Assembly: GCF_001278755.1 (NCBI RefSeq)
Contig: NZ_CP012601.1
Location: 3,472,154 to 3,536,153, forward strand
DNA from: Bacillus sp. FJAT-22090
GTDB taxonomy: Bacteria; Bacillota; Bacilli; Bacillales_A; Planococcaceae
DNA length: 64,000 nt
Reading direction: 5' to 3'
A program made the translations under genes and the position numbers. The notes beneath the pieces were generated by a model. The model had not been told where the DNA came from, did no database searches, and was given only the letters and a program-made list of their open reading frames with translations. Shown in pieces: positions 1 through 64,000 of the stretch; position 1 is the first letter of the stretch, and every line of letters begins with the position of its first letter.

Positions 1-345
1 TCAGCGTTTAAACTAGACGTACTCAATTTTATGATCAAAACTGGTGCGTCTCTTCGAGAAACCGCAAGCACATTTAATATTTCTTCCCCTAGTACCGTGT
101 ATAAGTGGGAACAGTTGCTTAAGACAAAAGGAATGGACGCGCTTGAACCAAAGAAAAAGGGGCGTCCATCCATGAAAAAACAAACGAAGAAAATTATATC
201 ACCAACATCCACTCCAGCAGAAGACTCAGTCGAAGCTCTACAAGCGAAAGTCGAGCGTTTAGAAATGGAAAATGCTTATTTAAAAAAGTTAAACGCTTTA
301 GTTCAGACGCAGGAAAAATTACAAACAAAATCAAAGCGCAAGTAA
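1..345 (+). CDS. IS3 transposase OrfA (5' end missing)
   Basis: The reading frame is open from base 1, so the apparent ATG at 31 is internal and the true start lies upstream. The protein carries the helix-turn-helix typical of IS3 OrfA ([12 protein letters not shown] then [10 protein letters not shown]), a basic linker, and a C-terminal leucine-rich coiled coil ([14 protein letters not shown]) that mediates transposase multimerisation in this family. OrfA alone usually acts as a regulator and DNA-binding subunit; the active transposase is the OrfAB fusion made by frameshifting near 282-288. Confidence 0.88.
282..288 (+). other. Programmed -1 ribosomal frameshift site (A_AAA_AAG)
   Basis: In the orfA frame the bases read as A AAA AAG, the canonical slippery heptamer used by IS150 and other IS3 members. 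Slipping back one base moves ribosomes into a frame that is open from 282 through the orfB stop at 1184, with no intervening stop, so it joins the OrfA coiled coil to the catalytic domain. The heptamer and the open frame are seen directly; frameshifting itself is inferred from the family. Confidence 0.75.
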
Positions 346-374
346 TTTTTGAACTAAAGGGACAATATGAGGTC

Positions 375-1184
375 GTGGATTTAGTTGAGGTCGCTGACAT
401 TCCACGCAGTACTTATTACTACTGGGAAAAACGATTGGATCAAGTCGATAAATATGAAGCGGGAAAAGAAGCCATTAAGATCATTTATCACGAACATAAG
501 GGTCGTTATGGTTACCGTCGCATCGCGAAAGAACTGCAGAAATACGGTTTTACTCATGACCCGAAGACCATCAACCGCTTGATGAATGAAATTGGTTTAA
601 AATGTGAGGTCCGTATGAAGAAGTATCGCTCTTATAAAGGAAACGTTGGGAAAATCGCTCCTAATGTACTACAACGTGATTTTAAGGCAGAGAAAATGAA
701 TCAAAAATGGGTAACAGACGTGACTGAATTCCATCTATTTGGAGAAAAACGTTATCTGTCACCTGTTCTTGATTTGTGTAATGGAGAAATTATCGCATAT
801 AAAGTCATGAATCGACCGGTCTACCAACTTGTAGGAGATATGTTAGACGAAGCTGTTCAGCGCCTCCAGCCAGGAGACGAAGTCATCCTTCATTCCGATC
901 AAGGCTGGCATTATCAAATGAAAAAATATCAACAGACATTACAAGCACATCAAATTACACAGAGTATGTCTCGTAAAGGGAACTGTTTAGATAACGCAGT
1001 CATTGAAAATTTCTTTGGCCTATTAAAGTCTGAACTGCTTTATTTACAAGAGTTTGAGAGCATGGCGCATTTTGAAAAGGAATTAGAAGAATATATGGAT
1101 TATTATAATCACAAGCGAATGAAGGCAAAATTAAAAGATCTGAGCCCGGTAGAATACCGAACACAGATCTTAGAAGCTGCCTAA
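375..1184 (+). CDS. IS3 transposase OrfB, DDE integrase domain
   Basis: This is the catalytic part of the IS3 transposase. It begins with an HTH_21-like region (RGRYGYRRI-type motif seen as [12 protein letters not shown]) followed by an rve integrase core. The acidic triad is visible as D115 (WVTDVTEF), D175 (LHSDQGWHY) and E211 ([12 protein letters not shown]), with the 35-residue second spacing typical of IS3. The GTG at 375 has no clear ribosome binding site; the same frame is open back to 282, so expression is expected mainly as an OrfAB fusion by frameshifting. No truncation is visible. Confidence 0.9.
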
Positions 1185-1318
1185 ATTATTTGTCTAACTT
1201 TATTGGGTCAGTTCACTTTCTGGGTTCTTCTTTTTAAATACCTAAAAGATTGTGAAAAGATGTACTTAAAGTAACGGGTATATGCATCTCCTGGAAGGTT
1301 AGTTTGTGAAGAGTTGTA

Positions 1319-1346
1319 CTTAAACTAACGGGTGCTTTAGTTAAAC
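1319..1346 (+). repeat. Dispersed palindromic repeat, type A
   Basis: The core is ACTAACGGGTGCTTTAGTT with flanking arms TTAAACTAA and TTAGTTAAA that pair. It belongs to a family found about a dozen times in this window. A degenerate relative (TTAAAGTAACGGGTA) sits just upstream at 1266-1280. Type A copies lie after genes and are followed by a hairpin with a T run, here at 1349-1376. Confidence 0.75.
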
Positions 1347-1348
1347 TT

Positions 1349-1376
1349 GGCCATCATTTCGATGGTCTATTTTTTT
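1349..1376 (+). terminator. Intrinsic terminator after type A repeat
   Basis: GGCCATC and GATGGTC form a seven-pair stem around ATTTC and are followed by a T-rich tract. A near copy of the same hairpin follows the type A repeat at 2718-2744. Confidence 0.6.
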
Positions 1377-1424
1377 ATACATAACGTCAAGAAGATCTCA
1401 GAAATACATTTTGAAATGTTACAC

Positions 1425-1451
1425 TTTAACTAACGGGTCAGGATAGTTCAA
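1425..1451 (+). repeat. Dispersed palindromic repeat, type B
   Basis: TTTAACTAACGGGTCAGGA followed by TAGTTCAA. Type B copies differ from type A in the centre (GG[G/T]CAG in place of GGGTGCT) and sit upstream of the next gene, here the small membrane protein starting at 1502. Confidence 0.6.
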
Positions 1452-1501
1452 TAAAAAGATAAAGACAACAACAAGTAAATCACTAGACTGGAGTGTTGTA
1501 A

Positions 1502-1684
1502 TTGAAAGTTTTTTCTAAACTTTTTACAAGTACAAATATTAGTAGTATGACTATGTTTCTTGGTTTTTTGATTTTATATACTATTATTTCAGATATAGAA
1601 CATAACATATTTGTTATTGCAATTATTACAATACTTTTTTGGGTAGCTAATTCATTGCAAGTTATCAAAGAAAATAGGAAGTAG
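1502..1684 (+). CDS. Small membrane protein, hypothetical
   Basis: This 60-residue product starts at TTG 1502, eight bases after a GGAG at about 1490. It has two hydrophobic segments (about residues 16-34 and 36-53) and a short charged tail (KENRK), so it is probably a double-pass membrane protein. I do not recognise a family. The gene lies alone between a type B repeat upstream and a type A repeat downstream, the same layout seen for the next two small genes. It could be a non-coding stretch, but the RBS and hydrophobic pattern favour a real gene. Confidence 0.45.
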   Translation: MKVFSKLFTSTNISSMTMFLGFLILYTIISDIEHNIFVIAIITILFWVANSLQVIKENRK

Positions 1685-1711
1685 CACATTGATACCTCCT
1701 GTTAGTTGTTA

Positions 1712-1757
1712 TTAAACTAACGGGTGCTTTACTTCAAGAAGAGGTAAAGCATTTTTT
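1712..1757 (+). repeat. Type A repeat with overlapping terminator hairpin
   Basis: TTAAACTAACGGGTGCTTTAC forms the repeat, and its GCTTTAC pairs with GTAAAGC at 1743-1750 before ATTTTTT, so the right half of the repeat is also the left arm of an intrinsic terminator for the preceding small gene. This shows directly how the repeat can contribute to transcription termination. Confidence 0.65.
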
Positions 1758-1761
1758 CTTA

Positions 1762-1788
1762 TTGAACTAACGGGGCAGTTTAGTTTAA
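1762..1788 (+). repeat. Dispersed palindromic repeat, type B
   Basis: TTGAACTAACGGGGCAGTTT then AGTTTAA. It follows the terminator T tract through the phrase TTCTTATTG, a junction repeated at 2116-2124 and 23899-23910, and lies upstream of the zinc-ribbon gene. Confidence 0.75.
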
Positions 1789-1876
1789 CGAGTATGTTAT
1801 AAATAAGGGGAAGTTTAATAAAGTTGTTCATATCTAAAAATATAAAAGCATTAAAAAATCAAAGGTGGTTTTCAAG

Positions 1877-2074
1877 TTGAAATGCACCCAATGTCAAAGT
1901 GAAATGGTTACAGATTGTGGCGTTAATGTTGAAGGTGTAATGTATGGGATAAAAATATTTAAAAAGAGTAAAGGACTGTTCAACAAAGTGTCTGAAAAAC
2001 CAAAAGCGTGTGTTTGTCCGAATTGTGGTTATGTTGCGTTCTATATAGATAATAATTATAAGAAATTCAAATAA
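1877..2074 (+). CDS. Small zinc-ribbon protein
   Basis: A 65-residue protein with two CxxC knuckles, CTQC near the N-terminus (residues 3-6) and CPNC near residues 46-49, which should bind one zinc ion. The start is chosen as TTG 1877 because AAAGGTGG at 1861-1868 is correctly spaced from it; a GTG at 1865 lies inside that RBS. Small proteins of this type occur in many Bacillus-group genomes and are usually annotated as nucleic-acid-binding, but no function can be read from the sequence. It sits alone between dispersed repeats. Confidence 0.7.
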   Translation: MKCTQCQSEMVTDCGVNVEGVMYGIKIFKKSKGLFNKVSEKPKACVCPNCGYVAFYIDNNYKKFK

Positions 2075-2096
2075 ACGGCTAATAAAGTAAGTTTCT

Positions 2097-2148
2097 TTAC
2101 CTGTAAGGGTAGCTTTTTCTATTGAACTAACGCGGCAGTTTAGTTGAA
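2097..2148 (+). repeat. Terminator-like hairpin plus type B repeat
   Basis: TACC and GGTA flank TGTAAG at 2099-2112 and run into CTTTTTCTATTG, then the type B repeat TTGAACTAACGCGGCAGTTT at 2122-2141 with its AGTTGAA arm. The hairpin (CCTGTAAGGGTAGC) is almost the same as the one at 23882-23898 (CCTGCAAGGGTAGC). Confidence 0.6.
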
Positions 2149-2199
2149 TAAGAATTTGTTTTATTTTAGATTATAAAGAGCGAATTTAGGAGGGGTATA

Positions 2200-2712
2200 A
2201 TGTTAAAAAACAAAACTAAAAAATTCCGAGATATATTCCCTAGTCAAATATTTGAAATTTACCTAGAAGAAATTAACAAGTATGCTTATGGCGTTGTTTT
2301 ACAAGGGGATTTAAAATTAAATAAATATGATGATATTGTAATTGGATTTCTAAACTCCTTTACTAATGAGTCGCTTAAAGTATCAAATATACACGAACTA
2401 ATAGAGAGGAAACATTTCTCTATTATTGCTAATTCAGGTATCGCTTCAATACTTGATTATAGTTGGAAGTTTGTTGGTAGTTATTCTAAGCAGATTATGG
2501 ACAACAACGAGTTAAGCAAGATAGAATATGCAACAAAGTTTATGGATAAGTTCTATAAAAGTGTTGGGAATAGTCATTTACCTATTTCTGACTGCCAGAA
2601 AATAAGCGAAGAAGAATATAAAAAAATCCCTAACCCTCTTGGAATTGTAGGAGATATTGCTATTGAAAACGATTTAGTAACTATTGCTAGTGTCAGTTCC
2701 ACGCATTATTGA
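2200..2712 (+). CDS. Imm26-like immunity protein, orphan
   Basis: The 170-residue product resembles the immunity protein 26 family, which protects against secreted polymorphic toxins: an N-terminal block reads as DIFPSQIFEIYLEE then YAYGVVLQGD, matching the family pattern of a short beta strand, an FEI motif and a YGxV strand. A good RBS (AGGAGG at 2190) precedes ATG 2200. No toxin gene is adjacent, so this would be an orphan immunity gene. It is bracketed by a type B repeat and a type A repeat. The family assignment is from memory of the motif pattern. Confidence 0.5.
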   Translation: MLKNKTKKFRDIFPSQIFEIYLEEINKYAYGVVLQGDLKLNKYDDIVIGFLNSFTNESLKVSNIHELIERKHFSIIANSGIASILDYSWKFVGSYSKQIMDNNELSKIEYATKFMDKFYKSVGNSHLPISDCQKISEEEYKKIPNPLGIVGDIAIENDLVTIASVSSTHY

Positions 2713-2717
2713 TATTC

Positions 2718-2828
2718 TTCAACTAACGGGTGCTTTAGTTAAACAAGACCATCAAATAGATGGTCAATTTTTATGTCCAAAACATCAAGTAGATCTCAGA
2801 AATCCATAGTGAAATGTTACACTTAAAA
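2718..2828 (+). repeat. Type A repeat plus terminator, second copy of a 110-bp module
   Basis: The module starts with TTCAACTAACGGGTGCTTTA, continues with the hairpin GACCATC/GATGGTC (2747-2765) and a T tract, and ends with agatctcagaaat and gaaatgttacact blocks. The same order of blocks is present at 1319-1430, so two imperfect direct repeats bracket the three small genes between them. Confidence 0.65.
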
Positions 2829-3042
2829 TGTGTTATTACATCGACCCACCGTATTGTTTCACAAAAGCAACTTTATCACACCATAAGAATCTTAATGAAA
2901 TTTAGCTTGTCAATTACCTATAATACTAAGAATTAATATTTATGCTGCTTCTGATTGCATTAATGGTTAGTATCATATATTGTTGTAAATGCTAATACTT
3001 TGAGTTATTATAATTTTTAAAAAGTAAGTGAGGTGAAGAATC

Positions 3043-3768
3043 ATATTACAAACAAAGCCAGCTTATCAAATCATATATGACACGATTCAACAGAAAATAC
3101 TCGATGGTATTTTTCAACAAGGTGATATTTTGCCTTCAGAAGTTGAGTTAGAGAAGATGTTTAATGTGAGTCGAACACCTGTAAGGCAGGCATTAAAACA
3201 GCTCGAAAATGATCGACTTATTTACAGGGTGCAAGGTAAGGGATCATTTGTAGCAAATCGGCAGCCAAAAGAAACATGGACGAACATGTCAGGGTTTCGA
3301 AATCAATACAGTACCGATTGGGAGAAAATATCCGTAAGAACAATCGAACTAAAAAAAATAGTAGATCCCCATTTTTGTAGCCTTCTACATGTAGGAGAGA
3401 GTGAAGAATTGATTTATTTGAAGAGAATTAGGTATTTGAATAATCAGCCTATGATTTACCTGGAACATTATATTCGTTCCATATTGCCCATAGAGGTTTA
3501 TCAAGAAGATGGGGCATTTTCTTCTGTCCAAAAGTTGCTGAAAGAAAAAGCCGGTATCGAGTTAATAGAAGTTGAGGACGAAATAGAAGCTGTAATAGCG
3601 GATCCTTATATTTCCGGTGCATTGCAAATTCCTAATTCGTCAGCAGTCTTAAAAGGAACCAGGATTTCCTATACAGAAAATAGAACGCCAATCGATTTGA
3701 ATATTTTTTATATAAACACAAATAACTGGAAATATTACTCCCATTATCAAAATCATTCTCAAACTTAA
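3043..3768 (+). CDS. GntR-family regulator with UTRA domain, start codon abnormal
   Basis: The protein has an N-terminal GntR winged helix (PAYQIIYDTI, LPSEVELEKMFNVSRTPVRQ, GKGSFVANRQ) and a C-terminal UTRA ligand-binding domain (HutC type). Homology of the first helix requires translation from about 3043, where a good RBS (GAGGTGA, 3030-3036) is followed by ATA rather than ATG; the frame is closed by TGA at 3034. The first standard start is TTG at 3130, which would remove about 29 residues including the first helix. The gene is therefore either initiated at a rare ATA codon, mutated, or affected by a sequence error. It probably controls the transporter and catabolic genes downstream. Confidence 0.75.
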   Translation: MLQTKPAYQIIYDTIQQKILDGIFQQGDILPSEVELEKMFNVSRTPVRQALKQLENDRLIYRVQGKGSFVANRQPKETWTNMSGFRNQYSTDWEKISVRTIELKKIVDPHFCSLLHVGESEELIYLKRIRYLNNQPMIYLEHYIRSILPIEVYQEDGAFSSVQKLLKEKAGIELIEVEDEIEAVIADPYISGALQIPNSSAVLKGTRISYTENRTPIDLNIFYINTNNWKYYSHYQNHSQT

Positions 3769-3800
3769 AATAAAAAATGTCATAAATTAAAAATGAGACA

Positions 3801-3858
3801 AAAAACACCTATATAAATGTTTATGTTTAAAAAACGGCATTTGATAAAGGTGTTTTTC
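3801..3858 (+). terminator. Intrinsic terminator after the GntR regulator
   Basis: AAAAACACCT (3801-3810) pairs with AGGTGTTTTT (3848-3857), with further complementarity inside. It separates the regulator gene from the transporter transcript. Confidence 0.6.
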
Positions 3859-3965
3859 TATTTATACTAATATCTCCAAAGTAACACGATAAGACAGTTT
3901 TTAAAGAAAAAGCTAATTGGGAAAAATACTATCTTAATTAAATAAATAATACTTAGTATTATATC

Positions 3966-4077
3966 TTGTTGACAACTATTAATCCTATCATCTATTATTT
4001 AATTATTCGCATCTGTTAGAAAATAAATAATATTATATTTTCGGAGAATGTGTTTTCAACAATAAGTCTGTCAACAA
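3966..4077 (+). promoter_or_regulatory. Paired inverted motifs TTGTTGACAA / TGTCAACAA upstream of the transporter
   Basis: TTGTTGACAA at 3966-3975 is a near palindrome (TTGT-TG-ACAA), and its reverse complement recurs with one mismatch at 4068-4077 just before the RBS of the binding protein. Two opposed copies of a GntR-sized site in the intergenic stretch suggest operators for the adjacent regulator. The motif is seen; the binding is inferred. Confidence 0.3.
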
Positions 4078-4098
4078 TACAAAAAAGGGGGATTTTTT

Positions 4099-4887
4099 AT
4101 GTTTAAGTTAAAAAAACAGTTGATGTTAACTGCATTAATTGGACTATTGTCTATTATCATGATGGGATGTAGTGGCGAAATTTCTAAATCCAGCGCTGAT
4201 GGAAAGAAAGACGAAACATCAAAAGTTAGTATTGCAGCATTAAATAATTATCCACCACTTATGTTCAAAAAAGAGGGTAAGCTGGTCGGTTTTGAACATG
4301 ATATTTTGGAAGCGATTGCAAAAGAAGAACATCTTGATATTGTATATAAAGAGATGAAATTTGATGGATTTATTCCAGGATTGCAATCAAATCAGGTGGA
4401 TGTTGCATCTTCATTACTAATACGTGAAGAACGTAAAGAAGTAGTAGACTTTGCAGACGTATTCTTAAAATCCGGACTCGTATTAGTTGTTGCTAAAGAT
4501 AGTCCAATCCAATCATTAGAAGATCTGAAAGGTAAAACAATTGTCGCTACACAGGGCTCTACAACTTTAGAAAAGGCAAAAGAATTGGCAGCAAAATATG
4601 GTGGGGAAGCAAAGCCTCTAAAAGAAACTGATGCCCTTTACATGGATGTAGAAAATGGGAACTCAGATGCTCTCGTGCTCAACTCACCAACTGTTGACTA
4701 CCGTTTAAAAGTGGATGGAGACAATGTTAAATTCAGAATCGTAGGAGAACATCTGACTGTTGATGAACATGCTTTTGCTGTTAAAAAAGGAAATACAGAA
4801 TTAGTAGAAAAAATAAATTCAGGATTAAAGACCATTAAAGAAAATGGAGAATTCGATAAAATTCATGCTGAGTGGTTCGGTGAATAA
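4099..4887 (+). CDS. Amino acid ABC transporter substrate-binding lipoprotein
   Basis: A 262-residue SBP_bac_3 family receptor. It has a lipoprotein signal with the lipobox IMMGC (Cys24), then the two-lobed binding fold (FEHDILEAIAKEEHLDIVYK, GFIPGLQSNQVDV, VDFADVF, GKTIVATQGSTTLEKAKEL). Family members bind polar or basic amino acids and related small ligands at the membrane surface. ATG 4099 follows a strong AAAGGGGG. The next two genes encode the matching permease and ATPase, so the three form one importer. Confidence 0.9.
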   Translation: MFKLKKQLMLTALIGLLSIIMMGCSGEISKSSADGKKDETSKVSIAALNNYPPLMFKKEGKLVGFEHDILEAIAKEEHLDIVYKEMKFDGFIPGLQSNQVDVASSLLIREERKEVVDFADVFLKSGLVLVVAKDSPIQSLEDLKGKTIVATQGSTTLEKAKELAAKYGGEAKPLKETDALYMDVENGNSDALVLNSPTVDYRLKVDGDNVKFRIVGEHLTVDEHAFAVKKGNTELVEKINSGLKTIKENGEFDKIHAEWFGE

Positions 4888-4958
4888 CAACTTGTATAAG
4901 GACTTGGAATAAACGTTGCTATTTACAACGTGTTAAATTATAGAAAAGAGGTGTTTTT

Positions 4959-5615
4959 ATGGGAACAACACTAAAAGTAATTGAAGAAGCATTGCCATAC
5001 CTCTTGCAAGGGTTGTACATGACAGTTTTAATCTCTGTCGTATCAATAATCATATCGCTTGGTATCGGTTTGGTCGCTTGTTTTATGCGAATGTCAAAGT
5101 ATGCTATTTTGCGGTATCCCGCTGCAATGTATGTAAACCTCATTCGTGGGACTCCAATACTGATTCAAATATTATTCATCTATTTTGGTGCACCGTCTGT
5201 TCTGGATATAAGCCTTTCCGCTTTCACTGCGGGGCTGATTGCAATAAGTTTAAACATTGGGGCATATAATACAGAAATTTTTCGTGGCGGTATCGAATCG
5301 ATTAGTAAAGGGCAAATGGAAGCTGGCAGATCACTTGGCTTTTCATATGCTCAAACAATGGCATTAATTATTTTACCTCAGGCAATACGTCGAATGATTC
5401 CTTCATTCGTTAATCAATTGACTCATGCCATTAAGGATACGTCTATGCTTTCCGTAATAGGAATAGCGGAATTGACAATGGTTGGACAATCAATTTACGC
5501 AATGAACTTCAGGTCCTTTGAAATATTGACGGTAGTGGGTGCATTTTACTTTATCACCATTTATACCGTTTCTCTTATTTCAACTAGGATGGAACGGAGG
5601 TTTGTGATTACATGA
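4959..5615 (+). CDS. Amino acid ABC transporter permease
   Basis: A 218-residue permease of the HisM/GlnP type with about five transmembrane helices. The EAA loop that contacts the ATPase is seen as [22 protein letters not shown] near residues 125-145, and the N-terminal RGTPILIQ motif is typical of polar amino acid permeases. A single permease gene implies a homodimer. It starts at ATG 4959 after GAGGTG and its stop overlaps the ATPase start by four bases (ATGA). Confidence 0.92.
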
Positions 5616-6334
5616 TTAAAGTTGAGAATCTTTCCAAGTCATTTGGAAACTTAGAAGTCTTAAAAAATATTAGTACGTATATTGCACCACAAGAAGTGGT
5701 TTGCATTATCGGCTCTTCTGGTTCTGGAAAAAGCACATTCTTAAGATGTCTAAATCTCTTGGAAGAACCCACAGGTGGACAAATTATCGTTGAAGACGAA
5801 AACATAGTAGATAAAGACACGGATATTAATAAGCTCCGTCAAAAAATGGGGATGGTTTTTCAACAATTTAATCTTTTTCCACAAAAAAGTGTCATTGAAA
5901 ATATCACTTTAGCCCCAATGAAATTAAAAAAGAAATCTAAAAAAGATGCCAAAACGCAAGCGATGGAACTATTAAAAAAAGTTGGGCTATCTGAAAAAGC
6001 CGACGTTTATCCTACTAATCTGTCCGGTGGTCAACAACAGCGAGTAGCCATTGCAAGAGCATTGGCTATGGAACCCCATGTCATGTTATTTGACGAACCT
6101 ACTTCTGCACTTGATCCTGAAATGGTAGGTGAAGTTCTGAGAGTTATGAAGCAACTAGCAAAAGAGGGGATGACGATGGTCATCGTAACTCATGAAATGG
6201 GTTTTGCTCGTGAAGTGGCAGACCGAGTAATTTATATTGATGGTGGATGTATTATTGAGGAGGGTAACCCGCAGGATTTATTTTCAAACCCAACTCATGA
6301 GAGAACAAAAGCATTTTTATCAAAAGTTTTATAA
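5612..6334 (+). CDS. Amino acid ABC transporter ATP-binding protein (GlnQ type)
   Basis: A 240-residue ABC ATPase with Walker [10 protein letters not shown] near residues 33-41, a Q loop (VFQQFNLFP), signature LSGGQQQR, Walker [14 protein letters not shown] and the switch histidine (VTHEMGFA). Length and motifs match the polar amino acid uptake subfamily. It is translationally coupled to the permease through a four-base overlap. The importer likely brings in the substrate that the following three enzymes degrade. Confidence 0.93.
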
Positions 6335-6351
6335 AAGTATTTAGATTAGCT

Positions 6352-6393
6352 CTTCGTTTTTCATAGGATATCTAATCATTACGAAAAACGAAG
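6352..6393 (+). terminator. Hairpin after the ABC transporter genes
   Basis: CTTCGTTTTTC (6352-6362) and GAAAAACGAAG (6383-6393) form an 11-pair perfect stem with a 20-base loop. There is no T tract after it, so it may be a weak or bidirectional terminator or an mRNA-protecting hairpin that lets some transcripts continue into the dehydrogenase gene. Confidence 0.5.
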
Positions 6394-6487
6394 GCTCACA
6401 CTTTTGAAGGAAGTAGTCAAAAATTTTTAGAGTATCTTAGTATACTAAGTATGACATTTATATGTTTTTTTAAGAAGGAGAAGTCAG

Positions 6488-7495
6488 ATGACCAAAACTG
6501 TCCTATTAATTGAACCTACTATCCGTCCGATCGGAGTAGATTATTTAACTAGCAATTTCAATGTAGTAGTAGCACCTAATGGATTAGAAGAAACGATTAT
6601 AGAATATATAAATGAGCATAAAGCTCATGCAGTTATTATTAGAACAGAAAAAATCACTAAAAATATTTTAGAACAATGCCCTACTTTAGAGGTGATCGGT
6701 ATGCACGGAGTTGGATTAGATACTATTGACGTGCCAAGCGCAACAGAGCATGGAGTAATAGTATTGAATGCTCCATTCAGCAATTATACGTCAGTAGCCG
6801 AACACTCTATTATGTCAATTCTCGCACTGAGTAGAGATTTAAGAGTAAGTGATTCAAAAGTTAGAAATAACGAATGGAATCACAGAGAAGTTTATTTTCC
6901 AATGGAAATAAACGCTAAAACTATTTTGATTGTTGGAATGGGTAAAGTTGGGCAGGATTTAGCTAAAAAAGCGAAAGCGTTTAATATGAATGTGTTAGGA
7001 TTTGATCCATTTTTATCAGAATCAGAAATGAAAATACATGGTGTATTAAAGGTAGATGATGTGAACTTATATCTTCCACAATGCGACTTCATCTCATTAC
7101 ATGCACCACTTACAAAGAGTACTTTTCACATGTTTTCTGCAAAACAATTTGAATTAATGAAAGATACATCGTTCATAATCAACTTAGGTAGGGGCTCTTT
7201 GATAAATGAAGAAGCACTGCTAGATGCATTAGTTCATAAAAAAATAGGCGGTGCCGCATTAGATGTTTTAGAACAAGAACCTCCAAATAGCGATAATCCC
7301 TTGTTCAAATTAGAAAATGTAATCTTCACTCCTCATTTTGGCGGCGATACATTAGAAGCAAAGGATAGATGCTCTGAATCAATAACAAAAGAAGTTGGTA
7401 TTGTTCTTCAAGGTCAAATATCTCGGAATTTAGTGAATCTGCAAGTATTAGGCAATGCCAAATATTTAAATAAAAATTCAATTAGAAGGAGTTAA
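6488..7495 (+). CDS. D-isomer-specific 2-hydroxyacid dehydrogenase
   Basis: A 335-residue NAD-dependent dehydrogenase of the SerA / hydroxypyruvate reductase family. The Rossmann motif GMGKVG lies at residues 150-155, and the catalytic trio is present as R235 (NLGRGS), E264 (LEQEP) and H283 (TPHFGG). No C-terminal ACT domain is present, unlike many SerA proteins. It starts at ATG 6488 after AAGGAG and is followed five bases later by the DapA-like gene, so the two are co-transcribed. It probably reduces or oxidises a 2-keto/2-hydroxy acid in the same pathway. Confidence 0.88.
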   Translation: MTKTVLLIEPTIRPIGVDYLTSNFNVVVAPNGLEETIIEYINEHKAHAVIIRTEKITKNILEQCPTLEVIGMHGVGLDTIDVPSATEHGVIVLNAPFSNYTSVAEHSIMSILALSRDLRVSDSKVRNNEWNHREVYFPMEINAKTILIVGMGKVGQDLAKKAKAFNMNVLGFDPFLSESEMKIHGVLKVDDVNLYLPQCDFISLHAPLTKSTFHMFSAKQFELMKDTSFIINLGRGSLINEEALLDALVHKKIGGAALDVLEQEPPNSDNPLFKLENVIFTPHFGGDTLEAKDRCSESITKEVGIVLQGQISRNLVNLQVLGNAKYLNKNSIRRS

Positions 7496-7500
7496 ATAAA

Positions 7501-8388
7501 ATGAAATATCAAGGAATTATGACTGCTTTAGTTACCCCGATGGATGAAAATGGATTAGTTGATAAACAAGGTTTTGCAAATTTAATTCAAGATCAATTAA
7601 ATAATAATATTCATTCTTTACTTGTATTAGGCGGAACAGGTGAATATACTGCACTTAATATGGAACAACGAAAAATAGCGATTGATGTTGCAATAAGCGA
7701 AGTTAATGGCAAGGTACCGGTAGTAGTCGGTTTGCTTTCTCCTGGGTTGGGAGACAATATAGAATTAGGAAAATATGCAAAACAAGCTGGTGCCGATTCT
7801 GTAATGGCCGTTACACCGTTTTATGTAAGCCCGACAAAAGAAGGTTTCATTCAATACTATGAAGTCCTTGATAAAGCTTTGGACATGCCGATTATCCTCT
7901 ATAACATTCCGTATAAAACAGGCATTAATATGACGAATGATGTGGTGGAAAAAATTGTTGGGAAAATTCCGAACGTAGTGGGAATGAAAGTTTGTTCCGA
8001 TAACATGGGAGATGTAATTGAATTAATCCAATCTGTTGGAGATAAAATCTCAGTTCTTTGCGGAGAGGATTATAGAGCGGTTTCATCATTTATAACAGGA
8101 GCACCTGGTGCTATTACGGCCAGTTCCAACCTTATCCCAAACGTTTGGGTGAAAATCTATGATTTGGTTCAACAAAAAGAATACGATGAAGCAGTAGAGC
8201 TCCATAAAAAGTTTTTCCCACTCATGAAGGCACTCTACAGAGAAGGAAATCCGGGTCCTCTAAAAGCAGCGTTAAATATGATTGGCTTGCCAGTCAGTTC
8301 TGTTTCAGTTCCATTATTAGATCCTTCACTCCAGGTAGTAGAAGAACTGAAGAGTAAACTGGATGAATTGATCGTACCTGTAAGATAA
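7501..8388 (+). CDS. DapA-family lyase (dihydrodipicolinate synthase-like)
   Basis: A 295-residue (beta/alpha)8 class I aldolase or dehydratase. Schiff-base Lys163 (GMKVCS), Tyr134 (LYNIP) and the GGTGEY loop are present. However, the Arg that binds the aspartate-semialdehyde carboxylate in true DapA (Arg138 in E. coli) is Lys139 here (YNIPYKTG), and the active-site loop reads GGTGEY rather than GTTGES. Together with its place between a 2-hydroxyacid dehydrogenase and an aldehyde dehydrogenase, this argues for a catabolic lyase acting on a 2-keto acid rather than lysine synthesis. The exact substrate cannot be read from the sequence. Confidence 0.85.
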   Translation: MKYQGIMTALVTPMDENGLVDKQGFANLIQDQLNNNIHSLLVLGGTGEYTALNMEQRKIAIDVAISEVNGKVPVVVGLLSPGLGDNIELGKYAKQAGADSVMAVTPFYVSPTKEGFIQYYEVLDKALDMPIILYNIPYKTGINMTNDVVEKIVGKIPNVVGMKVCSDNMGDVIELIQSVGDKISVLCGEDYRAVSSFITGAPGAITASSNLIPNVWVKIYDLVQQKEYDEAVELHKKFFPLMKALYREGNPGPLKAALNMIGLPVSSVSVPLLDPSLQVVEELKSKLDELIVPVR

Positions 8389-8460
8389 CCTTTAATAGTG
8401 TTGGTTACCTATTCGACGAAATATTCAAGAAATACACTATTGTTGAATTAATAAAAACGA

Positions 8461-8494
8461 GAAACCAGTCATGATAAGAATTGACTGGTTTCTT
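8461..8494 (+). terminator. Intrinsic terminator after the DapA-like gene
   Basis: GAAACCAGTCA (8461-8471) pairs with TGACTGGTTTC (8482-8492), an 11-pair perfect stem ending in TT. The remaining sequence to 8782 contains the aldehyde dehydrogenase leader; no other gene is seen there. Confidence 0.75.
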
Positions 8495-8782
8495 AACTGA
8501 ATTTTGTTTCTTTTGTGGATTTTAGTTTATATGTCACTTCAATTATTTGAGGGAATTCCACAAAATATAAAGCGATACTAAATTTGTAATGATTTTCATT
8601 ATAGATTTGGGGTTAATAATCAAAAAAATGGACTTGTTTACTAGATTAGAAAATTCCAAGGAAAATGCGAACCGATTCAATGAAATTGTCATTAGCATGA
8701 ACTGTCAATAAAGATAAAAGGTAGAATGGTTATAGAAAATTTATTAAAGATGCTAAAAAAATATATTTCGGAGGTTATTCAC

Positions 8783-10330
8783 ATGGTAGTCGCATATAAA
8801 CACGAACCTTTTACAGATTTTACTAAGGAAGAAAATAAAGAGGCATTTGAAGAGGCACTTAAATTAGTACAATCATATCTTGGAAAAGACTATGATTTAA
8901 TCATAGGTGGGGAGCGTATCTCAACAGAAGACAAAATTGTTTCTGTCAATCCGTCAAATAAAGAAGAAGTGGTTGGTCGTGTGTCCAAAGCCAACCAGGA
9001 GCTTGCTGAAAAGGCAATGAAAATTGCTGATAAAGCGTTCAATACATGGAAGAAAACAAAGGCTGAAGTACGGGCTGATGTTTTATTCCGTTCAGCAGCA
9101 ATTGTAAGACGCCGTAAACACGAATTCTCAGCTATCTTAGTAAAAGAAGCTGGGAAGCCATGGAATGAAGCAGACGCAGATACTGCTGAAGCTATTGATT
9201 TTATGGAATATTATGGGCGGCAGATGTTGAAATTAAAAGATGGAGTGCCAGTAGAAAGTCGTCCAATCGAGCATAATAGTTTTAATTATATTTCGCTTGG
9301 TGTTGGGGTGATCATTTCGCCTTGGAACTTTGCATTTGCTATTATGGCAGGCATGACAACAGCAGCTATCGTTTCTGGCAATACCGTATTATTAAAGCCA
9401 GCAAGTACCACTCCAGTTGTGGCAGCTAAATTTATAGAAGTACTTGAAGAAGCTGGACTTCCAAAAGGGGTTGTCAATTTCGTACCTGGGAACGGGGCTG
9501 AGGTAGGAGATTATTTAGTTGACCACCCTCGCACTCGCTTTATTAGTTTCACTGGATCACGGGATGTAGGACTTCGCATTTTCGAACGGGCCTCAATACT
9601 AAGTGAGGGTCAAATTTGGTTAAAACGTGTTATTGCTGAGATGGGTGGTAAAGATACCATCGTTGTTGACAAAGAAGCGGATTTGGAATTGGCTGCTAAG
9701 TCTATCGTACTATCGGCTTTTGGTTTCTCAGGTCAAAAATGCTCTGCTTGTTCACGTGCAGTCATTGTTGAAGATGTATACGATTCAGTATTAAACCGTG
9801 CTATTGAACTTACAAAAGAATTAACCGTAGGAGATGGAGCAGATCCATCGAATTATATGGGGCCATTAAATGACCAAAACGCATTCGATAAAGTCATGAG
9901 CTATATAGAGATTGGTAAGCAAGAAGGTAAACTCCTTGCTGGTGGTGAGGGAGATGACACCAAAGGATGGTTCATCCAACCAACAATCATTGCTGATGTA
10001 GCAGAAGATGCACGTATAATGAAAGAAGAAATCTTTGGTCCAGTTGTAGCATTCTGTAAAGCACGTGATTTTGATCATGCCATTGAAATTGCGAATAACA
10101 CAGAATATGGTTTAACAGGAGCTGTAATTTCTAATAACCGAGAAAATATCGAAAAGGCACGTGAGGATTTCCATGTTGGGAATCTATATTTCAATAGAGG
10201 ATGTACGGGTGCTATTGTGGGATACCAACCATTTGGTGGATTTAATATGTCAGGAACGGATTCAAAAGCTGGCGGACCAGATTATTTAATTCAGCATATG
10301 CAGGGTAAGACAACATCAGAAATGCTTTGA
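8783..10330 (+). CDS. rocA: L-glutamate gamma-semialdehyde (1-pyrroline-5-carboxylate) dehydrogenase
   Basis: A 515-residue aldehyde dehydrogenase closely resembling Bacillus RocA/PutC throughout, from YKHEPFTDF at the N-terminus to [18 protein letters not shown] at the end. It oxidises glutamate semialdehyde to glutamate with NAD. The catalytic Cys lies in GQKCSACS (around residue 320) and the general base Glu in [11 protein letters not shown] 8783 is chosen because CGGAGG is correctly spaced; a longer frame from 8726 lacks an RBS and homology. It has its own transcription unit next to an amino acid catabolic cluster, so it may handle the end product of that route or of proline, arginine or ornithine breakdown. 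Confidence 0.9.
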
Positions 10331-10439
10331 TAATGATTTGTTGATGATCTGAAGAAGTATTTATGAATCATATAATAACCAAGCCCATTTATAGAGTTAC
10401 TGCGTATTGTATAGTTACAACCATAACATTAACTATCAC

Positions 10440-10664
10440 TCGGGTTACCAAAACTTTAATGTAAAATAACCTTGAAGTCCTGTTTTATGGGTTACCAACT
10501 TTAATGTAATTAAAATTTATTGAAACATCCATATTTCGTTGCTGTTATTGAATTTTGGAGTTACCAGCTATAATGTCACTGGACAGCTGTTGTAGATTTG
10601 AAATAAAGTTTGACTGTTTATAAAAAAGATTAACTGTTTTGAATAAAGTTTAACTGTTTATAAA
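10440..10664 (+). repeat. Two interleaved families of short direct repeats
   Basis: GGTTACCAACTTTAATGTAA-like units start near 10442, 10489 and 10558. GAAATAAAGTTTGACTGTTT-like units with a TATAAA tail lie at 10597-10624 and 10638-10664, with half copies at 10629 and 10668. A further GAAATAAAG...GTTTATAAA unit followed by TTACCAA is at 12043-12080, on the far side of the DUF2785 gene. Arrays of short spaced repeats like this occur at the ends of some transposons, but no transposase is present. Confidence 0.5.
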
Positions 10665-10681
10665 GAAGTTGCACCGTTTTT

Positions 10682-10718
10682 CCCCTTTAGATATGATTGT
10701 CTAAAGGGGTGTTTTTTT
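10682..10718 (+). terminator. Strong intrinsic terminator just before the DUF2785 gene
   Basis: CCCCTTTAGA (10682-10691) and TCTAAAGGGG (10700-10709) form a ten-pair perfect stem followed by TGTTTTTTT. No gene lies immediately upstream on this strand after 10330, so the hairpin either ends a short unidentified transcript or attenuates transcription into the DUF2785 gene. Confidence 0.8.
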
Positions 10719-10761
10719 GTCCAAAAGAAAAAGAACATCTGAGGATACAAGGACCAAATTG

Positions 10762-11583
10762 ATGCTGGATTTGCAAAGAATTGAGAAGGATGAGTATCAG
10801 TTATGCGAAGGTGAGCAGCATCAAGATTTCTTCCCTTTGTTACTTCAATATATTGGTGATCCTCAGCCAGAATTACGGGATAACCTGATTTATCCGATGT
10901 TTTATATGTGGATTAAGAAAGAGAATAGGTTCAGTGGAGAGGAGTTGCGTAGCCTCTTAACTGTTCTGACTGATGAGAACCATTTGTTCTATCATATTGG
11001 CAGCGTCGACGATCAGTCAGTTTTTACAAGGACGTTCTCTGCCTTGCCTATCGCTTTGATTGTGCAACGCCACAGACAGAATCCATTTTTCGATCAAGCG
11101 GAAATTGAGCAATTAATGCATGCAATGCTCCGTTATTATAAAGAGGAGAAGGATCTGCGAGGTTACCTTTCAGTAGGAGGCTGGGCTCACAGCGCGTCTC
11201 ACGGTGCGGATGTTTTTGTTGAGCTGGTGCAGTGCGAGGAGAGCAGCGTCGCAATGCTGCGTGAGGTTCTTGTCGCTATTTCTAGCATGCTTCATAATGG
11301 TAGACACATTTTTAGCGATGAGGATGATGAGCGGTTGGTCAACATCGTAGATACGATGATTGACAAAGAGTTACTTCCACATCAAGAAATCGCTGATTGG
11401 ATTAGCGGCTTAGCGCAATGCTGCAATTTGCCGAGTAGTCGCAGTCAGGTGATTGCTCGCGTGAATAGCAAGAATTTTTTACGCAGTCTCTATTTCAGAA
11501 GGGGACAAGATAGCCGACGGAATGAGCTTAACACTGTCATGCTTGGTACTGAGGCAAAATTGAACAGGTTTTCTATCAGTTAG
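10762..11583 (+). CDS. DUF2785 family protein
   Basis: A mostly helical cytoplasmic protein of 273 residues with the DUF2785 pattern (DLQRIEKDEYQL near the start, YLSVGGWAHSASHGADVFVEL in the middle). Its biochemical role is unknown. The frame is open from TTG 10717, but that codon lies in the T tract of the upstream terminator, so ATG 10762, preceded by AAGGA at 10749-10753, is preferred. The gene looks visibly richer in G and C than its neighbours and is bracketed by unusual repeats, which suggests transfer from elsewhere. Confidence 0.75.
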   Translation: MLDLQRIEKDEYQLCEGEQHQDFFPLLLQYIGDPQPELRDNLIYPMFYMWIKKENRFSGEELRSLLTVLTDENHLFYHIGSVDDQSVFTRTFSALPIALIVQRHRQNPFFDQAEIEQLMHAMLRYYKEEKDLRGYLSVGGWAHSASHGADVFVELVQCEESSVAMLREVLVAISSMLHNGRHIFSDEDDERLVNIVDTMIDKELLPHQEIADWISGLAQCCNLPSSRSQVIARVNSKNFLRSLYFRRGQDSRRNELNTVMLGTEAKLNRFSIS

Positions 11584-11699
11584 GATTAGAGGGGCAGTCC
11601 CAAAAGCCATGGAAAGTTGGCTGAGAGAGTGTCTGGCATGTTTCTCCATTAAAGGGCGCTTTAATGGAGGAAATATCCTATGATTCAATAAAATATATT

Positions 11700-11746
11700 A
11701 AGAGCGTATTTTGATTAATCTTTTTTTAAAACACGCTCTTTCTTTT
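11700..11746 (+). terminator. Orphan intrinsic terminator
   Basis: AGAGCGT (11701-11707) pairs with ACGCTCT (11733-11739) and is followed by a T-rich run. It could end the DUF2785 transcript. Confidence 0.6.
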
Positions 11747-11904
11747 TGCTTGTTTATCGAGGCTATTAGTATTAATTTGATCAATCTTTATTATAAAGCT
11801 ACAGTTGTGAGTAACATTAATAAATGAGACAGATTAAAGTGTTAATTGAGATATTAATTCAATATAATTGATACTGATGTTCAAGGACAACTGAGTTGTA
11901 ACGG

Positions 11905-11937
11905 AAAAACTGGTTAGTTAAACTAACCAGTTTTTTT
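11905..11937 (+). terminator. Orphan intrinsic terminator
   Basis: AAAAACTGGTTAGTT pairs with AACTAACCAGTTTTT, followed by more T. The same stem sequence is seen at 59859-59893. No gene lies directly upstream. Confidence 0.65.
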
Positions 11938-12014
11938 ATTTGGGTTTGTTAGCTAAAATTGTGCATATTTCAACAAAAAAAGGACCTAATTTAAGGACTT
12001 TTTTAATGTACTTG

Positions 12015-12038
12015 TTCAACTAAAGCACCTGTTAGTTG
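12015..12038 (-). repeat. Dispersed palindromic repeat, type A, reverse orientation
   Basis: Read on the minus strand this is CAACTAACAGGTGCTTTAG with the TTGAA arm, one base from the type A consensus. It lies downstream of the minus-strand lytic transglycosylase gene, which keeps the rule that type A copies follow genes. Confidence 0.65.
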
Positions 12039-12110
12039 TGGGTTTGAAATAAAGTCGTAACGTTTATAAATTACCAAGACCTAAATTGTAAAAAGTCATT
12101 AAAAATAAAG

Positions 12111-12154
12111 GGTGGTACATATTAGTCATATCTTTATTTATGTACCACCTTTTT
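12111..12154. terminator. Bidirectional hairpin
   Basis: GGTGGTACAT (12111-12120) pairs with ATGTACCACC (12140-12149), with AAAG before and TTTTT after, so it can terminate in either direction. Confidence 0.55.
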
Positions 12155-12344
12155 ACTTCTTGTTCAACACACACACATTTTGCATTTCTATTGTTAGTCA
12201 TTCAGATTTCTAATAATAAAAGGGACCTAATTTAAGTGCTTTTATTAATGCACTTATTCATCTGAAACATCCATTCTTAAATACTAATAAAAAAATAAAA
12301 TCATCATAGACTTTACGCATTTCGGTACAATTTACAGGTGCTTG

Positions 12345-13580
12345 TTATTGTGCAAGTAATGCTAACTTGCTTTTAGATGGTGTTTCGTATTTTACTTTTG
12401 TGGACTTCTGAACGTAACTTCCACCACCTACACCATATAATCCACCATGATTACTCTTATAGTTATAAACTCGGTATTCTTCGCCTTTTTTCAAAGTACG
12501 GACCGTAGTCAATGAACCGTTACTCTCCATTTTGACCAAGTTTGTATTAGATAGAATAGTAACTTTACCTATTTGCCCTAATTTTAGTTCTGTTTTTCCC
12601 CACATAACTTTTATAGGGGGTACATCTACATCTAACTTTTTCTTAATGTACGCAGAGGATATATAACCTGTTAACTTTTGATCCTCAGTTTTAACTGGGT
12701 ACCATACAAATTGGTTTATACTTGTCAAAGATTGATCATATAAGAAATTTCCTTTAATAATCAAGGTAGTATTTATTGGTAAGGATTTTGCAACTGAAGA
12801 AGTACTAGGTTGTGACCTTAAATTTACATTGTCTTTTGTGATCGTTACTTTGTCTCCTATTTGAAATTGATATGCAGAGGCATGCAACTTATCCGTTAAT
12901 GTATATTCCTTCTTTTTGAATACAATATTTTCACTGCTATTAGGGTCATATTCAAAATCAACTGTATTGAAAGGAAATTGCCCTAATTTTGTATCGTTTA
13001 TGTAACTATCTTTTTCAATAAACGAAAAGACTTTTTCTTGATAGGCCTCTATATTCTTCAATCCACTGGATTGATAAAGAGGACTGTTAGCAGGCTTTAT
13101 ACCGTTATAAGCCATGACGGGAAAGTACCAATTTTCGATTACTTCTGGTCCTGTCTCTTTTATTTTAGGTAGATCTTTACGGTGATACATACTGCTAAGG
13201 ATTTCGACACCTACCTGAATATTGTAGTTGATATCGTATTTCAATTTCTCTTGATCATAGCCTAGTTGATTGGTAATTTGCATAAGACCGATCCCATTAT
13301 CTTTTGAGATAACAGGCTGGCCGCTCTCATCAAATTGTTTCCAACCACCATTTTCTTTTGAAGCCACAGCTTTAACAACTTCGGGAGGGATATTTGCTTC
13401 TAAAGCCGCATTCGTAAGTAAGCAGTTCATATGCTGAAAAGCGGGATTTTGATTTGGCTTAATTTCACCATATGATGAACATTTAGATGTCCATGTTGAC
13501 TCAGCGGAAGCTTCTTCGTAAGACCAACTCAGGAGCATTAAACAAGTTAATAATCCAGCCCCAATTTTGATTGATTTCAT
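12345..13580 (-). CDS. Secreted lytic transglycosylase-like protein with SH3 domains
   Basis: A 411-residue exported protein. A signal peptide (MKSIKIGAGLLTCLMLLSWS, cleavage probably after ASA) is followed by an SLT-type lysozyme-like domain at about residues 45-180 (catalytic Glu in ASKENGGW, then GIGLMQITNQLGYD and AYNGI), and by bacterial SH3 modules at about 240-310 (VNLRSQPSTSSVAKSLP). SLT domains cleave peptidoglycan glycan strands; SH3b domains anchor to the wall. ATG 13580 follows a modest RBS. It appears monocistronic. The 3' end lies near a degenerate repeat. Confidence 0.75.
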   Translation of the reverse strand: MKSIKIGAGLLTCLMLLSWSYEEASAESTWTSKCSSYGEIKPNQNPAFQHMNCLLTNAALEANIPPEVVKAVASKENGGWKQFDESGQPVISKDNGIGLMQITNQLGYDQEKLKYDINYNIQVGVEILSSMYHRKDLPKIKETGPEVIENWYFPVMAYNGIKPANSPLYQSSGLKNIEAYQEKVFSFIEKDSYINDTKLGQFPFNTVDFEYDPNSSENIVFKKKEYTLTDKLHASAYQFQIGDKVTITKDNVNLRSQPSTSSVAKSLPINTTLIIKGNFLYDQSLTSINQFVWYPVKTEDQKLTGYISSAYIKKKLDVDVPPIKVMWGKTELKLGQIGKVTILSNTNLVKMESNGSLTTVRTLKKGEEYRVYNYKSNHGGLYGVGGGSYVQKSTKVKYETPSKSKLALLAQ

Positions 13581-13828
13581 TCATTTATTCCCCATTCATT
13601 TAGTATTTTATATTTATTAGTATATTTTACCATAAGTGATTAGTGTAGAAATGATATTTAGGAATAAAATGGATGACTCTATTAAACCTTCACAAGAATT
13701 TAAGAATTCAATGGAAAGGGTATAGCCGATTTTTGATTTTAACTATTTGTTTTTAATTTGAACTTTTCCCCATTTGTAAATTATATTTTTTCACTTGAAG
13801 GACTTTAAAAATTATTCCTCTTTAATTA
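13581..13828. other. AT-rich divergent spacer
   Basis: The spacer between the minus-strand transglycosylase and plus-strand czcD is very AT rich. Apart from the czcD promoter region that begins at 13829, I see no gene, repeat or hairpin in it. Confidence 0.5.
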
Positions 13829-13882
13829 TTGACAATAGATAATTAGGAATATAATATGTATATATGAATATATAATCATATA
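13829..13882 (+). promoter_or_regulatory. czcD promoter with ArsR/CzrA-type operator
   Basis: TTGACA at 13829-13834 and TAATAT at 13852-13857 (17-base spacer) form a sigma-A-like promoter. An inverted repeat follows at 13861-13882, TATATGA and TCATATA around eight bases, close to the AT-rich operators bound by SmtB/CzrA repressors. It lies upstream of the czcD-czrA pair, so autoregulation by the encoded repressor in response to zinc is a reasonable inference. Confidence 0.55.
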
Positions 13883-13916
13883 TAGAGATTTAAGCATACA
13901 ATAGGGAGGGATTTTT

Positions 13917-14864
13917 ATGGGTAATAGTCACAATCATGCACATGGAGAAAATAAAAAAGTATTACTGATTTCGTTTTTAATCATTACCATCTATATGATT
14001 GTAGAAGCGGTAGGGGGTTATATTACAAACAGTCTTGCTCTTCTTTCTGATGCAGGGCATATGCTAAGCGATGCCGTATCCCTTGGAGTTGCCTTATTAG
14101 CATTTACATTTAGTGAAAAAGCAGCAAATGCTAGTAAAACATATGGCTATAAACGTTTTGAAGTTTTAGCAGCCGTCTTAAACGGTGTGACGCTTATTTT
14201 AATAGCTTTCTTTATTTTTTATGAAGCAATTGAACGTTTTACAAATCCACCAGAAGTGGCAACAACCGGTATGCTTGTTATTAGTAGTATTGGGTTAGCT
14301 GTGAATATCCTAGTTGCTTGGATTATGATGCGTGGCAGTGATACGAAAGAGAATTTAAATATGCGTGGGGCATTTCTCCATGTGATTAGTGATATGCTAG
14401 GATCAATTGGCGCTATTATTGCAGCACTACTGATTTTGTTCTTTGGTTGGGGTTGGGCTGACCCCTTAGCAAGTGTTATTGTCGCAGCACTAGTTTTACG
14501 CAGTGGTTATTATGTAACGAAAGCTTCGTTGCATGTATTGATGGAGGGCACGCCTCAAAATGTAAGTGTAAACGACATCGTTCATACAATTGAACAGACA
14601 AAGGGAATTATAGATGTACATGATTTACACATTTGGTCTATTACAAGTGGTTTAAATGCACTTTCTTGCCATGTGGTGGTAGAGGGACAAATGACGATTG
14701 TAGAGGGCGAAAAGCTACTACGTAAAATGGAACATGATTTAGAACATAAAAATATCCAGCATGTGACGATTCAGTTGGAATCTACCGCACACAAATGTGA
14801 TAATTCTATTTTATGTACAGCAAAAGCTGATGTCTCAGCTGCACATGCACACCACCATCACTGA
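13917..14864 (+). CDS. czcD: Cation diffusion facilitator, zinc exporter CzcD
   Basis: A 315-residue CDF transporter with six transmembrane helices. Metal-site residues are visible in TM2 (LLSDAGHMLSDAVS) and TM5 (HVISDMLGSIG), the HxxxD pairs that bind zinc in this family. A cytoplasmic domain follows (about residues 210-290). Both ends are histidine rich (HNHAHGEN and HAHHHH), probably metal-sensing or delivery sites. It exports Zn and perhaps Co or Cd in exchange for protons. ATG 13917 follows GGGAGGG, and czrA lies 71 bases downstream in the same transcript. Confidence 0.93.
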   Translation: MGNSHNHAHGENKKVLLISFLIITIYMIVEAVGGYITNSLALLSDAGHMLSDAVSLGVALLAFTFSEKAANASKTYGYKRFEVLAAVLNGVTLILIAFFIFYEAIERFTNPPEVATTGMLVISSIGLAVNILVAWIMMRGSDTKENLNMRGAFLHVISDMLGSIGAIIAALLILFFGWGWADPLASVIVAALVLRSGYYVTKASLHVLMEGTPQNVSVNDIVHTIEQTKGIIDVHDLHIWSITSGLNALSCHVVVEGQMTIVEGEKLLRKMEHDLEHKNIQHVTIQLESTAHKCDNSILCTAKADVSAAHAHHHH

Positions 14865-14935
14865 CGGGATGCATTGGGACTACCGATAGTAAAATAGTAA
14901 ATCAATAGGATTAGTTACAGGAGGTGTAAAAAAGT

Positions 14936-15250
14936 ATGGCTGAAGAAGTACAAACTAATACACATGAATTAGATGAAGAAACACTGTTTGTCGTATCCCA
15001 GACGTTTAAAGCGTTAAGTGATCCAACACGTATTCGTATATTAAACTTACTTTGCTGCGAAGAGCACTCTGTGAATGATATTGCTGAGGCACTAAATTTA
15101 GGTCAGTCCACAGTATCTCATCAGCTCCGTTTTTTGAAAAATTTACGTTTAGTAAAATTTCGACGTGAAGGGACAACGTTGTATTATTCAAGCGATGATG
15201 ACCATATTATGAATCTATTGCATCAAGCGATTGGTCATGCAAAGCATTAA
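14936..15250 (+). CDS. czrA: ArsR/SmtB-family zinc-responsive repressor CzrA
   Basis: A 104-residue winged-helix repressor. The recognition helix lies in [16 protein letters not shown]. The alpha-5 zinc site of staphylococcal CzrA is fully conserved: a DxH pair in [10 protein letters not shown] and H97/H100-type residues in IGHAKH, with matching spacing. Cysteines near residues 40-41 (LLCCEEH) also mark ArsR members. In this family zinc binding releases DNA. ATG 14936 follows AGGAGGTG. Its gene follows czcD, and the operator candidate lies before czcD. Confidence 0.92.
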
Positions 15251-15275
15251 AATACATTCTATATATGAATTGAAA

Positions 15276-15315
15276 TAGAGTTGGTTCAAAAAATTTTGAG
15301 CTACTCTATTTTTAC
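15276..15315. terminator. Intrinsic terminator after czrA
   Basis: ATAGAGT..TTCAAAA pairs with TTTTGA..ACTCTAT around AATT, followed by TTTTTA. It ends the czcD-czrA transcript. Confidence 0.7.
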
Positions 15316-15405
15316 TTATAGATTTTTTTAGTTCTTATACGTTTTGTAAGAGAAAGTTTAAGTGATTGTATATAAAAACCCTTCCTATATTCCCCATATA
15401 AGCCA

Positions 15406-15777
15406 TTAGTTTAAAATCTCAACTATTTTTTTTGCTGAGCTTTCAGAAAGACTATAAATAGTATGAGTATCATTTGTATTCATTATTGTGCCATGTTCAT
15501 CACTTATCCAAAGAAAATAAGATTTATCTCCAAATTCAATTTTATAATCGGGGTCAACCATATTCACTATTCCTGGCTCTTTATTAGCACTGTTGAATGC
15601 ATTTTTAAAATCTTTCATGACACTTGAGTCTGTATAAGTAGTCAATGAATTCTCTCCAACTTTTGAAAAGCTTTCCATTTTGTATACGTTCACTTCTTCT
15701 ATGTTTTGAGATGAACATCCTATAGTCAATAGTGCTATTAAAATAATAAAAAGAAAACGTGGAAATAACCTTTTCAA
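15406..15777 (-). CDS. Small lipoprotein, YhfM-like
   Basis: A 123-residue protein with a lipoprotein signal ending in the lipobox TIGC (Cys21), then a compact domain resembling the YhfM-like family of Bacillus (VYKMESFSKVGE, a central FGDKSYFLWI strand, and a C-terminal helix SESSAKKIVEIL). It should be tethered to the outer face of the membrane. Start is TTG 15777 after AGGAGGTGG. Its function is unknown and it appears to be transcribed alone. Confidence 0.65.
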   Translation of the reverse strand: MKRLFPRFLFIILIALLTIGCSSQNIEEVNVYKMESFSKVGENSLTTYTDSSVMKDFKNAFNSANKEPGIVNMVDPDYKIEFGDKSYFLWISDEHGTIMNTNDTHTIYSLSESSAKKIVEILN

Positions 15778-15840
15778 GAAACCACCTCCTATTTAAAGTT
15801 AGTCGTGTTTTCTTGAATTTAAGTTACAGTGTAAGTAAAG

Positions 15841-16104
15841 TCATAAAAAAAACAATTTATACAAAACGTATCCAACGAATAAAATAACGATTAGTATTCC
15901 TGTCCCTTTCCAACCTAAACCACCAACTAAGTCAGCTAAGTTACCATTTTCTGCTCTACTAAATCCATCTTTTAATGAACCTGTTGAATTTTTTTTAAGT
16001 TCTTCTTGTCTTAATCTCTCTCTTTTTTCTTCAGGTGTACCTTCTTGAAAAAACCTATCCAACCTTTGATTTCTAATTAAAGTAACAAAAAAAGCCTCTG
16101 CCAC
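15841..16104 (-). CDS. Small membrane protein, DUF6366-like
   Basis: The conserved part begins at about TPEEKRERLRQEELKKN, continues with TGSLKDGFSRAENGN and LADLVGGLGWKG, and ends in one transmembrane helix (ILIVILFVGYVLYKLFF). This matches small DUF6366-type proteins. The start is uncertain: GTG 16104 lies within a terminator-like hairpin, while TTG 16062 is closer to the conserved block but has poor RBS spacing. The extra N-terminal residues are therefore doubtful. Confidence 0.6.
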   Translation of the reverse strand: MAEAFFVTLIRNQRLDRFFQEGTPEEKRERLRQEELKKNSTGSLKDGFSRAENGNLADLVGGLGWKGTGILIVILFVGYVLYKLFFL

Positions 16105-16146
16105 CCTTTAATATAAGGGATATGCTGATAAGGCTCTTTTTATTTT
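16088..16146. terminator. Long imperfect hairpin between the ZIP gene and the small membrane protein gene
   Basis: AAAAAAGCCTCTGCC..CCCTTT pairs imperfectly with AAGGG..CTGATAAGGCTCTTTTT, with T-rich runs on both strands. It most likely terminates the minus-strand ZIP transporter transcript. Confidence 0.5.
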
Positions 16147-16195
16147 TGTGTGCATATGAAAATCAAAGTGAACGGTTGAAATGTATAGAAAAGCG

Positions 16196-16909
16196 CTAGG
16201 TAAGAAAAAGAAAACATCCCATGCATCCAAAGCTTATGAGTGCTATTGTTAATACTTTTGAAAAATCTTTAATAGACTCCATGATTATTTCCTGGATGGT
16301 GATCATGTAAATTGTGCCTACTGCTAAACTTATGGAAAAAGACCAAAACATTGGATCGCCAATTCCCATTGAGTTCCCTATATAAGCGCCAAAACCAACT
16401 GGGATTGCAACAATTAAAGATAAAAATAACCATGTCCATACTCCAAGGCCCGCTATAAATAATGGAGTAAATACAATTATTCCTTCAGGTATATTGTGAA
16501 GTAAAATGGTTTGTAGAAGAGTCATTTCTAAACTAGACTCTTGATTTGAGCCTATTACTATTCCAATAGGCAAATTGTGAAATGAAATACTAAGGAACAA
16601 CAGTATACCCGTTTGTAATGAAAAGTTATCTTTACCTTTAAATGTTCCAAATAAATTTTTCAAAGCTTTATGTGTAATTTTAAATAAAATAACTCCAATG
16701 ACAAATCCTACGATGAATGTGAGCCAATTTCCAAGGTTTATAGCCTCAGGAGCAACTTCAAAACTTAATAAACCAAGAATTAAACCAGCGCAAATACTGT
16801 AAATAGTATCTATTTTTCTTTGTACTCCTCTTAACGCCCATGCTATTACCCCACCTATACTAAATCCTAATGCAGTGTAGATATAGCCCATTACCCAAAT
16901 CAAAGACAA
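16196..16909 (-). CDS. ZIP-family metal transporter
   Basis: A 237-residue polytopic membrane protein with about eight hydrophobic segments. The ZIP signature is present in two adjacent helices: SFHNLPIG near residues 108-115 and LHNIPEGI near 138-145, the metal-binding His, Asn and Glu positions of this family. It should import zinc or another divalent cation. Start is TTG 16909, seven bases after AGGAG. A 28-base palindrome lies about 70 bases upstream, and a zinc exporter with its repressor is 1-3 kb away, so the area is a metal homeostasis cluster. Confidence 0.85.
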   Translation of the reverse strand: MSLIWVMGYIYTALGFSIGGVIAWALRGVQRKIDTIYSICAGLILGLLSFEVAPEAINLGNWLTFIVGFVIGVILFKITHKALKNLFGTFKGKDNFSLQTGILLFLSISFHNLPIGIVIGSNQESSLEMTLLQTILLHNIPEGIIVFTPLFIAGLGVWTWLFLSLIVAIPVGFGAYIGNSMGIGDPMFWSFSISLAVGTIYMITIQEIIMESIKDFSKVLTIALISFGCMGCFLFLT

Positions 16910-16981
16910 TTTATCACTCCTACTATGTTCACTCTGTCTGTCTTTATGTTTATATGGATATTGTCATGCATTTATGAAAAC

Positions 16982-17009
16982 GAAATTACATTCATGTGAA
17001 TGAAATTTC
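16982..17009 (-). promoter_or_regulatory. 28-base near-perfect palindrome upstream of the ZIP gene
   Basis: GAAATTACATTCA and TGAATGAAATTTC are complementary except at one position and flank TG. The ATTCA...TGAAT arrangement resembles ArsR-type operators. It lies about 73 bases before the TTG start of the ZIP gene, a good place for repression. The regulator cannot be named from the sequence. Confidence 0.45.
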
Positions 17010-17132
17010 TAAGAGAGATAGTAGGTACCTCCATAAATTAGACTGTCCAATTATTTAGTAAAATTATTTGATTATAGAATAATTAGCCAAGTAATAGCCA
17101 ATAAATAGTTTATATTGGAGGGAAAGATAATT

Positions 17133-17348
17133 ATGATAATAAAAAGTGATGAAGATAAAGTAATTTATTGCTACAGCTGTCGCAAAAGGACCTTATTTAC
17201 ACGTAGAGATATGAACAATAATAGTGGTGTAGAAAGTCATTGTAGTGAATGTTCATATGTTTGGTTTGAATGGCAAAACCGAGCAGTAGAGCGAGAAAAA
17301 GAAAAGTGGGTTGAATATAATACGATATTTACAAACAACTCTATTTAA
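17133..17348 (+). CDS. Small protein with zinc-ribbon cysteines
   Basis: A 71-residue hydrophilic protein with CYSC (residues about 13-16) and CSEC (about 38-41), spaced to hold one zinc ion, followed by a Trp-rich segment (YVWFEWQNR) and a charged tail. ATG 17133 is chosen because GGAGGGAAAG precedes it at a suitable distance; the TTG at 17115 overlaps that RBS. It is unlike named families I know. A terminator follows at 17396, so it is monocistronic. Confidence 0.6.
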   Translation: MIIKSDEDKVIYCYSCRKRTLFTRRDMNNNSGVESHCSECSYVWFEWQNRAVEREKEKWVEYNTIFTNNSI

Positions 17349-17395
17349 TATTCCTTGCTTAATAAAGTTAACTATAACTACTTTTTCATAAAATT

Positions 17396-17433
17396 GACCA
17401 AGCAGAGTCTAAATTGGCTCTACTTGGTCTTTT
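17396..17433 (+). terminator. Intrinsic terminator
   Basis: GACCAAGCAGAGTC and GGCTCTACTTGGTC pair with two mismatches and are followed by TTTT. It ends the zinc-ribbon gene transcript. Confidence 0.65.
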
Positions 17434-17528
17434 GCATCTCTATTATATAAATTTTACAAATTCACCGACTGGCTTTCGATACCCACGCCATGCACATTTT
17501 GTGAAGTGTAACAATTTAAACTTTTAAA

Positions 17529-18068
17529 TTACTTACGAACAGTTTTTAGTGCATTAGTCCAAGGAATAACTTGGTCTAGCATTTGGTTTACTGAATCAGC
17601 TTGTACAGCTTTTGGTTTAAATACAGTACCGTTTTCAAAGTCAGTGAAGAGGGATAGTGCTGGATGAACGCGAACATGTGCTACAAGCAATTCACTTAAA
17701 ATGCCACGTAAATGTTCTGCTGCACGAGCACCACCTACGGAACCATATGATACGATACCAGCTGCTTTGTTATTCCACTCATCTCGTAAGTAGTCTAAAG
17801 CATTTTTTAATGCGCCGGTAATGGAGTGGTTATATTCTTGAACGATGAATACGAATCCGTCACAACCATTGATTTTTGCACTCCAAGCTGCTGCACCTGA
17901 AGCATCGCCACCTGGTTCACCTAAAAGTGGTAACTTAAATTCTGCAATGTCGATGATTTCGTACTCAGCGTCTCCACGCTTGTCTGCTAGTTCTTTTACC
18001 CATTCTCCTACTTGTGGACTAACGCGTCCCTCACGTGTACTTCCTAAAACTATTCCAATTTTCAACAT
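17529..18068 (-). CDS. NADPH-dependent FMN reductase
   Basis: A 179-residue flavodoxin-fold reductase. The FMN phosphate loop is seen as GSTREGRVS near the N-terminus and the flavin-contacting QEYNHSITGALKNALDYL block near residues 77-94. Members reduce FMN, quinones or azo dyes. ATG 18068 is preferred because AGGAGG is ideally spaced and the conserved fold begins there. The frame also extends to ATG 18131 with its own GAGGT, which would add a 21-residue leader (SFFRKFFGLDTKEE) of unknown role. Confidence 0.85.
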   Translation of the reverse strand: MLKIGIVLGSTREGRVSPQVGEWVKELADKRGDAEYEIIDIAEFKLPLLGEPGGDASGAAAWSAKINGCDGFVFIVQEYNHSITGALKNALDYLRDEWNNKAAGIVSYGSVGGARAAEHLRGILSELLVAHVRVHPALSLFTDFENGTVFKPKAVQADSVNQMLDQVIPWTNALKTVRK

Positions 18069-18131
18069 GTCATTTCCTCCTATTTGTTCTTCTTTAGTGT
18101 CTAATCCAAAAAATTTTCTAAAAAAACTCAT

Positions 18132-18799
18132 TGTTCTACCTCATATGCTTTCTTAAATTCATTGTGCTTCTTACTGTATAGATGGGTCATACTAATAGTG
18201 GTTATAGTAACGATTTACATACCTCTCATTCGATTACACCACATAATCACTTGCATGGAAGGAAACATGTGCATTATGTAAAACTTATTGTGTTCTACAA
18301 AATAAGCACACTAATTCTTCCCTCACCCCCTTTAATGGTTATTTTTTGATTGACTTAATCTAAGAAGGATTACGCCAGGTTGTTCTTAATACAAGTATGA
18401 CCAATTAATATTCTGTCGAAACGTGTTCCTACTAAGTAAGTACAACGGAAATTTGAATAGAGATATTTTGTATAAAAAAGAATGAATATTTACTTCGAAT
18501 TCGAGATATATATTTAAAAAAATTTCCATTCTCTTATGAATGATTTTACCTTTATTTAAAATATCTTTAATTCGAAATAAATTTAACATAAATTTATAAC
18601 AATTGTCAACATCTCGTTTTAATATATTTTTATATTACGGGATTTATAGATATACCAAACCAAGAGTATAGGGCAGCAATTAATTACAAAAACGATTAAT
18701 GTAATCTAAATGTCATTATTTCATCTCTGTTTTTAATTTAACTATTTCTACATCAAATCCATTGAGCTATAGTTAAAAGAAACGCTAGGGGGTTTTTAG
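18132..18799. other. Long AT-rich intergenic region
   Basis: About 670 bases without a supportable gene. A minus-strand frame at 18386-18589 lacks an RBS and homology and is rejected. No strong hairpin, repeat copy or clear promoter was recognised. Confidence 0.5.
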
Positions 18800-19288
18800 A
18801 TGCCTGTTACACTTCGTGAAGTATATGAAAACGAGAAAACAATTTTACAAAACTTATATTCTTTTTATCTTCATGACCTTTCTATGTTCACGCCAAACAT
18901 TACTATCAATGAAAATGGATTCTTTGATTATGAAGATCTCTATTTGTTTTGGACAAATGAGGGTATTTCTCCTTATTTCATCGAATCTGAAGGCAACATA
19001 ATTGGCTTTATACTTCTTTTGGAAAGACCATTTTTAAAAAAAGAAAATGATTTCTGCATTAATGATATCTTTATTCTAAATAAGTTCAAAGGGAAGGGCT
19101 ATGGAATACGGGCAGTTAAAGAGTTGTTTGAAAGCAAAAAAGGTCAATACTATGTTATTGAACTTGTTAATAACCTTCCTGCAGTATCCTTTTGGAGAAA
19201 GATATTAAAAGAATTTAATATTGATTTTGAAGAAAAGAATCAATTAATTGATGACGAACCTTGCATAGTACAGGCATTTAAAATCTAG
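18800..19288 (+). CDS. GNAT-family N-acetyltransferase
   Basis: A 162-residue acetyltransferase fold. The beta-4 strand and acetyl-CoA binding loop are visible as INDIFILNKFKGKGYGIRAVKEL (the RGxGxG-like segment is KGKGYGIRA), followed by the C-terminal FWRKIL motif that often closes GNAT domains. The acceptor substrate is not evident. ATG 18800 follows AGGGGG. A strong terminator follows directly, so it is a single-gene unit. Confidence 0.8.
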   Translation: MPVTLREVYENEKTILQNLYSFYLHDLSMFTPNITINENGFFDYEDLYLFWTNEGISPYFIESEGNIIGFILLLERPFLKKENDFCINDIFILNKFKGKGYGIRAVKELFESKKGQYYVIELVNNLPAVSFWRKILKEFNIDFEEKNQLIDDEPCIVQAFKI

Positions 19289-19315
19289 AATAATAAGTAG
19301 AAATCCTATATGAAA

Positions 19316-19347
19316 GAACGGTAATTAATTTAACCGTTCTTTTTTTT
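19316..19347 (+). terminator. Intrinsic terminator after the acetyltransferase gene
   Basis: AGAACGGT and ACCGTTCT form an eight-pair stem followed by eight T residues. Confidence 0.8.
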
Positions 19348-19587
19348 ACATTTTAATTCGTTTATATATGTACTAACAATAATAGACAGCTCATTATCAG
19401 AGCCAGGGGTGCTGTTAATGGAAAAAAGAAGGCAATTATTATAAATTTTCCATATATCTAAAAGGGATATTTTATGTGGGAGGCGAATTTATCTGTATGA
19501 AACTTTGTTGATGTTACTTTCTATATTAAGCGGTCTATCAATTGAACATTTTATTATGCCCGCTAGGACAGTATTTGGGGGATGCCT

Positions 19588-20706
19588 ATGTGGAAAATAT
19601 TAAAGACTAATTTTATTTTAGAGAAATCAAATAAGAAAAATATTTTAGCTAGTATTATATTGGCGGCATTTGTTTTTGGATTGATTTTATTTGTGAAAAC
19701 GGAGGATTTAGGAAACTTAATAAAAGAAAAAGCGGGTGAATATCAATCGCTTTCTTCCGCGTTGAGTAAATTTCAAAATGTGGATGCTACTGATAATGGG
19801 AATGGCAGCGAGTTATATAAGAATATAGTACTTCAGCAACAATATGTATCTAAACAAAGAATGGCACTAAAAATGAATCGACCGGAGTTGTATTTAGAAA
19901 CAGCGATCGACCTTGCAAATTTAAGAACGGATTCATTTAATATGAAAGGATATGATGATGTTGCAAGTAATCTACCTTCAAAAGTAGAAAATCAATTGGA
20001 TCTTGTGTTTTATGAGTATGTGAAGAACACAGGAATTTCGTTATCCGTTAATTCGCTATCTTTCTTTCAGTTTCTAGCTTTTTTATTTGGTGTACTAGGT
20101 TCTGTATGGTTTATTTTCATGAGTATTTATACTTGTGGGATCATGATAGAAGAATTCCAACATACGTCTATAGTTAAAGGTTATCCTATATCCTTTGATA
20201 AGTACGTTTTATCTAAATGTATCTCATCCATGCTCATAGTAGGTGTATTTCTTCTGGAGTTATTTGTTTGCAGTCTGCTGTTAGTTTTTTTTAAGGGATT
20301 TGGAAACCCATCCTATCCTATTGCAATCTTTAATGGTAGTTTTGAAGTTTATCCAATATACAAATACATAGGTGTATCTGTACTTTATATGATTTGTATT
20401 TCTATTTTTACAATATTACTATCTGTGATTTTAAATGTTTTATTGAAGAATATGTATTTGACACTGTTTTTGCAATTGTTATTGTATATTTTCCCAGTGT
20501 TATTTCCGAACACGATGAATTTTGTTCCGTTTAATCCATTTAACTACTTGAATTTTACTAGCCTATTGAACGGGCAGACACTCGATCTTGCAAACCCGGT
20601 CTACTTAAATAGCACACATGGCCTTATTTATATCGCGTTGAGTATAGTCATAATGGTAGTCGCTATAAAGTTATTCTTGACTACTGGGAAGCTAAAGAAG
20701 ATATAA
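19588..20706 (+). CDS. ABC-2 type transporter permease
   Basis: A 372-residue membrane protein: one N-terminal helix (about residues 20-38), an extracytoplasmic loop of about 115 residues, and five further helices to the C-terminus. This is the ABC-2 exporter topology. It is followed by a second permease with the same layout and by an ATPase, so the two permeases likely form a heterodimer. GGGGG at 19577-19581 best serves ATG 19588, two codons after ATG 19582. Exporters of this type move peptides, antibiotics or lipids; the substrate is unknown. Confidence 0.8.
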   Translation: MWKILKTNFILEKSNKKNILASIILAAFVFGLILFVKTEDLGNLIKEKAGEYQSLSSALSKFQNVDATDNGNGSELYKNIVLQQQYVSKQRMALKMNRPELYLETAIDLANLRTDSFNMKGYDDVASNLPSKVENQLDLVFYEYVKNTGISLSVNSLSFFQFLAFLFGVLGSVWFIFMSIYTCGIMIEEFQHTSIVKGYPISFDKYVLSKCISSMLIVGVFLLELFVCSLLLVFFKGFGNPSYPIAIFNGSFEVYPIYKYIGVSVLYMICISIFTILLSVILNVLLKNMYLTLFLQLLLYIFPVLFPNTMNFVPFNPFNYLNFTSLLNGQTLDLANPVYLNSTHGLIYIALSIVIMVVAIKLFLTTGKLKKI

Positions 20707-20719
20707 GGGGAGTGAGATA

Positions 20720-21913
20720 ATGTGGGCTTATTTTAAGTTTGAATTTCTTCAATTTATATTCAACAAAAAGAATATTGCAATTTATGTCATTCTTCTTTTC
20801 TTCTCGTGTTATTATGCACTAAAAATAGCTCCAGCTTATAATCCTATTGAAAAAGTAGATGTAAGTGAAATGGAGGCTCGTTACCTAACGAGAGAAGAAT
20901 TTCTAAATAATGTTCAGATAAATGAAGGGACTCACCCTTTAACTTTGTTTGCTGCACAAATATTCCCCGAATGGAATGAATATGACAAAGAAAGATTAGA
21001 AGCTATCAAACAGCACAATTTTAATGAGTATGCAGAAGCTACATTTAAGTGGTATGCGTACTCTGATGAGATGATCTTTCGTTATGGAGGTGATTTCCTC
21101 TATTACAATCCGGGATATTATACGTATGGAAATAATTATGCGAAGGAAGATGGACACTTCGCTTATTCGTATTCTGCAAGTCGGTTCGAAGGGTATACAA
21201 AAGGAAACTCGGATTTAACTATAAATGTTTTCGAGGAAAGGACAGCCTTGCAAACACTGCAACGTCAGTTACACTCTTACCTGCCATTTATTCTCATTGT
21301 TAGTTGTATACTCTTCACAGTCGATATCGTCATAAAGGATCGTAGGAATTCAACACTGTTACAAGGTTTACCTCTTTCAGATTGGAAAAGGTTGATTATG
21401 AAAGGAGCAGTTTCCTTAGTAGGGAGTATCCTTGCAATTATTCCGCTTTCTGTAGGTCTATTGATAATTGGTGTCCGAAATGGTTTTGGTGATTTTAACT
21501 TACCAGTTCCGATTTATCATTCTGTTGAAGAATTATTTTCAAATATAACGATTAGGGAATACCTGATCCAAAACGTGCTATTTTTGGTTATCTGGTTTTT
21601 ATTCATTATTTCATTGCTACTACTTGTAAGTGTGACGCTCAAAAACGAGTTTGCAACTTTATTGATAGGTTGCGTGGTTGTAATTGTTGAATTTGCTTAC
21701 TTTAGTAGAGGGATTGGAGTATTTCGCGATGTTCAATGGTATCCAACGAGCTATGTTCAGGTGGGACAGATTCTTTCAGGTTATCGAAACTATCTTTATG
21801 GCACGGATGAACTCACTTTTGGAACTGGACTCTCCATAATAGGATTATGTACGTGTATTTTTTTATTACTCACTTTCTTAATAAGCAATCATAAAAAATT
21901 CAAGCTATTGTAG
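20720..21913 (+). CDS. ABC-2 type transporter permease
   Basis: A 397-residue partner of the preceding permease: first helix at about residues 14-32, a large Tyr-rich outer loop (about 35-185), then five or six helices. ATG 20720 follows AGGGGAGTGA, and the gap from the previous gene is only 13 bases, so the genes are translated from one message. The outer loops of both permeases are long compared with minimal ABC-2 proteins, which suggests a role in substrate recognition. Confidence 0.8.
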   Translation: MWAYFKFEFLQFIFNKKNIAIYVILLFFSCYYALKIAPAYNPIEKVDVSEMEARYLTREEFLNNVQINEGTHPLTLFAAQIFPEWNEYDKERLEAIKQHNFNEYAEATFKWYAYSDEMIFRYGGDFLYYNPGYYTYGNNYAKEDGHFAYSYSASRFEGYTKGNSDLTINVFEERTALQTLQRQLHSYLPFILIVSCILFTVDIVIKDRRNSTLLQGLPLSDWKRLIMKGAVSLVGSILAIIPLSVGLLIIGVRNGFGDFNLPVPIYHSVEELFSNITIREYLIQNVLFLVIWFLFIISLLLLVSVTLKNEFATLLIGCVVVIVEFAYFSRGIGVFRDVQWYPTSYVQVGQILSGYRNYLYGTDELTFGTGLSIIGLCTCIFLLLTFLISNHKKFKLL

Positions 21914-21935
21914 TTTGAAGATTTGGAGGAAAGAT

Positions 21936-22844
21936 ATGATTGAATTAAAAAATATTGGTGTTCAATTTTCAAGTAGAGACATTTTAAAGGATGTTTCTGT
22001 GCTGTTCAACCCAGGAGAAATTATTGGTTTGGTAGCTCCTAATGGGACGGGGAAGTCAACGCTTATGAATGTAATCATGAATTATATCAATCCAAACAGT
22101 GGAAAAGTCATACTAAATCATGAGCTAGAATATACAAATAAGAAGAATGAGGTAAAAATCCATCAACTAGTATCCATGATGCCTGACCAAAGTGACTTGT
22201 ATAATCAGATTTCCGGAAAAGAGCATTTAAAAATTTATTCCTCCATGTGGAATAGTAACCCAAAACTGATTGACAGTACAATAAAAGAACTAGGGATGGC
22301 GTCATATATAAATAAGAAGACAGGAACGTATTCTTTGGGAATGCGCCAAAGACTTTGTTTTGCGATGCAAATTGTATCAGATACCCAAATCATGTTAATG
22401 GACGAAGTCATGAACGGATTAGATCCTACCCATGTCGAACTTATTTCACAGATTCTCGTTAAAAAGAAGTCTGAAGGAAAAACGGTTATTGTAGCTTCTC
22501 ATTTATTAGATAACTTAGAAAAATATGCAGATCGAATTTTTTTTATGAGAAATGGTGAGTTAATCCTAGTTAATGTCATTTCGCCAGGGTTTGAAGAAAG
22601 AGAAATCACGACTGTGCGAGTAACAGAAATGACAGAGAAGATAAAAGAAAAGTTATCAAAAGAGTTTCCAAAAACCAATGTGCGATTATTACCAAATGGA
22701 GTTACTTTAATAGATGTTCGTGGATATGATTCAAGGAAATTAGGAACGATTGTAGAGTTTCTTAAAGACAATCAGTTAACAGAGTTTAGCATTGGGAAAG
22801 TTACATTGAATGATTTATATTCAATGTATTATCAAGAAGGATGA
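21936..22844 (+). CDS. ABC transporter ATP-binding protein
   Basis: A 302-residue ATPase with Walker A APNGTGKST near residues 36-44, signature YSLGMRQR, Walker B IMLMDEVMNGLDP and a switch histidine (ASHLLDNLE). The Walker A starts with Ala and the signature is SLGMR rather than LSGGQ, as in many antibiotic or lantibiotic exporter ATPases. The C-terminal 80 residues are an accessory domain. ATG 21936 follows TTGGAGGAAAG; a frame extension to 21915 lacks an RBS. It powers the two preceding permeases. Confidence 0.88.
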   Translation: MIELKNIGVQFSSRDILKDVSVLFNPGEIIGLVAPNGTGKSTLMNVIMNYINPNSGKVILNHELEYTNKKNEVKIHQLVSMMPDQSDLYNQISGKEHLKIYSSMWNSNPKLIDSTIKELGMASYINKKTGTYSLGMRQRLCFAMQIVSDTQIMLMDEVMNGLDPTHVELISQILVKKKSEGKTVIVASHLLDNLEKYADRIFFMRNGELILVNVISPGFEEREITTVRVTEMTEKIKEKLSKEFPKTNVRLLPNGVTLIDVRGYDSRKLGTIVEFLKDNQLTEFSIGKVTLNDLYSMYYQEG

Positions 22845-22921
22845 CCTTTGTGATAGTTAATACAAAAGGGAACAATACAACTATAATTACGATATGGTAG
22901 ATATTAAAAAGGAGCAATTCT

Positions 22922-23023
22922 ATGGGTATTCTTATATATGTTTTGATCTCCCTATTCATTTATGGATTCTGTCTTTTATTAGGATTAATATATTCTAAAA
23001 GTAAGAAAGGGAAACACTTTTAA
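22922..23023 (+). CDS. 33-residue membrane peptide downstream of the ABC exporter
   Basis: A very short gene with an excellent RBS (AAAGGAG, then seven bases, then ATG). The peptide begins MGILIYVLISLFIYG, forms a single hydrophobic helix of about 24 residues, and ends in a basic tail (SKSKKGKHF). It lies 77 bases after the ATPase stop with no terminator between, so it is likely co-transcribed. It could be an exporter accessory peptide or a toxin-like membrane peptide; neither is established. Confidence 0.5.
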   Translation: MGILIYVLISLFIYGFCLLLGLIYSKSKKGKHF

Positions 23024-23103
23024 TATATTTTGAAGAAATAATAGTTCTGGACAGATAACTCATATTATTCAAAGAATACAGTAGGAACCTAACGCGTACC
23101 ACT

Positions 23104-23132
23104 ATTCAACTAACGGGACAGGGTAGTATTTA
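23104..23132 (+). repeat. Dispersed palindromic repeat, type B
   Basis: ATTCAACTAACGGGACAGGG followed by TAGTATTTA, a somewhat diverged type B copy upstream of the kinase gene at 23178. Confidence 0.55.
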
Positions 23133-23177
23133 GATTGAAGAGAGACAAAAAGATATGATTGGAAAGTGGGGAGCTAG

Positions 23178-23834
23178 ATGTTAAGGAGTGAACTTATTTC
23201 AGATATAGCAAATAGAATAATATGTCTAAAAAGACTCCATCCAATTAGAGTAGGAGTAAGTGGAATAACTTCATCTGGCAAGACAACGTTTGCTAATGAG
23301 CTTACGGAAGAACTTCAAAGTAGAAAGATGGATGTTGTTAGGACTAGCATAGACAATTTTCATAATCCGAGAGTTATACGATACAGACAAGGTAAGGAAT
23401 CAGCAATTGGTTATTACGAAGATGCTCACGATTACAATTCCTTTAAGCAGATACTTTTAATACCTTTAGGTCCAGGGGGAAACTTCCATTATCAAACAAA
23501 TTCTTTCGATTTAGAAAACGACGTGTATGTAAACCCAGAATTGAAAATAGCAAGTATGGATACGATTTTTATTATTGATGGAACTTTCTTATTTAAAAAG
23601 GATTTATGTAAACTATACGATTTTAAAATATTTGTTGAAACTGACTTTGAGTTAGCCAGAAAAAGAGGAGCTAAACGAGAAGAATTGGCATTTGGAAGTT
23701 ATGAAAAAGCAGAAGAAATGTTCCTTAATAGGTATCATGTTGCTTCGAAACTCTATCTAGACCAGCACTCACCGCAACTTAATGCAGATGTAGTCATTAA
23801 TAATAATGAATTAGATAACCCATTTTTTGTATAA
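23178..23834 (+). CDS. Uridine kinase-like P-loop kinase
   Basis: A 218-residue nucleoside kinase-like protein. Walker A is GITSSGKTT near residues 29-37, followed by RTSIDNFHNPR (a DxF motif as in uridine and pantothenate kinases), and IFIIDGTFLFKKDL as the Walker B region. A lid arginine cluster is seen in ARKRGAKREE. The acceptor is unknown; uridine kinase-like proteins of this size are common accessory genes in Bacillus. ATG 23178 follows GTGGGGAG. It lies between a type B and a type A dispersed repeat. Confidence 0.75.
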   Translation: MLRSELISDIANRIICLKRLHPIRVGVSGITSSGKTTFANELTEELQSRKMDVVRTSIDNFHNPRVIRYRQGKESAIGYYEDAHDYNSFKQILLIPLGPGGNFHYQTNSFDLENDVYVNPELKIASMDTIFIIDGTFLFKKDLCKLYDFKIFVETDFELARKRGAKREELAFGSYEKAEEMFLNRYHVASKLYLDQHSPQLNADVVINNNELDNPFFV

Positions 23835-23847
23835 AGGAAACTTATTC

Positions 23848-23933
23848 TTCAACTACTGGGTGCTTTAGTTGAACAAGTGGCTGCCTGCAAGGGTAGCTTT
23901 TTCTTATTGAACTAACTGGGTAGGTTAGTTGAA
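23848..23933 (+). repeat. Type A repeat, terminator hairpin and type B repeat in series
   Basis: Type A at 23848-23873 (TTCAACTACTGGGTGCTTTA), hairpin GCTGCC/GGTAGC at 23881-23898 with CTTTTTCTTATTG, then type B at 23907-23933 (TTGAACTAACTGGGTAGG with arm TTAGTTGAA). This is the clearest example of the full A-terminator-B junction between two genes. Confidence 0.75.
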
Positions 23934-23961
23934 GATAGAAAAAGATAAATGGAGGTGGAAA

Positions 23962-24201
23962 ATGTTATTATTATGGCAACTTTCATTATTTGTTTCAATT
24001 GCAGCTTTATTGGTGGGTCTTGTTAAAAAATCTTGGGTATTCCTACTAATTAGTACGATTACATTTATACCAATAGCATATTATTTTTCAGGGTCAAATA
24101 ATGCTTGGAAATATGTTGGTTTGACTCCAGCTCTCCTACTTGTTCTAACGATATTAATTTTGTTAATAAGTAAGAAGAAAACAAGGTCAATTAAAGAGTA
24201 A
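23962..24201 (+). CDS. Small membrane protein, hypothetical
   Basis: A 79-residue product with three hydrophobic segments (about residues 2-20, 24-42 and 52-70) and a basic C-terminal tail (SKKKTRSIKE). ATG 23962 follows GGAGGTGG; the upstream TTG at 23929 lies within the type B repeat and is not credible. Similar small proteins are scattered in Bacillus genomes without known function. A strong terminator follows. Confidence 0.6.
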   Translation: MLLLWQLSLFVSIAALLVGLVKKSWVFLLISTITFIPIAYYFSGSNNAWKYVGLTPALLLVLTILILLISKKKTRSIKE

Positions 24202-24238
24202 ATCGGAAATTTATGGCTGTATTTTATAAATGCAAAAT

Positions 24239-24290
24239 AGCCGAAAATATGTAAGCGGTGAATAAAAACTCACATATTTTCGGCTTATTA
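24239..24290. terminator. Long perfect-stem terminator
   Basis: AGCCGAAAATATGT (24239-24252) and ACATATTTTCGGCT (24272-24285) pair perfectly over 14 bases. It lies between the plus-strand small gene and the minus-strand helD gene and may serve both. Confidence 0.75.
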
Positions 24291-24347
24291 ATATTATTTT
24301 AAATAGGTAATTGACCCATGTGTTTATCCGTTAAAATTTCGGCTAAG

Positions 24348-26684
24348 TCAAGCTTGGATGAAATTTTCCCGCAATGCTTTTCTCAATAATGGGGTCGGTT
24401 CACCTACACTGTAAAGTTGCAAATAATGCATTGCTCTGGTGCAGGCGGTATAGAATACTCTACGAACGCTCTCATCGCCGTATACTTCCTCTGATGCGTC
24501 ATAAATAATGACAGCGTCGAATTCGATGCCTTTGGACAAATACGTCGGTATGACAACAACTCCTTGTTCATATTCAATCGAGCCGTTCTTCACTAGCTTA
24601 ATATCATCGATGTTGGACAAGGCTTCGTATGCACGCTTACTTTCCTCAGCTGATTTACATATTATAGCAATACTGTTATAACCAATATTTCGCAAAGTCG
24701 CGACTTTGGATGCTATGCGGCGGTGCAGTTCTGTGTGATCGAGCAATTGTGTCAGCACAGGTCGCTCACCATCGCGTTCAAAAGGAATAATCCGTTCGCC
24801 GTTAGGTACTAGTCTGCGTGTAAATTCGATAATCGGTTTTGTGGATCGGTAGCTGCGTGTCATGTTGATCGCTTCCGTTTCAACCTGTCCGTATAAGTTC
24901 ATAAGTGTGTGAAAATCATTCTTTTCACTTGCATGGGCGAATATCGCTTGATTAAAGTCACCTAGCACAGTCATTCTTGCCGAAGGAAATAAACGCTTTA
25001 GAAACTCGAATTGAAACGGTGAATAGTCCTGTCCCTCGTCAATAAGTATGTGCTTTATGGAGCGGTTCGTCTGAAAGCCTTGAATCAGCTCTTTCATAAA
25101 TAAGAACGGAGTAGCATCTTCGTTAGATAGTTTGCCTTCATATAGCATTTCCAGCGTCGCTTGACAAATTTCTGCCCACTCCGCGGGTGTTTCACCCTCT
25201 ATCCACTGTTTGATCTGCAGGGAATCAGCAAAAAGCTGCATATAAATCCCCTTAATGTCGATGAAACTAAATGTTCGGACTCGTTTACGTAACAGCTTCA
25301 ATTTCTGTTGAACAATTAAACGAGCAAGTGCTTCAGGCTCGATCTCATAATCGGCAATCGATTCTCTTTTAAAGCCGCGTTTTTTCGCTAAGTAGGTATG
25401 TGCCTTATGGTACTCCTCGTCGCTAAGTAGCTCGATTTTCTCTTGTACCCACGACATTGTCAGTTCAGCCTCTTGGGTTTCATTTATTTTCTGAATTAGC
25501 CAATCCTTTAACTTTTCAAGTCTATTATGGAAGCGGAGTGAAGTATCGTTACTATAAAACCTTTCTGCTATTTGTTGGGCGGTAACAATCGGCTTTCCTC
25601 TGAAGATTATGTCTTTGAATAACATTCCAGATAGCTCTAACGACTTCCTATATGATTCGATCGCTTCGAAAAAAAGGTGTGATGCTTTGAATCGAATACT
25701 CGCAACCCTTGGTCTGTAGGAAGGGGTATTCGTTGCAGTTAAAACATATTCCAATTGCTCGTAAGGATTTTCAACTTGAAATTCTTTACTTAGTCGATGG
25801 TCTAAGTATTCCTGAAATGTGACCTGCTGCATATTCTCTTCTCCAAGTTCTGGCAGCACATTGGACACATAATTGTTAAACATCGAATTAGGTGAAAATA
25901 GAATAATTTGATCAGCAGTCATACTATCTCGATATTTGTAGAGCAAAAAAGCTATCCGCTGCAATGCGGCCGATGTCTTGCCACTGCCAGCTGCACCGTG
26001 AACAATGAGCAGTCTCCCGCGATCATGACGAATGATTCGGTTTTGCTCCTGTTGGATGGTAGCTACTATATTGTGCATATGTTTGTCTGTGCCTTTGCCT
26101 AGCACCTGTTGTAAAATCTCGTCTCCAATGGTGAGACTTGTATCGAACATAGATTGAAGAACACCGCCACGGATTAGATATTGCCCCTTTTTCTCTAATA
26201 GGCCTTTGATTTCACCCCCAGGTGTTGCATACTTGGCCGGTCCGGTTTGATACTCATAGTAGACACTTGAGACAGGCGCCCTCCAGTCATAGATAAGAAA
26301 TTCTTCGCCACTTGCATCCGTAAGTGTGGAGATTCCAATATAAAATTGTTCCTGAGTAGATTCTCCTTCTTCTATGAAATCGATTCGTCCGAAGTAGGGA
26401 ACCTCTTGCATACGTCGAAGCTTGGATAATTTATTGGATACATGTCTATTGGTGCTTTGGCTTACTGATAGAGCCTGAGCCTCTTGTCTCAAGCCGATGA
26501 TGGTCTCAAGATAATCGTCGAAGGTATCAACATTCACCTTGACTTCATCCCAAAAGTGTTTGCGCATATTAACTAGTTCGTTCCGACGTCGAGAAGTTTC
26601 TTCCTCTAATCCGCTGATTCGCTCCGTTATTGTCTCAATTACACTTTCCACTCGTTTTTGCTCCTGCTGAAATTCTGAACACAT
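24348..26684 (-). CDS. helD: HelD-type RNA polymerase recycling ATPase (UvrD-like helicase fold)
   Basis: A 778-residue superfamily 1 ATPase. An N-terminal coiled coil (about residues 5-60, rich in Glu and Arg) precedes a beta-rich domain (LIYDWRAPVSSVYYEY), then Walker A VHGAAGSGKTSAALQR near residue 230, helicase motifs HILIDEGQDYSPFQ and LGDFNQAIF, MTRSYRSTK, and a C-terminal VVVIPTYLSKGIEFDAVIIYD block. This is the layout of Bacillus HelD, which dislodges stalled RNA polymerase from DNA. ATG 26684 is preferred because AAGGAG is well spaced; GTG 26693 overlaps the RBS. Confidence 0.88.
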   Translation of the reverse strand: MCSEFQQEQKRVESVIETITERISGLEEETSRRRNELVNMRKHFWDEVKVNVDTFDDYLETIIGLRQEAQALSVSQSTNRHVSNKLSKLRRMQEVPYFGRIDFIEEGESTQEQFYIGISTLTDASGEEFLIYDWRAPVSSVYYEYQTGPAKYATPGGEIKGLLEKKGQYLIRGGVLQSMFDTSLTIGDEILQQVLGKGTDKHMHNIVATIQQEQNRIIRHDRGRLLIVHGAAGSGKTSAALQRIAFLLYKYRDSMTADQIILFSPNSMFNNYVSNVLPELGEENMQQVTFQEYLDHRLSKEFQVENPYEQLEYVLTATNTPSYRPRVASIRFKASHLFFEAIESYRKSLELSGMLFKDIIFRGKPIVTAQQIAERFYSNDTSLRFHNRLEKLKDWLIQKINETQEAELTMSWVQEKIELLSDEEYHKAHTYLAKKRGFKRESIADYEIEPEALARLIVQQKLKLLRKRVRTFSFIDIKGIYMQLFADSLQIKQWIEGETPAEWAEICQATLEMLYEGKLSNEDATPFLFMKELIQGFQTNRSIKHILIDEGQDYSPFQFEFLKRLFPSARMTVLGDFNQAIFAHASEKNDFHTLMNLYGQVETEAINMTRSYRSTKPIIEFTRRLVPNGERIIPFERDGERPVLTQLLDHTELHRRIASKVATLRNIGYNSIAIICKSAEESKRAYEALSNIDDIKLVKNGSIEYEQGVVVIPTYLSKGIEFDAVIIYDASEEVYGDESVRRVFYTACTRAMHYLQLYSVGEPTPLLRKALRENFIQA

Positions 26685-26711
26685 AGCAACCACTCCTTAA
26701 AAAGATTGGTA

Positions 26712-26769
26712 TTGACAAACGAAAAAAGTATGATGTATAATATATAATAGGGATATAATGCGCATTATA
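26712..26769 (+). promoter_or_regulatory. Strong sigma-A promoter with a 16-base palindrome at the start of the transcript
   Basis: TTGACA (26712-26717), an 18-base spacer and TATAAT (26736-26741) match the sigma-A consensus exactly; a second TATAAT lies at 26743. The perfect palindrome TATAATGCGCATTATA at 26754-26769 sits just at or after the expected start site, ideal for a repressor. The promoter points away from helD into a short transcript ending at about 26928. Confidence 0.65.
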
Positions 26770-26886
26770 GTTTTAGGCATATATCTATATAAATTTACCA
26801 CAGGTTCTCATTTTTTTCAATGTATTGGTCATGATTTTTATGCTTGTCGATTCTTAATGCTATTTTGCCATAATAACACCAATTGA
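26758..26886 (+). CDS. Possible 42-residue peptide in a short transcript
   Basis: The frame opens at ATG 26758 within the palindrome and encodes a peptide beginning MRIIVLGIYLYKF, with cysteines at residues 22, 30 and 37. The RBS is weak (AGGG only four or five bases before the ATG). It may be coding, or the region may be a small RNA whose frame is open by chance. A terminator follows at 26900. Confidence 0.25.
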   Translation: MRIIVLGIYLYKFTTGSHFFQCIGHDFYACRFLMLFCHNNTN

Positions 26887-26899
26887 ATGCAAGAAACAC

Positions 26900-26928
26900 A
26901 CACCCGCTAAATAAGAGGGTGTTTTTTT
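26900..26928 (+). terminator. Intrinsic terminator
   Basis: ACACCC (26900-26905) and GGGTGT (26917-26922) flank an 11-base loop, followed by TTTTTTT. It ends the short transcript starting near 26748. The remaining bases to 27284 hold only AT-rich leader sequence for the next gene. Confidence 0.75.
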
Positions 26929-27284
26929 GACCACAATTTTACTACGAAATATATAAATTTAAACCTGAATCGTTAATAGTTAATTTTTGCACCCTTTCCT
27001 TGTTTAATTTGAATTAAATGGAAGAAGTCCAACTTCCTTTTTTTTTTCAAGATAAAGGTGATATAGTTTATAGAATTTACTATATCAACACCAATTTTAA
27101 ATTCGAATATTTAAAAACATTGAATAGATATTAACAATATTTGTTATTTGACGATAGTTATAAAGAGAAGTTTTTTCGGCATCTACGTCTAAAGTAGGGA
27201 TAATATTTTTAAAAAAACTTACTATTTAAACTAATGACGAAATGCAACTTTTCACAGATTTTAATAAGGAAGTGGTTTTAAATT

Positions 27285-27635
27285 ATGGCAGAAGGAACTT
27301 ACACAATGAACGTAAATCTTGCTAAGAAAACTGTTGATATGACGGTAAGCGGGACTTTTACTCCTGAAAAAGCTCAACAATTTATTAATGATTATCAGAA
27401 TAAGTTATCATCAATAAATGCAAGCGAATTCGTCTTGGAATTTGATTGCAGTGATTTGGATGTAGTAACAAAAGAAATGATACCAGATCTTGAAAATTGT
27501 TTAGCACTTTATAAATCTTCTGGATTTAAGAAAGTAGAAGTAGGTATTAGGAAAAGTGCTATAATCTCCATGCAATTAAAACGCTTGGCGAATAATGTAG
27601 GGCTAACTACGTTTGAGGTAATTCAAAAATATTAA
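27285..27635 (+). CDS. Small STAS-like protein, hypothetical
   Basis: A 116-residue soluble protein with an alternating beta-alpha pattern (MNVNLAKKTVDMTVSGTF, PEKAQQFINDYQNKL, FVLEFDCSDLDVV, then helix and KKVEVGIRKS). The arrangement, with a strand-rich start and the phrase SEFVLEFDCSDLD, resembles STAS domains of anti-sigma factor antagonists, but the usual phospho-acceptor serine motif is not evident. ATG 27285 follows AAGGAAGTG. It has its own terminator and precedes the KASIII-like gene by 160 bases. Confidence 0.6.
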   Translation: MAEGTYTMNVNLAKKTVDMTVSGTFTPEKAQQFINDYQNKLSSINASEFVLEFDCSDLDVVTKEMIPDLENCLALYKSSGFKKVEVGIRKSAIISMQLKRLANNVGLTTFEVIQKY

Positions 27636-27642
27636 TTTTTAC

Positions 27643-27682
27643 AAAAAGGTAAGGAGCTATTAAAGGGTCCTGCCTTTTTTAT
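27643..27682 (+). terminator. Intrinsic terminator
   Basis: AAAGGTAAGGA and TCCTGCCTTT form a stem with one mismatch, followed by a T run. Confidence 0.6.
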
Positions 27683-27797
27683 TTGATATTTACATAACAA
27701 AATTCGTAACTTAAATGTACTAAAATGATCACGCTTAATAACAAGATATGTAATTGTATATAATACTAAAATTTTATTCGAGAGGTTTCTTACGACT

Positions 27798-28784
27798 ATG
27801 ACTAACATTAGAATTAAAGCAGTGGATGTTTACCATGCAAAAAAACAAGTAAACAATGATGTTTATCTTGAACACTTTAAAAAACAAGGAAAAGATATTA
27901 CAAATTTCTTAAATATTATGGGAAGAAAAGAGCGTTATGTCATTGATAATCATGAAGAAAATACGATTACAATGGCGATTGAAGCAACAAATCGAGTGTT
28001 GAAAAAAGTGGGATTAGAAGGTAAGGATATAGATATGATTGTTTTTTCTACTCAAGTACCTGAAATGACTGTTCCAACCAACGCTATGTTCATTCATAAT
28101 GCCATTCAAGCAAAAAAAAGAACAGTTATTTTTGATATGAACGCAAATTGCGCTGGTATGTCGATTGCAGTAGAACAGGCGTCACGATATATGAAATCCA
28201 ATCCACATGTTAATACCGCACTTGTGGTAGGTTCTGATTATCTTTCATTAGTGGCTGATCCAAAAGATGCAATGACGTATGCTAACTTTGGGGATGCTTC
28301 TTCTGCTATTATTTTAGAAAAGACTGAGAATGATACAGGATTTATCGATGCGATGTTTGAAGTAGACTCAAGTAACCGAAACAATATTTTATATCCACAC
28401 AAGGGATTATCTCAAACAAATAAAGCGGGTGAAAGTGCAGAATTCATGCTTTGGCAGCCATTTGATGGAGCGATGTCACTCCCTTATACGTATGATATGT
28501 TTGAAGCTATTTTAGAAAGAAATCAACTTAAAATTGATGATGTAGATGCGTTCTGCTTATCTCAATTTGCTAAAGTGAATATTGATAAAATTCAAAGCCA
28601 TTTTGATATACCCGAAGAAAAATTTATTTATGTGGGAGACAAATATGGATATACTGGTACAAGCAGTCCTTTTATTGCTCTTCATGAAGGAATCGAATCA
28701 GGAAAAATAAAGCGTGGAGACTTAATATTATTTTGGACAATCGGTGGCGGTCACGAGTTCATTACAATGTTATTTAGATATTAA
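27798..28784 (+). CDS. KASIII (FabH)-like condensing enzyme with altered active site
   Basis: A 328-residue thiolase-fold protein aligning with 3-oxoacyl-ACP synthase III over its full length. The nucleophilic Cys is present (C118 in MNANCAGMS) as is the glycine-rich C-terminal loop (TIGGGHEF). The His of the FabH triad (PHQAN motif) is replaced by Ser255 (CLSQFAKVN), and the Asn (GNTSAAS motif) by Tyr285 (YGYTGTSSP). Such changes suggest an acyltransferase, thioesterase-like or non-decarboxylating role instead of fatty acid initiation. ATG 27798 follows GAGAGG. It is adjacent to a small STAS-like gene. Confidence 0.8.
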   Translation: MTNIRIKAVDVYHAKKQVNNDVYLEHFKKQGKDITNFLNIMGRKERYVIDNHEENTITMAIEATNRVLKKVGLEGKDIDMIVFSTQVPEMTVPTNAMFIHNAIQAKKRTVIFDMNANCAGMSIAVEQASRYMKSNPHVNTALVVGSDYLSLVADPKDAMTYANFGDASSAIILEKTENDTGFIDAMFEVDSSNRNNILYPHKGLSQTNKAGESAEFMLWQPFDGAMSLPYTYDMFEAILERNQLKIDDVDAFCLSQFAKVNIDKIQSHFDIPEEKFIYVGDKYGYTGTSSPFIALHEGIESGKIKRGDLILFWTIGGGHEFITMLFRY

Positions 28785-28805
28785 AAATGTAAATGTTCCT
28801 AAAGT

Positions 28806-28842
28806 AAAGGGCGTGGATTCGGGAGAATCTACGCTCTATTTG
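28806..28842 (+). terminator. Intrinsic terminator after the KASIII-like gene
   Basis: AGGGCGTGGATTC and GAATCTACGCTCT pair with few mismatches around GGGA, followed by ATTTGTT. A diverged type B repeat follows at 28851-28879. Confidence 0.6.
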
Positions 28843-28850
28843 TTGATTAA

Positions 28851-28879
28851 ATTGTACTAAGAGGGCAGGTTGGTTTAAG
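28851..28879 (+). repeat. Dispersed palindromic repeat, diverged type B
   Basis: ATTGTACTAAGAGGGCAGG followed by TTGGTTTAAG keeps the type B layout and position upstream of a small gene, with several substitutions. Confidence 0.45.
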
Positions 28880-28928
28880 AAGGATAGTGTGAGTCATATG
28901 TAGAATAGGTAATTTAGGGGTGATGATA

Positions 28929-29144
28929 ATGAGTAAACCAAGGGAAGCAACGCCAAAATATCTTATAATGATGTCTCTAATTTATGGCTTATTTGTAATT
29001 AGTCAAAGCGTTCAAGTTATTTACACACCCTATACATTTGTTAGAGTCGTAAACCTAATAGCTATAATCTTTCTCTCTTCAGCCATTGGGGCTTTTATAA
29101 GAGAGCTATTTATTTTAAAGAAGACAAAGTTAAGTGGTAATTAA
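28929..29144 (+). CDS. Small membrane protein, hypothetical
   Basis: A 71-residue product with two hydrophobic segments (about residues 12-30 and 36-56, including YLIMMSLIYGLFVIS) and a basic C-terminal tail (LKKTKLSGN). AGGGGTGAT at 28915-28923 best serves ATG 28929; ATG 28923 and GTG 28920 are in the same frame. It lies between diverged type B and type A repeats, like the other small genes of this window. No family was recognised. Confidence 0.55.
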   Translation: MSKPREATPKYLIMMSLIYGLFVISQSVQVIYTPYTFVRVVNLIAIIFLSSAIGAFIRELFILKKTKLSGN

Positions 29145-29237
29145 ATTATCAATTCGAGCGTTGTTCCAAGATATAACTTTGGAAAAATATAAAAAATTTT
29201 AAAAAAAGATTGAGATAAAAGATTAAAAAATTTCTTT

Positions 29238-29290
29238 TTCAACTATTGGTATTTAGTTGAAGAAACGGCTGCTTTAGAGAGCTGCTTTTT
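29238..29290 (+). repeat. Diverged type A repeat with hairpin
   Basis: TTCAACTATTGGTATTTAGT with the TTGAAG arm at 29238-29262 is a shortened type A palindrome. It is followed by a CGGCT/AGCTG hairpin and CTTTTTCTTATGG, matching the junction phrase after other copies. Confidence 0.5.
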
Positions 29291-29399
29291 CTTATGGAAT
29301 AATAAAGATGGTAACCTCCCAGTAATTTTTTGTTTAGAGATATATGTCAAAGGGTAGACATTTGTTAGAACGTTCAACACATTAAAAGGAGGAACTAAC

Positions 29400-29567
29400 A
29401 TGGCAGATTGGAAAAAGAAATTATTGGCAAGTGGACTAGTAGGCGGGTTAGTGCTTGGCGGAGTGGCTGGTTGTGGGGACGGAGTTGACCAGGATAATGG
29501 CGTAAGTGATGGTGAAGAGATGGATGATGTAGATGATGGAAATAAAAATGAAGAAGAAGGTAAGTAA
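29400..29567 (+). CDS. Small acidic lipoprotein
   Basis: A 55-residue lipoprotein: a basic start (MADWKKKLLASG), a hydrophobic stretch, the lipobox VAGC (Cys25), and a strongly acidic tail of Asp, Glu, Asn and Gly (for example EEMDDVDDGNK). AAAAGGAGG lies at a good distance from ATG 29400. Short acidic lipoproteins of this kind are common in Bacillus and are unassigned. Minus-strand frames over this region are shadows. A strong terminator follows at 29634. Confidence 0.7.
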   Translation: MADWKKKLLASGLVGGLVLGGVAGCGDGVDQDNGVSDGEEMDDVDDGNKNEEEGK

Positions 29568-29633
29568 TAGTGTCTCTATCATAATAAAGATGACAATATA
29601 GACGGCCTCTTTTCTCAAATGATAGGAGGAAGA

Positions 29634-29667
29634 AAAGATTGCCCTTTGAATTGGGCAATCTTTTTTT
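29634..29667 (+). terminator. Intrinsic terminator
   Basis: AAAGATTGCCC (29634-29644) and GGGCAATCTTT (29653-29663) form an 11-pair perfect stem followed by TTTT. Confidence 0.8.
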
Positions 29668-29751
29668 GTATATGCTTTTATAAGCATACATTTTATATTT
29701 GGTGATATTCACTTCATCTTCAGTTTTAAACAAGTCACATATTCCTATTAA

Positions 29752-29868
29752 ATTGCTTTAGCACAGATTACAGATGGGATAGCACAAAGTAAAGAAGAAT
29801 TAAAAAAACAACCTGAGCCCAAACGAGCAAAGGTTGTAAAAAAGGTGCTTAAAACTCTAAAGAATTAT
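29752..29868 (+). pseudogene. Possible 3' remnant of a truncated gene
   Basis: A short open stretch reads as ALAQITDGIAQSKEEL, then KKQPEPKRAKVVKKV and LKTLKNYL, which looks like the helical, lysine-rich C-terminus of a protein. It has no start codon or RBS and runs into the 3' end of the convergent hydrolase gene at 29865. I interpret it as a gene fragment left by a rearrangement; it may be chance. Confidence 0.25.
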
Positions 29869-31379
29869 TTGTTGAAATGGTACACATCCCAAACGTCTGG
29901 TGTTTCAGACCCAATATACCATGCTGCTGCACCACCTAGGTTATATTGCTTGGCCAAGTTAACGCGAAGCTCGATGGATTGTTTATCCTCAATCCAAATC
30001 TGGTGCTTATCTCCGTTTGCTGTATATTCTACATAATTTTGCTGAGTATTTCGATCCCAAACTTTCTTAAGTCCCCTTGATGAGATAATTTGCTCGACCT
30101 CATTCATTGTACGGTCAATACTTCTTACTTTTTTTGTTGATAAATTAGTCACCCATTCCCTTGTATAGAAGGGCATCCCTAAGATGATCTTATGAGAGGG
30201 TACTTCGGACATTAATAACTCAACACCTTCTTCAATCCAAGGCATCGAAGCTACAGACCCCGCGATTGGGCTGTTTCCCCAATGCTCGTCATAGCCCATC
30301 AAAACGATATAGTCAGCAACTTTGCCTAGCTCTTTACGGTCTAAACTTCCAGACCAAAAAGGATCGCTGTTTTCTCTAGTGACGTCAACAGATACTTTAA
30401 TTCCATTAGGCTGAAGAGCTTTTTTAAGTTCGGTTATAAAGAGAACATAATCTTGCTTGTTTTTCGGATGTATGTTTTCAAAATCCACATTGATTCCATC
30501 ACTTTTTGTTTGGACTAAAGAGTCCTTTAGCGCGACAACAAGTTTCTTACGATTTGCAGCGTTATTTAATACTGTGTCAGTCAAGTCAGGATCGAATTTA
30601 TTCCCAAATAGTGGCCAAACCTTTTTGCCCTTACTATGTGCATCCTGCAAATATTTTGTATCGGCTGAAATGGAAACAAAATTGCCTGAATTACTTAAAG
30701 TATACCAACGTGGTGACACTACATTTAAATTTGAATGGTTCAATTGTTGGGCATAGCTCTCAGAACTCCCACTATACTTCCAACCCATAACAATTCGTGC
30801 ATGAGTTTTTTGTTGTAAAAGTGATTTCTTAACCCATCCTTTTTTACCGTCTAGCAACTGAACTTGTAGATAATAGTCAGGAATGTTTAACTTTTGCCCT
30901 TCCAGTATGTTTGAAGAAGGCAAATTGTTCAATTTGATCAAATCATTAGTAGATACTCCGTACTTAGTGGAAATTTTCCATAAAGTATCTCCTTTAATAA
31001 CCGTATATACTTGGTAATTCTGAGGAATTATTAATTTCTGGCCAATTCGAATTTGGGTCGTAGAAAGCTTGTTCGTCTTCTGAAGCTGACTCAATGAAAT
31101 CCCATATTGGTTTGAGATTTTCCATAATGTGTTCCCGACAACTACAGTATGGACTACCGCAGTAGTTGAATCTCCCGTTATAGTGGATAGAACAGGAAAT
31201 TCTTCACCTCTTTTTAAAGTTGTAATAACGGTTGAACCTTGTTTAGGTAAACTTAATACTTTAACGTTATCTATTTGAACAGACCCAACAGAAAGAGAAG
31301 TACTGGAGGCCTCACCTTTTATAGTTTCGAAACTTAAAACTAAAATTAATATAAAAATACTATAAAGTATCTTTTTCAC
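29865..31379 (-). CDS. LysM-containing GH18 glycoside hydrolase
   Basis: A 504-residue exported cell-wall hydrolase. A signal peptide (ILYSIFILILVLSF) is followed by a short SH3-like segment, two LysM modules (about residues 76-118 and 122-165, each with VVxGDTLWKIS-type motifs), and a GH18 barrel at about 190-500. The catalytic DxxDxDxE-type motif is present as SDGINVDFENI. LysM domains bind peptidoglycan, and GH18 enzymes of this architecture act on N-acetylglucosaminyl bonds, as in spore germination hydrolases such as SleL/YaaH. Start is GTG 31379 after GAGGAG. Its product probably acts in the spore or vegetative wall. Confidence 0.85.
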   Translation of the reverse strand: MKKILYSIFILILVLSFETIKGEASSTSLSVGSVQIDNVKVLSLPKQGSTVITTLKRGEEFPVLSTITGDSTTAVVHTVVVGNTLWKISNQYGISLSQLQKTNKLSTTQIRIGQKLIIPQNYQVYTVIKGDTLWKISTKYGVSTNDLIKLNNLPSSNILEGQKLNIPDYYLQVQLLDGKKGWVKKSLLQQKTHARIVMGWKYSGSSESYAQQLNHSNLNVVSPRWYTLSNSGNFVSISADTKYLQDAHSKGKKVWPLFGNKFDPDLTDTVLNNAANRKKLVVALKDSLVQTKSDGINVDFENIHPKNKQDYVLFITELKKALQPNGIKVSVDVTRENSDPFWSGSLDRKELGKVADYIVLMGYDEHWGNSPIAGSVASMPWIEEGVELLMSEVPSHKIILGMPFYTREWVTNLSTKKVRSIDRTMNEVEQIISSRGLKKVWDRNTQQNYVEYTANGDKHQIWIEDKQSIELRVNLAKQYNLGGAAAWYIGSETPDVWDVYHFNK

Positions 31380-31656
31380 TTAATCTCATTCTCCTCTAAT
31401 TTGAAAATAGTATTAGAACCTTCATAGGTTACTATGGATTAAATTTAATAGATACAGGTACTTTGTGGTAAGGTATCCAATGGTATACGGTACTACTTAA
31501 TTTGGTAGCTTTAAAAAGATGGTTGTGGAAAAAGCATTGCCAATAAAGAGGCAAACAGCCTGTAGATAATAACATAATGTTAAGTAAAAAAACGGGGCTG
31601 TCCTAAAAGTCATAAGGGCAGCCTATTTTTTCGTAGCTACTATTAAAAAGTTCAAT

Positions 31657-31742
31657 AGATTTCCGTTCCAGACGGACGCTTCGTGCGGGGTCTCGGACTG
31701 TCTCGCTTTCCCGCAGGAGTCCCCTCCTTGCACTCCAATCAA
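31657..31742 (+). repeat. GC-rich dispersed repeat, short copy
   Basis: GATTTCCGTTCCAGACGGAC, then GCTT and GCGGG, then TCCCGCAGGAGTCCCCTCC and CTCCAATC. Its ends match the longer copy at 41466-41656. It is far richer in G and C than its surroundings. Similar repeats are widespread in Bacillaceae genomes, to my knowledge. Confidence 0.6.
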
Positions 31743-31780
31743 TTATTCACTCTATCAACAATATTAGGTGGAAACACAAA

Positions 31781-31826
31781 AGCAGAAGGAGAAAAACGAG
31801 TCGTTTTTCTCCTTCTGCTTTATTTT
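31781..31826. terminator. 39-base perfect palindrome, bidirectional terminator
   Basis: AGCAGAAGGAGAAAAACGA and its exact reverse complement surround a single G, followed by TTATTTTA on the plus strand. It could end the minus-strand cyclase operon as well as plus-strand transcripts. Confidence 0.65.
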
Positions 31827-31863
31827 AGGGACTTTTTGTACAGCCCCATCTTTAAATTCAAGC

Positions 31864-32544
31864 TTATTTTATAAATGCGACAGCGCGAACTGGTGATGCT
31901 GTAGCGTTCTTAAGGTTCAGTGGAAGTGCCATGAAAGTGAAATGCTCGTTTAAAGGAAGCAAATGTAAATTGACTAAATTCTCCACTATATAGATTGGTA
32001 CGCTTAATATCTTAAGATGCACTTCGCGCATCATATTGTCGTGAACGTCGATATTGGCTAAATCTAATCCAACACATTTTACTTTTTTTTCAATGAGCCA
32101 ATCACCAGCACAAGGTGCAAATGCATGTTCTTCATAAAAGGATCCTTCTCCCCATGAAAGTTTACGAGTACGTGTGAGGACAATGTCGTTAGGTTGAACG
32201 GTAATCCCTTGGCGTTTTTCCGCTTCCTCTAACATTTCGCGTGTTACAGCTTGGAAAGGATCTTTAAAGTCAGACACGTCTAATAGCACAGCTTCTCCAT
32301 ATGCTTTTGAGAGATCCATATCAGAAGTTGATTCGCCATCGCGAATAAAATGTAAAGGTGCATCGATATGTGTTCCACTATGATCAGACATTTTTAGCAT
32401 TCGTGATTCAAAGCCCTCACAAGGAGGCACATAGCGATGACCAGAATTTTCAAAAGTGGATTCTTCTGCAATAGCGATAGGTGGATGTGATGTATAAGAG
32501 CGAAGTCCATCGTAAATTTCTAAAGTTAAATCAATGAGTTTCAA
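31864..32544 (-). CDS. Cyclase-family metal-dependent hydrolase (kynurenine formamidase-like)
   Basis: A 226-residue member of the cyclase family, defined by the metal site HSGTHIDAPLHF near residues 54-65; the His and Asp residues bind zinc or manganese in kynurenine formamidase and isatin hydrolase. Members hydrolyse small amides, lactones or cyclic imides. Start is TTG 32544 with AAGGAGG before it. It is the last gene of a minus-strand operon with the alcohol dehydrogenase, suggesting ring or amide opening of the degraded compound. The exact substrate is unknown. Confidence 0.8.
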   Translation of the reverse strand: MKLIDLTLEIYDGLRSYTSHPPIAIAEESTFENSGHRYVPPCEGFESRMLKMSDHSGTHIDAPLHFIRDGESTSDMDLSKAYGEAVLLDVSDFKDPFQAVTREMLEEAEKRQGITVQPNDIVLTRTRKLSWGEGSFYEEHAFAPCAGDWLIEKKVKCVGLDLANIDVHDNMMREVHLKILSVPIYIVENLVNLHLLPLNEHFTFMALPLNLKNATASPVRAVAFIK

Positions 32545-32556
32545 GTAAATTCCTCC

Positions 32557-33600
32557 TTACATTTTAATGACAACCTTACCTGTAGCTTTATTTAAAGCAC
32601 TTTCAAAGCCCTGTAAACAATCTTTAAAGGGCACAGTTTGTGCAATTAGTTTTTGGAAAGGGTAGCGGGCGTCAGCTGCGAGTGATAATACGGCTTCGTA
32701 ATTTGCTTGTGTAATGCCATAACTTCCTTTAATAGAGATCTCGCCACGAACGATTTGATCCATTGGAACAGAAAAACTAGCTGGATTAATGCCAACTAAT
32801 ATAAGTTCACCACCTCTTTTTAAAAGGCGAAGCGCTGCATTTGGAATAGATGGATGTCCAGAACAGTCAATGATAGCATCAAAACCTTTAAACTGTTCAT
32901 GTGGAATAGCGCCCGCATTTTGATAAACCTTTGAAACGCCAATATCTTTTGCGAGTTGAAGGCGATTTTCGTCAATAGTAGTACCCAACATCATCACACG
33001 TTCATTACCAGCGCCTACTAATATGGCCGCTACACCTAATCCTATGGGACCTGGACCAACTATTAAAATCGACTTCTTTACAAAGTTTTCTATTTTAGCC
33101 ACTGCGGTATAGCTAACAGCTAGTGCCTCTGAAATCGCTGCTACTTCATCAGTTACTGTATCCTGGATAGCGATTAAATTCTGTTTGTCGACAACCATGT
33201 ATTCTGCCATTCCGCCTGCTTCACGAAACCCATAACGTAATGCCTCGGTCGGCGTTTTTATATATTTATAATCATCGAAATCACATCGATTACTTTCCCC
33301 TACAAGGCAGAATTCACAACTACCACAGCTTTTATATGGGTTAATGACCATACGTTGTTGGGGAACTTCACCTTCACCAACGGCAACCACTGAACCAGTA
33401 ACCTCATGACCTAAGACAAGTGGATAGGTTACCCAATCATAACCTCCATGTCCATCATACATATGCAAATCACTTCCACAAATGCCCACTGCATTTACTT
33501 TCAATAAGCTTTGATGGGGTTCTAACGCAGGTATTTCGTATGTCTCAAATTTAATATCTTTTGGAGCAGTTGTATTTTTCACTAGCGCTTCGTATTGCAT
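32557..33600 (-). CDS. Zinc-dependent medium-chain alcohol dehydrogenase
   Basis: A 347-residue MDR enzyme of the sorbitol/threonine dehydrogenase group. Catalytic zinc ligands lie in GICGSDLHMYDG and GHEVTG, and the four-Cys structural zinc site is intact (CGSCEFCLVGESNRC, about residues 89-103). The Rossmann motif is VGPGPIGLG near 181-189. It should oxidise a secondary alcohol with NAD. The stop is followed by 12 bases to the cyclase gene, and its ATG directly abuts the stop of the 3-hydroxyacyl-CoA dehydrogenase gene. Confidence 0.88.
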   Translation of the reverse strand: MQYEALVKNTTAPKDIKFETYEIPALEPHQSLLKVNAVGICGSDLHMYDGHGGYDWVTYPLVLGHEVTGSVVAVGEGEVPQQRMVINPYKSCGSCEFCLVGESNRCDFDDYKYIKTPTEALRYGFREAGGMAEYMVVDKQNLIAIQDTVTDEVAAISEALAVSYTAVAKIENFVKKSILIVGPGPIGLGVAAILVGAGNERVMMLGTTIDENRLQLAKDIGVSKVYQNAGAIPHEQFKGFDAIIDCSGHPSIPNAALRLLKRGGELILVGINPASFSVPMDQIVRGEISIKGSYGITQANYEAVLSLAADARYPFQKLIAQTVPFKDCLQGFESALNKATGKVVIKM

Positions 33601-34488
33601 TTATTTATCCACCTCTCCATCCTGAGCTGATACTGCCCTAATAATATTTAATAGAACATCCTCTTTGTGGGCTAGATATTGTTTTTTATCGATTGTAGAC
33701 CAATCGTAAAATCCTTCGTTTGTTTTCATGCCCAATTTTCTATTTGCTATTAAGTCTTCGTGAACAGGTAATGGTTCCGTACTATTCTCAAGCGTAGGAT
33801 AAACATATTCGACAATAGCCATATGTGTATCCAGGCCATTAATATCACGCTGTTCTAGAGGGCCGGTATTAGCTAAGCGAATCCCCAAACTCCATTTAGC
33901 GATGAAATCCAGTTCTTCTGATGACACTATGCCATTTTGGACAAGTGACATTGCCTCTCGTGAAAGTGCACTTTGAAGTCGGTTTGCCACAAATCCTTGA
34001 ATTTCTTTTTTCAGTAGTACAGGCTTTTTATTAATGGATTGTAGAAAAGTCATGGTTTTTTGAATGTGATGTGATTCTGTGAAAGCACTTGGCACTACTT
34101 CTACTAAAGGGGTAATATGTGCTGGTGAAAAGAAATGTGTGCCAATCACTCTGTTTTTATGTTTTACGTTTTCTGCAATAGAGCTAATTAGATAGCTAGA
34201 TGTGTTCGTACAAAAGGTCGTAGAACTAGGGAAGTAATCGTCAATTCTTTCAAAGAGCTGTTGCTTTGCTTGTAAATTTTCCGTAATAGCTTCGATAATA
34301 AAATCTACTTCGTTACATTCTTCGATTGTTTCTAAAAATTGTACTTCTTGAAATGTTTTATCTGCCATCAATTCCATACGCCGTGGTGCAAACTCTTCTA
34401 ATAACGATACTTTTACTTGTGCTTTTAAGAAATATTTTGTCAGTGCGGCTCCCATAAAGCCACCGCCAATTATGCATACATGTTGCAA
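33601..34488 (-). CDS. 3-hydroxyacyl-CoA dehydrogenase family protein
   Basis: A 295-residue protein with the FadB/HBD fold. The N-terminal NAD motif is IIGGGFMGAAL, and catalytic residues are visible in the HFFSPAHITPLVEVV block (His and Glu) and GFVANRLQSAL (Asn). Substrates of this family include 3-hydroxybutyryl-CoA, L-carnitine and L-gulonate; the third Gly in GGGFMG departs from the more common GxGxMG pattern but is compatible. Start is TTG 34488. It overlaps no gene but abuts the ADH gene. Confidence 0.85.
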   Translation of the reverse strand: MQHVCIIGGGFMGAALTKYFLKAQVKVSLLEEFAPRRMELMADKTFQEVQFLETIEECNEVDFIIEAITENLQAKQQLFERIDDYFPSSTTFCTNTSSYLISSIAENVKHKNRVIGTHFFSPAHITPLVEVVPSAFTESHHIQKTMTFLQSINKKPVLLKKEIQGFVANRLQSALSREAMSLVQNGIVSSEELDFIAKWSLGIRLANTGPLEQRDINGLDTHMAIVEYVYPTLENSTEPLPVHEDLIANRKLGMKTNEGFYDWSTIDKKQYLAHKEDVLLNIIRAVSAQDGEVDK

Positions 34489-34502
34489 AAGGAAACACCT
34501 CT

Positions 34503-35105
34503 TTAATCATTAAAAATGGCTTGAATACCTACTGCATAAATGCAGGTTGTTTTAATATCTTCTAATACTGCATCAGTTGCACCTAATTGAATCGCATTCG
34601 TTTTATGAATAGTAATTCCTTTTGGGTATTGATCACAAAGGTTAATAGCATATAAAAGCAATTCCTTTAAATAACGTGAAACTACACCATCACGAAGGGA
34701 AGTAGTACGTAAATTGCTATACTTTAATAATGTGTCGGGTGCATAATCTACTAAATACTGAATCCATTTTGGTAGTTGCTCAAACTCTGATTGATAGTAG
34801 CTTACACAATCTTCTTGAGTTGAAAAAGCAGATACATTCTGTGTCTCTATCGAGTATTCAGTCTTTCCTGTTATTTCAATGGCCTTAGAAATAGCTTCGA
34901 TACCAGATAACCAAGTTGGGATTCCACGAGAAATAATTGCAGCAGAGATCAGTTCAGCAATCTCGTTGACCGTATTACCAGAATCAATCGCCACTTCTGT
35001 GAAATGAAGCATTGCTTGTTCTTCACGGCGAGCAGCAAATAAACCAACTAATAGTAAAGACTTTTCTTTTTTAGACAATGAAGAATCTTGAAGTAAAGAG
35101 TGCAT
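34503..35105 (-). CDS. Carboxymuconolactone decarboxylase / AhpD-like protein
   Basis: A 200-residue alpha-helical protein of the CMD/AhpD fold. The signature helices read KKEKSLLLVGLFAARREEQAM and a second domain continues with DYAPDTLLKYSNLRTTSLRD. The CxxC redox pair of AhpD is absent, so peroxidase activity is unlikely. A second, longer paralogue lies at 39599-40315. CMD-like genes often accompany aromatic or lactone catabolism. ATG 35105 follows CGGAGG. Confidence 0.7.
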   Translation of the reverse strand: MHSLLQDSSLSKKEKSLLLVGLFAARREEQAMLHFTEVAIDSGNTVNEIAELISAAIISRGIPTWLSGIEAISKAIEITGKTEYSIETQNVSAFSTQEDCVSYYQSEFEQLPKWIQYLVDYAPDTLLKYSNLRTTSLRDGVVSRYLKELLLYAINLCDQYPKGITIHKTNAIQLGATDAVLEDIKTTCIYAVGIQAIFND

Positions 35106-35127
35106 AACTAAACCTCCGTTTATATAA

Positions 35128-35163
35128 AAGGGCCATTGTTATAAAAACAAAGGCCCTTTTTTT
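35128..35163 (-). terminator. Intrinsic terminator between atoE and the downstream operon
   Basis: AAAGGGCC and GGCCCTTT form an eight-pair stem on either strand, with a T tract on the plus side and TATA on the minus side. It lies directly after the AtoE gene and suggests only partial readthrough into the four genes beyond. Confidence 0.6.
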
Positions 35164-35164
35164 A

Positions 35165-36499
35165 TTAGAATAGGTAAGACCACGCTAGTGTAGCAGCAAT
35201 ATAGACTATACCTACATAAAACATGATCATTACTAAAAAGCCCATGATGTCTTTTAATTTTAAACGGGATAGTGCTAGAGCTGGTAAAATCCAAAATGGT
35301 TGTACTAAATCATTCCAAGCGTTACCAAGCATAACGGACATCGAAGTTTCTCCAAGTGAAGCTCCCAGTGCTTTTGCTGCATCAATCATGAAAGGTCCTT
35401 GTACAGCCCAGTGACCGCCAGCAGATGGAGCAAAGAAGTTGATGAAGAATGAACTAATCAAGCCCCAGAACGGTAATGAATGTTGAGTAGAGATGTCAAC
35501 GAATACTTTAGCTATTGTATCAACTAAGCCTGATGCTGCCATGATTGCCATAATACCAGCATAGAATGGGAATTGAAGAATGATACCGGATACAGTTTTG
35601 ATACCATCTGACAAATGCTCAGTATATTTTGCAGGAGTACCAAGCAAAATAATCCCTAGGAATAAGATAATAAAGTTAAGAATATTTAAATCTAATGATT
35701 TTCCATTAGCAAAGTAAACAATGACGTAAATAATTCCTAAAGCACCAATCAAATAAGAAAGTACTCGGCTATTATTTAATTTGTTAGCAAATGTATTCTC
35801 TTCAAGTATTTTTACTTTTTCTTTTTTAGAATCTGTATATAAAGCAGGATCAATTTCGATAACATTTTTTGCGTCTTTTGGATGAAGCATAGCGTTAAAT
35901 AACGGTAATGTGATGAATAAGAAAATAGCTGTGAGAATCATTGGCAAACTAAAAATAGTTTCCGATAAAGCGATAAGACCCATATTTTCTTCCAAGAAAT
36001 GGCCAGGTGTTGAAATTAATATTGGAATAGAAGCTGAAAGACCTAAGCCGTAAAATGTGAAACCAGAATATGCAGCAGCAATAATCAATGGATAATGGAC
36101 ACCTTTTACTTTTATCGCTAATTTTTTTGCGATAATACCACCGATTACTAGTCCAAAGCCCCAGTTTAAATAACTACCGATTCCCCCTACTAGTGTAGCC
36201 ACAATAATTGCCGTCTTAGGTGTATGTACCATACTTGCAATTTTATTTAAGAAGCGATCGGTAATAGGTGCTGTTGCTAATACATAACCCATAGCTAAGA
36301 TTACAGCCATTTGCGTAGTGAAGGCTAAAAGATTCCAAAAACCGCCACCCCATTCAGTTGTTAAGTCAAGGAATGAGATATCTTCAATTAAAAGTGCTAA
36401 AATAAAAGTTAAAATTGTTAAACCAATTGCGAATACGAATGGGTCTGGCAAATATTTCTTCATTATGGAAGTGAAGAAATTCGTTAATCTTTCCATCAT
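35165..36499 (-). CDS. Short-chain fatty acid transporter, AtoE family
   Basis: A 444-residue polytopic membrane protein with about 12 hydrophobic segments. The N-terminus (LPDPFVFAIGLTI, then TEWGGGFWNLLAFTTQM) and the block FFINFFAPSAGGHWAVQGP are hallmark AtoE sequences. Members import acetoacetate and short-chain fatty acids. ATG 36499 follows AGGGGG. It is divergent from the DUF3870 gene at 36664, so the 165-base gap should hold two promoters. Confidence 0.88.
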   Translation of the reverse strand: MMERLTNFFTSIMKKYLPDPFVFAIGLTILTFILALLIEDISFLDLTTEWGGGFWNLLAFTTQMAVILAMGYVLATAPITDRFLNKIASMVHTPKTAIIVATLVGGIGSYLNWGFGLVIGGIIAKKLAIKVKGVHYPLIIAAAYSGFTFYGLGLSASIPILISTPGHFLEENMGLIALSETIFSLPMILTAIFLFITLPLFNAMLHPKDAKNVIEIDPALYTDSKKEKVKILEENTFANKLNNSRVLSYLIGALGIIYVIVYFANGKSLDLNILNFIILFLGIILLGTPAKYTEHLSDGIKTVSGIILQFPFYAGIMAIMAASGLVDTIAKVFVDISTQHSLPFWGLISSFFINFFAPSAGGHWAVQGPFMIDAAKALGASLGETSMSVMLGNAWNDLVQPFWILPALALSRLKLKDIMGFLVMIMFYVGIVYIAATLAWSYLF

Positions 36500-36663
36500 A
36501 AAATCCCCCTAAAAATTGTTGATAATTTGTTTGATAAGCGAACGAGTACTCCCGTAAAATTTTTGTTCAATTTGAGCAAGAATCTAAATTTGCATAAGAA
36601 TGGCTAATTTTCAGAATAACTATGCTAGAATATATCTAGTTAAATTTACGGAGGTTCCTATTT

Positions 36664-36984
36664 ATGCAAAAATTAAATACTATATTAGTGACTGCGTATG
36701 CTAAAGCCCCACAAGGTACATCTATGTACGAGATCTATAAACACGCAGGAATTGTGCTTGAGATTGACCAACAAACACATAAAATAGTAGATGCTGAATT
36801 CACGTTTATTACTGGTTTAGCACAAGATTTCTTTAAACGAATGATCGTTGATTTTGACTTTACATCTGATGTAAATATTTTAATAGAGCGTATTGAAGAG
36901 CATTATATTGCTCCATCAAGTGGATCTGTTATTGTTGCTTTAAAATCTGCACAGAAAAGATATTTAGAAAAGCTGGCTAAATAG
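36664..36984 (+). CDS. DUF3870 family protein
   Basis: A 106-residue protein matching DUF3870 (ILVTAYAKAPQGTSMYEIYK, VLEIDQQTHKIVDAEFTFI, SGSVIVALKSAQKRYLEKL). The function is unknown, but the family is often found next to fatty-acid or amino acid degradation genes. Its strand is opposite to both flanking operons, so it sits at the centre of the cluster. ATG 36664 follows ACGGAGG. A terminator at 37036 separates it from the convergent thiolase. Confidence 0.75.
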   Translation: MQKLNTILVTAYAKAPQGTSMYEIYKHAGIVLEIDQQTHKIVDAEFTFITGLAQDFFKRMIVDFDFTSDVNILIERIEEHYIAPSSGSVIVALKSAQKRYLEKLAK

Positions 36985-37035
36985 ATCAGTTAAACGTTGT
37001 TAAGTAATATTAAAGCGGTTTCATTTTTCTTAGAA

Positions 37036-37066
37036 AGAGAATTCTTAAAAAAGAATTCTCTTCTTA
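37036..37066. terminator. Bidirectional terminator
   Basis: AGAGAATTCTT and AAGAATTCTCT pair perfectly around AAAA and have T-rich runs on both sides. It ends both the DUF3870 and thiolase transcripts. Confidence 0.7.
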
Positions 37067-38257
37067 TTTTGCTTGGCAATTTTCAACGATGGTTGTTATT
37101 CCAAGTCCACCGGCGATACAAAGGGTAACTAATCCATAACGCTTGCCGGTCCGGTCTAGTTCATGTATAAGCTTCGTCATTAAAATAGCACCAGTTGCAC
37201 CGATTGGGTGTCCCATTGCAATAGCACCACCATTAGGGTTTACTTTGCTTTGGTCTAAACCTAGTTCTTCGATAACCGCTAATGACTGGGAAGCGAAGGC
37301 TTCATTAAGTTCGATCACATCAATATCCTCAATGGAAAGCCCAGCTTGTTTTAGTGCTTTTCGAGTTGCTGGAACTGGCCCAATACCCATAATAGAAGGG
37401 TCTACACCAGCAGCTGCTTGGGCGATGATTTTTACCTTAGGCTGAAGTCCTAGCGCTTCGGCTTTTTCTTTCGACATTATTAGAAGAGCCGCAGCTCCGT
37501 CATTACGACCACTTGAGTTAGCAGCAGTAACGGAACCTCCTTCACGAAAAACAGGTTTTAAAGTCGCTAGTTTTTCCAAAGGAGTCAACCGTGGGTGTTC
37601 ATCCACCTGAAAGATTTCAGTCGATTTACGTGTTTTAATTTCGTAAGGGACAATTTGCTTTTCAAAGTAGCCATTTTTAATAGCGTTTTCTGTACGACTT
37701 TGGCTTTGAAACGCAAATGCATCTTGTGCTTCACGAGAAATGGAGTATTTTTCAGCTAAGTTTTCAGCTGTCTCTCCCATAGTTTTTAGCCCATAGGATT
37801 CTGGTTGAGAGCCAGGCTGACTTTCCGTATTTGGATCTAATAGGAGACTATTTCCTACATTTAGCCCGTATCGAGCATTACGAATATAGTAAGGTGCTGT
37901 ACTCATAGATTCTGTACCGCCTGCAATAATAACATCACTTAACCCTAGAGCTATCTGTTGTGCGGCATTATTAATAGATTGTAAGCCAGAACCACATTGA
38001 CGATGCACTGTGTAACCTGGTACTTCAAGCGGTATGTCTGCACGTAATGAAGCAAGGCGAGCAACATTGGACTGATCTGCGCTCTGTTTTGCTTGACCTA
38101 AAATCACTTCATCCACTTCATTTGGGTCAATTTGCGTGCGAGCCAATAATTCTTTTATAACAGCAGCACCTAAGTAATCAGCAGTCTGATTCATTAGTGA
38201 ACCGCCAAGTTTTCCAATTGCAGTACGAACTCCTTCTACAATTACTACTTCCTTCAT
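37064..38257 (-). CDS. Acetyl-CoA acetyltransferase (thiolase)
   Basis: A 397-residue thiolase II enzyme. The acyl-accepting Cys88 lies in HRQCGSG, the His base in GHPIGATGA, and the second Cys in LCIAGGLG near the C-terminus; this last motif is more often CIGGG, so one Gly is replaced by Ala. It cleaves acetoacetyl-CoA to two acetyl-CoA (or the reverse). ATG 38257 follows AAGGAGG. It is co-directional with and close behind the CoA transferase genes, which supply its substrate. Confidence 0.92.
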   Translation of the reverse strand: MKEVVIVEGVRTAIGKLGGSLMNQTADYLGAAVIKELLARTQIDPNEVDEVILGQAKQSADQSNVARLASLRADIPLEVPGYTVHRQCGSGLQSINNAAQQIALGLSDVIIAGGTESMSTAPYYIRNARYGLNVGNSLLLDPNTESQPGSQPESYGLKTMGETAENLAEKYSISREAQDAFAFQSQSRTENAIKNGYFEKQIVPYEIKTRKSTEIFQVDEHPRLTPLEKLATLKPVFREGGSVTAANSSGRNDGAAALLIMSKEKAEALGLQPKVKIIAQAAAGVDPSIMGIGPVPATRKALKQAGLSIEDIDVIELNEAFASQSLAVIEELGLDQSKVNPNGGAIAMGHPIGATGAILMTKLIHELDRTGKRYGLVTLCIAGGLGITTIVENCQAK

Positions 38258-38272
38258 GTGGCTTCCTCCTTA

Positions 38273-38905
38273 TTACAATGCATTGATGAAACGAGCTTCT
38301 GTATTTGCTTCAACTGTTTCTAAATCCACCCCTGGCATTAATTCAACTAAATGCAATTGACTGTCGATGTATTTAAAAACCGCTAAATCAGTAACTATGA
38401 TGTCTACACTACGTGTAGAGGTAATAGGGTAATTACATTCCTTTAAGATTTTACTTTTTCCATCTTTTGATGTATGAGTCATGGTTACAATGACCTTGCG
38501 AGCTCCAACGAGTAAATCCATTGCGCCGCCGACACCAATAATATTTTTTCCTGGTACTGCCCAGTTAGCGATACGTGCGTGTTCATCTACTTGAAGAACC
38601 CCAAGTATTGCTACGTCCACATGACCACCGCGAATCATCGCAAAAGATGCTGCACTATCAAAATAAGAGGCACCAATAGCTTCTCCAACTGCAAATTTAC
38701 CTGCATTGACGATGTTTGGGTCTATATCTTCTTCGTGTACATCTTCCACGCCGAGCATTCCATTTTCAGTGTGGAAGAAAACATGGTTATGTTCTACATA
38801 GTTGGCCACAAGTGTTGGAATCCCAATACCTAAGTTAATAATTTGTCCATGCTCTAATTCTTTGGCTGCACGTTTGGCAATAGCTTCTTGAATTGGATTA
38901 GCCAT
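38273..38905 (-). CDS. scoB: 3-oxoacid CoA-transferase subunit B
   Basis: The beta subunit of a succinyl-CoA:acetoacetate-type CoA transferase. The catalytic Glu lies in HTENGMLGV near residues 46-54, and [14 protein letters not shown] marks the N-terminal CoA site. ATG 38905 is preferred: AAGGAAGGTG is well spaced and homology begins at MANPIQEAI; a GTG at 38917 extends the frame by four residues. It overlaps the scoA stop by several bases, so the subunits are translationally coupled. Confidence 0.9.
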
Positions 38906-39584
38906 GTTCGATGACACCTTCCTTTGTCAAAATCTTTTTCGCTAAGATGACGCGATCAACGAATAGGTGGGGTGTAACGATTTCATCACTTTTTAGTTCG
39001 CCAACTTCTACAATTTCATCCACTTCCACAATTACCGTTTTAGCAGCAGTTGCCATAATAGGGTTAAAGTTGCGTGCAGTTTTGTAATATACAAGATTGC
39101 CTAATGTATCCGCTTGATAAGCACGAATAATTGCTACATCTGCCTTTAACGCCTCTTCTAGTACATATTCTCCGTCGTCAAACATTTTTGTTTCTTTACC
39201 TTTTGATAAATTTGTTCCATAAGAGGTTTTTGTATAATACCCAGCAATTCCTGCGCCACCTGCTCGAATGGATTCAGCTAATGTACCCTGTGGCAATAAA
39301 TCGATTTCGATTTCACCACGTTGGAAAGCATCGCCTACGTCTCGATTTCCAGTAAAATAAGAGCCAATCGCTTTTTTTACTTTCTTTTGTTCAAGCAATT
39401 TTCCTAAGCCTTTACCTTGTTCACCGAGGTTATTACTAATAATGGTTAAGTCTTTTACCTCAAGTTCTACTAAAGTATCAATTAGTGTCAGAGGGCCACC
39501 TACAAGACCAAAGCCGCCAACCATTATCGTTTGACCAGTTTGGACACAATCTAGTGCCTCTTCCGCTGAGTTATAAATTTTCAT
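38898..39584 (-). CDS. scoA: 3-oxoacid CoA-transferase subunit A
   Basis: The 228-residue alpha subunit. [15 protein letters not shown] near residues 17-31 is the CoA-binding signature, and [19 protein letters not shown]-like sequence (here [13 protein letters not shown]) continues the fold. With subunit B it moves CoA from succinyl-CoA to acetoacetate, giving acetoacetyl-CoA for the thiolase. ATG 39584 follows ACGGAGTG. The gene is 14 bases after the CMD-like gene upstream, in one operon. Confidence 0.9.
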
Positions 39585-39598
39585 TCTTTTTCACTCCG

Positions 39599-40315
39599 TT
39601 ATTTTTGAATAAGTGCGTCACTGATTTCGAACCAGGAAGGAATACCGGCTGTCAAAAGACAAATGTATCCAAGTTCAGCTAAGCGAGGTTCATCTACGCC
39701 TTTTTCACGTGCTTGTTTTGCCCAGTAATCTGTTTCTGCATTTTGTAAAACCGTCGTGTAAATGCCTGTCATTAAAATGTATTTCATTTGTTCATTGACT
39801 ATATTTGATTCAAGTAATTTAGCAGATAAAGCGTTTTCATCACCATTCACAAAAAGAGAGATGAGCTGTTCGTAGTAACTTTTACATTCTTCGGTGGAAG
39901 CGAAATGTGCATAATAACGAACAATATCTACAGCTGTAGCATCATGTGGAATTTTTTCAGCATGTGTGCCAGTTAGCTCAAGTGCATACTCAAAAGATTG
40001 AAGACCTATTTGTAATGCTTTTTCTCCACCGTAGTTATAGGCAACAAGTAAATACTCAGCCAATTCACCAAGAGTAGCACCGCCATCGATTGCACCTTTT
40101 GTATGGTAAACCATGCTTCGAGCATAATGTCGAGCTGAATTAATGCCAACAAGTAAAATATCTTTTTCTTTTACAGAAAGTACTCCCTCGGCCATTGCTG
40201 CACCACGTAATGCTGTGTAATGATCTAACATTGCCGGATTGTAATCATGCATTTTTTGTACCCATCCCGGTACAACATCATAAACTTTTTTAAAGTACTC
40301 TAATCCAGTTGCCAT
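39599..40315 (-). CDS. Carboxymuconolactone decarboxylase-like protein
   Basis: A 238-residue CMD/AhpD-fold protein with two related helical domains; KEKDILLVGINSARHYARSM contains the characteristic helix, with His and Arg where AhpD has its redox Cys pair. It is a longer paralogue of the protein at 34503-35105. As the first gene after a structured leader (40345-40451) and before scoA, it heads the CoA transferase-thiolase operon. Its reaction is unknown. Confidence 0.7.
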   Translation of the reverse strand: MATGLEYFKKVYDVVPGWVQKMHDYNPAMLDHYTALRGAAMAEGVLSVKEKDILLVGINSARHYARSMVYHTKGAIDGGATLGELAEYLLVAYNYGGEKALQIGLQSFEYALELTGTHAEKIPHDATAVDIVRYYAHFASTEECKSYYEQLISLFVNGDENALSAKLLESNIVNEQMKYILMTGIYTTVLQNAETDYWAKQAREKGVDEPRLAELGYICLLTAGIPSWFEISDALIQK

Positions 40316-40344
40316 CTATTTTCACTCCTTAAACAAAATAAAAA

Positions 40345-40451
40345 GGCCACACTACTCTCATGAACACATAACATAAGTGTCATTTGAGAGTAATGAGGCC
40401 AACAGTCAAGTGGGGAAGAACAAAGAAAGGTTATTTCCTTGTAGCCACCTG
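40345..40451 (-). promoter_or_regulatory. Structured leader with terminator upstream of the CMD-scoAB operon
   Basis: On the minus strand CAGGTGG (40451-40445) pairs with CCACTTG (40413-40407), enclosing a small hairpin AAGG/CCTT (40440-40427). Directly after it a long hairpin (GGCCTCATTACTCTC.. with ..GAGAGTAGTGTGGCC, 40400-40345) ends in TTTTTATTTT. The pairings are seen; the order, a compact structure then a terminator ahead of an operon, is that of an attenuator or riboswitch, though the second hairpin may simply terminate the preceding hydrolase gene. I do not recognise a known class. Confidence 0.45.
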
Positions 40452-40512
40452 ATAGGCTTTATATAAGATTAATTAAATATTTACATAAAGTTCGACAAAT
40501 TTCAATCTTTTT

Positions 40513-41346
40513 TTATAATTTATTTACAAAATCTTTTATCGTTGGGTTAACATCGCTACGTTCTTCGAATACAAGTGTGTAATGATTGCTGTCAGACGTA
40601 ACTTTATGAATATCTTTTGCGTATTGTTGTGTTTCAATATAAGATTCAGCTAAAAATAACGCAGGCATTGCACCGATACCACCTGTAGAATGTACTAGTA
40701 ACACGGGGCATTCTATATTAGTAAATACTTCCGCTGGCTTATATTCGTAGAAGCTTTGGAAGTCTTGTCGAATCTTTGTTTCATCGGATTTGTTCTCCCA
40801 GTGCCCATCTACTTCAGCTATCTCATAGCGACCAACACTTTCCATATGCTCATCCCAAACTACTCCGAGATTGCTATAGATTTTTTTTATTTCCTCCAAA
40901 TAGGCTTCTGCAGATTCATAATGTTTACTAATGCGGCCTAGAGAAGGCTCCACTATTTGTCGTTGATGATCCGTACATGTTGCAGCACCATCAAGTAAAA
41001 TGACTCCTTTTACATCATCGCGTTTACTAGCGACATTTGCCATAATGAACCCACCCATTGAGTAGCCCATTAATATGGGATTTTGTATATTTAACGCATC
41101 GATTAAACCAATAATATCTTGCGTATGTTGCTCAATACCTGTATTTTCTGTAGCGGCGGAACTATTTCCACGGCCTCGTAAATCGACAGAAATAAATCGG
41201 TAGTCTCCTTTAAGTAATTCAGCATAATAATGTAGTTGTTTACTATTTCCTGTTAAGCCATGCGCTCCGATGATGACCTCTTGTGTTCCCTCATATTCAG
41301 CATAGGCTAGCGTACCACCATTGACTTCGATTGAACGATATTCCAT
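40513..41346 (-). CDS. Alpha/beta-fold hydrolase
   Basis: A 277-residue hydrolase. The nucleophile elbow is MGYSMGGF (Ser near residue 95), the oxyanion region AHGLTGNSK lies near residues 29-37, and the catalytic His is likely in DSNHYTLVF near 255. The VDLRGRGNSS segment is typical of esterases and C-C hydrolases. ATG 41346 follows AAGGAGG. It lies upstream of the CoA transferase operon and probably cleaves an ester or lactone to release the acid that is then activated. Confidence 0.8.
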   Translation of the reverse strand: MEYRSIEVNGGTLAYAEYEGTQEVIIGAHGLTGNSKQLHYYAELLKGDYRFISVDLRGRGNSSAATENTGIEQHTQDIIGLIDALNIQNPILMGYSMGGFIMANVASKRDDVKGVILLDGAATCTDHQRQIVEPSLGRISKHYESAEAYLEEIKKIYSNLGVVWDEHMESVGRYEIAEVDGHWENKSDETKIRQDFQSFYEYKPAEVFTNIECPVLLVHSTGGIGAMPALFLAESYIETQQYAKDIHKVTSDSNHYTLVFEERSDVNPTIKDFVNKL

Positions 41347-42175
41347 ATGTATCCTCCTTATGTTAAAAGTCTAAAATTATTTGTACACCTACTTTCAGAA
41401 AATGTCAAAATATTTTTATAGATTTAAGTTAATTTTATAGGGAACTAAATATTGATATCCGAACAAAGTGGATTTCCGCTTCAGGCGGACGCTTTCCGCG
41501 GGCTTGGCTTCAGCCTCCTCGGAGCTCCAAAAACATGTGCTCCTGCGGTTACTCGTCGCAAAGACACTGGCCAAATAAAGTTCGGCCAGCGTCTTTCCTG
41601 CGGGGTCTTCAGCTCAAGCTAATCCCGCAGGAGTCGCCGCCTTCCGCTCCAATTAACGTAATCAGAACTCTATATAAGCGAATATTTTAATATAATTCAA
41701 TCCAAATATTCGTGTTTTTCTTTACAAGAAGCAATTATGAAATTAACTCAGATTTAACTAAAAAAATGCCAGATTCCAAATTAACATAAATTTATTAAAA
41801 GTCCATCAGGATTAAAGCAATCTAGAACAAAGTAAACTAAAAATATAACACTGAATAACAAAAGTTTAATAAAATTTGCATAATTCATTTTGGTAATTTT
41901 TATGTTGAAAAATTGCACAAATATAAAAAAGCACTTAAAGAATTGTAAAGCAGAATAATACTTAGAAAAACAGTTGGAACAAGTTACTTTTAAACTTTAA
42001 AAGAACTAATAGTACCGATTAAATTTCTTGATAGTATTGATATATTGTTGCTTGCGTAAACTACTAATTAGAATCTATTGGATATTAATTTTTTGAGTGG
42101 AGCATATAAATTTGTTTCTTAAGTTCTTATGTTTACAATGGAATAGAAACTTTTCAAAGAAAGGACAAATCTTAA
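41347..42175. other. Divergent intergenic region with GC-rich repeat
   Basis: An 830-base gap between the hydrolase and the LLM oxidoreductase gene. It holds the long copy of the GC-rich dispersed repeat (41466-41656) and otherwise AT-rich sequence with no recognised gene. Confidence 0.6.
41466..41656. repeat. GC-rich dispersed repeat, long copy
   Basis: Starts GTGGATTTCCGCTTCAGGCG and ends with CCGCCTTCCGCTCCAATTAA. It contains a 13-pair inner hairpin with one mismatch (AAAGACACTGGCC with GGCCAGCGTCTTT around 41556-41594) and outer GGCGGAC/GTCGCC complementarity, so the transcript could fold into a large structure. The short copy at 31657-31742 shares both ends but lacks the middle. Its base composition is very different from the surrounding AT-rich DNA. 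Confidence 0.7.
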
Positions 42176-43177
42176 ATGTCAACTATACAAATACCTATAT
42201 CAGTCTTAAATTTGGCTCCAATTCGCAAAGGGCAAGGACCTAAAGAAGCCATTGATGCAATGGTTGACTTGGCGCAAGCAACGGAGAAAATGGGATATAC
42301 AAGATACTGGATTGCGGAGCATCATAATACTCCAACACTAGTTAGCTCCGCTACCTCTATTTTAATAAAACATACATTAGAAAATACCGAACATATACGG
42401 ATTGGATCAGGCGGAATAATGCTACCTAACCATTCTCCTTTAGTAGTTGCAGAACAATTTGGTACAATGGCGACCATCTATCCTAATCGATTAGACTTGG
42501 GTCTTGGACGGGCACCCGGTACTGACCAACTGACGGCAACTGCACTAAGACGATCTCAAAATAATTCTGTCTATACATTTCCAGAAGATGTAAAGTCATT
42601 GCTAACGTATTTTGGGCCTGAAGAGTTCCAAGGTTATACAAAAGCTTATCCAGGTGTCGGCACGAATATTCCTATTTATATTCTCGGTTCATCGACAGAT
42701 TCAGCTGTGTTAGCCGCTAAATTAGGCCTGCCATATGTATTCGCAGCACACTTTGCACCAAGACATATGGAGGAGGCAATTTCAATTTATCGAAATAATT
42801 TTCAGCCTTCTTCATACTTAAATTCTCCGTATATGATTGTTTGTCTAAATGTGATTGCAGCTGAAAGTGATGAAGAGGCAAAGTTTGAATCGACAACAAT
42901 GCAGCAATTTTTCTTGAATGTTGTACGTGGCTCACAAATGCCGTTAAGTCCTCCAGTTGAAAACATGGATTCCCTATGGAGCCCATCTGAAAAAGAAATG
43001 GCTACATCGATGTCCAGTATGATTATGTTAGGAGATAAAAATTCCATTCGAGAGCAGTTAACCAATTTTCAAGAGAAGTATGACGTGGATGAAATCATGG
43101 CAGTATCTTATATTTATGATCCTGCCAAACAGAAACGTTCATATGAAATTTTAAAAGAAGTCGTCGATGGCAATTAA
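42176..43177 (+). CDS. LLM-class flavin-dependent oxidoreductase (luciferase-like)
   Basis: A 333-residue monooxygenase-like TIM barrel of the bacterial luciferase superfamily. The start ([21 protein letters not shown]), [12 protein letters not shown] near residues 42-53, and [23 protein letters not shown] are characteristic of the MsnO8 group. Such enzymes use reduced FMN delivered by a separate reductase, which is encoded nearby at 43250-43816. ATG 42176 follows GAAAGGAC. The substrate is unknown. Confidence 0.88.
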
Positions 43178-43190
43178 AGAGGTAAATAGA

Positions 43191-43231
43191 AGAGCATGCT
43201 TTAACAATCAAAGCATGCTCTATCTATTTTT
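43191..43231. terminator. Bidirectional terminator
   Basis: AGAGCATGCTTT and AAAGCATGCTCT pair perfectly around a seven-base loop and are followed by TATCTATTTTT. It separates the convergent oxidoreductase and FMN reductase genes. Confidence 0.75.
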
Positions 43232-43249
43232 CGTATTCATTATTAGCTT

Positions 43250-43816
43250 TTAAAAATCGTATTCGGCTTCTTTTGCTTCTCGAATTTTAGTATAGGTTTC
43301 CGTTAATACAACAGTATCTTCGACTAAACGATCGATTCGGAAGAAAACATCGTCATTAACGATTTCTTTCCGAATGAAATCCCTTTCTTCTATGAACACG
43401 TACGTTTGAACAATTTGAGATTTCATATACGATAATATAGGCTTTAGTTGTTGCTCTGCAATTAAGTAATGCTTGGCTGAACCTGCTGTTACAATCATAC
43501 TCACCACTTTATCCCGAAAAGCATTAACGGGGAGCAAGTCAAAAATGTTTTTGAGTGTAGCAGGGATGGATGCTTGAAAAATAGGAGTTCCAATAATGAT
43601 TGCATCGGCTTCCATAATTGTTTTTGCCACATACCCGGTGTCGCCCTCATATTCTAAATAATTCCGACCGTCACTGAATTGAACGTCATATTCTGCTAAA
43701 TCTATTAACGTCACTTCTGCATCTGGATATTTTTCGGTGATAGTTTTAAATGTATAATTCATAGCAGTACGCGTTTTCGAGCCCACTCTAGAACCTGACA
43801 ATCCTACAATTTTCAT
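43250..43816 (-). CDS. NADPH-dependent FMN reductase (SsuE-like)
   Basis: A 188-residue flavodoxin-fold reductase. The phosphate loop is GLSGSRVGSKTRT near residues 4-16, and GTPIFQASIPATLKNIFDLLP near 77-97 is the flavin-binding loop found in SsuE/MsuE reductases. It should supply FMNH2 to the adjacent luciferase-like enzyme. ATG 43816 follows AGGAGG, and its gene lies 12 bases after the LLM gene at 43829, so the two form an operon. Confidence 0.88.
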   Translation of the reverse strand: MKIVGLSGSRVGSKTRTAMNYTFKTITEKYPDAEVTLIDLAEYDVQFSDGRNYLEYEGDTGYVAKTIMEADAIIIGTPIFQASIPATLKNIFDLLPVNAFRDKVVSMIVTAGSAKHYLIAEQQLKPILSYMKSQIVQTYVFIEERDFIRKEIVNDDVFFRIDRLVEDTVVLTETYTKIREAKEAEYDF

Positions 43817-43828
43817 GTTTGGGGCCTC

Positions 43829-44887
43829 CTAATCTTTTGCTGTGTATTTTTTAATTGCCGGTAAGATTTCGGTACCGATCAATTCAATATTTTTTACTAA
43901 TTTTTCATATGGTATACCACCAAAATCCATTTGTGCAATATAACGTTGGTGACCAAATAGTTCATGCTGATAGAGAATTTTTTCAATTATTTGCTGCGGG
44001 CTACCAATATTCATCACATCACGAGGATCTGCCCCTTGTGCAAAATGTTGTTTTGGATAGCCTCGTCCATTAATTAACTGCATCCCTTGATTCACGTAAG
44101 GGTAGGTCTCACTCTGTGCCTGTTGAGTGGTTTCGGCAGCATAGAAAAAGCCGGCAGTTGCAACCGGAAGAGTTGATGGATCAAAGCCGCTACGCTCGGA
44201 AGCCTCCCGGTAAGCATCAATAGAATATTTAAAGCTTGTAGCAGGTCCACCTAATGTAGCAAGCATCATCGGAACACCAGCGTAACCAGCCTTAATAGCA
44301 CTAGCTGGAGGTCCCCCAACTGCACGCCAAATAGGTAATGAGCCGTTTTTAGGACGTGGAATTACTCTAGCGTTATTTAATGAAGCGCGGAATTTCCCGT
44401 CCCAATTGACAACTTCCTCTTCATTTATTTTCAATAACAAATCAAACTTTTCTTCATACAACTCTTCGTAATCGCGAACGTTATACCCCAACAAATCAAA
44501 AAGACCTACACGAGATGCACGTCCAGCTATAATTTCAGCTCGCCCTTTAGAAATTAAATCAATCGTTGAAAAATCCTCATACACACGAACAGGGTCAGAC
44601 GTACTAATAATGGTAGAGGAGCTCGCGATTTTAATTTTACTAGTTGCCTGGGCTATTGCTGCTAACACAACAGAGTGTGCCTGCGTTGCAAAATACTCCT
44701 GATGGCTTTCTCCGACACTAAAAAAGTCTAAACCTGCTTGCTCCGCTAGCTTGGCCAAATCTATAATCTCATGTATACGTTGTTCAGCTGAAATACGTTC
44801 ACCTGTAAGTGGATCTGGGATATGGTCACCAAGAGTATACAGTCCAAATTCTAGACCCTTTCTTTGGTCAATTCGATATTTTTCCAT
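43829..44887 (-). CDS. LLM-class flavin-dependent oxidoreductase
   Basis: A 352-residue luciferase-like oxidoreductase. The conserved segments FFSVGESHQEYFATQAHSV, TIDLISKGRAEIIAGR and LLGYNVRDYEELYEEKFDLL mark the Atu2307/SP_0267-like subgroup. It is the first gene of a two-gene operon with the FMN reductase, a typical two-component monooxygenase pair. The HxlR regulator is transcribed divergently from the other side of a 187-base spacer with palindromic sites. The substrate is unknown; quinones or sulfonates are possible. Confidence 0.88.
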   Translation of the reverse strand: MEKYRIDQRKGLEFGLYTLGDHIPDPLTGERISAEQRIHEIIDLAKLAEQAGLDFFSVGESHQEYFATQAHSVVLAAIAQATSKIKIASSSTIISTSDPVRVYEDFSTIDLISKGRAEIIAGRASRVGLFDLLGYNVRDYEELYEEKFDLLLKINEEEVVNWDGKFRASLNNARVIPRPKNGSLPIWRAVGGPPASAIKAGYAGVPMMLATLGGPATSFKYSIDAYREASERSGFDPSTLPVATAGFFYAAETTQQAQSETYPYVNQGMQLINGRGYPKQHFAQGADPRDVMNIGSPQQIIEKILYQHELFGHQRYIAQMDFGGIPYEKLVKNIELIGTEILPAIKKYTAKD

Positions 44888-44909
44888 TTATATCAACCCT
44901 TCTATTAAT

Positions 44910-45030
44910 AAGTATGTGTTATTTATTTCGTACTTACTTTACTTGTGTCTGATTTCACTATCTTGCTTTCAAATTTCTTTGAATGATGATAGTATAATCT
45001 GAAACAATATTTAATATAAGTACGTACTTA
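44910..45030. promoter_or_regulatory. Palindromic operators between the LLM operon and hxlR-type regulator
   Basis: TAAGTACGTACTTA at 45017-45030 is a perfect 14-base palindrome, and a looser AAGTA...TACTT pair lies near 44911-44935. TACT/AGTA half sites are characteristic of the YodB/HypR branch of the HxlR family. The sites lie between the divergent genes, where one regulator could control both. Confidence 0.5.
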
Positions 45031-45074
45031 AAAGTGGTATAGTATACAAAAGGATACTAAGGAGCGAATATATA

Positions 45075-45422
45075 ATGGAAATGCAGCCAGAACTATGTCG
45101 TGTAGAAGATGCTTTAGGTATATTAGTTGGGAAATGGAAGCCAATTATATTATTAACTCTATTGCAAAATGGAACAAAACGATTTAGCGATTTAAAAAGA
45201 AGCATACCAGGAATTACTCAAAAAATGCTTACAAATCAGCTTCGCGAATTAGAGGAAGAGGATATTATTACTCGTAAAGTGTACCCTCAAGTTCCTCCCA
45301 AAGTGGAATATTCCATCACGGAATACGGAAAGAGTTTAGAACCGATTTTAGTTGCAATGCATGATTGGGGAACAGCTCATACACTTCATAAAATGAAAAA
45401 AAGACAGCAGACATTTGGTTAA
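45075..45422 (+). CDS. HxlR-family transcriptional regulator
   Basis: A 115-residue winged-helix regulator. The family core is clear: CRVEDALGILVGKWKPIILL, RFSDLKRSIPGITQKMLTNQLREL, and the wing YPQVPPKVEYSITEYGKSL. Cys8 precedes the first helix, the same place as the redox-sensing Cys of YodB and HypR, suggesting response to quinones, aldehydes or disulfide stress. ATG 45075 follows AAGGAG. It is divergent from the two-component flavin monooxygenase operon and probably represses it. Confidence 0.85.
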   Translation: MEMQPELCRVEDALGILVGKWKPIILLTLLQNGTKRFSDLKRSIPGITQKMLTNQLRELEEEDIITRKVYPQVPPKVEYSITEYGKSLEPILVAMHDWGTAHTLHKMKKRQQTFG

Positions 45423-45531
45423 AAACTAGAGACTATAAATAAACAAACCAAGTAAAAGAGAAGCTAAAAGGAATTTTTCCCTAAACTGAAGTATTACCTT
45501 CTTATGCAAGATAATGAAAACAATAAACTGT

Positions 45532-45576
45532 ACCCTATAGATGCCACTTTAAAAGTGTGATCTATAGGGTGCTTTT
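45532..45576 (+). terminator. Intrinsic terminator
   Basis: ACCCTATAGAT and ATCTATAGGGT pair perfectly with an inner CACTTT/AAAGTG stem and are followed by GCTTTTG. It ends the HxlR transcript just before the next gene. Confidence 0.75.
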
Positions 45577-45623
45577 GTATAATGATAAAAATAGGCATTG
45601 GGAAGAAAGAGGTAGTGTGTATT

Positions 45624-46292
45624 ATGTGTGGTCGTTATACGTTATTTACAAATTACGAACAGCTTATGGATCGCTTTGATGTTGCTGTCGCAATGGATCA
45701 AGAGTTCTATGCACCAAGTTTTAATATCGCACCTTCCCAACAGGTTGTTGCAATTATCCATGATGGAAAAAGCAATCGCATGGGTCAGCTAAAGTGGGGA
45801 CTTGTTCCGTCCTGGTCAAAAGACGAAAAAATAGGTTATAAAATGATAAATGCTCGAGCAGAAACAGTAGATGAAAAGCCTAGTTTTCGTCAGGCATTCT
45901 TAAAAAGACGTTGTTTAATTCCAATGAATTCTTTTTATGAGTGGAAAACGACAACCTCTGGAAAAGTGCCAATGCGAATTAAAATGAAATCGGATGAACT
46001 TTTTACGGTTGCAGGATTATGGGAAATGTGGAAAGCGCCGGACGGAAAAAGTATTTACACTTGTACCCTTCTGACGACGGAAGCTAATACTTTAATGGAG
46101 GGCATTCATCATCGTATGCCTGTTATATTGAAACGAGAGAATGAAAAGAATTGGTTAGATTCTCTTCAGAACATTGATGAATTAAAAAGCATGTTAGTGC
46201 CTTATGATGCTTCTTTAATGGAAGCCTTTCCTGTCTCAAGTGAGGTCAATTCACCAAAGAATAATCACGTAGGGTTATTAAACTCATTATAA
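45624..46292 (+). CDS. SOS response-associated peptidase / HMCES-type abasic-site protein (YedK family)
   Basis: A 222-residue SRAP protein. Cys2 (MCGRY) forms a thiazolidine crosslink with abasic sites in single-stranded DNA after Met removal; the other conserved residues are seen in MINARAET (Asn), SFYEWK (Glu) and HHRMPVIL (His). ATG 45624 must be the start because Cys2 has to follow the initiator Met; a longer frame from 45582 would bury it. GAGGT precedes it. It shields abasic sites from error-prone repair. Confidence 0.9.
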   Translation: MCGRYTLFTNYEQLMDRFDVAVAMDQEFYAPSFNIAPSQQVVAIIHDGKSNRMGQLKWGLVPSWSKDEKIGYKMINARAETVDEKPSFRQAFLKRRCLIPMNSFYEWKTTTSGKVPMRIKMKSDELFTVAGLWEMWKAPDGKSIYTCTLLTTEANTLMEGIHHRMPVILKRENEKNWLDSLQNIDELKSMLVPYDASLMEAFPVSSEVNSPKNNHVGLLNSL

Positions 46293-46321
46293 AAGGGGCC
46301 ATATGAATGGTCCCTTTAATA
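46291..46321 (+). terminator. Intrinsic terminator
   Basis: AAAGGGGCCAT and ATGGTCCCTTT pair with one mismatch around ATGA. The following 200 bases hold no gene. Confidence 0.6.
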
Positions 46322-46547
46322 ACTCTAGTGATATTATACCTTCTGTTTATATCCATGGAGGAGACAAGCTTAATTCGCGCACAGAGCTTTTCCTAAACCT
46401 CAAAAGGGATTATGTACTGCCTTTTGAATTATCTATATAGAAGGAATTCACACATTTTTATTGAATTAAGATAATGGTTGATTTTATAAATAAAACTATA
46501 ATAGATTCGACTTTGCACGGACGTTAATGGATAGAGGAGGTCCAGTC

Positions 46548-47165
46548 TTGGATAATTTTTGGAATAGGATAATTTATAAAATTTGGTCTCCAATGTATGA
46601 TAAGTTTTTTAATTCGGGTGCTTTTTTAAATGGTCGAAAAGAAGTATTTGAGGAAATACCTTTTCAGAAGGGGCAAAAGATACTATTTGTTGGTGTAGGC
46701 ACGGGCGCTGACTTAGAATTAATAAACCATGCAAATTTTGAAATTACTGCAGTTGATTACTCGACAGAGATGTTAAACCAAGCAAGAACAAAATTTGTAG
46801 ATTCCTCCATTCAATTTTTAGAGATGGATGCACAACATATGGAGTTTGAGAGTGAATCGTTTGATTATATTGTTGCCAGTCTAATTCTTTCTGTAGTGCC
46901 TGATGCCGATAAATGCTTTAGGGAAATGACAAGAGTTTTAAAATCGGAAGGTGACATAATTATTTTTGATAAATTTGTTCCAAAAAATAAAAAGCTATCA
47001 TTGCCCAAGTCAATACTAAGACCAATCATAAGGATTTTAGGAACTGATATAGGCTTAAGCTTCGAAGAACTTTTCATAAGAAATAGTGAAAATATTTATA
47101 TAAAAGAAGACAAGCCAGTTATGTTGAAAGGAATGTATAGAAAAATAGTTATTCACAAAAATTAA
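46548..47165 (+). CDS. Class I SAM-dependent methyltransferase
   Basis: A 205-residue Methyltransf_11-type enzyme. Motif I is LFVGVGTGADLELI near residues 45-58, motif II ITAVDYSTEML, and motif IV FDYIVASLILSVV; a C-terminal helical cap completes the fold. The layout resembles phosphatidylethanolamine N-methyltransferases and small-molecule methylases. TTG 46548 is preferred since AGGAGG lies seven bases upstream; the ATG at 46527 is before that RBS. Its 3' end overlaps the convergent membrane gene by four bases. Confidence 0.8.
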   Translation: MDNFWNRIIYKIWSPMYDKFFNSGAFLNGRKEVFEEIPFQKGQKILFVGVGTGADLELINHANFEITAVDYSTEMLNQARTKFVDSSIQFLEMDAQHMEFESESFDYIVASLILSVVPDADKCFREMTRVLKSEGDIIIFDKFVPKNKKLSLPKSILRPIIRILGTDIGLSFEELFIRNSENIYIKEDKPVMLKGMYRKIVIHKN

Positions 47166-47725
47166 CTGTCGCTGTTGTTTTTCCCTTTCTTTCTAATCCA
47201 AAAGGGAGTAATAATAATTAGGAACAAGACCATAAATCCATATAAATAAGTAGAGGGAACATTTTTCACAATTCCAAAGACAATTGCTATCTCAATAACA
47301 ACTGCGGGAATCTTACCAATCGTACTTGCCACCATGAAAAACCATCCGCTAATGGAGGTCAATGAAGCTCCAGCGGTAACTAATCCGGATGGAACAAAAG
47401 GAATAATTCTAAATAAAATAACGAAGGAAAATACCTTCCAAGGAGAGCTGTTTTTTATTGCCTTAAAAATAGAATGATTAAACCATTCCCGCTGGACCTT
47501 TGAAAATCCCCAGCGATATAAATGAAACCCAAACAGTGCTCCGAGAATTTCTCCCGAAAATGTTAGAATGGATCCCCATATTAAACCAAGTGCATCTATG
47601 TTTATGGCAGTAACAAAGAAACTTGGCACAAAACCAATTGCCCCAAGTAATAAATTCAACAGGAGTAATAAAAGGAATTGGAGGGGGCTACTCAATATTG
47701 GAATATGTTGTATAAATTCTCCCAT
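47162..47725 (-). CDS. TVP38/TMEM64 (VTT domain) membrane protein
   Basis: A 187-residue membrane protein of the DedA/VTT superfamily. The central segments FSGEILGALFGFHLYRWGF and ILFRIIPFVPSGLVTAGASLTSISGWFF match the SNARE-associated/VTT domain (the FRxxPxxPxG motif is FRIIPFVPSG). Members scramble or transport phospholipids or related carriers. About six hydrophobic segments are visible. ATG 47725 has an AGGTGG-type RBS. It is convergent with the methyltransferase gene. Confidence 0.8.
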   Translation of the reverse strand: MGEFIQHIPILSSPLQFLLLLLLNLLLGAIGFVPSFFVTAINIDALGLIWGSILTFSGEILGALFGFHLYRWGFSKVQREWFNHSIFKAIKNSSPWKVFSFVILFRIIPFVPSGLVTAGASLTSISGWFFMVASTIGKIPAVVIEIAIVFGIVKNVPSTYLYGFMVLFLIIITPFWIRKKGKNNSDS

Positions 47726-47900
47726 AGATTACGAACCACCTATCCTTTAGCCATTCCGTTCTCTTGCTGCATTATACATCGCATTGTTAACAACATCAAT
47801 CTAACCTTCTCCTAATTAGAATAGGAATAATTTTACTTCCTATATACATCTCCTAAATGTATTATTTATATGGTACAAACTAATAAAGGAAGTGTAGATA

Positions 47901-48740
47901 TTGTCTAAACATATAACAATAAACGACAATATTAAAAATAAATTAAAAGCTGATTGTGGAAACTGTTTTGGGTTGTGTTGCGTAGCTTTACCATACGCAA
48001 AATCAGCTGATTTTCCATTGGATAAAGACGGAGGTACTCCATGTTCCAACTTGCAATCCGATTATCGCTGTGGAATACATCAAAACCTTAGAAATGAAGG
48101 ATATAAAGGCTGTACAGTTTATGAATGCTTTGGCGCTGGGCAAAAAGTATCCCAGTTCACATATAAAGGGAATGATTGGAGAGACAATCCTTCAACCGCT
48201 AAGGAAATGTTTGATGTCTTTCCTATCATGCAGCAACTTCATGAAATACTTGTGTATTTAAGTGAAGCGCTTCGTCGAGAGGAGACAAAGCCTATACATG
48301 GAGATTTAGAAGAGGCTTTGGAAAAAACGGAGGAACTTACTCATTTGCCTCCTCAATCAATTAAAGCTATTGATGTCCATGCCCACAGAGCGGCTGTTAA
48401 CGAATTCCTTTTGCGAACAAGTGAACTTGTAAGATCTAAAGCTCCAATAAAGAAGCAGAAAAAGATTGGTCGGGGAATAGAGCTATTAGGAGCAAACTTA
48501 AGAGGAGCTGATCTTAGAGGAGCAAACCTTAGAGGTGCGTTTCTTATTGCGGCAAACTTGCAGAATGCGGATTTGAGGATGTCTGATTTTATCGGAGCAG
48601 ACTTGAGAGACGCTGACATAAGTGGAGCAAATTTAACGGGAAGCATTTTTCTTACTCAAGCACAAATAAACGCTGCAAAAGGAGATAGCAATACTAAGTT
48701 ACCATCCTCCTTAAAGACACCTTTTCATTGGACTAATTAA
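47901..48740 (+). CDS. Cys-rich protein with C-terminal pentapeptide repeats
   Basis: A 279-residue protein in two parts. The N-terminus (about residues 15-80) carries many cysteines, CGNCFGLCC then CSNL, CGIH, GCTVYECF, a pattern of metal-binding YkgJ-like domains. The C-terminus (about residues 195-255) is a run of pentapeptide repeats of the A(D/N)LxG type, such as GANLRGADLRGANLRG, forming a right-handed beta helix. Such repeats can mimic DNA and inhibit gyrase, but no such role is shown here. Start is TTG 47901 after AAGGAAG. The fusion is unusual. Confidence 0.8.
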   Translation: MSKHITINDNIKNKLKADCGNCFGLCCVALPYAKSADFPLDKDGGTPCSNLQSDYRCGIHQNLRNEGYKGCTVYECFGAGQKVSQFTYKGNDWRDNPSTAKEMFDVFPIMQQLHEILVYLSEALRREETKPIHGDLEEALEKTEELTHLPPQSIKAIDVHAHRAAVNEFLLRTSELVRSKAPIKKQKKIGRGIELLGANLRGADLRGANLRGAFLIAANLQNADLRMSDFIGADLRDADISGANLTGSIFLTQAQINAAKGDSNTKLPSSLKTPFHWTN

Positions 48741-49068
48741 ACAAATAATAGAGTGGTTGCATCGACAGGAATTTCTGAAAATAGTCAGCACTCATCAAAT
48801 AGATGAGAGCTTACATAGAAATAGGACAGCATCTTTTTTTAAATTATCTCAAAAGCAGAATATAGCAGTAAGATTACCGAAAAGAAGGGTTGGTCGTGAT
48901 GGAAGTTACGAACAACCCTTCAAAAAATTCTACGTTAATGATGTGGGAATATTGTTTTCAAAGGGAGCGATTAGCTCTTTTTTTATTGACGAAAAGACCC
49001 ATTAGTTGTTTCTAATTCTTAGTTCATTTAATATTATTTTTAAAATCAATCTAACGAGGAGCGTTCAC
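48741..49068. other. Short intergenic region with a doubtful frame
   Basis: An 82-codon frame (48757-49005, TTG start) lacks a ribosome binding site and spans hairpin sequences (GAGC/GCTC plus T run near 48967-48982, and GGTTG/CAACC near 48890-48920). I regard it as non-coding leader and terminator sequence. Confidence 0.45.
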
Positions 49069-50034
49069 ATGAAAGCACTGATCTTTGAGGAGTTTGGTGG
49101 ACCGGAAGTACTGCAATATAAAGAAGTTTCTGACCCTATCATGAAAGAAAATGAACTATTGATAAGAATGAAAGCGATTGGTTTGAACTTTGCTGATATA
49201 TACAGAAGAAAAGGAAATTATCATCTTGCAGGTCAGCCTCCATATATCTTGGGGTATGAAGGGGCGGGTGTAGTGGAGCAATTAGGAAAGGATGTAACGA
49301 CCTTTAAGGTTGGTGATCGAATTGCTTTTGCAGATGTCCCATTTGCTAATGCTGAATTGGTCACCGTTCCAATAGATAAAGTTATACCGTTACCGATTGA
49401 TATTTCCTTTGAAACAGCTGCTTCAGTTTTACTCCAAGGCTTAACCGCCCATTATTTAACGAAAGATAGTTACAAAATTACAGCGAATGACACTATACTT
49501 GTGCATGCAGCTGCAGGTGGAGTTGGTCAAAATCTTATACAAATAGGTAAGCTTTTAGGAGCAAAAGTTATCGGGCTAACCTCCTCAGTAGAAAAATCAA
49601 AAGCTGCATCCACGGCTGGAGCAAATTTTGTGTTTTTATATAGCGAAGATTGGATTGAACAAATCAAAGACGTAACAAACGGTCTAGGGGTAGATGTGGT
49701 TTATGAATCAGTCGGTTCTACCTTATTAGAAAGTTTTGAGGCTACAAAAGTAGGTGGAACAGTCGTATTTTATGGAATGTCGGGTGGCGATCCTGCTCCG
49801 ATAGATCCGAGAATGCTAATGGATACTTCTAAAACACTTACAGGTGGGGATCTTTGGAACGTTCTAACTTCATTTGAGGAAAGAAAAATTCGTTCAACAC
49901 AGCTATTTGAGTGGATTAAAGATGGGAAAATAAAAGTGAATGAATCGACAACGTACTCATTACAGGATGGTGCTCAAGCGCACGCCTTATTAGAAAGTAG
50001 AATAAGTGTCGGGAAGATTTTATTAATACCTTAA
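49069..50034 (+). CDS. Quinone oxidoreductase (zinc-independent MDR)
   Basis: A 321-residue NADPH:quinone reductase-like enzyme. The GroES-like half begins MKALIFEEFGGPEVLQ, the substrate lobe contains GLNFADIYRRKGNY, and the NADPH motif is AAAGGVGQNLIQIG near residues 149-162. Structural and catalytic zinc ligands are absent, as expected for this subgroup. ATG 49069 is chosen because CGAGGAGCG precedes it; the frame extends to 49006 without homology. It reduces quinones and reactive carbonyls. Confidence 0.9.
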   Translation: MKALIFEEFGGPEVLQYKEVSDPIMKENELLIRMKAIGLNFADIYRRKGNYHLAGQPPYILGYEGAGVVEQLGKDVTTFKVGDRIAFADVPFANAELVTVPIDKVIPLPIDISFETAASVLLQGLTAHYLTKDSYKITANDTILVHAAAGGVGQNLIQIGKLLGAKVIGLTSSVEKSKAASTAGANFVFLYSEDWIEQIKDVTNGLGVDVVYESVGSTLLESFEATKVGGTVVFYGMSGGDPAPIDPRMLMDTSKTLTGGDLWNVLTSFEERKIRSTQLFEWIKDGKIKVNESTTYSLQDGAQAHALLESRISVGKILLIP

Positions 50035-50168
50035 AACAAAGTAATTGTGAAATGTATGTGACATTTTATAATAAAATTATTTATCTCGAAATCAAAGTAG
50101 TTTACAATCTAATAGACTATCTGTTAATATATCGTATGTTATCAATATAATTTTTGGAGGAATAACAA

Positions 50169-50801
50169 GTGAATATATTAGTAGTAAAAGCAAATAACCG
50201 TCCAGCTGCTGAAGCTGTTTCAAGTAAAATGTACGAAACATTTATGGAAAATATCGAAGGTGCAAATGTAACCACTTTTGATGTATTTAAAGAAGATATG
50301 CCTTACTTCGGTCAAGATCTTTTCAATGCTTTTGGAAAAGTTCAAAACGGTGAAGAATTAACTGACTTAGAAGCACGTCTTTTAGCTGCAAAACAAAAAG
50401 CTATGGACGCATTAACTGCTGCTGATGTAGTAGTATTCGCATTCCCTTTATGGAACTTAACAATTCCAGCACCATTACAAACGTTTATCGATTATGTGTA
50501 CCAAGCTGGTTTCACATTCAAATACAGCGAAGAAGGTCAATTAGTAAGCTTAATGACTGATAAAAAAGCCGTTATTTTAAATGCACGTGGTGGCATTTAC
50601 TCTTCTCCAGAAGCTGCACCAATGGAAATGTCTGCAAACTACATTAAAAATGTTGTAGGTGGCGTATTCGGTATGCAAATTACGGATGAAGTTATTATTG
50701 AAGGGCACAATGCAATGCCTGACAAAGCAGAAGAAATTATTGCAGCTGGTTTAGAAAAAGTAAGAGTAGTTGCTCAAAACCTTTCTAAACAATTAGTATA
50801 A
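50169..50801 (+). CDS. azoR: FMN-dependent NADH-azoreductase
   Basis: A 210-residue flavodoxin-like reductase of the AzoR family. FPLWNLTIPAPLQTFIDYVYQAGFTF near residues 97-122 is the hallmark active-site segment, and the start NILVVKANNRPAAEAVSSKMY is typical of Bacillus enzymes. It reduces quinones and azo compounds with NADH through FMN. Start is GTG 50169, eight bases after TTTGGAGG. It is a single-gene unit with a strong terminator at 50821. Codon use is rather T-ending and regular, consistent with good expression. Confidence 0.92.
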   Translation: MNILVVKANNRPAAEAVSSKMYETFMENIEGANVTTFDVFKEDMPYFGQDLFNAFGKVQNGEELTDLEARLLAAKQKAMDALTAADVVVFAFPLWNLTIPAPLQTFIDYVYQAGFTFKYSEEGQLVSLMTDKKAVILNARGGIYSSPEAAPMEMSANYIKNVVGGVFGMQITDEVIIEGHNAMPDKAEEIIAAGLEKVRVVAQNLSKQLV

Positions 50802-50820
50802 ATCTAATTATGAACTTATA

Positions 50821-50864
50821 AAAAACGTTCACAAGTCTAATGATGACTAGTGAACGTTTTTTTA
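50821..50864 (+). terminator. Intrinsic terminator after azoR
   Basis: AAAACGTTCAC and GTGAACGTTTT pair perfectly with an inner AGTC/GACT stem, followed by TTTT. Confidence 0.8.
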
Positions 50865-50946
50865 TATTTACAGGTCAAATGTTTATCCCATTTATATAAG
50901 GGAAAATACTTGATAATTAAATTGTAAAAAGGAGAGGTTATTTCGT

Positions 50947-52554
50947 ATGGGTAAAACTGTTGCCGAAGTTGTAGTGGATCAACTGTCTTTATTGGGGGTT
51001 AAGCGAATTTACGGAGTTGTTGGGGATGCTATTATCGGGCTATTGGATGCACTGGACAAACAGGAGAAGATTCAGTTTATCCCTGTGAAGCATGAGTCGG
51101 TTGCAGCATTTATGGCATCTGCTGAAGCTAAGCTAACAGGAAGACTTGCGGTTTGTACGGCTACGATGGGACCAGGGGCAGCAAATTTACTGAATGGCCT
51201 CGGGGATGCCTATTCGGATAAAGCACCTGTGCTAGCACTGACGGGCCAGGCGCCACTTAACAAAATAGGTACAGACTATCAGCAATACGTTGATCAACAA
51301 GAACTGTTTAAACCATTTGCCACTTTTTCCGCAAATCTTGCTAGTGAGGATGCAATTGTGGATCTACTCGTCAAAGCGTCCCAAATTTCCTTAGAGCAAC
51401 GAACGGTCACACATATATCAATTCCAAAGGATTTATTTCAAATAGAAACAAATAAGAAACCTCGAAAGCTACCGTCTGTGATAGAAGGAACAACCTCTTT
51501 TCAAATAGAAGATTTAAAAGAGATAACGGAAGTAATGAAATCGGCAAAAAAGCCTATGATTCTTGCTGGAGCAGGAGCTGTAAATGGATCTTCGTCACTT
51601 GAAGAGCTTGCCAAAGCTTGGGGAGCAGGCATATTGGTAAGTCTAGGAGGAAAAGGAGTATTTAAGGAAGATACGCCACAACTTCTACAAGGGATCGGGG
51701 AAGGGGGGAATCCCCATGCAGCTGATGTCTTCAAGGAAACTGATGTCGTTCTACTTGCAGGAGTGACATGGTGGCCAGAGGGCTACGTGCCTACAAATGC
51801 AAAGATTATTCAAATTGATACCCATTTTGAAAATGCTACAAAAGGTATTCCAGTTGAAATGGGTGTTAAAGGTAAAGTAGAGCATGTGGTTCCACTACTT
51901 TTACAAAGCTTAGCTGACTATCAGACGAATACCGAGTGGTTATCTCATATCGAAGAAACGAAAAGAAAATGGTCCAAACAAAACGAAGAAGAAGGTAAAA
52001 AATCAGGTTTCCCTGTCTCTCCTTCTCGCATTGTCCGAGCTATTGAAAAAACAATCGCTGAAGATGCGGTACTAACATTGGACACAGGAGATGTAACGGT
52101 TTGGTTTAATCGTAATTTCCGTCCTAATAGTCAGAGAGTATTATTTTCAGGCTATTGGCGCTCCATGGGCTTTGGACTTCCAGCTGCCATTGCGGCAAAA
52201 CTGGAACAGCCTGAAAAGCAAGTGGTTGCTGTTGTAGGGGACGGTGGTATAGAGATGACGTTGGCTGATCTTCTAACTGCAACTCGCTATAACTTGGATA
52301 TCACAGTAATCGTATTTAACAATGGTTCTTTACAAATGGAAATAGATAAAATGCAAGCAGCTGGAGATAGAGAACTAGGTACACAATTAACGAATCCAGA
52401 CTTCGTTAAAGTGGCGGAAGCATGCGGGTGGACTGGTCTCCGGGCAGAAATAGATAGTGAATTAGAAACAATTCTCGAACAAGCAATTAGAACAAATGGT
52501 CCGACCTTAGTTGATATTCCAACCGCTCAGGAGTTCTTTCCAGAAACAAAGTGA
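50947..52554 (+). CDS. Pyruvate oxidase-like thiamine diphosphate enzyme
   Basis: A 535-residue enzyme of the acetolactate synthase / PoxB family. The N-terminal Pyr domain has VKHESVAAFMASAEAK (catalytic Glu), the middle domain follows at about 190-320, and the C-terminal PP domain carries the thiamine diphosphate motif GDGGIEMTLADLLTATRY and IVFNNGSLQ. Length and motifs match pyruvate oxidases of the B. subtilis YdaP type, which decarboxylate pyruvate to acetate. ATG 50947 follows AGGAGAGG. It is transcribed alone, next to the azoreductase and quinone reductase genes. Confidence 0.85.
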   Translation: MGKTVAEVVVDQLSLLGVKRIYGVVGDAIIGLLDALDKQEKIQFIPVKHESVAAFMASAEAKLTGRLAVCTATMGPGAANLLNGLGDAYSDKAPVLALTGQAPLNKIGTDYQQYVDQQELFKPFATFSANLASEDAIVDLLVKASQISLEQRTVTHISIPKDLFQIETNKKPRKLPSVIEGTTSFQIEDLKEITEVMKSAKKPMILAGAGAVNGSSSLEELAKAWGAGILVSLGGKGVFKEDTPQLLQGIGEGGNPHAADVFKETDVVLLAGVTWWPEGYVPTNAKIIQIDTHFENATKGIPVEMGVKGKVEHVVPLLLQSLADYQTNTEWLSHIEETKRKWSKQNEEEGKKSGFPVSPSRIVRAIEKTIAEDAVLTLDTGDVTVWFNRNFRPNSQRVLFSGYWRSMGFGLPAAIAAKLEQPEKQVVAVVGDGGIEMTLADLLTATRYNLDITVIVFNNGSLQMEIDKMQAAGDRELGTQLTNPDFVKVAEACGWTGLRAEIDSELETILEQAIRTNGPTLVDIPTAQEFFPETK

Positions 52555-52579
52555 AACTGTAAAAAGAATAAAAACAAAT

Positions 52580-52613
52580 AAAGTCCTGTGTTCAACTCGC
52601 ACAGGACTTTTCA
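52580..52613. terminator. Bidirectional terminator
   Basis: AAAGTCCTGTG and CACAGGACTTT form an 11-pair stem with flanking A and T runs. It lies between the convergent pyruvate oxidase and YiaAB genes. Confidence 0.75.
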
Positions 52614-52620
52614 TTAATAA

Positions 52621-52905
52621 TTATGATTCTTTCGCATTTGAAGGGGCTCTTACACCGAGTCGTTCTTGTTCTTGCTCTGCAAGAATTTCGTTGTCTTCTG
52701 CGTTATCGCGAGTGACTTTTTGTGTAAGTATTGCTCCAACTGCCACTAATATCATTACGGCGATATAATATCCCTTTTCATTGAGCTCTAAATTATCTGC
52801 ATTATAAAGGCCGATGCTAAACATGAAAACGCCAGCGAATAAAGTAAAATAGGATAATACCGTGAATGCCATTGTATTACGTCTTCTATACCTTCTATTA
52901 TTCAT
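52621..52905 (-). CDS. YiaA/YiaB-family two-helix membrane protein
   Basis: A 94-residue membrane protein with the YiaAB two-helix domain: RRRNTMAFTVLSYFTLFAGVFMF as the first helix, GLYNADNLELNEKGYY linking, and IAVMILVAVGAILTQKVTRDN as the second helix. A charged Glu-rich tail follows. The function is unknown. ATG 52905 follows AAGGAG. It is monocistronic and convergent with the pyruvate oxidase gene. Confidence 0.8.
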   Translation of the reverse strand: MNNRRYRRRNTMAFTVLSYFTLFAGVFMFSIGLYNADNLELNEKGYYIAVMILVAVGAILTQKVTRDNAEDNEILAEQEQERLGVRAPSNAKES

Positions 52906-53028
52906 AAAAATCTCCTTTCTTCATTTTTAATATATATGCAGAAGTAAGGAGAAATTACCCTTTGTCTTTAATCTATAGAAAGACGATTTTCAAACACGGT
53001 GTTTTGTAAAGAAATCATTAAAAATTGC

Positions 53029-53811
53029 TTATATATTTTCAATTAATTCCTTGAAATACGGACCAGCATAAACCATCTTTGCACCATACCAAAACATTTC
53101 TCCATCCACTAAAATTATTTTCGTGTTTGGAAGAAACGATTGAAATTCTGCTACATGTTTTTCTTGGAAAGGAAACGGTTCGGATGCCAAAAAAAGAACA
53201 TCAAGGTTAGCCTTTGCAAATTCTTCCTTTGATACTGCAGGATATCTGGAACCAACTTTTTCAAATGGATTATGAAAACCAAGCGTATGTATAACATCAT
53301 TAATATAGGTAGTTCCACCAACAACCATATAAGGCTTCCGCCAAATGACATATGCTACTTTTTTCTTCTCGTTTGCAGGAACTACAGGGAAAGAAAATTT
53401 GCATGAAGCTATAAGCTCTTCTGCTTTTTGTTCTCTATTAGTAAGTGCCCCCAATGTTCTTATAAAACGATATGCATCCTTGATTGACTGTACTTCTAAA
53501 ACAAATACTGGTGCAATTTTTTCTAAAGCCTGCACAATCTCTTTCGTATTTTCTTCCTTTTCAGCTAGAATCAAATCAGGTTGTAATTCCCGTATTTTTT
53601 CTTCGTTTACTTCTTTTGTACCTCCCACTATTTCTACTTTTTCCACCTTCTTTTGAGGGAAAATGCAATATTTCGTACGGCCGATTATTTCATTTTCTAA
53701 ACCTAAAGCAAATAATGTTTCTGTAATTGCAGGACAAATGGAAACAATGCGGTTGGGGGAAGAAGTGACCTTCACTTCTCTTCCAAGATGATCAGTTAAT
53801 AAATTAGTCAT
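53029..53811 (-). CDS. BtuF/FepB-like metal-chelate binding protein without signal peptide
   Basis: A 260-residue periplasmic-binding-protein fold of the helical backbone type (cobalamin/siderophore receptors). The N-terminal DHLGREVKVTSSPNRIVSICPAITETLFALG is typical, and the C-terminus has FWYGAKMVYAGPYFKEL. No signal peptide, transmembrane helix or lipobox is present even though the RBS (AGGAGAA) fixes ATG 53811. It may be a cytoplasmic member, as known for some cobalamin-binding proteins, or its export signal may have been lost. No ABC permease is nearby. Confidence 0.75.
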   Translation of the reverse strand: MTNLLTDHLGREVKVTSSPNRIVSICPAITETLFALGLENEIIGRTKYCIFPQKKVEKVEIVGGTKEVNEEKIRELQPDLILAEKEENTKEIVQALEKIAPVFVLEVQSIKDAYRFIRTLGALTNREQKAEELIASCKFSFPVVPANEKKKVAYVIWRKPYMVVGGTTYINDVIHTLGFHNPFEKVGSRYPAVSKEEFAKANLDVLFLASEPFPFQEKHVAEFQSFLPNTKIILVDGEMFWYGAKMVYAGPYFKELIENI

Positions 53812-53911
53812 TACATTTCTCCTATTCTTTAAAAATATATAACTTCATACTTCGATATCCTCTAAAAATTGTCCTCTAAATCATACAATACTATTCTATC
53901 GTAACAATATC

Positions 53912-53927
53912 ATGCAAGCGCTTGCAT
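53912..53927 (+). promoter_or_regulatory. LacI-family or CcpA-type operator upstream of the glucosidase gene
   Basis: ATGCAAGCGCTTGCAT is a perfect 16-base palindrome with the AAGCGCTT core common to CcpA cre sites and to maltose-type LacI repressors. It lies 61 bases before the ATG of the glucosidase gene. Confidence 0.65.
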
Positions 53928-53987
53928 TCTAGTTGTGGAAAGATTAGAATATTTCTAACACTTGGTAAAAATGGGATGGTGAAAGAA

Positions 53988-55667
53988 ATGGAGCCTTGGT
54001 GGAAGCGTAGTGTCGTCTATCAAATTTATCCAAGAAGTTTTATGGATTCCAACGGAGATGGAGTCGGTGATTTACAAGGTATTATCTCAAAAATGGATTA
54101 TTTGAAGAAACTAGGTATAGGTATTATTTGGTTGAGTCCAGTCTATGATTCTCCTAATGATGATAATGGCTATGACATTCGTGACTATCAAACGATCATG
54201 CAAGAGTTTGGAACAATGCAGGATTTTGAACAGCTGATTGAGGAAGCGAAACAAAGAGGTATTCGAATTGTGATGGATCTAGTTGTGAACCATACTTCAG
54301 ACGAGCATGCATGGTTTGTTGAATCGCGTTCATCAAAGGATTCCAACTATCGCGATTATTATATATGGAGGGATGGTAAAGAGGCACAACCTCCAAATAA
54401 TTGGGGCTCTATATTTTCGGGATCGGCATGGGAAAAGGATGAATTGACAGACTCTTATTACCTTCATTTATTCTCAAAAAAACAGCCAGATTTAAATTGG
54501 GAGCACGAGCCGCTTCGAAATGATATTTTTGATATGATGACGTTTTGGTTAGAAAAAGGAATTGGTGGCTTTCGGATGGATGTCATTAACTTTATTTCAA
54601 AGGACGAGAAACTTCCTGACGGAGAGATTCACCATGAACAAGGATATGGTGATGGAAGTACTTATTTTATGAATGGGCCAAAAATTCATACATATCTACG
54701 GGAAATGAATGAGAAGGTTTTAAGTCGTTATGATGTATTAACTGTAGGAGAAATGCCTGGAGCTTCAACAGAAGATGCTCGAATCTATACAAATCCAGAA
54801 AACCAAGAAGTGAATATGATCTTTACATTTGAGCATATGAATTTAGATAGTGGCCCTAATGAGAAATGGGATGTTCGACCATTAGAATTAGTAGCATTAA
54901 AACGGAACCTCGAAAAATGGCAGCATGCACTGCATGAAGTAGGGTGGAACAGTCTTTATTGGAATAATCATGACCAACCTCGAGTCGTTTCCCGTTTTGG
55001 TGAAGATGGTGCATTTCGAGAAGTATCAGCTAAAATGTTGGCTATTTGTCTTCATATGCTTCAAGGGACACCTTATATATACCAGGGTGAAGAGTTAGGA
55101 ATGACGAATGTAAAGTTTGATAGTTTAAGTGAGTATCGTGATATTGAAACGCTGAATATGTACAAGGAAAAGCGCCAGCAGGGGATTGCTCATGAAGCAA
55201 TTATGTCTAGTGTTTATGCAAAGGGTAGAGATAACGCACGTACGCCAATGCAGTGGACATCTAACGGAGGTTTTACGACGGGTACACCATGGATTCGGAT
55301 GAATACGAATACTTCTTTTATTAATGCGGAACAAGCCATTGCAGACCCATCGTCCATTTTTTATACGTATCAAAGGCTAATCCAATTAAGGAAAATACAT
55401 GCTATTATCACGCATGGGAGCTTTCAATTATTGTTACCTGATCACCCGGATCTGTTTGTATACAAACGACAAACAGCCGAAGAAGAATGGCTAATTGTAA
55501 ATAATTTTTCAGAGAAAACAAACCAACTTGTGTGGAAGGAATGTAACGTTCCTCAAACCAAAGGAAACATTATGATAGCTAACTATGATTCTCCTAAATT
55601 AGAGGGAGATATGGTTGAAGTACGACCTTACGAGTCATTTGTGATTGCTTTTGAAAGGGGAAAGTAG
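53988..55667 (+). CDS. Oligo-1,6-glucosidase / alpha-glucosidase (GH13)
   Basis: A 559-residue GH13 enzyme. Conserved regions are DLVVNHTSDEH, GFRMDVIN (nucleophile Asp), TVGEMPG (acid Glu) and NHDQPRVVSRFG (Asp). Val after the nucleophile Asp (MDVIN) is the position linked to preference for alpha-1,6 bonds, as in isomaltase. ATG 53988 is chosen for GGTGAAAG before it; an apparent earlier start at 53922 is within the operator. The glucokinase gene begins one base after its stop, so the two are coupled. It should release glucose from isomaltose or panose-type sugars. Confidence 0.9.
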   Translation: MEPWWKRSVVYQIYPRSFMDSNGDGVGDLQGIISKMDYLKKLGIGIIWLSPVYDSPNDDNGYDIRDYQTIMQEFGTMQDFEQLIEEAKQRGIRIVMDLVVNHTSDEHAWFVESRSSKDSNYRDYYIWRDGKEAQPPNNWGSIFSGSAWEKDELTDSYYLHLFSKKQPDLNWEHEPLRNDIFDMMTFWLEKGIGGFRMDVINFISKDEKLPDGEIHHEQGYGDGSTYFMNGPKIHTYLREMNEKVLSRYDVLTVGEMPGASTEDARIYTNPENQEVNMIFTFEHMNLDSGPNEKWDVRPLELVALKRNLEKWQHALHEVGWNSLYWNNHDQPRVVSRFGEDGAFREVSAKMLAICLHMLQGTPYIYQGEELGMTNVKFDSLSEYRDIETLNMYKEKRQQGIAHEAIMSSVYAKGRDNARTPMQWTSNGGFTTGTPWIRMNTNTSFINAEQAIADPSSIFYTYQRLIQLRKIHAIITHGSFQLLLPDHPDLFVYKRQTAEEEWLIVNNFSEKTNQLVWKECNVPQTKGNIMIANYDSPKLEGDMVEVRPYESFVIAFERGK

Positions 55668-55668
55668 A

Positions 55669-56562
55669 TTGAAGAAAGTTCTTGGTGTTGATATTGGAGG
55701 AACAAAAATAAGAATTGGTGTTGTAAGTGAGTCTGGTAACGTTATAGAGGATACAACTATTCCAACTGTTTTACCGCTATATCCTTATTTAGAAGAGCAA
55801 GTGTTAAAGATGATGGAGAATTATCCCGATTTATTAGGGATCGGAATAGGTACTAGAGGAATGGTCGACGCCAAAACAGGAGTTGTAACCTTTGAGACAG
55901 AACTTGAAGGCTGGCAAGGCACCCCTGTAAAAGCTCAACTGGAGGCAGCAACAGGTTTACGTGTGGAGATTAACAATGATGCAAATTGCGCTGCGCTTGC
56001 AGAAGGAAAACTTGGTGCAGCAAAAGACTTCGAAAGAGTAGTTTGTTTAACAGTAGGAACTAAACTTGGAGGCGGCTTCGTTTTTGATGGAAACGTGGAA
56101 AACGGAGTACATGGTGGAGCAGGAGAAGTAGGTCACTTAATCTTATATCCGCATGGCCTACTTTGTGGCTGTGGTAGACAGGGATGCAGTGAACAATATG
56201 TCTCTGGTACTGCATTAAAAAGATTAATAGAAGAGGAAAATGTCATCGATCCTGATACAGGGAAACTGGCAATATCCCATCAACTGTTTCGTCTAGCATC
56301 TACAGGACTTTCAAGTGCTATAACAGTACGCGATCGATTTCTTTCGGATTTTGCAATTGTTATATCTAATCTCCAAGCAGTGTTAGATATGGATTGCGTT
56401 GTAATTGGCGGAGGGGTTGCAGATTCGGCTGATGATTGGTGGGAGAACCTGCTTACTATGGTAGAACCACTTAAACTAAAACCATTAGAAATAAAGCGTG
56501 CCAATTTTGGAAATGAAGCAGGAATGCTTGGAGCGGCCATGCTTGTTATGGATATGATTTAA
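55669..56562 (+). CDS. ROK-family glucokinase
   Basis: A 297-residue sugar kinase. The ATP/phosphate motif is VDIGGTKIRIGVV near residues 5-17, the sugar site EINNDANCAALAEGKLG, and the zinc motif CGCGRQGCSEQYVSG, which defines bacterial ROK glucokinases. Start is TTG 55669 with AAGGGG upstream; a longer frame from 55645 overlaps the previous gene. It phosphorylates the glucose made by the adjacent glucosidase, giving glucose-6-phosphate for the isomerase encoded next. Confidence 0.88.
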   Translation: MKKVLGVDIGGTKIRIGVVSESGNVIEDTTIPTVLPLYPYLEEQVLKMMENYPDLLGIGIGTRGMVDAKTGVVTFETELEGWQGTPVKAQLEAATGLRVEINNDANCAALAEGKLGAAKDFERVVCLTVGTKLGGGFVFDGNVENGVHGGAGEVGHLILYPHGLLCGCGRQGCSEQYVSGTALKRLIEEENVIDPDTGKLAISHQLFRLASTGLSSAITVRDRFLSDFAIVISNLQAVLDMDCVVIGGGVADSADDWWENLLTMVEPLKLKPLEIKRANFGNEAGMLGAAMLVMDMI

Positions 56563-56565
56563 TAG

Positions 56566-56603
56566 AAAAAACGTTTTGTCCATTGGGGGCAAAACGTTTT
56601 TTA
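56566..56603 (+). terminator. Intrinsic terminator after the glucokinase gene
   Basis: AAAAAACGTTTTG and CAAAACGTTTTTT pair perfectly around an 11-base loop. Confidence 0.8.
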
Positions 56604-56608
56604 TTCGT

Positions 56609-56702
56609 AATCGGATGGCTAAGAAGAAAAATCGGGCGGTTGACCTGAATAATCGGATGGTTCATCAGTAAAATCGGATGGTTTGACCGAATAATCGGAT
56701 GG
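56609..56702. repeat. Five tandem units with exact 21-base spacing
   Basis: The core AATCGGATGG starts at 56609, 56630 (as AATCGGGCGG), 56651, 56672 and 56693, each exactly 21 bases apart. The bases between cores vary, with GGTTgACC- and ACCGAAT-like parts. The array lies between the convergent glucokinase and isomerase genes. Confidence 0.75.
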
Positions 56703-56725
56703 TCTACTCATATCTTCCTTTATCA

Positions 56726-56768
56726 AAAAAAGTAGTGCAACCATTTATTGGTGTGCACTACTTTTTTT
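56726..56768. terminator. Bidirectional terminator of the pgi gene
   Basis: AAAAAAGTAGTGCA and TGCACTACTTTTTT pair around CCATTTATTGGTG-like bases. It ends the minus-strand isomerase transcript. Confidence 0.75.
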
Positions 56769-58048
56769 CAATATCCAGGTTTCTTAAGTATTTTAAACAT
56801 ATTTGTTTTATACCCTTCTACTCCTGGTTGGTTAAATGGATTGATGTCGAGTAAGTATGCACTATACGCACAGGCCATCATATAAAAATATAATAAGTGG
56901 CCAAGATTACGCTCATCTATTTGTTCCATTGTAATAGTAATTTGGGGAACTCCGCCATGCAAATGAGCAGATGCTGTTGCTTCGTGACATGCAGCATTAA
57001 ATTCATGAAGTGTAAGGCCACTTAAATAATTCAGTTCGTCCCCGTCATTTTCTGCTTCAAAAACAGTCAAATCAACATCCGTCTTTTCAACCATTAAAAA
57101 TGTTTCGAACAACATACGTTTACCGTCTTGAATGTATTGACCTAGGGAATGCAGATCCGTTGAATAAAGAACAGACGAAGGGTAGATTCCTTTCCCTTCT
57201 TTTCCTTCACTTTCTCCGAATAATTGTTTCCACCATTCTTGTACATATTTTAACTTCTCGTCAAAAGTTGCCAAGATTTCGACAGGATAGCCCTTATCAT
57301 ATAAATGCTTGCGGATAACAGCATATTGAATTGCACGATTCGATTTTGTATCAAATTTAGCAAATTCCTGTTCTGCTATTTTTGCGCCATTGATCAGTTG
57401 ATCGATATCGAAACCTGCAGCGGCAATTGGTAACAAACCAACCGCCGTCAAAACGGAATAGCGACCTCCAATACTATCAGGTACAACATAACGTTGATAT
57501 CCTTTTTCTACTGCCAGTGTAAGCAAAGCACCTTTTTCTTGGTCAGTTGTGACGATGATACGTTTTGCAGCTTGATCGCCATATCGTTTTTCCATGTACT
57601 GTTGTAAAAAACGAAATGCGATTGCGGGTTCGGATGTCGTTCCTGATTTTGAAATGACGTTCAATGTAACATCTTTATCGTCTAAATATGTCATTAATTG
57701 CTTTAAATATTCACCACTTACTAGGTGTCCAGCGAAGATTACTTCTGTCTCTTTAGTTTTTTGAAATGGTGTAGATAACGCCTCTATTACTGCTTTCGAT
57801 CCTAAGTAGGATCCTCCAATACCTATGACAACCAACACATCAGAATGAGAACGAATTCGCTCAGCCGTTTCTTTTATATCGTTTAAAAAATCTTGGCTCA
57901 AAGTGCTCGGCCAATCTAACCAACCTAAAAAATCTGCACCTTCTGAAGATTTCGTTTGAATTCCTTTATGTATTGCTTCTAATTTGTTTTCTAACTCAGG
58001 TGTAAGGAGCTCAAGGTAGTCTCCAGAATAATTTATGGAAATATTCAT
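56768..58048 (-). CDS. pgi: Glucose-6-phosphate isomerase
   Basis: A 426-residue phosphoglucose isomerase of the shorter bacterial type. Signatures are VVIGIGGSYLGSKAVIEAL near residues 74-92, VISKSGTTSEPAIAFR (sugar phosphate site), and GGRYSVLTAVGLLP. It interconverts glucose-6-phosphate and fructose-6-phosphate, linking the adjacent glucosidase and glucokinase to glycolysis. ATG 58048 follows AAGGGG. It is convergent with the glucosidase-glucokinase operon. Confidence 0.93.
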   Translation of the reverse strand: MNISINYSGDYLELLTPELENKLEAIHKGIQTKSSEGADFLGWLDWPSTLSQDFLNDIKETAERIRSHSDVLVVIGIGGSYLGSKAVIEALSTPFQKTKETEVIFAGHLVSGEYLKQLMTYLDDKDVTLNVISKSGTTSEPAIAFRFLQQYMEKRYGDQAAKRIIVTTDQEKGALLTLAVEKGYQRYVVPDSIGGRYSVLTAVGLLPIAAAGFDIDQLINGAKIAEQEFAKFDTKSNRAIQYAVIRKHLYDKGYPVEILATFDEKLKYVQEWWKQLFGESEGKEGKGIYPSSVLYSTDLHSLGQYIQDGKRMLFETFLMVEKTDVDLTVFEAENDGDELNYLSGLTLHEFNAACHEATASAHLHGGVPQITITMEQIDERNLGHLLYFYMMACAYSAYLLDINPFNQPGVEGYKTNMFKILKKPGY

Positions 58049-58187
58049 GCTTATCCCCTTTATACAGCATATTTTTCTAACTTTTATTTTACCATTGTTT
58101 AGAAAATAAATCGCACATATTGATGCATTTCAAAGGAGTGAGGAGAAGAAGTTAGGGACATACACCAAAAACAATTAAACCAACCAA

Positions 58188-58226
58188 AAAAATCACATTT
58201 TGCATTAACGCAGAATGTGATTTTTT
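58188..58226. terminator. Bidirectional terminator
   Basis: AAAATCACATT and AATGTGATTTT form an 11-pair stem with A and T runs. It ends the short membrane gene transcript on the minus strand. Confidence 0.75.
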
Positions 58227-58230
58227 CTTC

Positions 58231-58380
58231 TTAAAACATTGGGAAAATATATGAAATTAGGAACCAAAGAACACCAAAGAAGATAATGAGATAAGCAGCA
58301 TATTTAATAAATGTCGCACCTACTAAACCAGTATCTGTTTTTTCTTCCCGATGGACTTCTACACGTTTTTCTTCATCCAT
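58231..58380 (-). CDS. 49-residue single-pass membrane protein
   Basis: A very small gene with a clear RBS (GGAGTGAAGAG before ATG 58380). The N-terminal half is charged (MDEEKRVEVHREEKTD) and the C-terminal half is one membrane helix (YLIIFFGVLWFLISYIF). Charged-then-helix miniproteins of about 45-50 residues are common in Bacillaceae without known function. It sits between pgi and the PTS-like gene with terminators on both sides. Confidence 0.65.
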   Translation of the reverse strand: MDEEKRVEVHREEKTDTGLVGATFIKYAAYLIIFFGVLWFLISYIFPMF

Positions 58381-58503
58381 TTCTCTTCACTCCATCCCTG
58401 TATATTCTTGTAATCTACATACCCTGTAAATACCAATGTAAACAAATAAAAGCACACATTTGGTAATCTACCAAAATGTGTACTTTGTAATGTAACATCA
58501 TAT

Positions 58504-59532
58504 TTATTGAACTTCCATATGCAAATCACCAGTTTTAGCTAGTCCTTTAACTTTTAACAAATGATACACGGAAAGAGAAATAAGAGCTGGTAAAGCTACT
58601 CCTAATACAAGGTACATCAGGAGAACACCTATACCTTGATTAGCCAAGATATTAAGAGGAGCAATAAAAGAATTTAGTCCAAGTCCAGCTAAAGTGTATG
58701 GAACCTGGAAGTTAAAAACCAATATGGTGATTGGTGCACAAATAACAGAAGCAAGAAATGGACCAATAACAAGTCTTGGGTTTTTAACAATATTCGGAAC
58801 TTGCACTTTAGGTGTTAAAAAAGACTGCGCAATATTTGCACCAAGATCATTTTGTTTCCATGACATCGCTGTCCACCCTGCAAACTGAGCAGTACATCCA
58901 ATTAAAGCAGCTGCGCTGGAAACAGGGTCGAGTTGTAATGCAATTGCAATTGCAGCAGATGAAGCAGGGGACATAAGGAAAATACTCCAAACAAGTGCGA
59001 TAACAATTGAACCCATAAGAGGGGAACCTGTTACAGAATTCGCTATAAATCTACTTAATGATTCTAATAGTGGAGTTGTTACTGTGGCTAAACCAACACC
59101 GGCGACACCTCCAATCAGTATAGATGCGAATGGGATAGCTAGCATATCTAACTTTGTCTTACCGGCAATGCGTTTTCCAACCCAGATAGCAACGATTGCA
59201 GCCAAAACAGCGCTAATCGGTTGTCCTGTAGTGAGTACCCAGGTACCCTCTGCACTAAGGTGCAAAGCATTAGCACCTACAGTACTACAAGCCATCGCAC
59301 TAAATATCACTAATGTATTTCCGCCAAGTTGGTAGGCGATACCAGCTCCGATAGCAGGAGCTAACATAAGCTGTGCAGCCTTTCCAATTACTAAAAAGCC
59401 CTCCCAACCTGTAAATGATCCAAATGTTTCTATAAGAAGACCGATCCCTAGAGTGACAAGAACTGCATTTGCTAATCCTTGGGAACCCTTGTACATTCGG
59501 TCGACCAAATATTCTTTTGTCGACTGCTTCAT
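58504..59532 (-). CDS. PTS IIC-like membrane transporter (PfoR/PTS_EIIC_2 type)
   Basis: A 342-residue membrane protein with about ten hydrophobic segments and the PTS_EIIC_2 pattern (GLANAVLVTLGIGLLIETFG, then GAGIAYQLGGNTL, and SPASSAAIAIALQLDPVSSAAALIG). Related PfoR-type proteins are single-gene transporters without IIA or IIB partners, and their substrate is not settled. No IIA/IIB gene is nearby. ATG 59532 follows AGGAGG. A structured leader with a terminator precedes it, which suggests control by attenuation. Confidence 0.8.
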   Translation of the reverse strand: MKQSTKEYLVDRMYKGSQGLANAVLVTLGIGLLIETFGSFTGWEGFLVIGKAAQLMLAPAIGAGIAYQLGGNTLVIFSAMACSTVGANALHLSAEGTWVLTTGQPISAVLAAIVAIWVGKRIAGKTKLDMLAIPFASILIGGVAGVGLATVTTPLLESLSRFIANSVTGSPLMGSIVIALVWSIFLMSPASSAAIAIALQLDPVSSAAALIGCTAQFAGWTAMSWKQNDLGANIAQSFLTPKVQVPNIVKNPRLVIGPFLASVICAPITILVFNFQVPYTLAGLGLNSFIAPLNILANQGIGVLLMYLVLGVALPALISLSVYHLLKVKGLAKTGDLHMEVQ

Positions 59533-59581
59533 TATGTATTCCTCCTAATATATAGTATTAAATATATCGAGAATTATTAAA

Positions 59582-59720
59582 AAATAAAAAGCCCTTATCA
59601 AGGACCAGCACGCTAAACTATTGATTGGCTGTTGCCACAGTAACTTAATTGATTTCTCTAATATCGTCTTCGTGTTGTCTATTATTCATGATGTCTGTTT
59701 CTCTCTTATGAAATTGTTAT
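59582..59720 (-). promoter_or_regulatory. Structured leader with terminator upstream of the PTS IIC-like gene
   Basis: On the minus strand the leader contains CTGTGGCAACAG, which can fold as a hairpin, and an AATCAATTAAG/CAATCAATAG duplication. It ends with GTCCTTGATAAGGGC, a six-pair stem, followed by TTTTTATTTTTT at about 59590. The GGCAACAG and GTGCTGGTCC phrases recall parts of the S-box, but conserved S-box blocks are missing. No known riboswitch class could be assigned. Confidence 0.4.
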
Positions 59721-59858
59721 AATACTAATATAATTATTATTTTTAGTCAATATTAATTTTTTCTAAATTTTATAAAAAGAACGTATTTGGCAATTTGGCT
59801 AACTACGTACATTCAGTTTTATCAGCGAGTAGTGTATCAGTAATGAGCAATTAAAGTA

Positions 59859-59893
59859 AAAAACTGGTTAGATCATTTACTAACCAGTTTTTA
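59859..59893. terminator. Bidirectional terminator
   Basis: AAAACTGGTTA and TAACCAGTTTT pair perfectly, followed by TT. The stem is nearly the same as at 11905-11937. It ends the minus-strand acetyltransferase transcript. Confidence 0.75.
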
Positions 59894-59897
59894 CTAT

Positions 59898-60446
59898 TCA
59901 AATTCCTATTTTAAGTTGTTCCCATTCTTCCCTTAAAATACCCATGCGGATTGAATCGTAATATTCTCCATTGTAAAATCTCACTTTACGGATTCGTGCT
60001 TCCATTGTCATACCTAGTTTTTCTCCTACACGAATCATCCGCTCATTACCTGACCACGTTGTAAATCCAACACGAACTAAAGGTATAGTGCTAAATAAAT
60101 GCTCTGCCCAAAGTTTTAAAGCACGTGTCCCCAAACCTTTTCCCCAATTAGCCGATTCGTGAAAAACAATCCCCATCTCTAGCCATTTAGAAGGCTCATG
60201 CTCCCAGTAATATGAAACAGTCCCGCAGGTTAAGCCTGCAACTTCAATTACCCACATATTTTCTCTTTGTACAAATGAATCGGCTTTTTCCATAAACGCT
60301 TCGAATGAGATAGCCTTATGCTCAAAATACGGTGCATCCCATTTTTTCCATTCGGGTGCCTCATCTTTATAAATTAGTTCCCAAAGTCTTGGTAAATCTC
60401 CCTTTTGTATAGGTCGTAAAATTAACTCTTCATCTTGATAAAACAT
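59898..60446 (-). CDS. GNAT-family acetyltransferase (RimJ/RimL type)
   Basis: A 182-residue GNAT of the RimL group. It begins with the typical DEELILRPIQKGDLPRLWELI, the acetyl-CoA loop is NWGKGLGTRALKLWAEHLF near residues 98-116, and EKLGMTMEARIRKVRFYNGEYYDSIRMGIL at the C-terminus is the characteristic RimL ending. It may acetylate a ribosomal protein or small amine. ATG 60446 follows AGAGGAA. Confidence 0.88.
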   Translation of the reverse strand: MFYQDEELILRPIQKGDLPRLWELIYKDEAPEWKKWDAPYFEHKAISFEAFMEKADSFVQRENMWVIEVAGLTCGTVSYYWEHEPSKWLEMGIVFHESANWGKGLGTRALKLWAEHLFSTIPLVRVGFTTWSGNERMIRVGEKLGMTMEARIRKVRFYNGEYYDSIRMGILREEWEQLKIGI

Positions 60447-60692
60447 ACAATTCCTCTTTTCTTTTCAAGTTTTAAAATGCAGGGAATCGAATTGAAAAGA
60501 GTAGGCGAATGCCAATTACTTTTCAATCACCATTTGAAAGTTTTTCATTTTTAACACTCCTCTCGTTATATAAATTTATTATAATATAAAAATAAAATTA
60601 GTTAAAATTGGAAAATAACTAAAAGAAAAAGGAATTACTAAAAGTTCATCGAATGACTTATACGGTGAAATTTTTTTGTTAGGAGGATGAAC

Positions 60693-61070
60693 ATGGAAGT
60701 AATACAAAAAGTCATAGAGGAATATTTTAAGTCTTGGAATGATGGATTTAAAAGTAAAGATGGAGATGGAATCAGGCTGTTTATGTCTGAAAACTTTGTT
60801 GGCTATTGGGCTCATTCAAACCTCGATCAACCAGACCGATATGATTATAACTATGATTTAAACAGTGTATTAGAGCAGTATGGTAATGCAGAAAAAAGTT
60901 TTGTGCCTGTTTCTATGTCAGAACGAAAAAATGGGGAGGAGTATTTAATCATGGGAAGAGAAACAAACAGGATTGATGGTAAACCTTATTCGGCTCAATG
61001 CATGTTTGTTTGGAGAAAAGAAAAAGATAACTGGAAACTATTGCGCGAATATATTGAGTTAGAGAGGTAA
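60693..61070 (+). CDS. NTF2-like (SnoaL/DUF4440 type) protein
   Basis: A 125-residue protein with the cone-shaped NTF2-like fold: an N-terminal helix (VIQKVIEEYFKSWNDGFKSKD), then strands including FVPVSMSERKNGEEYLIMGRETNRI and MFVWRKEKDNWKLLREYIE. Members include enzymes and ligand-binding proteins, and the function here is unassigned. ATG 60693 has AGGAGG six bases upstream; ATG 60687 lies too close to it. It is a single-gene unit with a terminator. Confidence 0.75.
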   Translation: MEVIQKVIEEYFKSWNDGFKSKDGDGIRLFMSENFVGYWAHSNLDQPDRYDYNYDLNSVLEQYGNAEKSFVPVSMSERKNGEEYLIMGRETNRIDGKPYSAQCMFVWRKEKDNWKLLREYIELER

Positions 61071-61081
61071 TAGTCTGGTTA

Positions 61082-61120
61082 GAAAAAGGCATGTATTATA
61101 TTAAACACATGCCTTTTTCA
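61082..61120. terminator. Bidirectional terminator
   Basis: AAAAAGGCATGT and ACATGCCTTTTT pair perfectly over 12 bases around a 12-base loop. Confidence 0.8.
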
Positions 61121-61133
61121 TAAAGATAATAAT

Positions 61134-61622
61134 CTATTGATTGGTTGTTTTTAAAGCTTCACATAATTCCTCTATAGAGTTTACTATTACTCCATTTTGT
61201 TTAATCAAACCAATGACAAACAGGTTTCGATACATAAATTGGTTTTCTGTTCCATCGGCTACTAATGCATCGACTTTTTTCATATTGTCTCTTCCTTGTT
61301 GTCGAGTATCAGTATAAAGTCCAAAAATAGGACGATTTAGCATGGAAAATGCTCCAATTTCAGCAGCCACACCAGCATCTATTTCAACTCCATCAATAAT
61401 AGCTACTAAAAAGTCGCTGTTCTTTAAAGCTTCTATGTCTGCATTTGCAATTGCTAAACTATCTGCGTAAGCCGATTTGTCATTTATCGCCAAGTTTTCT
61501 TGTGGTACATATAAGTCCACGCCTGGGATTGCTACTCGAACTTCTTTAGCTACCAATTCATTGACTAATCTATCCCCTAAACCAAATAACCCATTTGCTA
61601 AATAACCTTTTATCATCATCAT
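61134..61622 (-). CDS. Nucleoside 2-deoxyribosyltransferase
   Basis: A 162-residue enzyme of the N-deoxyribosyltransferase family. It begins IKGYLANGLFGLGDRLVNEL, DGVEIDAGVAAEIGAFSM carries the catalytic Glu near residue 90, and GLYTDTR follows. These enzymes swap purine or pyrimidine bases on deoxyribose for nucleoside salvage. Three consecutive ATG codons follow GGAGGA, and the third (61616) has the best spacing. A probable nucleoside transporter begins at the right edge of the window. Confidence 0.85.
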   Translation of the reverse strand: MMMIKGYLANGLFGLGDRLVNELVAKEVRVAIPGVDLYVPQENLAINDKSAYADSLAIANADIEALKNSDFLVAIIDGVEIDAGVAAEIGAFSMLNRPIFGLYTDTRQQGRDNMKKVDALVADGTENQFMYRNLFVIGLIKQNGVIVNSIEELCEALKTTNQ

Positions 61623-61760
61623 TCCTCCAATTCATCATTAATATTGTAGAGGAAGTTAAATAAAAGCAAAAGGACATCATACACTTTTTGCCGAATTAAT
61701 GTATGATTCCATTTTTTCTTATTATCTCGTATCAAAAGCTCAAAGAGGGTGTGAAAATGG

Positions 61761-62333
61761 ATGAACTTGTATGATTTGAAAAATGAACTATTATTACTAA
61801 ATAATTTAATATATTTTGACGAAAATGAATTCCTTAGAGAGAAATGCGCTGATGAGAAGGTGCTAAAGAAAATAATTGAAAAGTTTGAGGAAAAGCTTGA
61901 AACAATATCGAATTACATACTAGAGGATCAAATTTTTATTTATGGAAGTATAGGAAATTTAAATAGAATTATTGGAAATACAACGTCGGCAATTGAATGT
62001 CTAGAATATGCTGTTTCATTAAGCGAAGAGAATAAAAAGATAGCCAATATAATTCGACTTGGGGAAGCGTTAAAATATGATGGACAACATGAATTGGCAT
62101 TAAAAAAGTTTGAGCAAGCAATTAATATGTGTACGTTGGATTTAAATTATACTACCCTACTAGACTTTGCTTATCAGCATAAAGGGAAGTGTCTTTTAGA
62201 ATTAGGGCAGCCGATTATGGCTTTGGATAATTTTCAACAAGCATTGTCATTAAGGCAAGTAAAAGGGGATTCATCTTTAATTGAATCCACTCTAAAGGCT
62301 GTTAAATTTACAAAGCAATATGGAGGTATTTAA
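61761..62333 (+). CDS. TPR-containing protein
   Basis: A 190-residue helical protein with tetratricopeptide-like repeats in its second half (IGNTTSAIECLEYAVSLSEE, DGQHELALKKFEQAI, LGQPIMALDNFQQALSLR). The first half is helical with charged residues. TPRs usually mediate protein contacts. ATG 61761 is used; an overlapping ATG at 61757 in another frame ends after five codons. The stop is directly followed by the GNAT gene (TAAATG), so the two are translated in tandem. Confidence 0.75.
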   Translation: MNLYDLKNELLLLNNLIYFDENEFLREKCADEKVLKKIIEKFEEKLETISNYILEDQIFIYGSIGNLNRIIGNTTSAIECLEYAVSLSEENKKIANIIRLGEALKYDGQHELALKKFEQAINMCTLDLNYTTLLDFAYQHKGKCLLELGQPIMALDNFQQALSLRQVKGDSSLIESTLKAVKFTKQYGGI

Positions 62334-63125
62334 ATGGGACTATCAATAATTGAGCAGGCAGAAATTCAAACCTTAGCATCCAGATTGGATACTATTCAAT
62401 CGATAGAAGGTAATCCAATGGGCGTTCATCAATTGGTAAAGGGAAAAACGCATGCTTTTTCTGTTAAAAAAATTCCTGGTCCGGCTTTTAATACAGTGCG
62501 AGGGTTAAACGAATTGGATTTACTACACTTAGAGGAAATTTTTCGATTTTATAAAGATCTTTCCATGAACTTTAGAATAGAAATAACACCTGAAAATAGC
62601 TCGGATCAATTATTCCGTGCATTAACTGAACATGGTTATTATCAATCTGGTTTTCATAATTCATTTATCGGTGAAACAGCTAATTTAAAGGGACAGAGCC
62701 AACAATCAGAAGTGGAGATACGTCCATTGATGAAAGATGAGTTTGATTTATTCGCTTCAATTTATGTCCAGGCTTTTGGTCTTCCCGGTTTTACTAAAGA
62801 TGGTATAAAGCAAAATAATAAGGTTTTATTTGATGTACCTGGTTGGGATTTTTATGCTGCATATGTGAATGATGTGCCTGCTGGAATTGCTGTTTTGTTT
62901 ATCAAAGATGGAATTGGAACATTGGCAGCCGCTGCAACTTTGCCAGAATATCGGCGAAAAGGTGTACAAGCAGCTTTACTTCACAAGCGGATACAAGTTG
63001 CTATGGAAAAAGGAGCAAAATATATTGTAAGTGAGACATCTTTTGGAACTGCTAGCCATCGAAATATGGAAAGGGTAGGTATGAAATTAGCTTATACCAA
63101 AGCTTTATGGAGTAAATTCCGATAA
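62334..63125 (+). CDS. GNAT-family acetyltransferase with N-terminal extension
   Basis: A 263-residue protein. The N-terminal 125 residues form an extra domain similar to a degenerate GNAT unit, and the active GNAT domain lies at about 130-263: the acetyl-CoA loop is LPEYRRKGVQAALLHKRI near residues 205-222, followed by SHRNMERVGMKLAYTKALW. The first ATG comes right after the TPR gene stop, with TGGAGG inside the previous frame. The substrate is unknown; close coupling to the TPR protein suggests a complex. Confidence 0.8.
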   Translation: MGLSIIEQAEIQTLASRLDTIQSIEGNPMGVHQLVKGKTHAFSVKKIPGPAFNTVRGLNELDLLHLEEIFRFYKDLSMNFRIEITPENSSDQLFRALTEHGYYQSGFHNSFIGETANLKGQSQQSEVEIRPLMKDEFDLFASIYVQAFGLPGFTKDGIKQNNKVLFDVPGWDFYAAYVNDVPAGIAVLFIKDGIGTLAAAATLPEYRRKGVQAALLHKRIQVAMEKGAKYIVSETSFGTASHRNMERVGMKLAYTKALWSKFR

Positions 63126-63137
63126 AGAGGTGATTAA

Positions 63138-63533
63138 ATGAACGGATATGTGTATACAAAGACTTTAGGGGTGATAGTAGGTACGATGACTATCATTGGA
63201 GCGATAGTGTTTGGAATATTGTCCTTTATAGGAATGAGTTTATCAACAGCATTAAATAAAAGTAATGATTATTCATCATCTGATAAATTAGCTATATTAA
63301 TCCTAATGATACTATTACTTCTGTTTGGTTTAATCACTGGAATTGGTTCATTTTTTCTTAAAAATAAAGCTTGGAAATTTATTTATACTGGATTATGTTT
63401 AACGCTTGGTTTTGGCTTGATTATAACCTGTTTACTATCATTTGGCTCGATTGGTTTTAAAAATGAACTTTTCATTATGTTCATCGGAATTATTTATTTA
63501 GTTTTAGGACATTTAGCAAGCAAGAATAAATAG
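63138..63533 (+). CDS. Four-helix membrane protein, hypothetical
   Basis: A 131-residue integral membrane protein with about four hydrophobic segments (residues about 13-35, 50-70, 78-98 and 103-122) and a lysine tail (SKNK). No family is recognised; it resembles DUF-type small membrane proteins of Bacillus. AAGAGGTG precedes ATG 63138. The gene lies 12 bases after the GNAT gene, so TPR, GNAT and this gene form a three-gene operon ended by a terminator at 63544. Confidence 0.65.
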   Translation: MNGYVYTKTLGVIVGTMTIIGAIVFGILSFIGMSLSTALNKSNDYSSSDKLAILILMILLLLFGLITGIGSFFLKNKAWKFIYTGLCLTLGFGLIITCLLSFGSIGFKNELFIMFIGIIYLVLGHLASKNK

Positions 63534-63543
63534 GAAGAAATTT

Positions 63544-63576
63544 TAGGTCACTGAAAAAATTCAGTGACCTATTTTG
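63544..63576 (+). terminator. Intrinsic terminator of the TPR-GNAT-membrane operon
   Basis: AGGTCACTGA and TCAGTGACCT pair perfectly around AAAAAT and are followed by ATTTTGT. Confidence 0.75.
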
Positions 63577-63954
63577 TCATTGTCTTAATCAGTATGATAA
63601 AAAGAATTTTGTTCATACTATTTTATATGCAAGAACTTCCTGAAAATAATATTTACTTGCGAATCTTTGTACTAATTTTGCAATTTTGAATTCGAGATAA
63701 TCACTTGCTTATGAGAAGGGGAAAGGGTAGTATAAATAAAATCTTTCTTGTATCCACTTTGGATTTTTTGGGTCAATCCTTTATAGCTGAAGATAGAGAA
63801 ACTTAGAATACTTGAAGTTTGATTAAATATGAATAAGGGAAGGGGTAGGTATAAACTACTCTTTCTATTTAAAGCCCCTATTTTTTATTTTTTTCATTCA
63901 ACGGAAAAAATGAAAAATAAGGGCTAGTTAATTTAACAACTAGGAGTTGCTTGG
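63577..63954 (+). promoter_or_regulatory. Leader with a duplicated motif and terminator upstream of the last gene
   Basis: GAAGGGGAAAGGGTAGTATA at 63715-63735 is echoed by GGAAGGGGTAGGTATAAACT at 63839-63858, each followed by a TCTTTCT block. The second copy runs into an AGGGG/CCCCT stem (about 63840-63880) and TATTTTTTATTTTT, a terminator-like ending. No known riboswitch class, including the purine class, was recognised. Confidence 0.35.
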
Positions 63955-64000
63955 ATGTATTTTATATTGAATGTTATAGGTATTATTGTGGTACTTGGTC
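63955..64000 (+). CDS. Probable nucleoside transporter, NupC type (5' end only)
   Basis: Only the first 15 codons are in the window. They read MYFILNVIGIIVVLG, a hydrophobic start very like that of NupC-type concentrative nucleoside transporters, preceded by TAGGAG at a suitable distance from ATG 63955. A nucleoside 2-deoxyribosyltransferase gene lies 2 kb away. The assignment rests on a short stretch and is tentative. Confidence 0.35.
   Translation, partial: MYFILNVIGIIVVLG

Follow-up and report, generated by a model that had tools for sequence, protein, structure and literature searches.

The closest described systems are integrons, the dif modules of Acinetobacter and the single-recombinase Xer systems. 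An integron is recognised by an integrase of the IntI family that carries the IntI-specific insertion, an attI site, attC sites that fold as single strands with one exchange point at the R box, and an array of single-gene cassettes in one direction. XerA and other single-recombinase Xer systems act at one or few sites. In Acinetobacter, most plasmids with dif modules are described as carrying 1-4 sites, with some exceeding 10 (PMC6449649). For Firmicutes, the IntegronFinder 2.0 article (PMC9024848) gives a few CALIN and a single complete integron, that of Limnochorda pilosa. Our literature search for the motif described below and for such systems in Bacillales, which had bioRxiv outside its scope and took in few subscription papers, found no description, and the motif 10-mer occurs in 19 papers, under titles that do not suggest such a system.

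The window analysed here is a stretch of 64,000 nucleotides from Bacillus sp. FJAT-22090, a genome that we assign to Psychrobacillus from its named relatives. Its dispersed palindromic repeats probably represent two recombination-site classes of a large Xer-type gene-cassette system of Bacillales, a reading made from sequence and with the chemistry inferred.

Two classes of sites

Site A (consensus AACTAAC-GGGTGC-TTTAGTT) lies 3′ of a gene and site B (AACTAAC-GnnGCAG-TTTAGTT) 5′ of the next gene. The arms are near-palindromic in both, and the centres are unequal, with 6 bp in A and 7 in B. Genome-wide, 247 A sites were found at up to 3 mismatches, against 0 for the reversed control; the other own-genome counts below, apart from the dif search, come mostly from stretches of the genome. 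At the same tolerance the window contains five A sites (chance 0.02) and four B sites (chance 0.00), and weaker B-type copies are present at 23108 and 28855. All 12 copies listed in the initial annotation can be found, several of them weak. The reverse-strand copy reported at 12015 is an isolated A-type site, and the last one, near 29242, is present, though recognisable only as degenerate linker. Rfam gave no match on the window at the gathering threshold.

The window contains only the end of one array and, at 23-29 kb, a degenerate remnant; the host genome has its main arrays elsewhere. Its parts, with linkers named by their A-B spacing class, are:

1323..1342, plus strand: site A opening a 105-class linker (A match)
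1343..1427, plus: linker module, 105 class, hairpin and T run (A-B spacing 105, sequence)
1428..1448, plus: site B, AACTAACGGGTCAGGATAGTT (B match)
1449..1714, plus: gene cassette 1, ORF 1502-1684, 60 aa (no Pfam match)
1715..1734, plus: site A (A match)
1735..1764, plus: linker module, 50 class, hairpin and T run (sequence, spacing)
1765..1785, plus: site B (B match)
1786..2074, plus: gene cassette 2, ORF 1865-2074, 69 aa (without Pfam match; a pair of CxxC motifs seen by eye)
2075..2124, plus: worn linker, A site unrecognisable (sequence; no A match)
2125..2145, plus: site B (B match)
2146..2720, plus: gene cassette 3, ORF 2200-2712, 170 aa (resembles Imm26 at E 0.0068, which misses the Pfam cut-off)
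2721..2740, plus: site A, the final one of the array (A match)
2741..2826, plus: 105-class linker with the B half broken off, the array end (84% identity to 1319-1429)
12018..12037, minus: isolated A-type site (A match)
23108..23128, plus: degenerate site B opening the remnant array (below weight-matrix threshold)
23129..23850, plus: gene cassette, ORF 23178-23834, PRK / uridine-kinase family (Pfam PF00485, E 3.4e-07)
23851..23930, plus: site A (23851-23870), 60-class linker and site B (23910-23930) (A and B matches)
23931..24205, plus: gene cassette, small ORF (no Pfam match)
28855..28875, plus: degenerate site B ahead of ORF 28920-29144 (weak B-type copy)
29242..29299, plus: degenerate A and 60-class linker (77% over 48 bp to 23864-23911)

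Homologues of cassette 1 are located near 905.2 kb and 1271.0 kb of the same genome and, in a different Psychrobacillus genome (L096), directly 3′ of the attI-like leader described below. A 134-bp query from the window covering the 105-class linker gave one match among plasmids, in Paenisporosarcina antarctica, and no match among phages.

Alternating gene and linker modules

The 552 sites of the own-genome stretches include 177 A-B units, which fall into three classes of spacing. Among 547 successive same-strand pairs, A-B and B-A each occur 208 times, an order far from random and one in which the sites resemble the two alternating border types of dif modules. The succession A, terminator, B, gene that had been proposed from the window is the rule, with B-B (91) and A-A (40) pairs as its exceptions. 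Of the A-B pairs, 177 lie within 150 bp; a single B-A pair is that close, and 198 are 150-3000 bp apart. Worn units account for some of the like-with-like pairs, and others are true joints without a linker; linker-linker joints are also present. Not every stretch between B and A is a single gene, because there are linker-less joints and longer segments.

A gene module consists of the right half of B, the gene and the left half of A, and a linker module of the right half of A, the linker and the left half of B. Linkers fall into one of three length classes, mostly with a terminator-like hairpin: one of -6 kcal/mol or lower precedes a T run in 35/42, 50/61 and 54/65 units of the three classes, against fractions of 0.11, 0.20 and 0.10 in shuffled linker interiors. 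Copies are situated at gene ends: among 200 B-to-A modules, 172 have their longest ORF on the array strand, 22 have it on the opposite strand and 6 have none, and the gap from stop codon to A has a median of 40 bp (raw values in both cases, without a random control). The array genes, of which 142 array-strand proteins of at least 80 aa were run against Pfam, comprise known kinds, GNAT and NUDIX among them, together with many that are nameless, and these gene kinds resemble superintegron content. SD-like motifs are frequent in cassette leaders (59 vs 11.3 expected); promoter-like sites 5′ of cassette genes show no excess over shuffles (33/111, with 31.1 expected).

Most of the 247 A copies lie in arrays on both flanks of the replication terminus. 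The direction of the arrays reverses at a dif-like site, with 404 sites to 6 on one side and 75 to 1 on the other. As in integrons, the cassettes mostly have a single gene and point one way. This 28-bp site is the only dif-like one that the query sequence found in the genome and is unlike A and B by eye.

Exchange at both A and B

Spacing class is strongly linked to A positions 17, 20, 23, 26 and 27 (z 22 to 47) and has no clear linkage with any earlier position (largest z 2.1), and A behaves as two blocks (cross z up to 1.2). In B, spacing class is linked as far as position 6 (z 10) and unlinked from position 8 on, and the two variable centre bases are almost independent of either side (cross z up to 2.3). 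Nine A-B units with odd spacing were set aside in this test. The missing linkage at A could partly stem from gene ends of independent origin.

Modules of 150-3500 bp were also compared with one another, leaving out L131 and L132, which are from the same genome as the G028 stretches. This gave 62 homologous pairs at 75% identity and 46 at 88% or more, or 36 once each module was used only once. Among pairs at 88% or more that could be typed with the three classes, the downstream linker class is unlike in 8/13 and alike in 5/13 (4.4 expected), and the upstream class is unlike in 6/14 and alike in 8/14 (4.9 expected), an agreement reached by 7% of shuffles. In one example, two modules are 99.8% identical over 476 bp, yet have spacings of 104 and 50. 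Letters left of A are retained among homologous pairs and A position 17 is not. Retention is not clean: an excess near 0.6 persists at three positions right of the A core, and to the right of the B core retention reaches only 0.33-0.66. Homologous cassettes are found at different places, with borders at the cores. The linkage statistics, together with near-identical genes that have different linkers, show the repeats to behave in these comparisons as recombination sites, with genes and linkers swapped at both A and B. The upstream agreement, in what are few homologous pairs, leaves room for some linkers to have travelled with their genes. Both earlier descriptions of the repeats, as a cassette-joining sequence and as a mobile intergenic unit, hold, each fitting half of the system.

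A Xer-like recombinase within the arrays

Embedded in the arrays is a Xer-like tyrosine recombinase of 281 aa, itself an A-to-B module with an attI-like leader, in the order A, terminator, int, leader, B among the loci listed. With strict patterns, A is at most 90 bp away from the int 3′ end in 16/29 cases and B at most 130 bp away from the 5′ end in 18/26, and several int loci have neither A nor B when searched with the own-genome patterns. The conserved leader ends in a B-type core and is followed by genes that differ between genomes; we infer that it is a cassette entry site. No LexA-type box was found in 26 int leaders. In a clade at about 62% identity, the int gene is oriented along the array (three loci).

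The recombinase scores 219.9 bits against NF040815 (cut-off 220) and 88 bits against TIGR02249 (cut-off 265). Its top sequence match in the PDB is a XerC-like protein of archaeal source, 4a8e. In an alignment with IntI1, entered as a sequence 99.7% identical to plasmid copies, the IntI-specific insertion is present in IntI1 and absent from the recombinase and its Peribacillus relative. The active-site residues appear to be present in this alignment, as read by eye. A phage-type integrase at 3457 kb was rejected as the driver, as it falls outside the recombinase clade. The tree has 33 rows, 14 of them shortened by start-codon trimming, with L169 and L180 left out for want of a usable ORF; IntI1 and phage-type integrases are not safely placed in it because of long branches.

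The recombinase is present in 20/24 genomes with at least nine A sites, versus 4/97 others. Array-bearing drafts with no recombinase match are G002, G004, G009 and G013, while G012, G055, G070 and G097 have the recombinase and few or no A sites; G008, G022 and G040 show only fragments. Across 398 sampled Bacilli genomes it was found in 26, and in 17 of 145 genera.

Comparison with known systems

The system appears to work like a superintegron, yet does not qualify as an integron. Like a superintegron, it has a tyrosine recombinase gene divergent from the array beside a conserved leader (in the Psychrobacillus type), and its long arrays run one way and consist of small genes that are for the most part unrelated. 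A divergent true integron, with A, linker and B as an attC that folds single-stranded and is cut on the B side only by an IntI-type integrase, would fit these features and the attI-like leader with its B-type core, and some units do fold A against B, because the cores are complementary by consensus. We nevertheless consider it improbable. The recombinase lacks the IntI insertion and stays far below the TIGR02249 cut-off, and linker change is seen at A as well as B, which makes two exchange points per unit where an integron has one. Of six mirrored positions in the A-left and B-right arms, five show complementarity no more than 1.4 sd from that of shuffled partners and the sixth is 2.3 sd above it, values that lend little support to attC-like base-pair covariation. 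Unlike in integrons, linkers here act as separate modules with little evident folding constraint, and a second clade has the attI-like end at the int 3′ side.

A smaller chance still is given to a dif-module type, in which the sites would be relatives of dif mobilised by host XerC and XerD and the embedded recombinase would be incidental. As in the Acinetobacter dif modules (pdif, XerC/D), genes lie between two alternating Xer-type sites and are shuffled as modules, and the near-palindromic arms, the 6-7 bp centres and the flip of the arrays at the dif-like site all fit. Unlike in those modules, the sites do not match chromosomal dif by eye, and the system has chromosomal arrays of hundreds of sites and its own recombinase, which tracks the arrays and is itself an array module. 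With XerA and related single-recombinase systems it has its protein family in common, to judge from the NF040815 score, unlike them having its gene within cassette arrays. Mobile terminator elements (MITE- or REP-like) hopping into gene ends, with genes shuffled by homologous recombination between repeats, are the least credible explanation. The linker classes, few and with many copies and terminator-like hairpins, would fit it, but genes too, not repeats alone, have changed place and are bordered by 20-bp cores, order and direction are kept across hundreds of kilobases, and the recombinase module has the same borders.

In the Xer-type cassette system that we favour, the recombinase would bind both site classes at their near-palindromic arms and mostly join like with like, A to A or B to B, and at times A to B. 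Gene-plus-linker circles would be excised and inserted, the leader offering one point of entry. Through their unequal centres the sites would keep the alternation of genes and linkers and the one-way orientation of genes, and the linker terminators would block read-through from a gene to its neighbour.

It is an even call whether this is a third prokaryotic cassette system beside integrons and dif modules, with a Xer-like enzyme, double-stranded sites of two classes, and genes and terminator linkers that are separately exchangeable; it would then match the superintegron as a separate development of Gram-positive bacteria, distributed over Bacillales and plasmids and oriented with replication. 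Firmicutes are considered very poor in integrons, and one Bacillales genome here has several hundred cassette joints. If the mechanism holds, Gram-positive bacteria would possess their own large gene-shuffling platform, the arrays would be a source of many unstudied small genes, and the system would provide a natural test of cassette-array building by a double-strand Xer enzyme, with a bearing on the origin of integron integrases.

Ordered arrays of A and B sites

Both repeat forms described in the initial annotation, site A (20-bp core), which follows a gene, and site B (21-bp core), which precedes the next one, are present in the window where it had placed them, well above chance expectation. 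With up to 3 mismatches allowed, the A core had 247 matches in the FJAT-22090 genome (a single contig of 4,210,291 bp, with the window at 3,472,154-3,536,153) versus 0 for the reversed control. The groups of sites are as follows:

785-798 kb: smaller A/B group (fetched stretches)
837-1195 kb, + strand: main A/B cluster (fetched stretches)
1242-1313 kb, - strand: main A/B cluster (fetched stretches)
3443-3449 kb, - strand: smaller A/B group (fetched stretches)
3464-3475 kb: smaller A/B group, its end forming the left edge of the window
3910-3930 kb: smaller A/B group (fetched stretches)

In 764 kb of fetched sequence, window included, a weight-matrix scan with score thresholds of 9.5 (A) and 6 (B) gave 552 sites; the highest chance scores were 9.2 and 0.6, respectively (one shuffled copy, 620 kb, one strand). 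Among 547 successive same-strand site pairs, the orders A-B and B-A each occurred 208 times, B-B 91 times, and A-A 40 times. Most A-B pairs (177/208) were at most 150 bp apart, as was 1 of the 208 B-A pairs, 198 of which were separated by 150-3000 bp. The A-to-B linkers form three spacing classes, 32-54 (n=42), 56-62 (n=61), and 101-107 (n=65), with 9 further units at 78-96. A hairpin of -6 kcal/mol or lower followed by a T run was found in 35/42, 50/61, and 54/65 of these units, respectively, versus fractions of 0.11, 0.20, and 0.10 in shuffled linker interiors. In the longest class, a recurrent stretch resembling TGTGAAATGTTACACTT lies 3' of the terminator (e.g., window 2800-2826).

A single dif-like site was located at 1,242,099-1,242,126, with 3 mismatches to the B. 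subtilis dif sequence; dnaA is at 3.191 Mb. From 800 kb to dif, 404 sites are on the + strand and 6 on the - strand; past dif, 75 are - and 1 is +, the first - site lying 415 bp beyond the dif end. The 3443-3449 kb group (-) departs from this rule. In the relative G010, exact matches to a 15-base A core were + in 10/10 cases before dif and - in 39/40 after it. No dif-like site was found in G007, a genome of the same genus; its site direction likewise reverses at a position roughly opposite dnaA, 2 of the listed sites being exceptions. A general leading-strand gene bias may account for part of this pattern.

Gene content of the cassettes

The B-to-A gene modules (n=200) have a median length of 652 bp. 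In 172 of them the array strand carries the longest ORF, in 22 the opposite strand does, and in 6 the longest ORF is shorter than 40 aa. The 182 cassette proteins of at least 60 aa fall into 152 families. Among the 142 array-strand proteins of at least 80 aa, 105 Pfam families were matched in total (E ≤ 1e-4), among them GNAT (PF00583, 13), NUDIX (6), and MFS (5); two were IS-type rve proteins. Five anti-phage defence models had matches among cassette proteins, each with 1 or 2 members. A B-to-B segment of about 125 bp is nearly repeated at C1:877621-878000 of FJAT-22090, which may be a tiny cassette that was recently duplicated. Immediately left of the array end, at window 31-1184, lies an IS3-type transposase ORF pair, the second ORF of which matches rve and HTH_21 (Pfam).

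Exchange at both ends of the gene

If units co-travelled with a gene, descent should tie the letters at the gene end to the linker class. Linkage was not clear at A positions left of 17 (largest z 2.1, position 5), and positions 17, 20, 23, 26, and 27 were linked to the class (z 22 to 47). In B, linkage extended through position 6 (z 10) and was absent from position 8 on. Across all sites, A divides into two blocks, left and right (cross z at most 1.2). B has three nearly independent parts, namely its left block, a pair of variable centre bases, and its right block (cross z at most 2.3 for the centre bases and 2.6 between positions 14 and 6). Such a block pattern is the outcome expected of exchange in both cores, with the B centre flanked by two exchange points.

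Homologous genes were compared in 36 non-redundant pairs of at least 88% identity. Downstream linkers belonged to the three classes in both members of 13 pairs, 5 of the same class (4.4 expected from shuffling); upstream, this was so in 14 pairs, 8 of the same class (4.9 expected), an agreement attained in 7% of shuffles. Linkers are thus swapped at both gene ends; whether they swap freely is beyond what the pair sample can say. At seven A-left positions, excess letter retention in these pairs was 0.67-0.87, and at two others 0.46; it ranged from -0.02 (position 17) to 0.63 right of the A core, and was -0.09 to 0.35 left and 0.33 to 0.66 right of the B core. Two genes of FJAT-22090, 99.8% identical over 476 bp, have linker spacings of 104 versus 50. 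The first cassette of the window has further copies at 905 kb and 1271 kb, each time as the latter part of a longer segment with a worn internal B, and in a different genome of this genus it comes immediately behind the leader of the recombinase. Joints lacking a linker, centred on A or on B, and two joints of linker to linker were also found, which is what A x B exchange would produce. The orphan sites are heterogeneous, some being simply worn units.

The embedded recombinase

Of the 19 matches to PF00589 in FJAT-22090, three lie inside arrays, of which two encode 281 aa and one is shortened; a broken recombinase fragment is found in addition at 853.8 kb. The array protein is Xer-like and forms a supported clade (99/98). 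Among the relatives' loci listed, in the typical platform of the recombinase gene (int) the 3' end of the gene has an A and a terminator, and its 5' end a conserved leader that ends at a B-type core followed by differing genes; the platform is thus bordered in the way a linker module is. A strict-pattern test found A at 16/29 and B at 18/26 int loci; those missed include diverged platforms as well as worn sites and indels. Close reading of three Peribacillus-type loci (int of ~62% identity) showed the gene oriented along the array, with the variable joint 3' of int, after ACTATCG. Three consecutive tyrosine recombinase genes (L053, L054, and L059; C1:1291555-1294066) lie near the right-hand array of FJAT-22090, a layout resembling a recombinase-in-trio element.

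In a sample of 121 genomes (FJAT-22090 and 120 relatives), the recombinase gene (E ≤ 1e-60) was found in 24, as fragments only in G008, G022, and G040. A matches (at most 2 mismatches) occurred in 41, with at least 9 sites in 24 and one to four in 17; the reversed control gave four single matches. Gene and at least 9 A sites were found together in 20 genomes. The recombinase was present with few or no A sites in G012, G055, G070, and G097, and it was not matched in four genomes with at least 9 A sites (G002, G004, G009, and G013). The recombinases of G055, G070, and G097 (L104, L105, and L108), relatives of 50-65% identity with no A matches there, may act on arrays whose sites have different sequences. 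Among 398 Bacilli genomes, 26 encode the recombinase (E ≤ 1e-80). In a separate search, the named hosts among the matches listed include Sporosarcina, Lysinibacillus, Paenisporosarcina, Viridibacillus, Solibacillus, Neobacillus, Peribacillus, and Cytobacillus. It is also plasmid-borne, for example on pSP10-266k of Sporosarcina psychrophila, which has a cassette in common with G007 (94% over 383 bp).

Proposed mechanism

Xer-type recombination by the embedded enzyme at double-stranded A and B sites is the probable mechanism; cassette circles would be the intermediates and the int leader the point of entry. A true integron with folded attC sites is less likely, because the insertion of integron integrases (IntI) is absent from the recombinase, each unit has a second exchange point, and arm covariation is weak. 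It is unlikely that the host XerCD moves the sites, or that they are passive repeats.

No description of the A/B system was found among the papers listed in literature searches, PMC9024848, PMC8618304, PMC9668308, PMC6449649, PMC8138268, PMC11919988, and PMC4792948 among them. According to the abstract of the last, second-strand exchange between double-stranded sites is still possible for integron integrases, which makes an Xer-like cassette enzyme plausible. The A/B system works like a superintegron, a comparison that we offer as a likeness and not as an identity.
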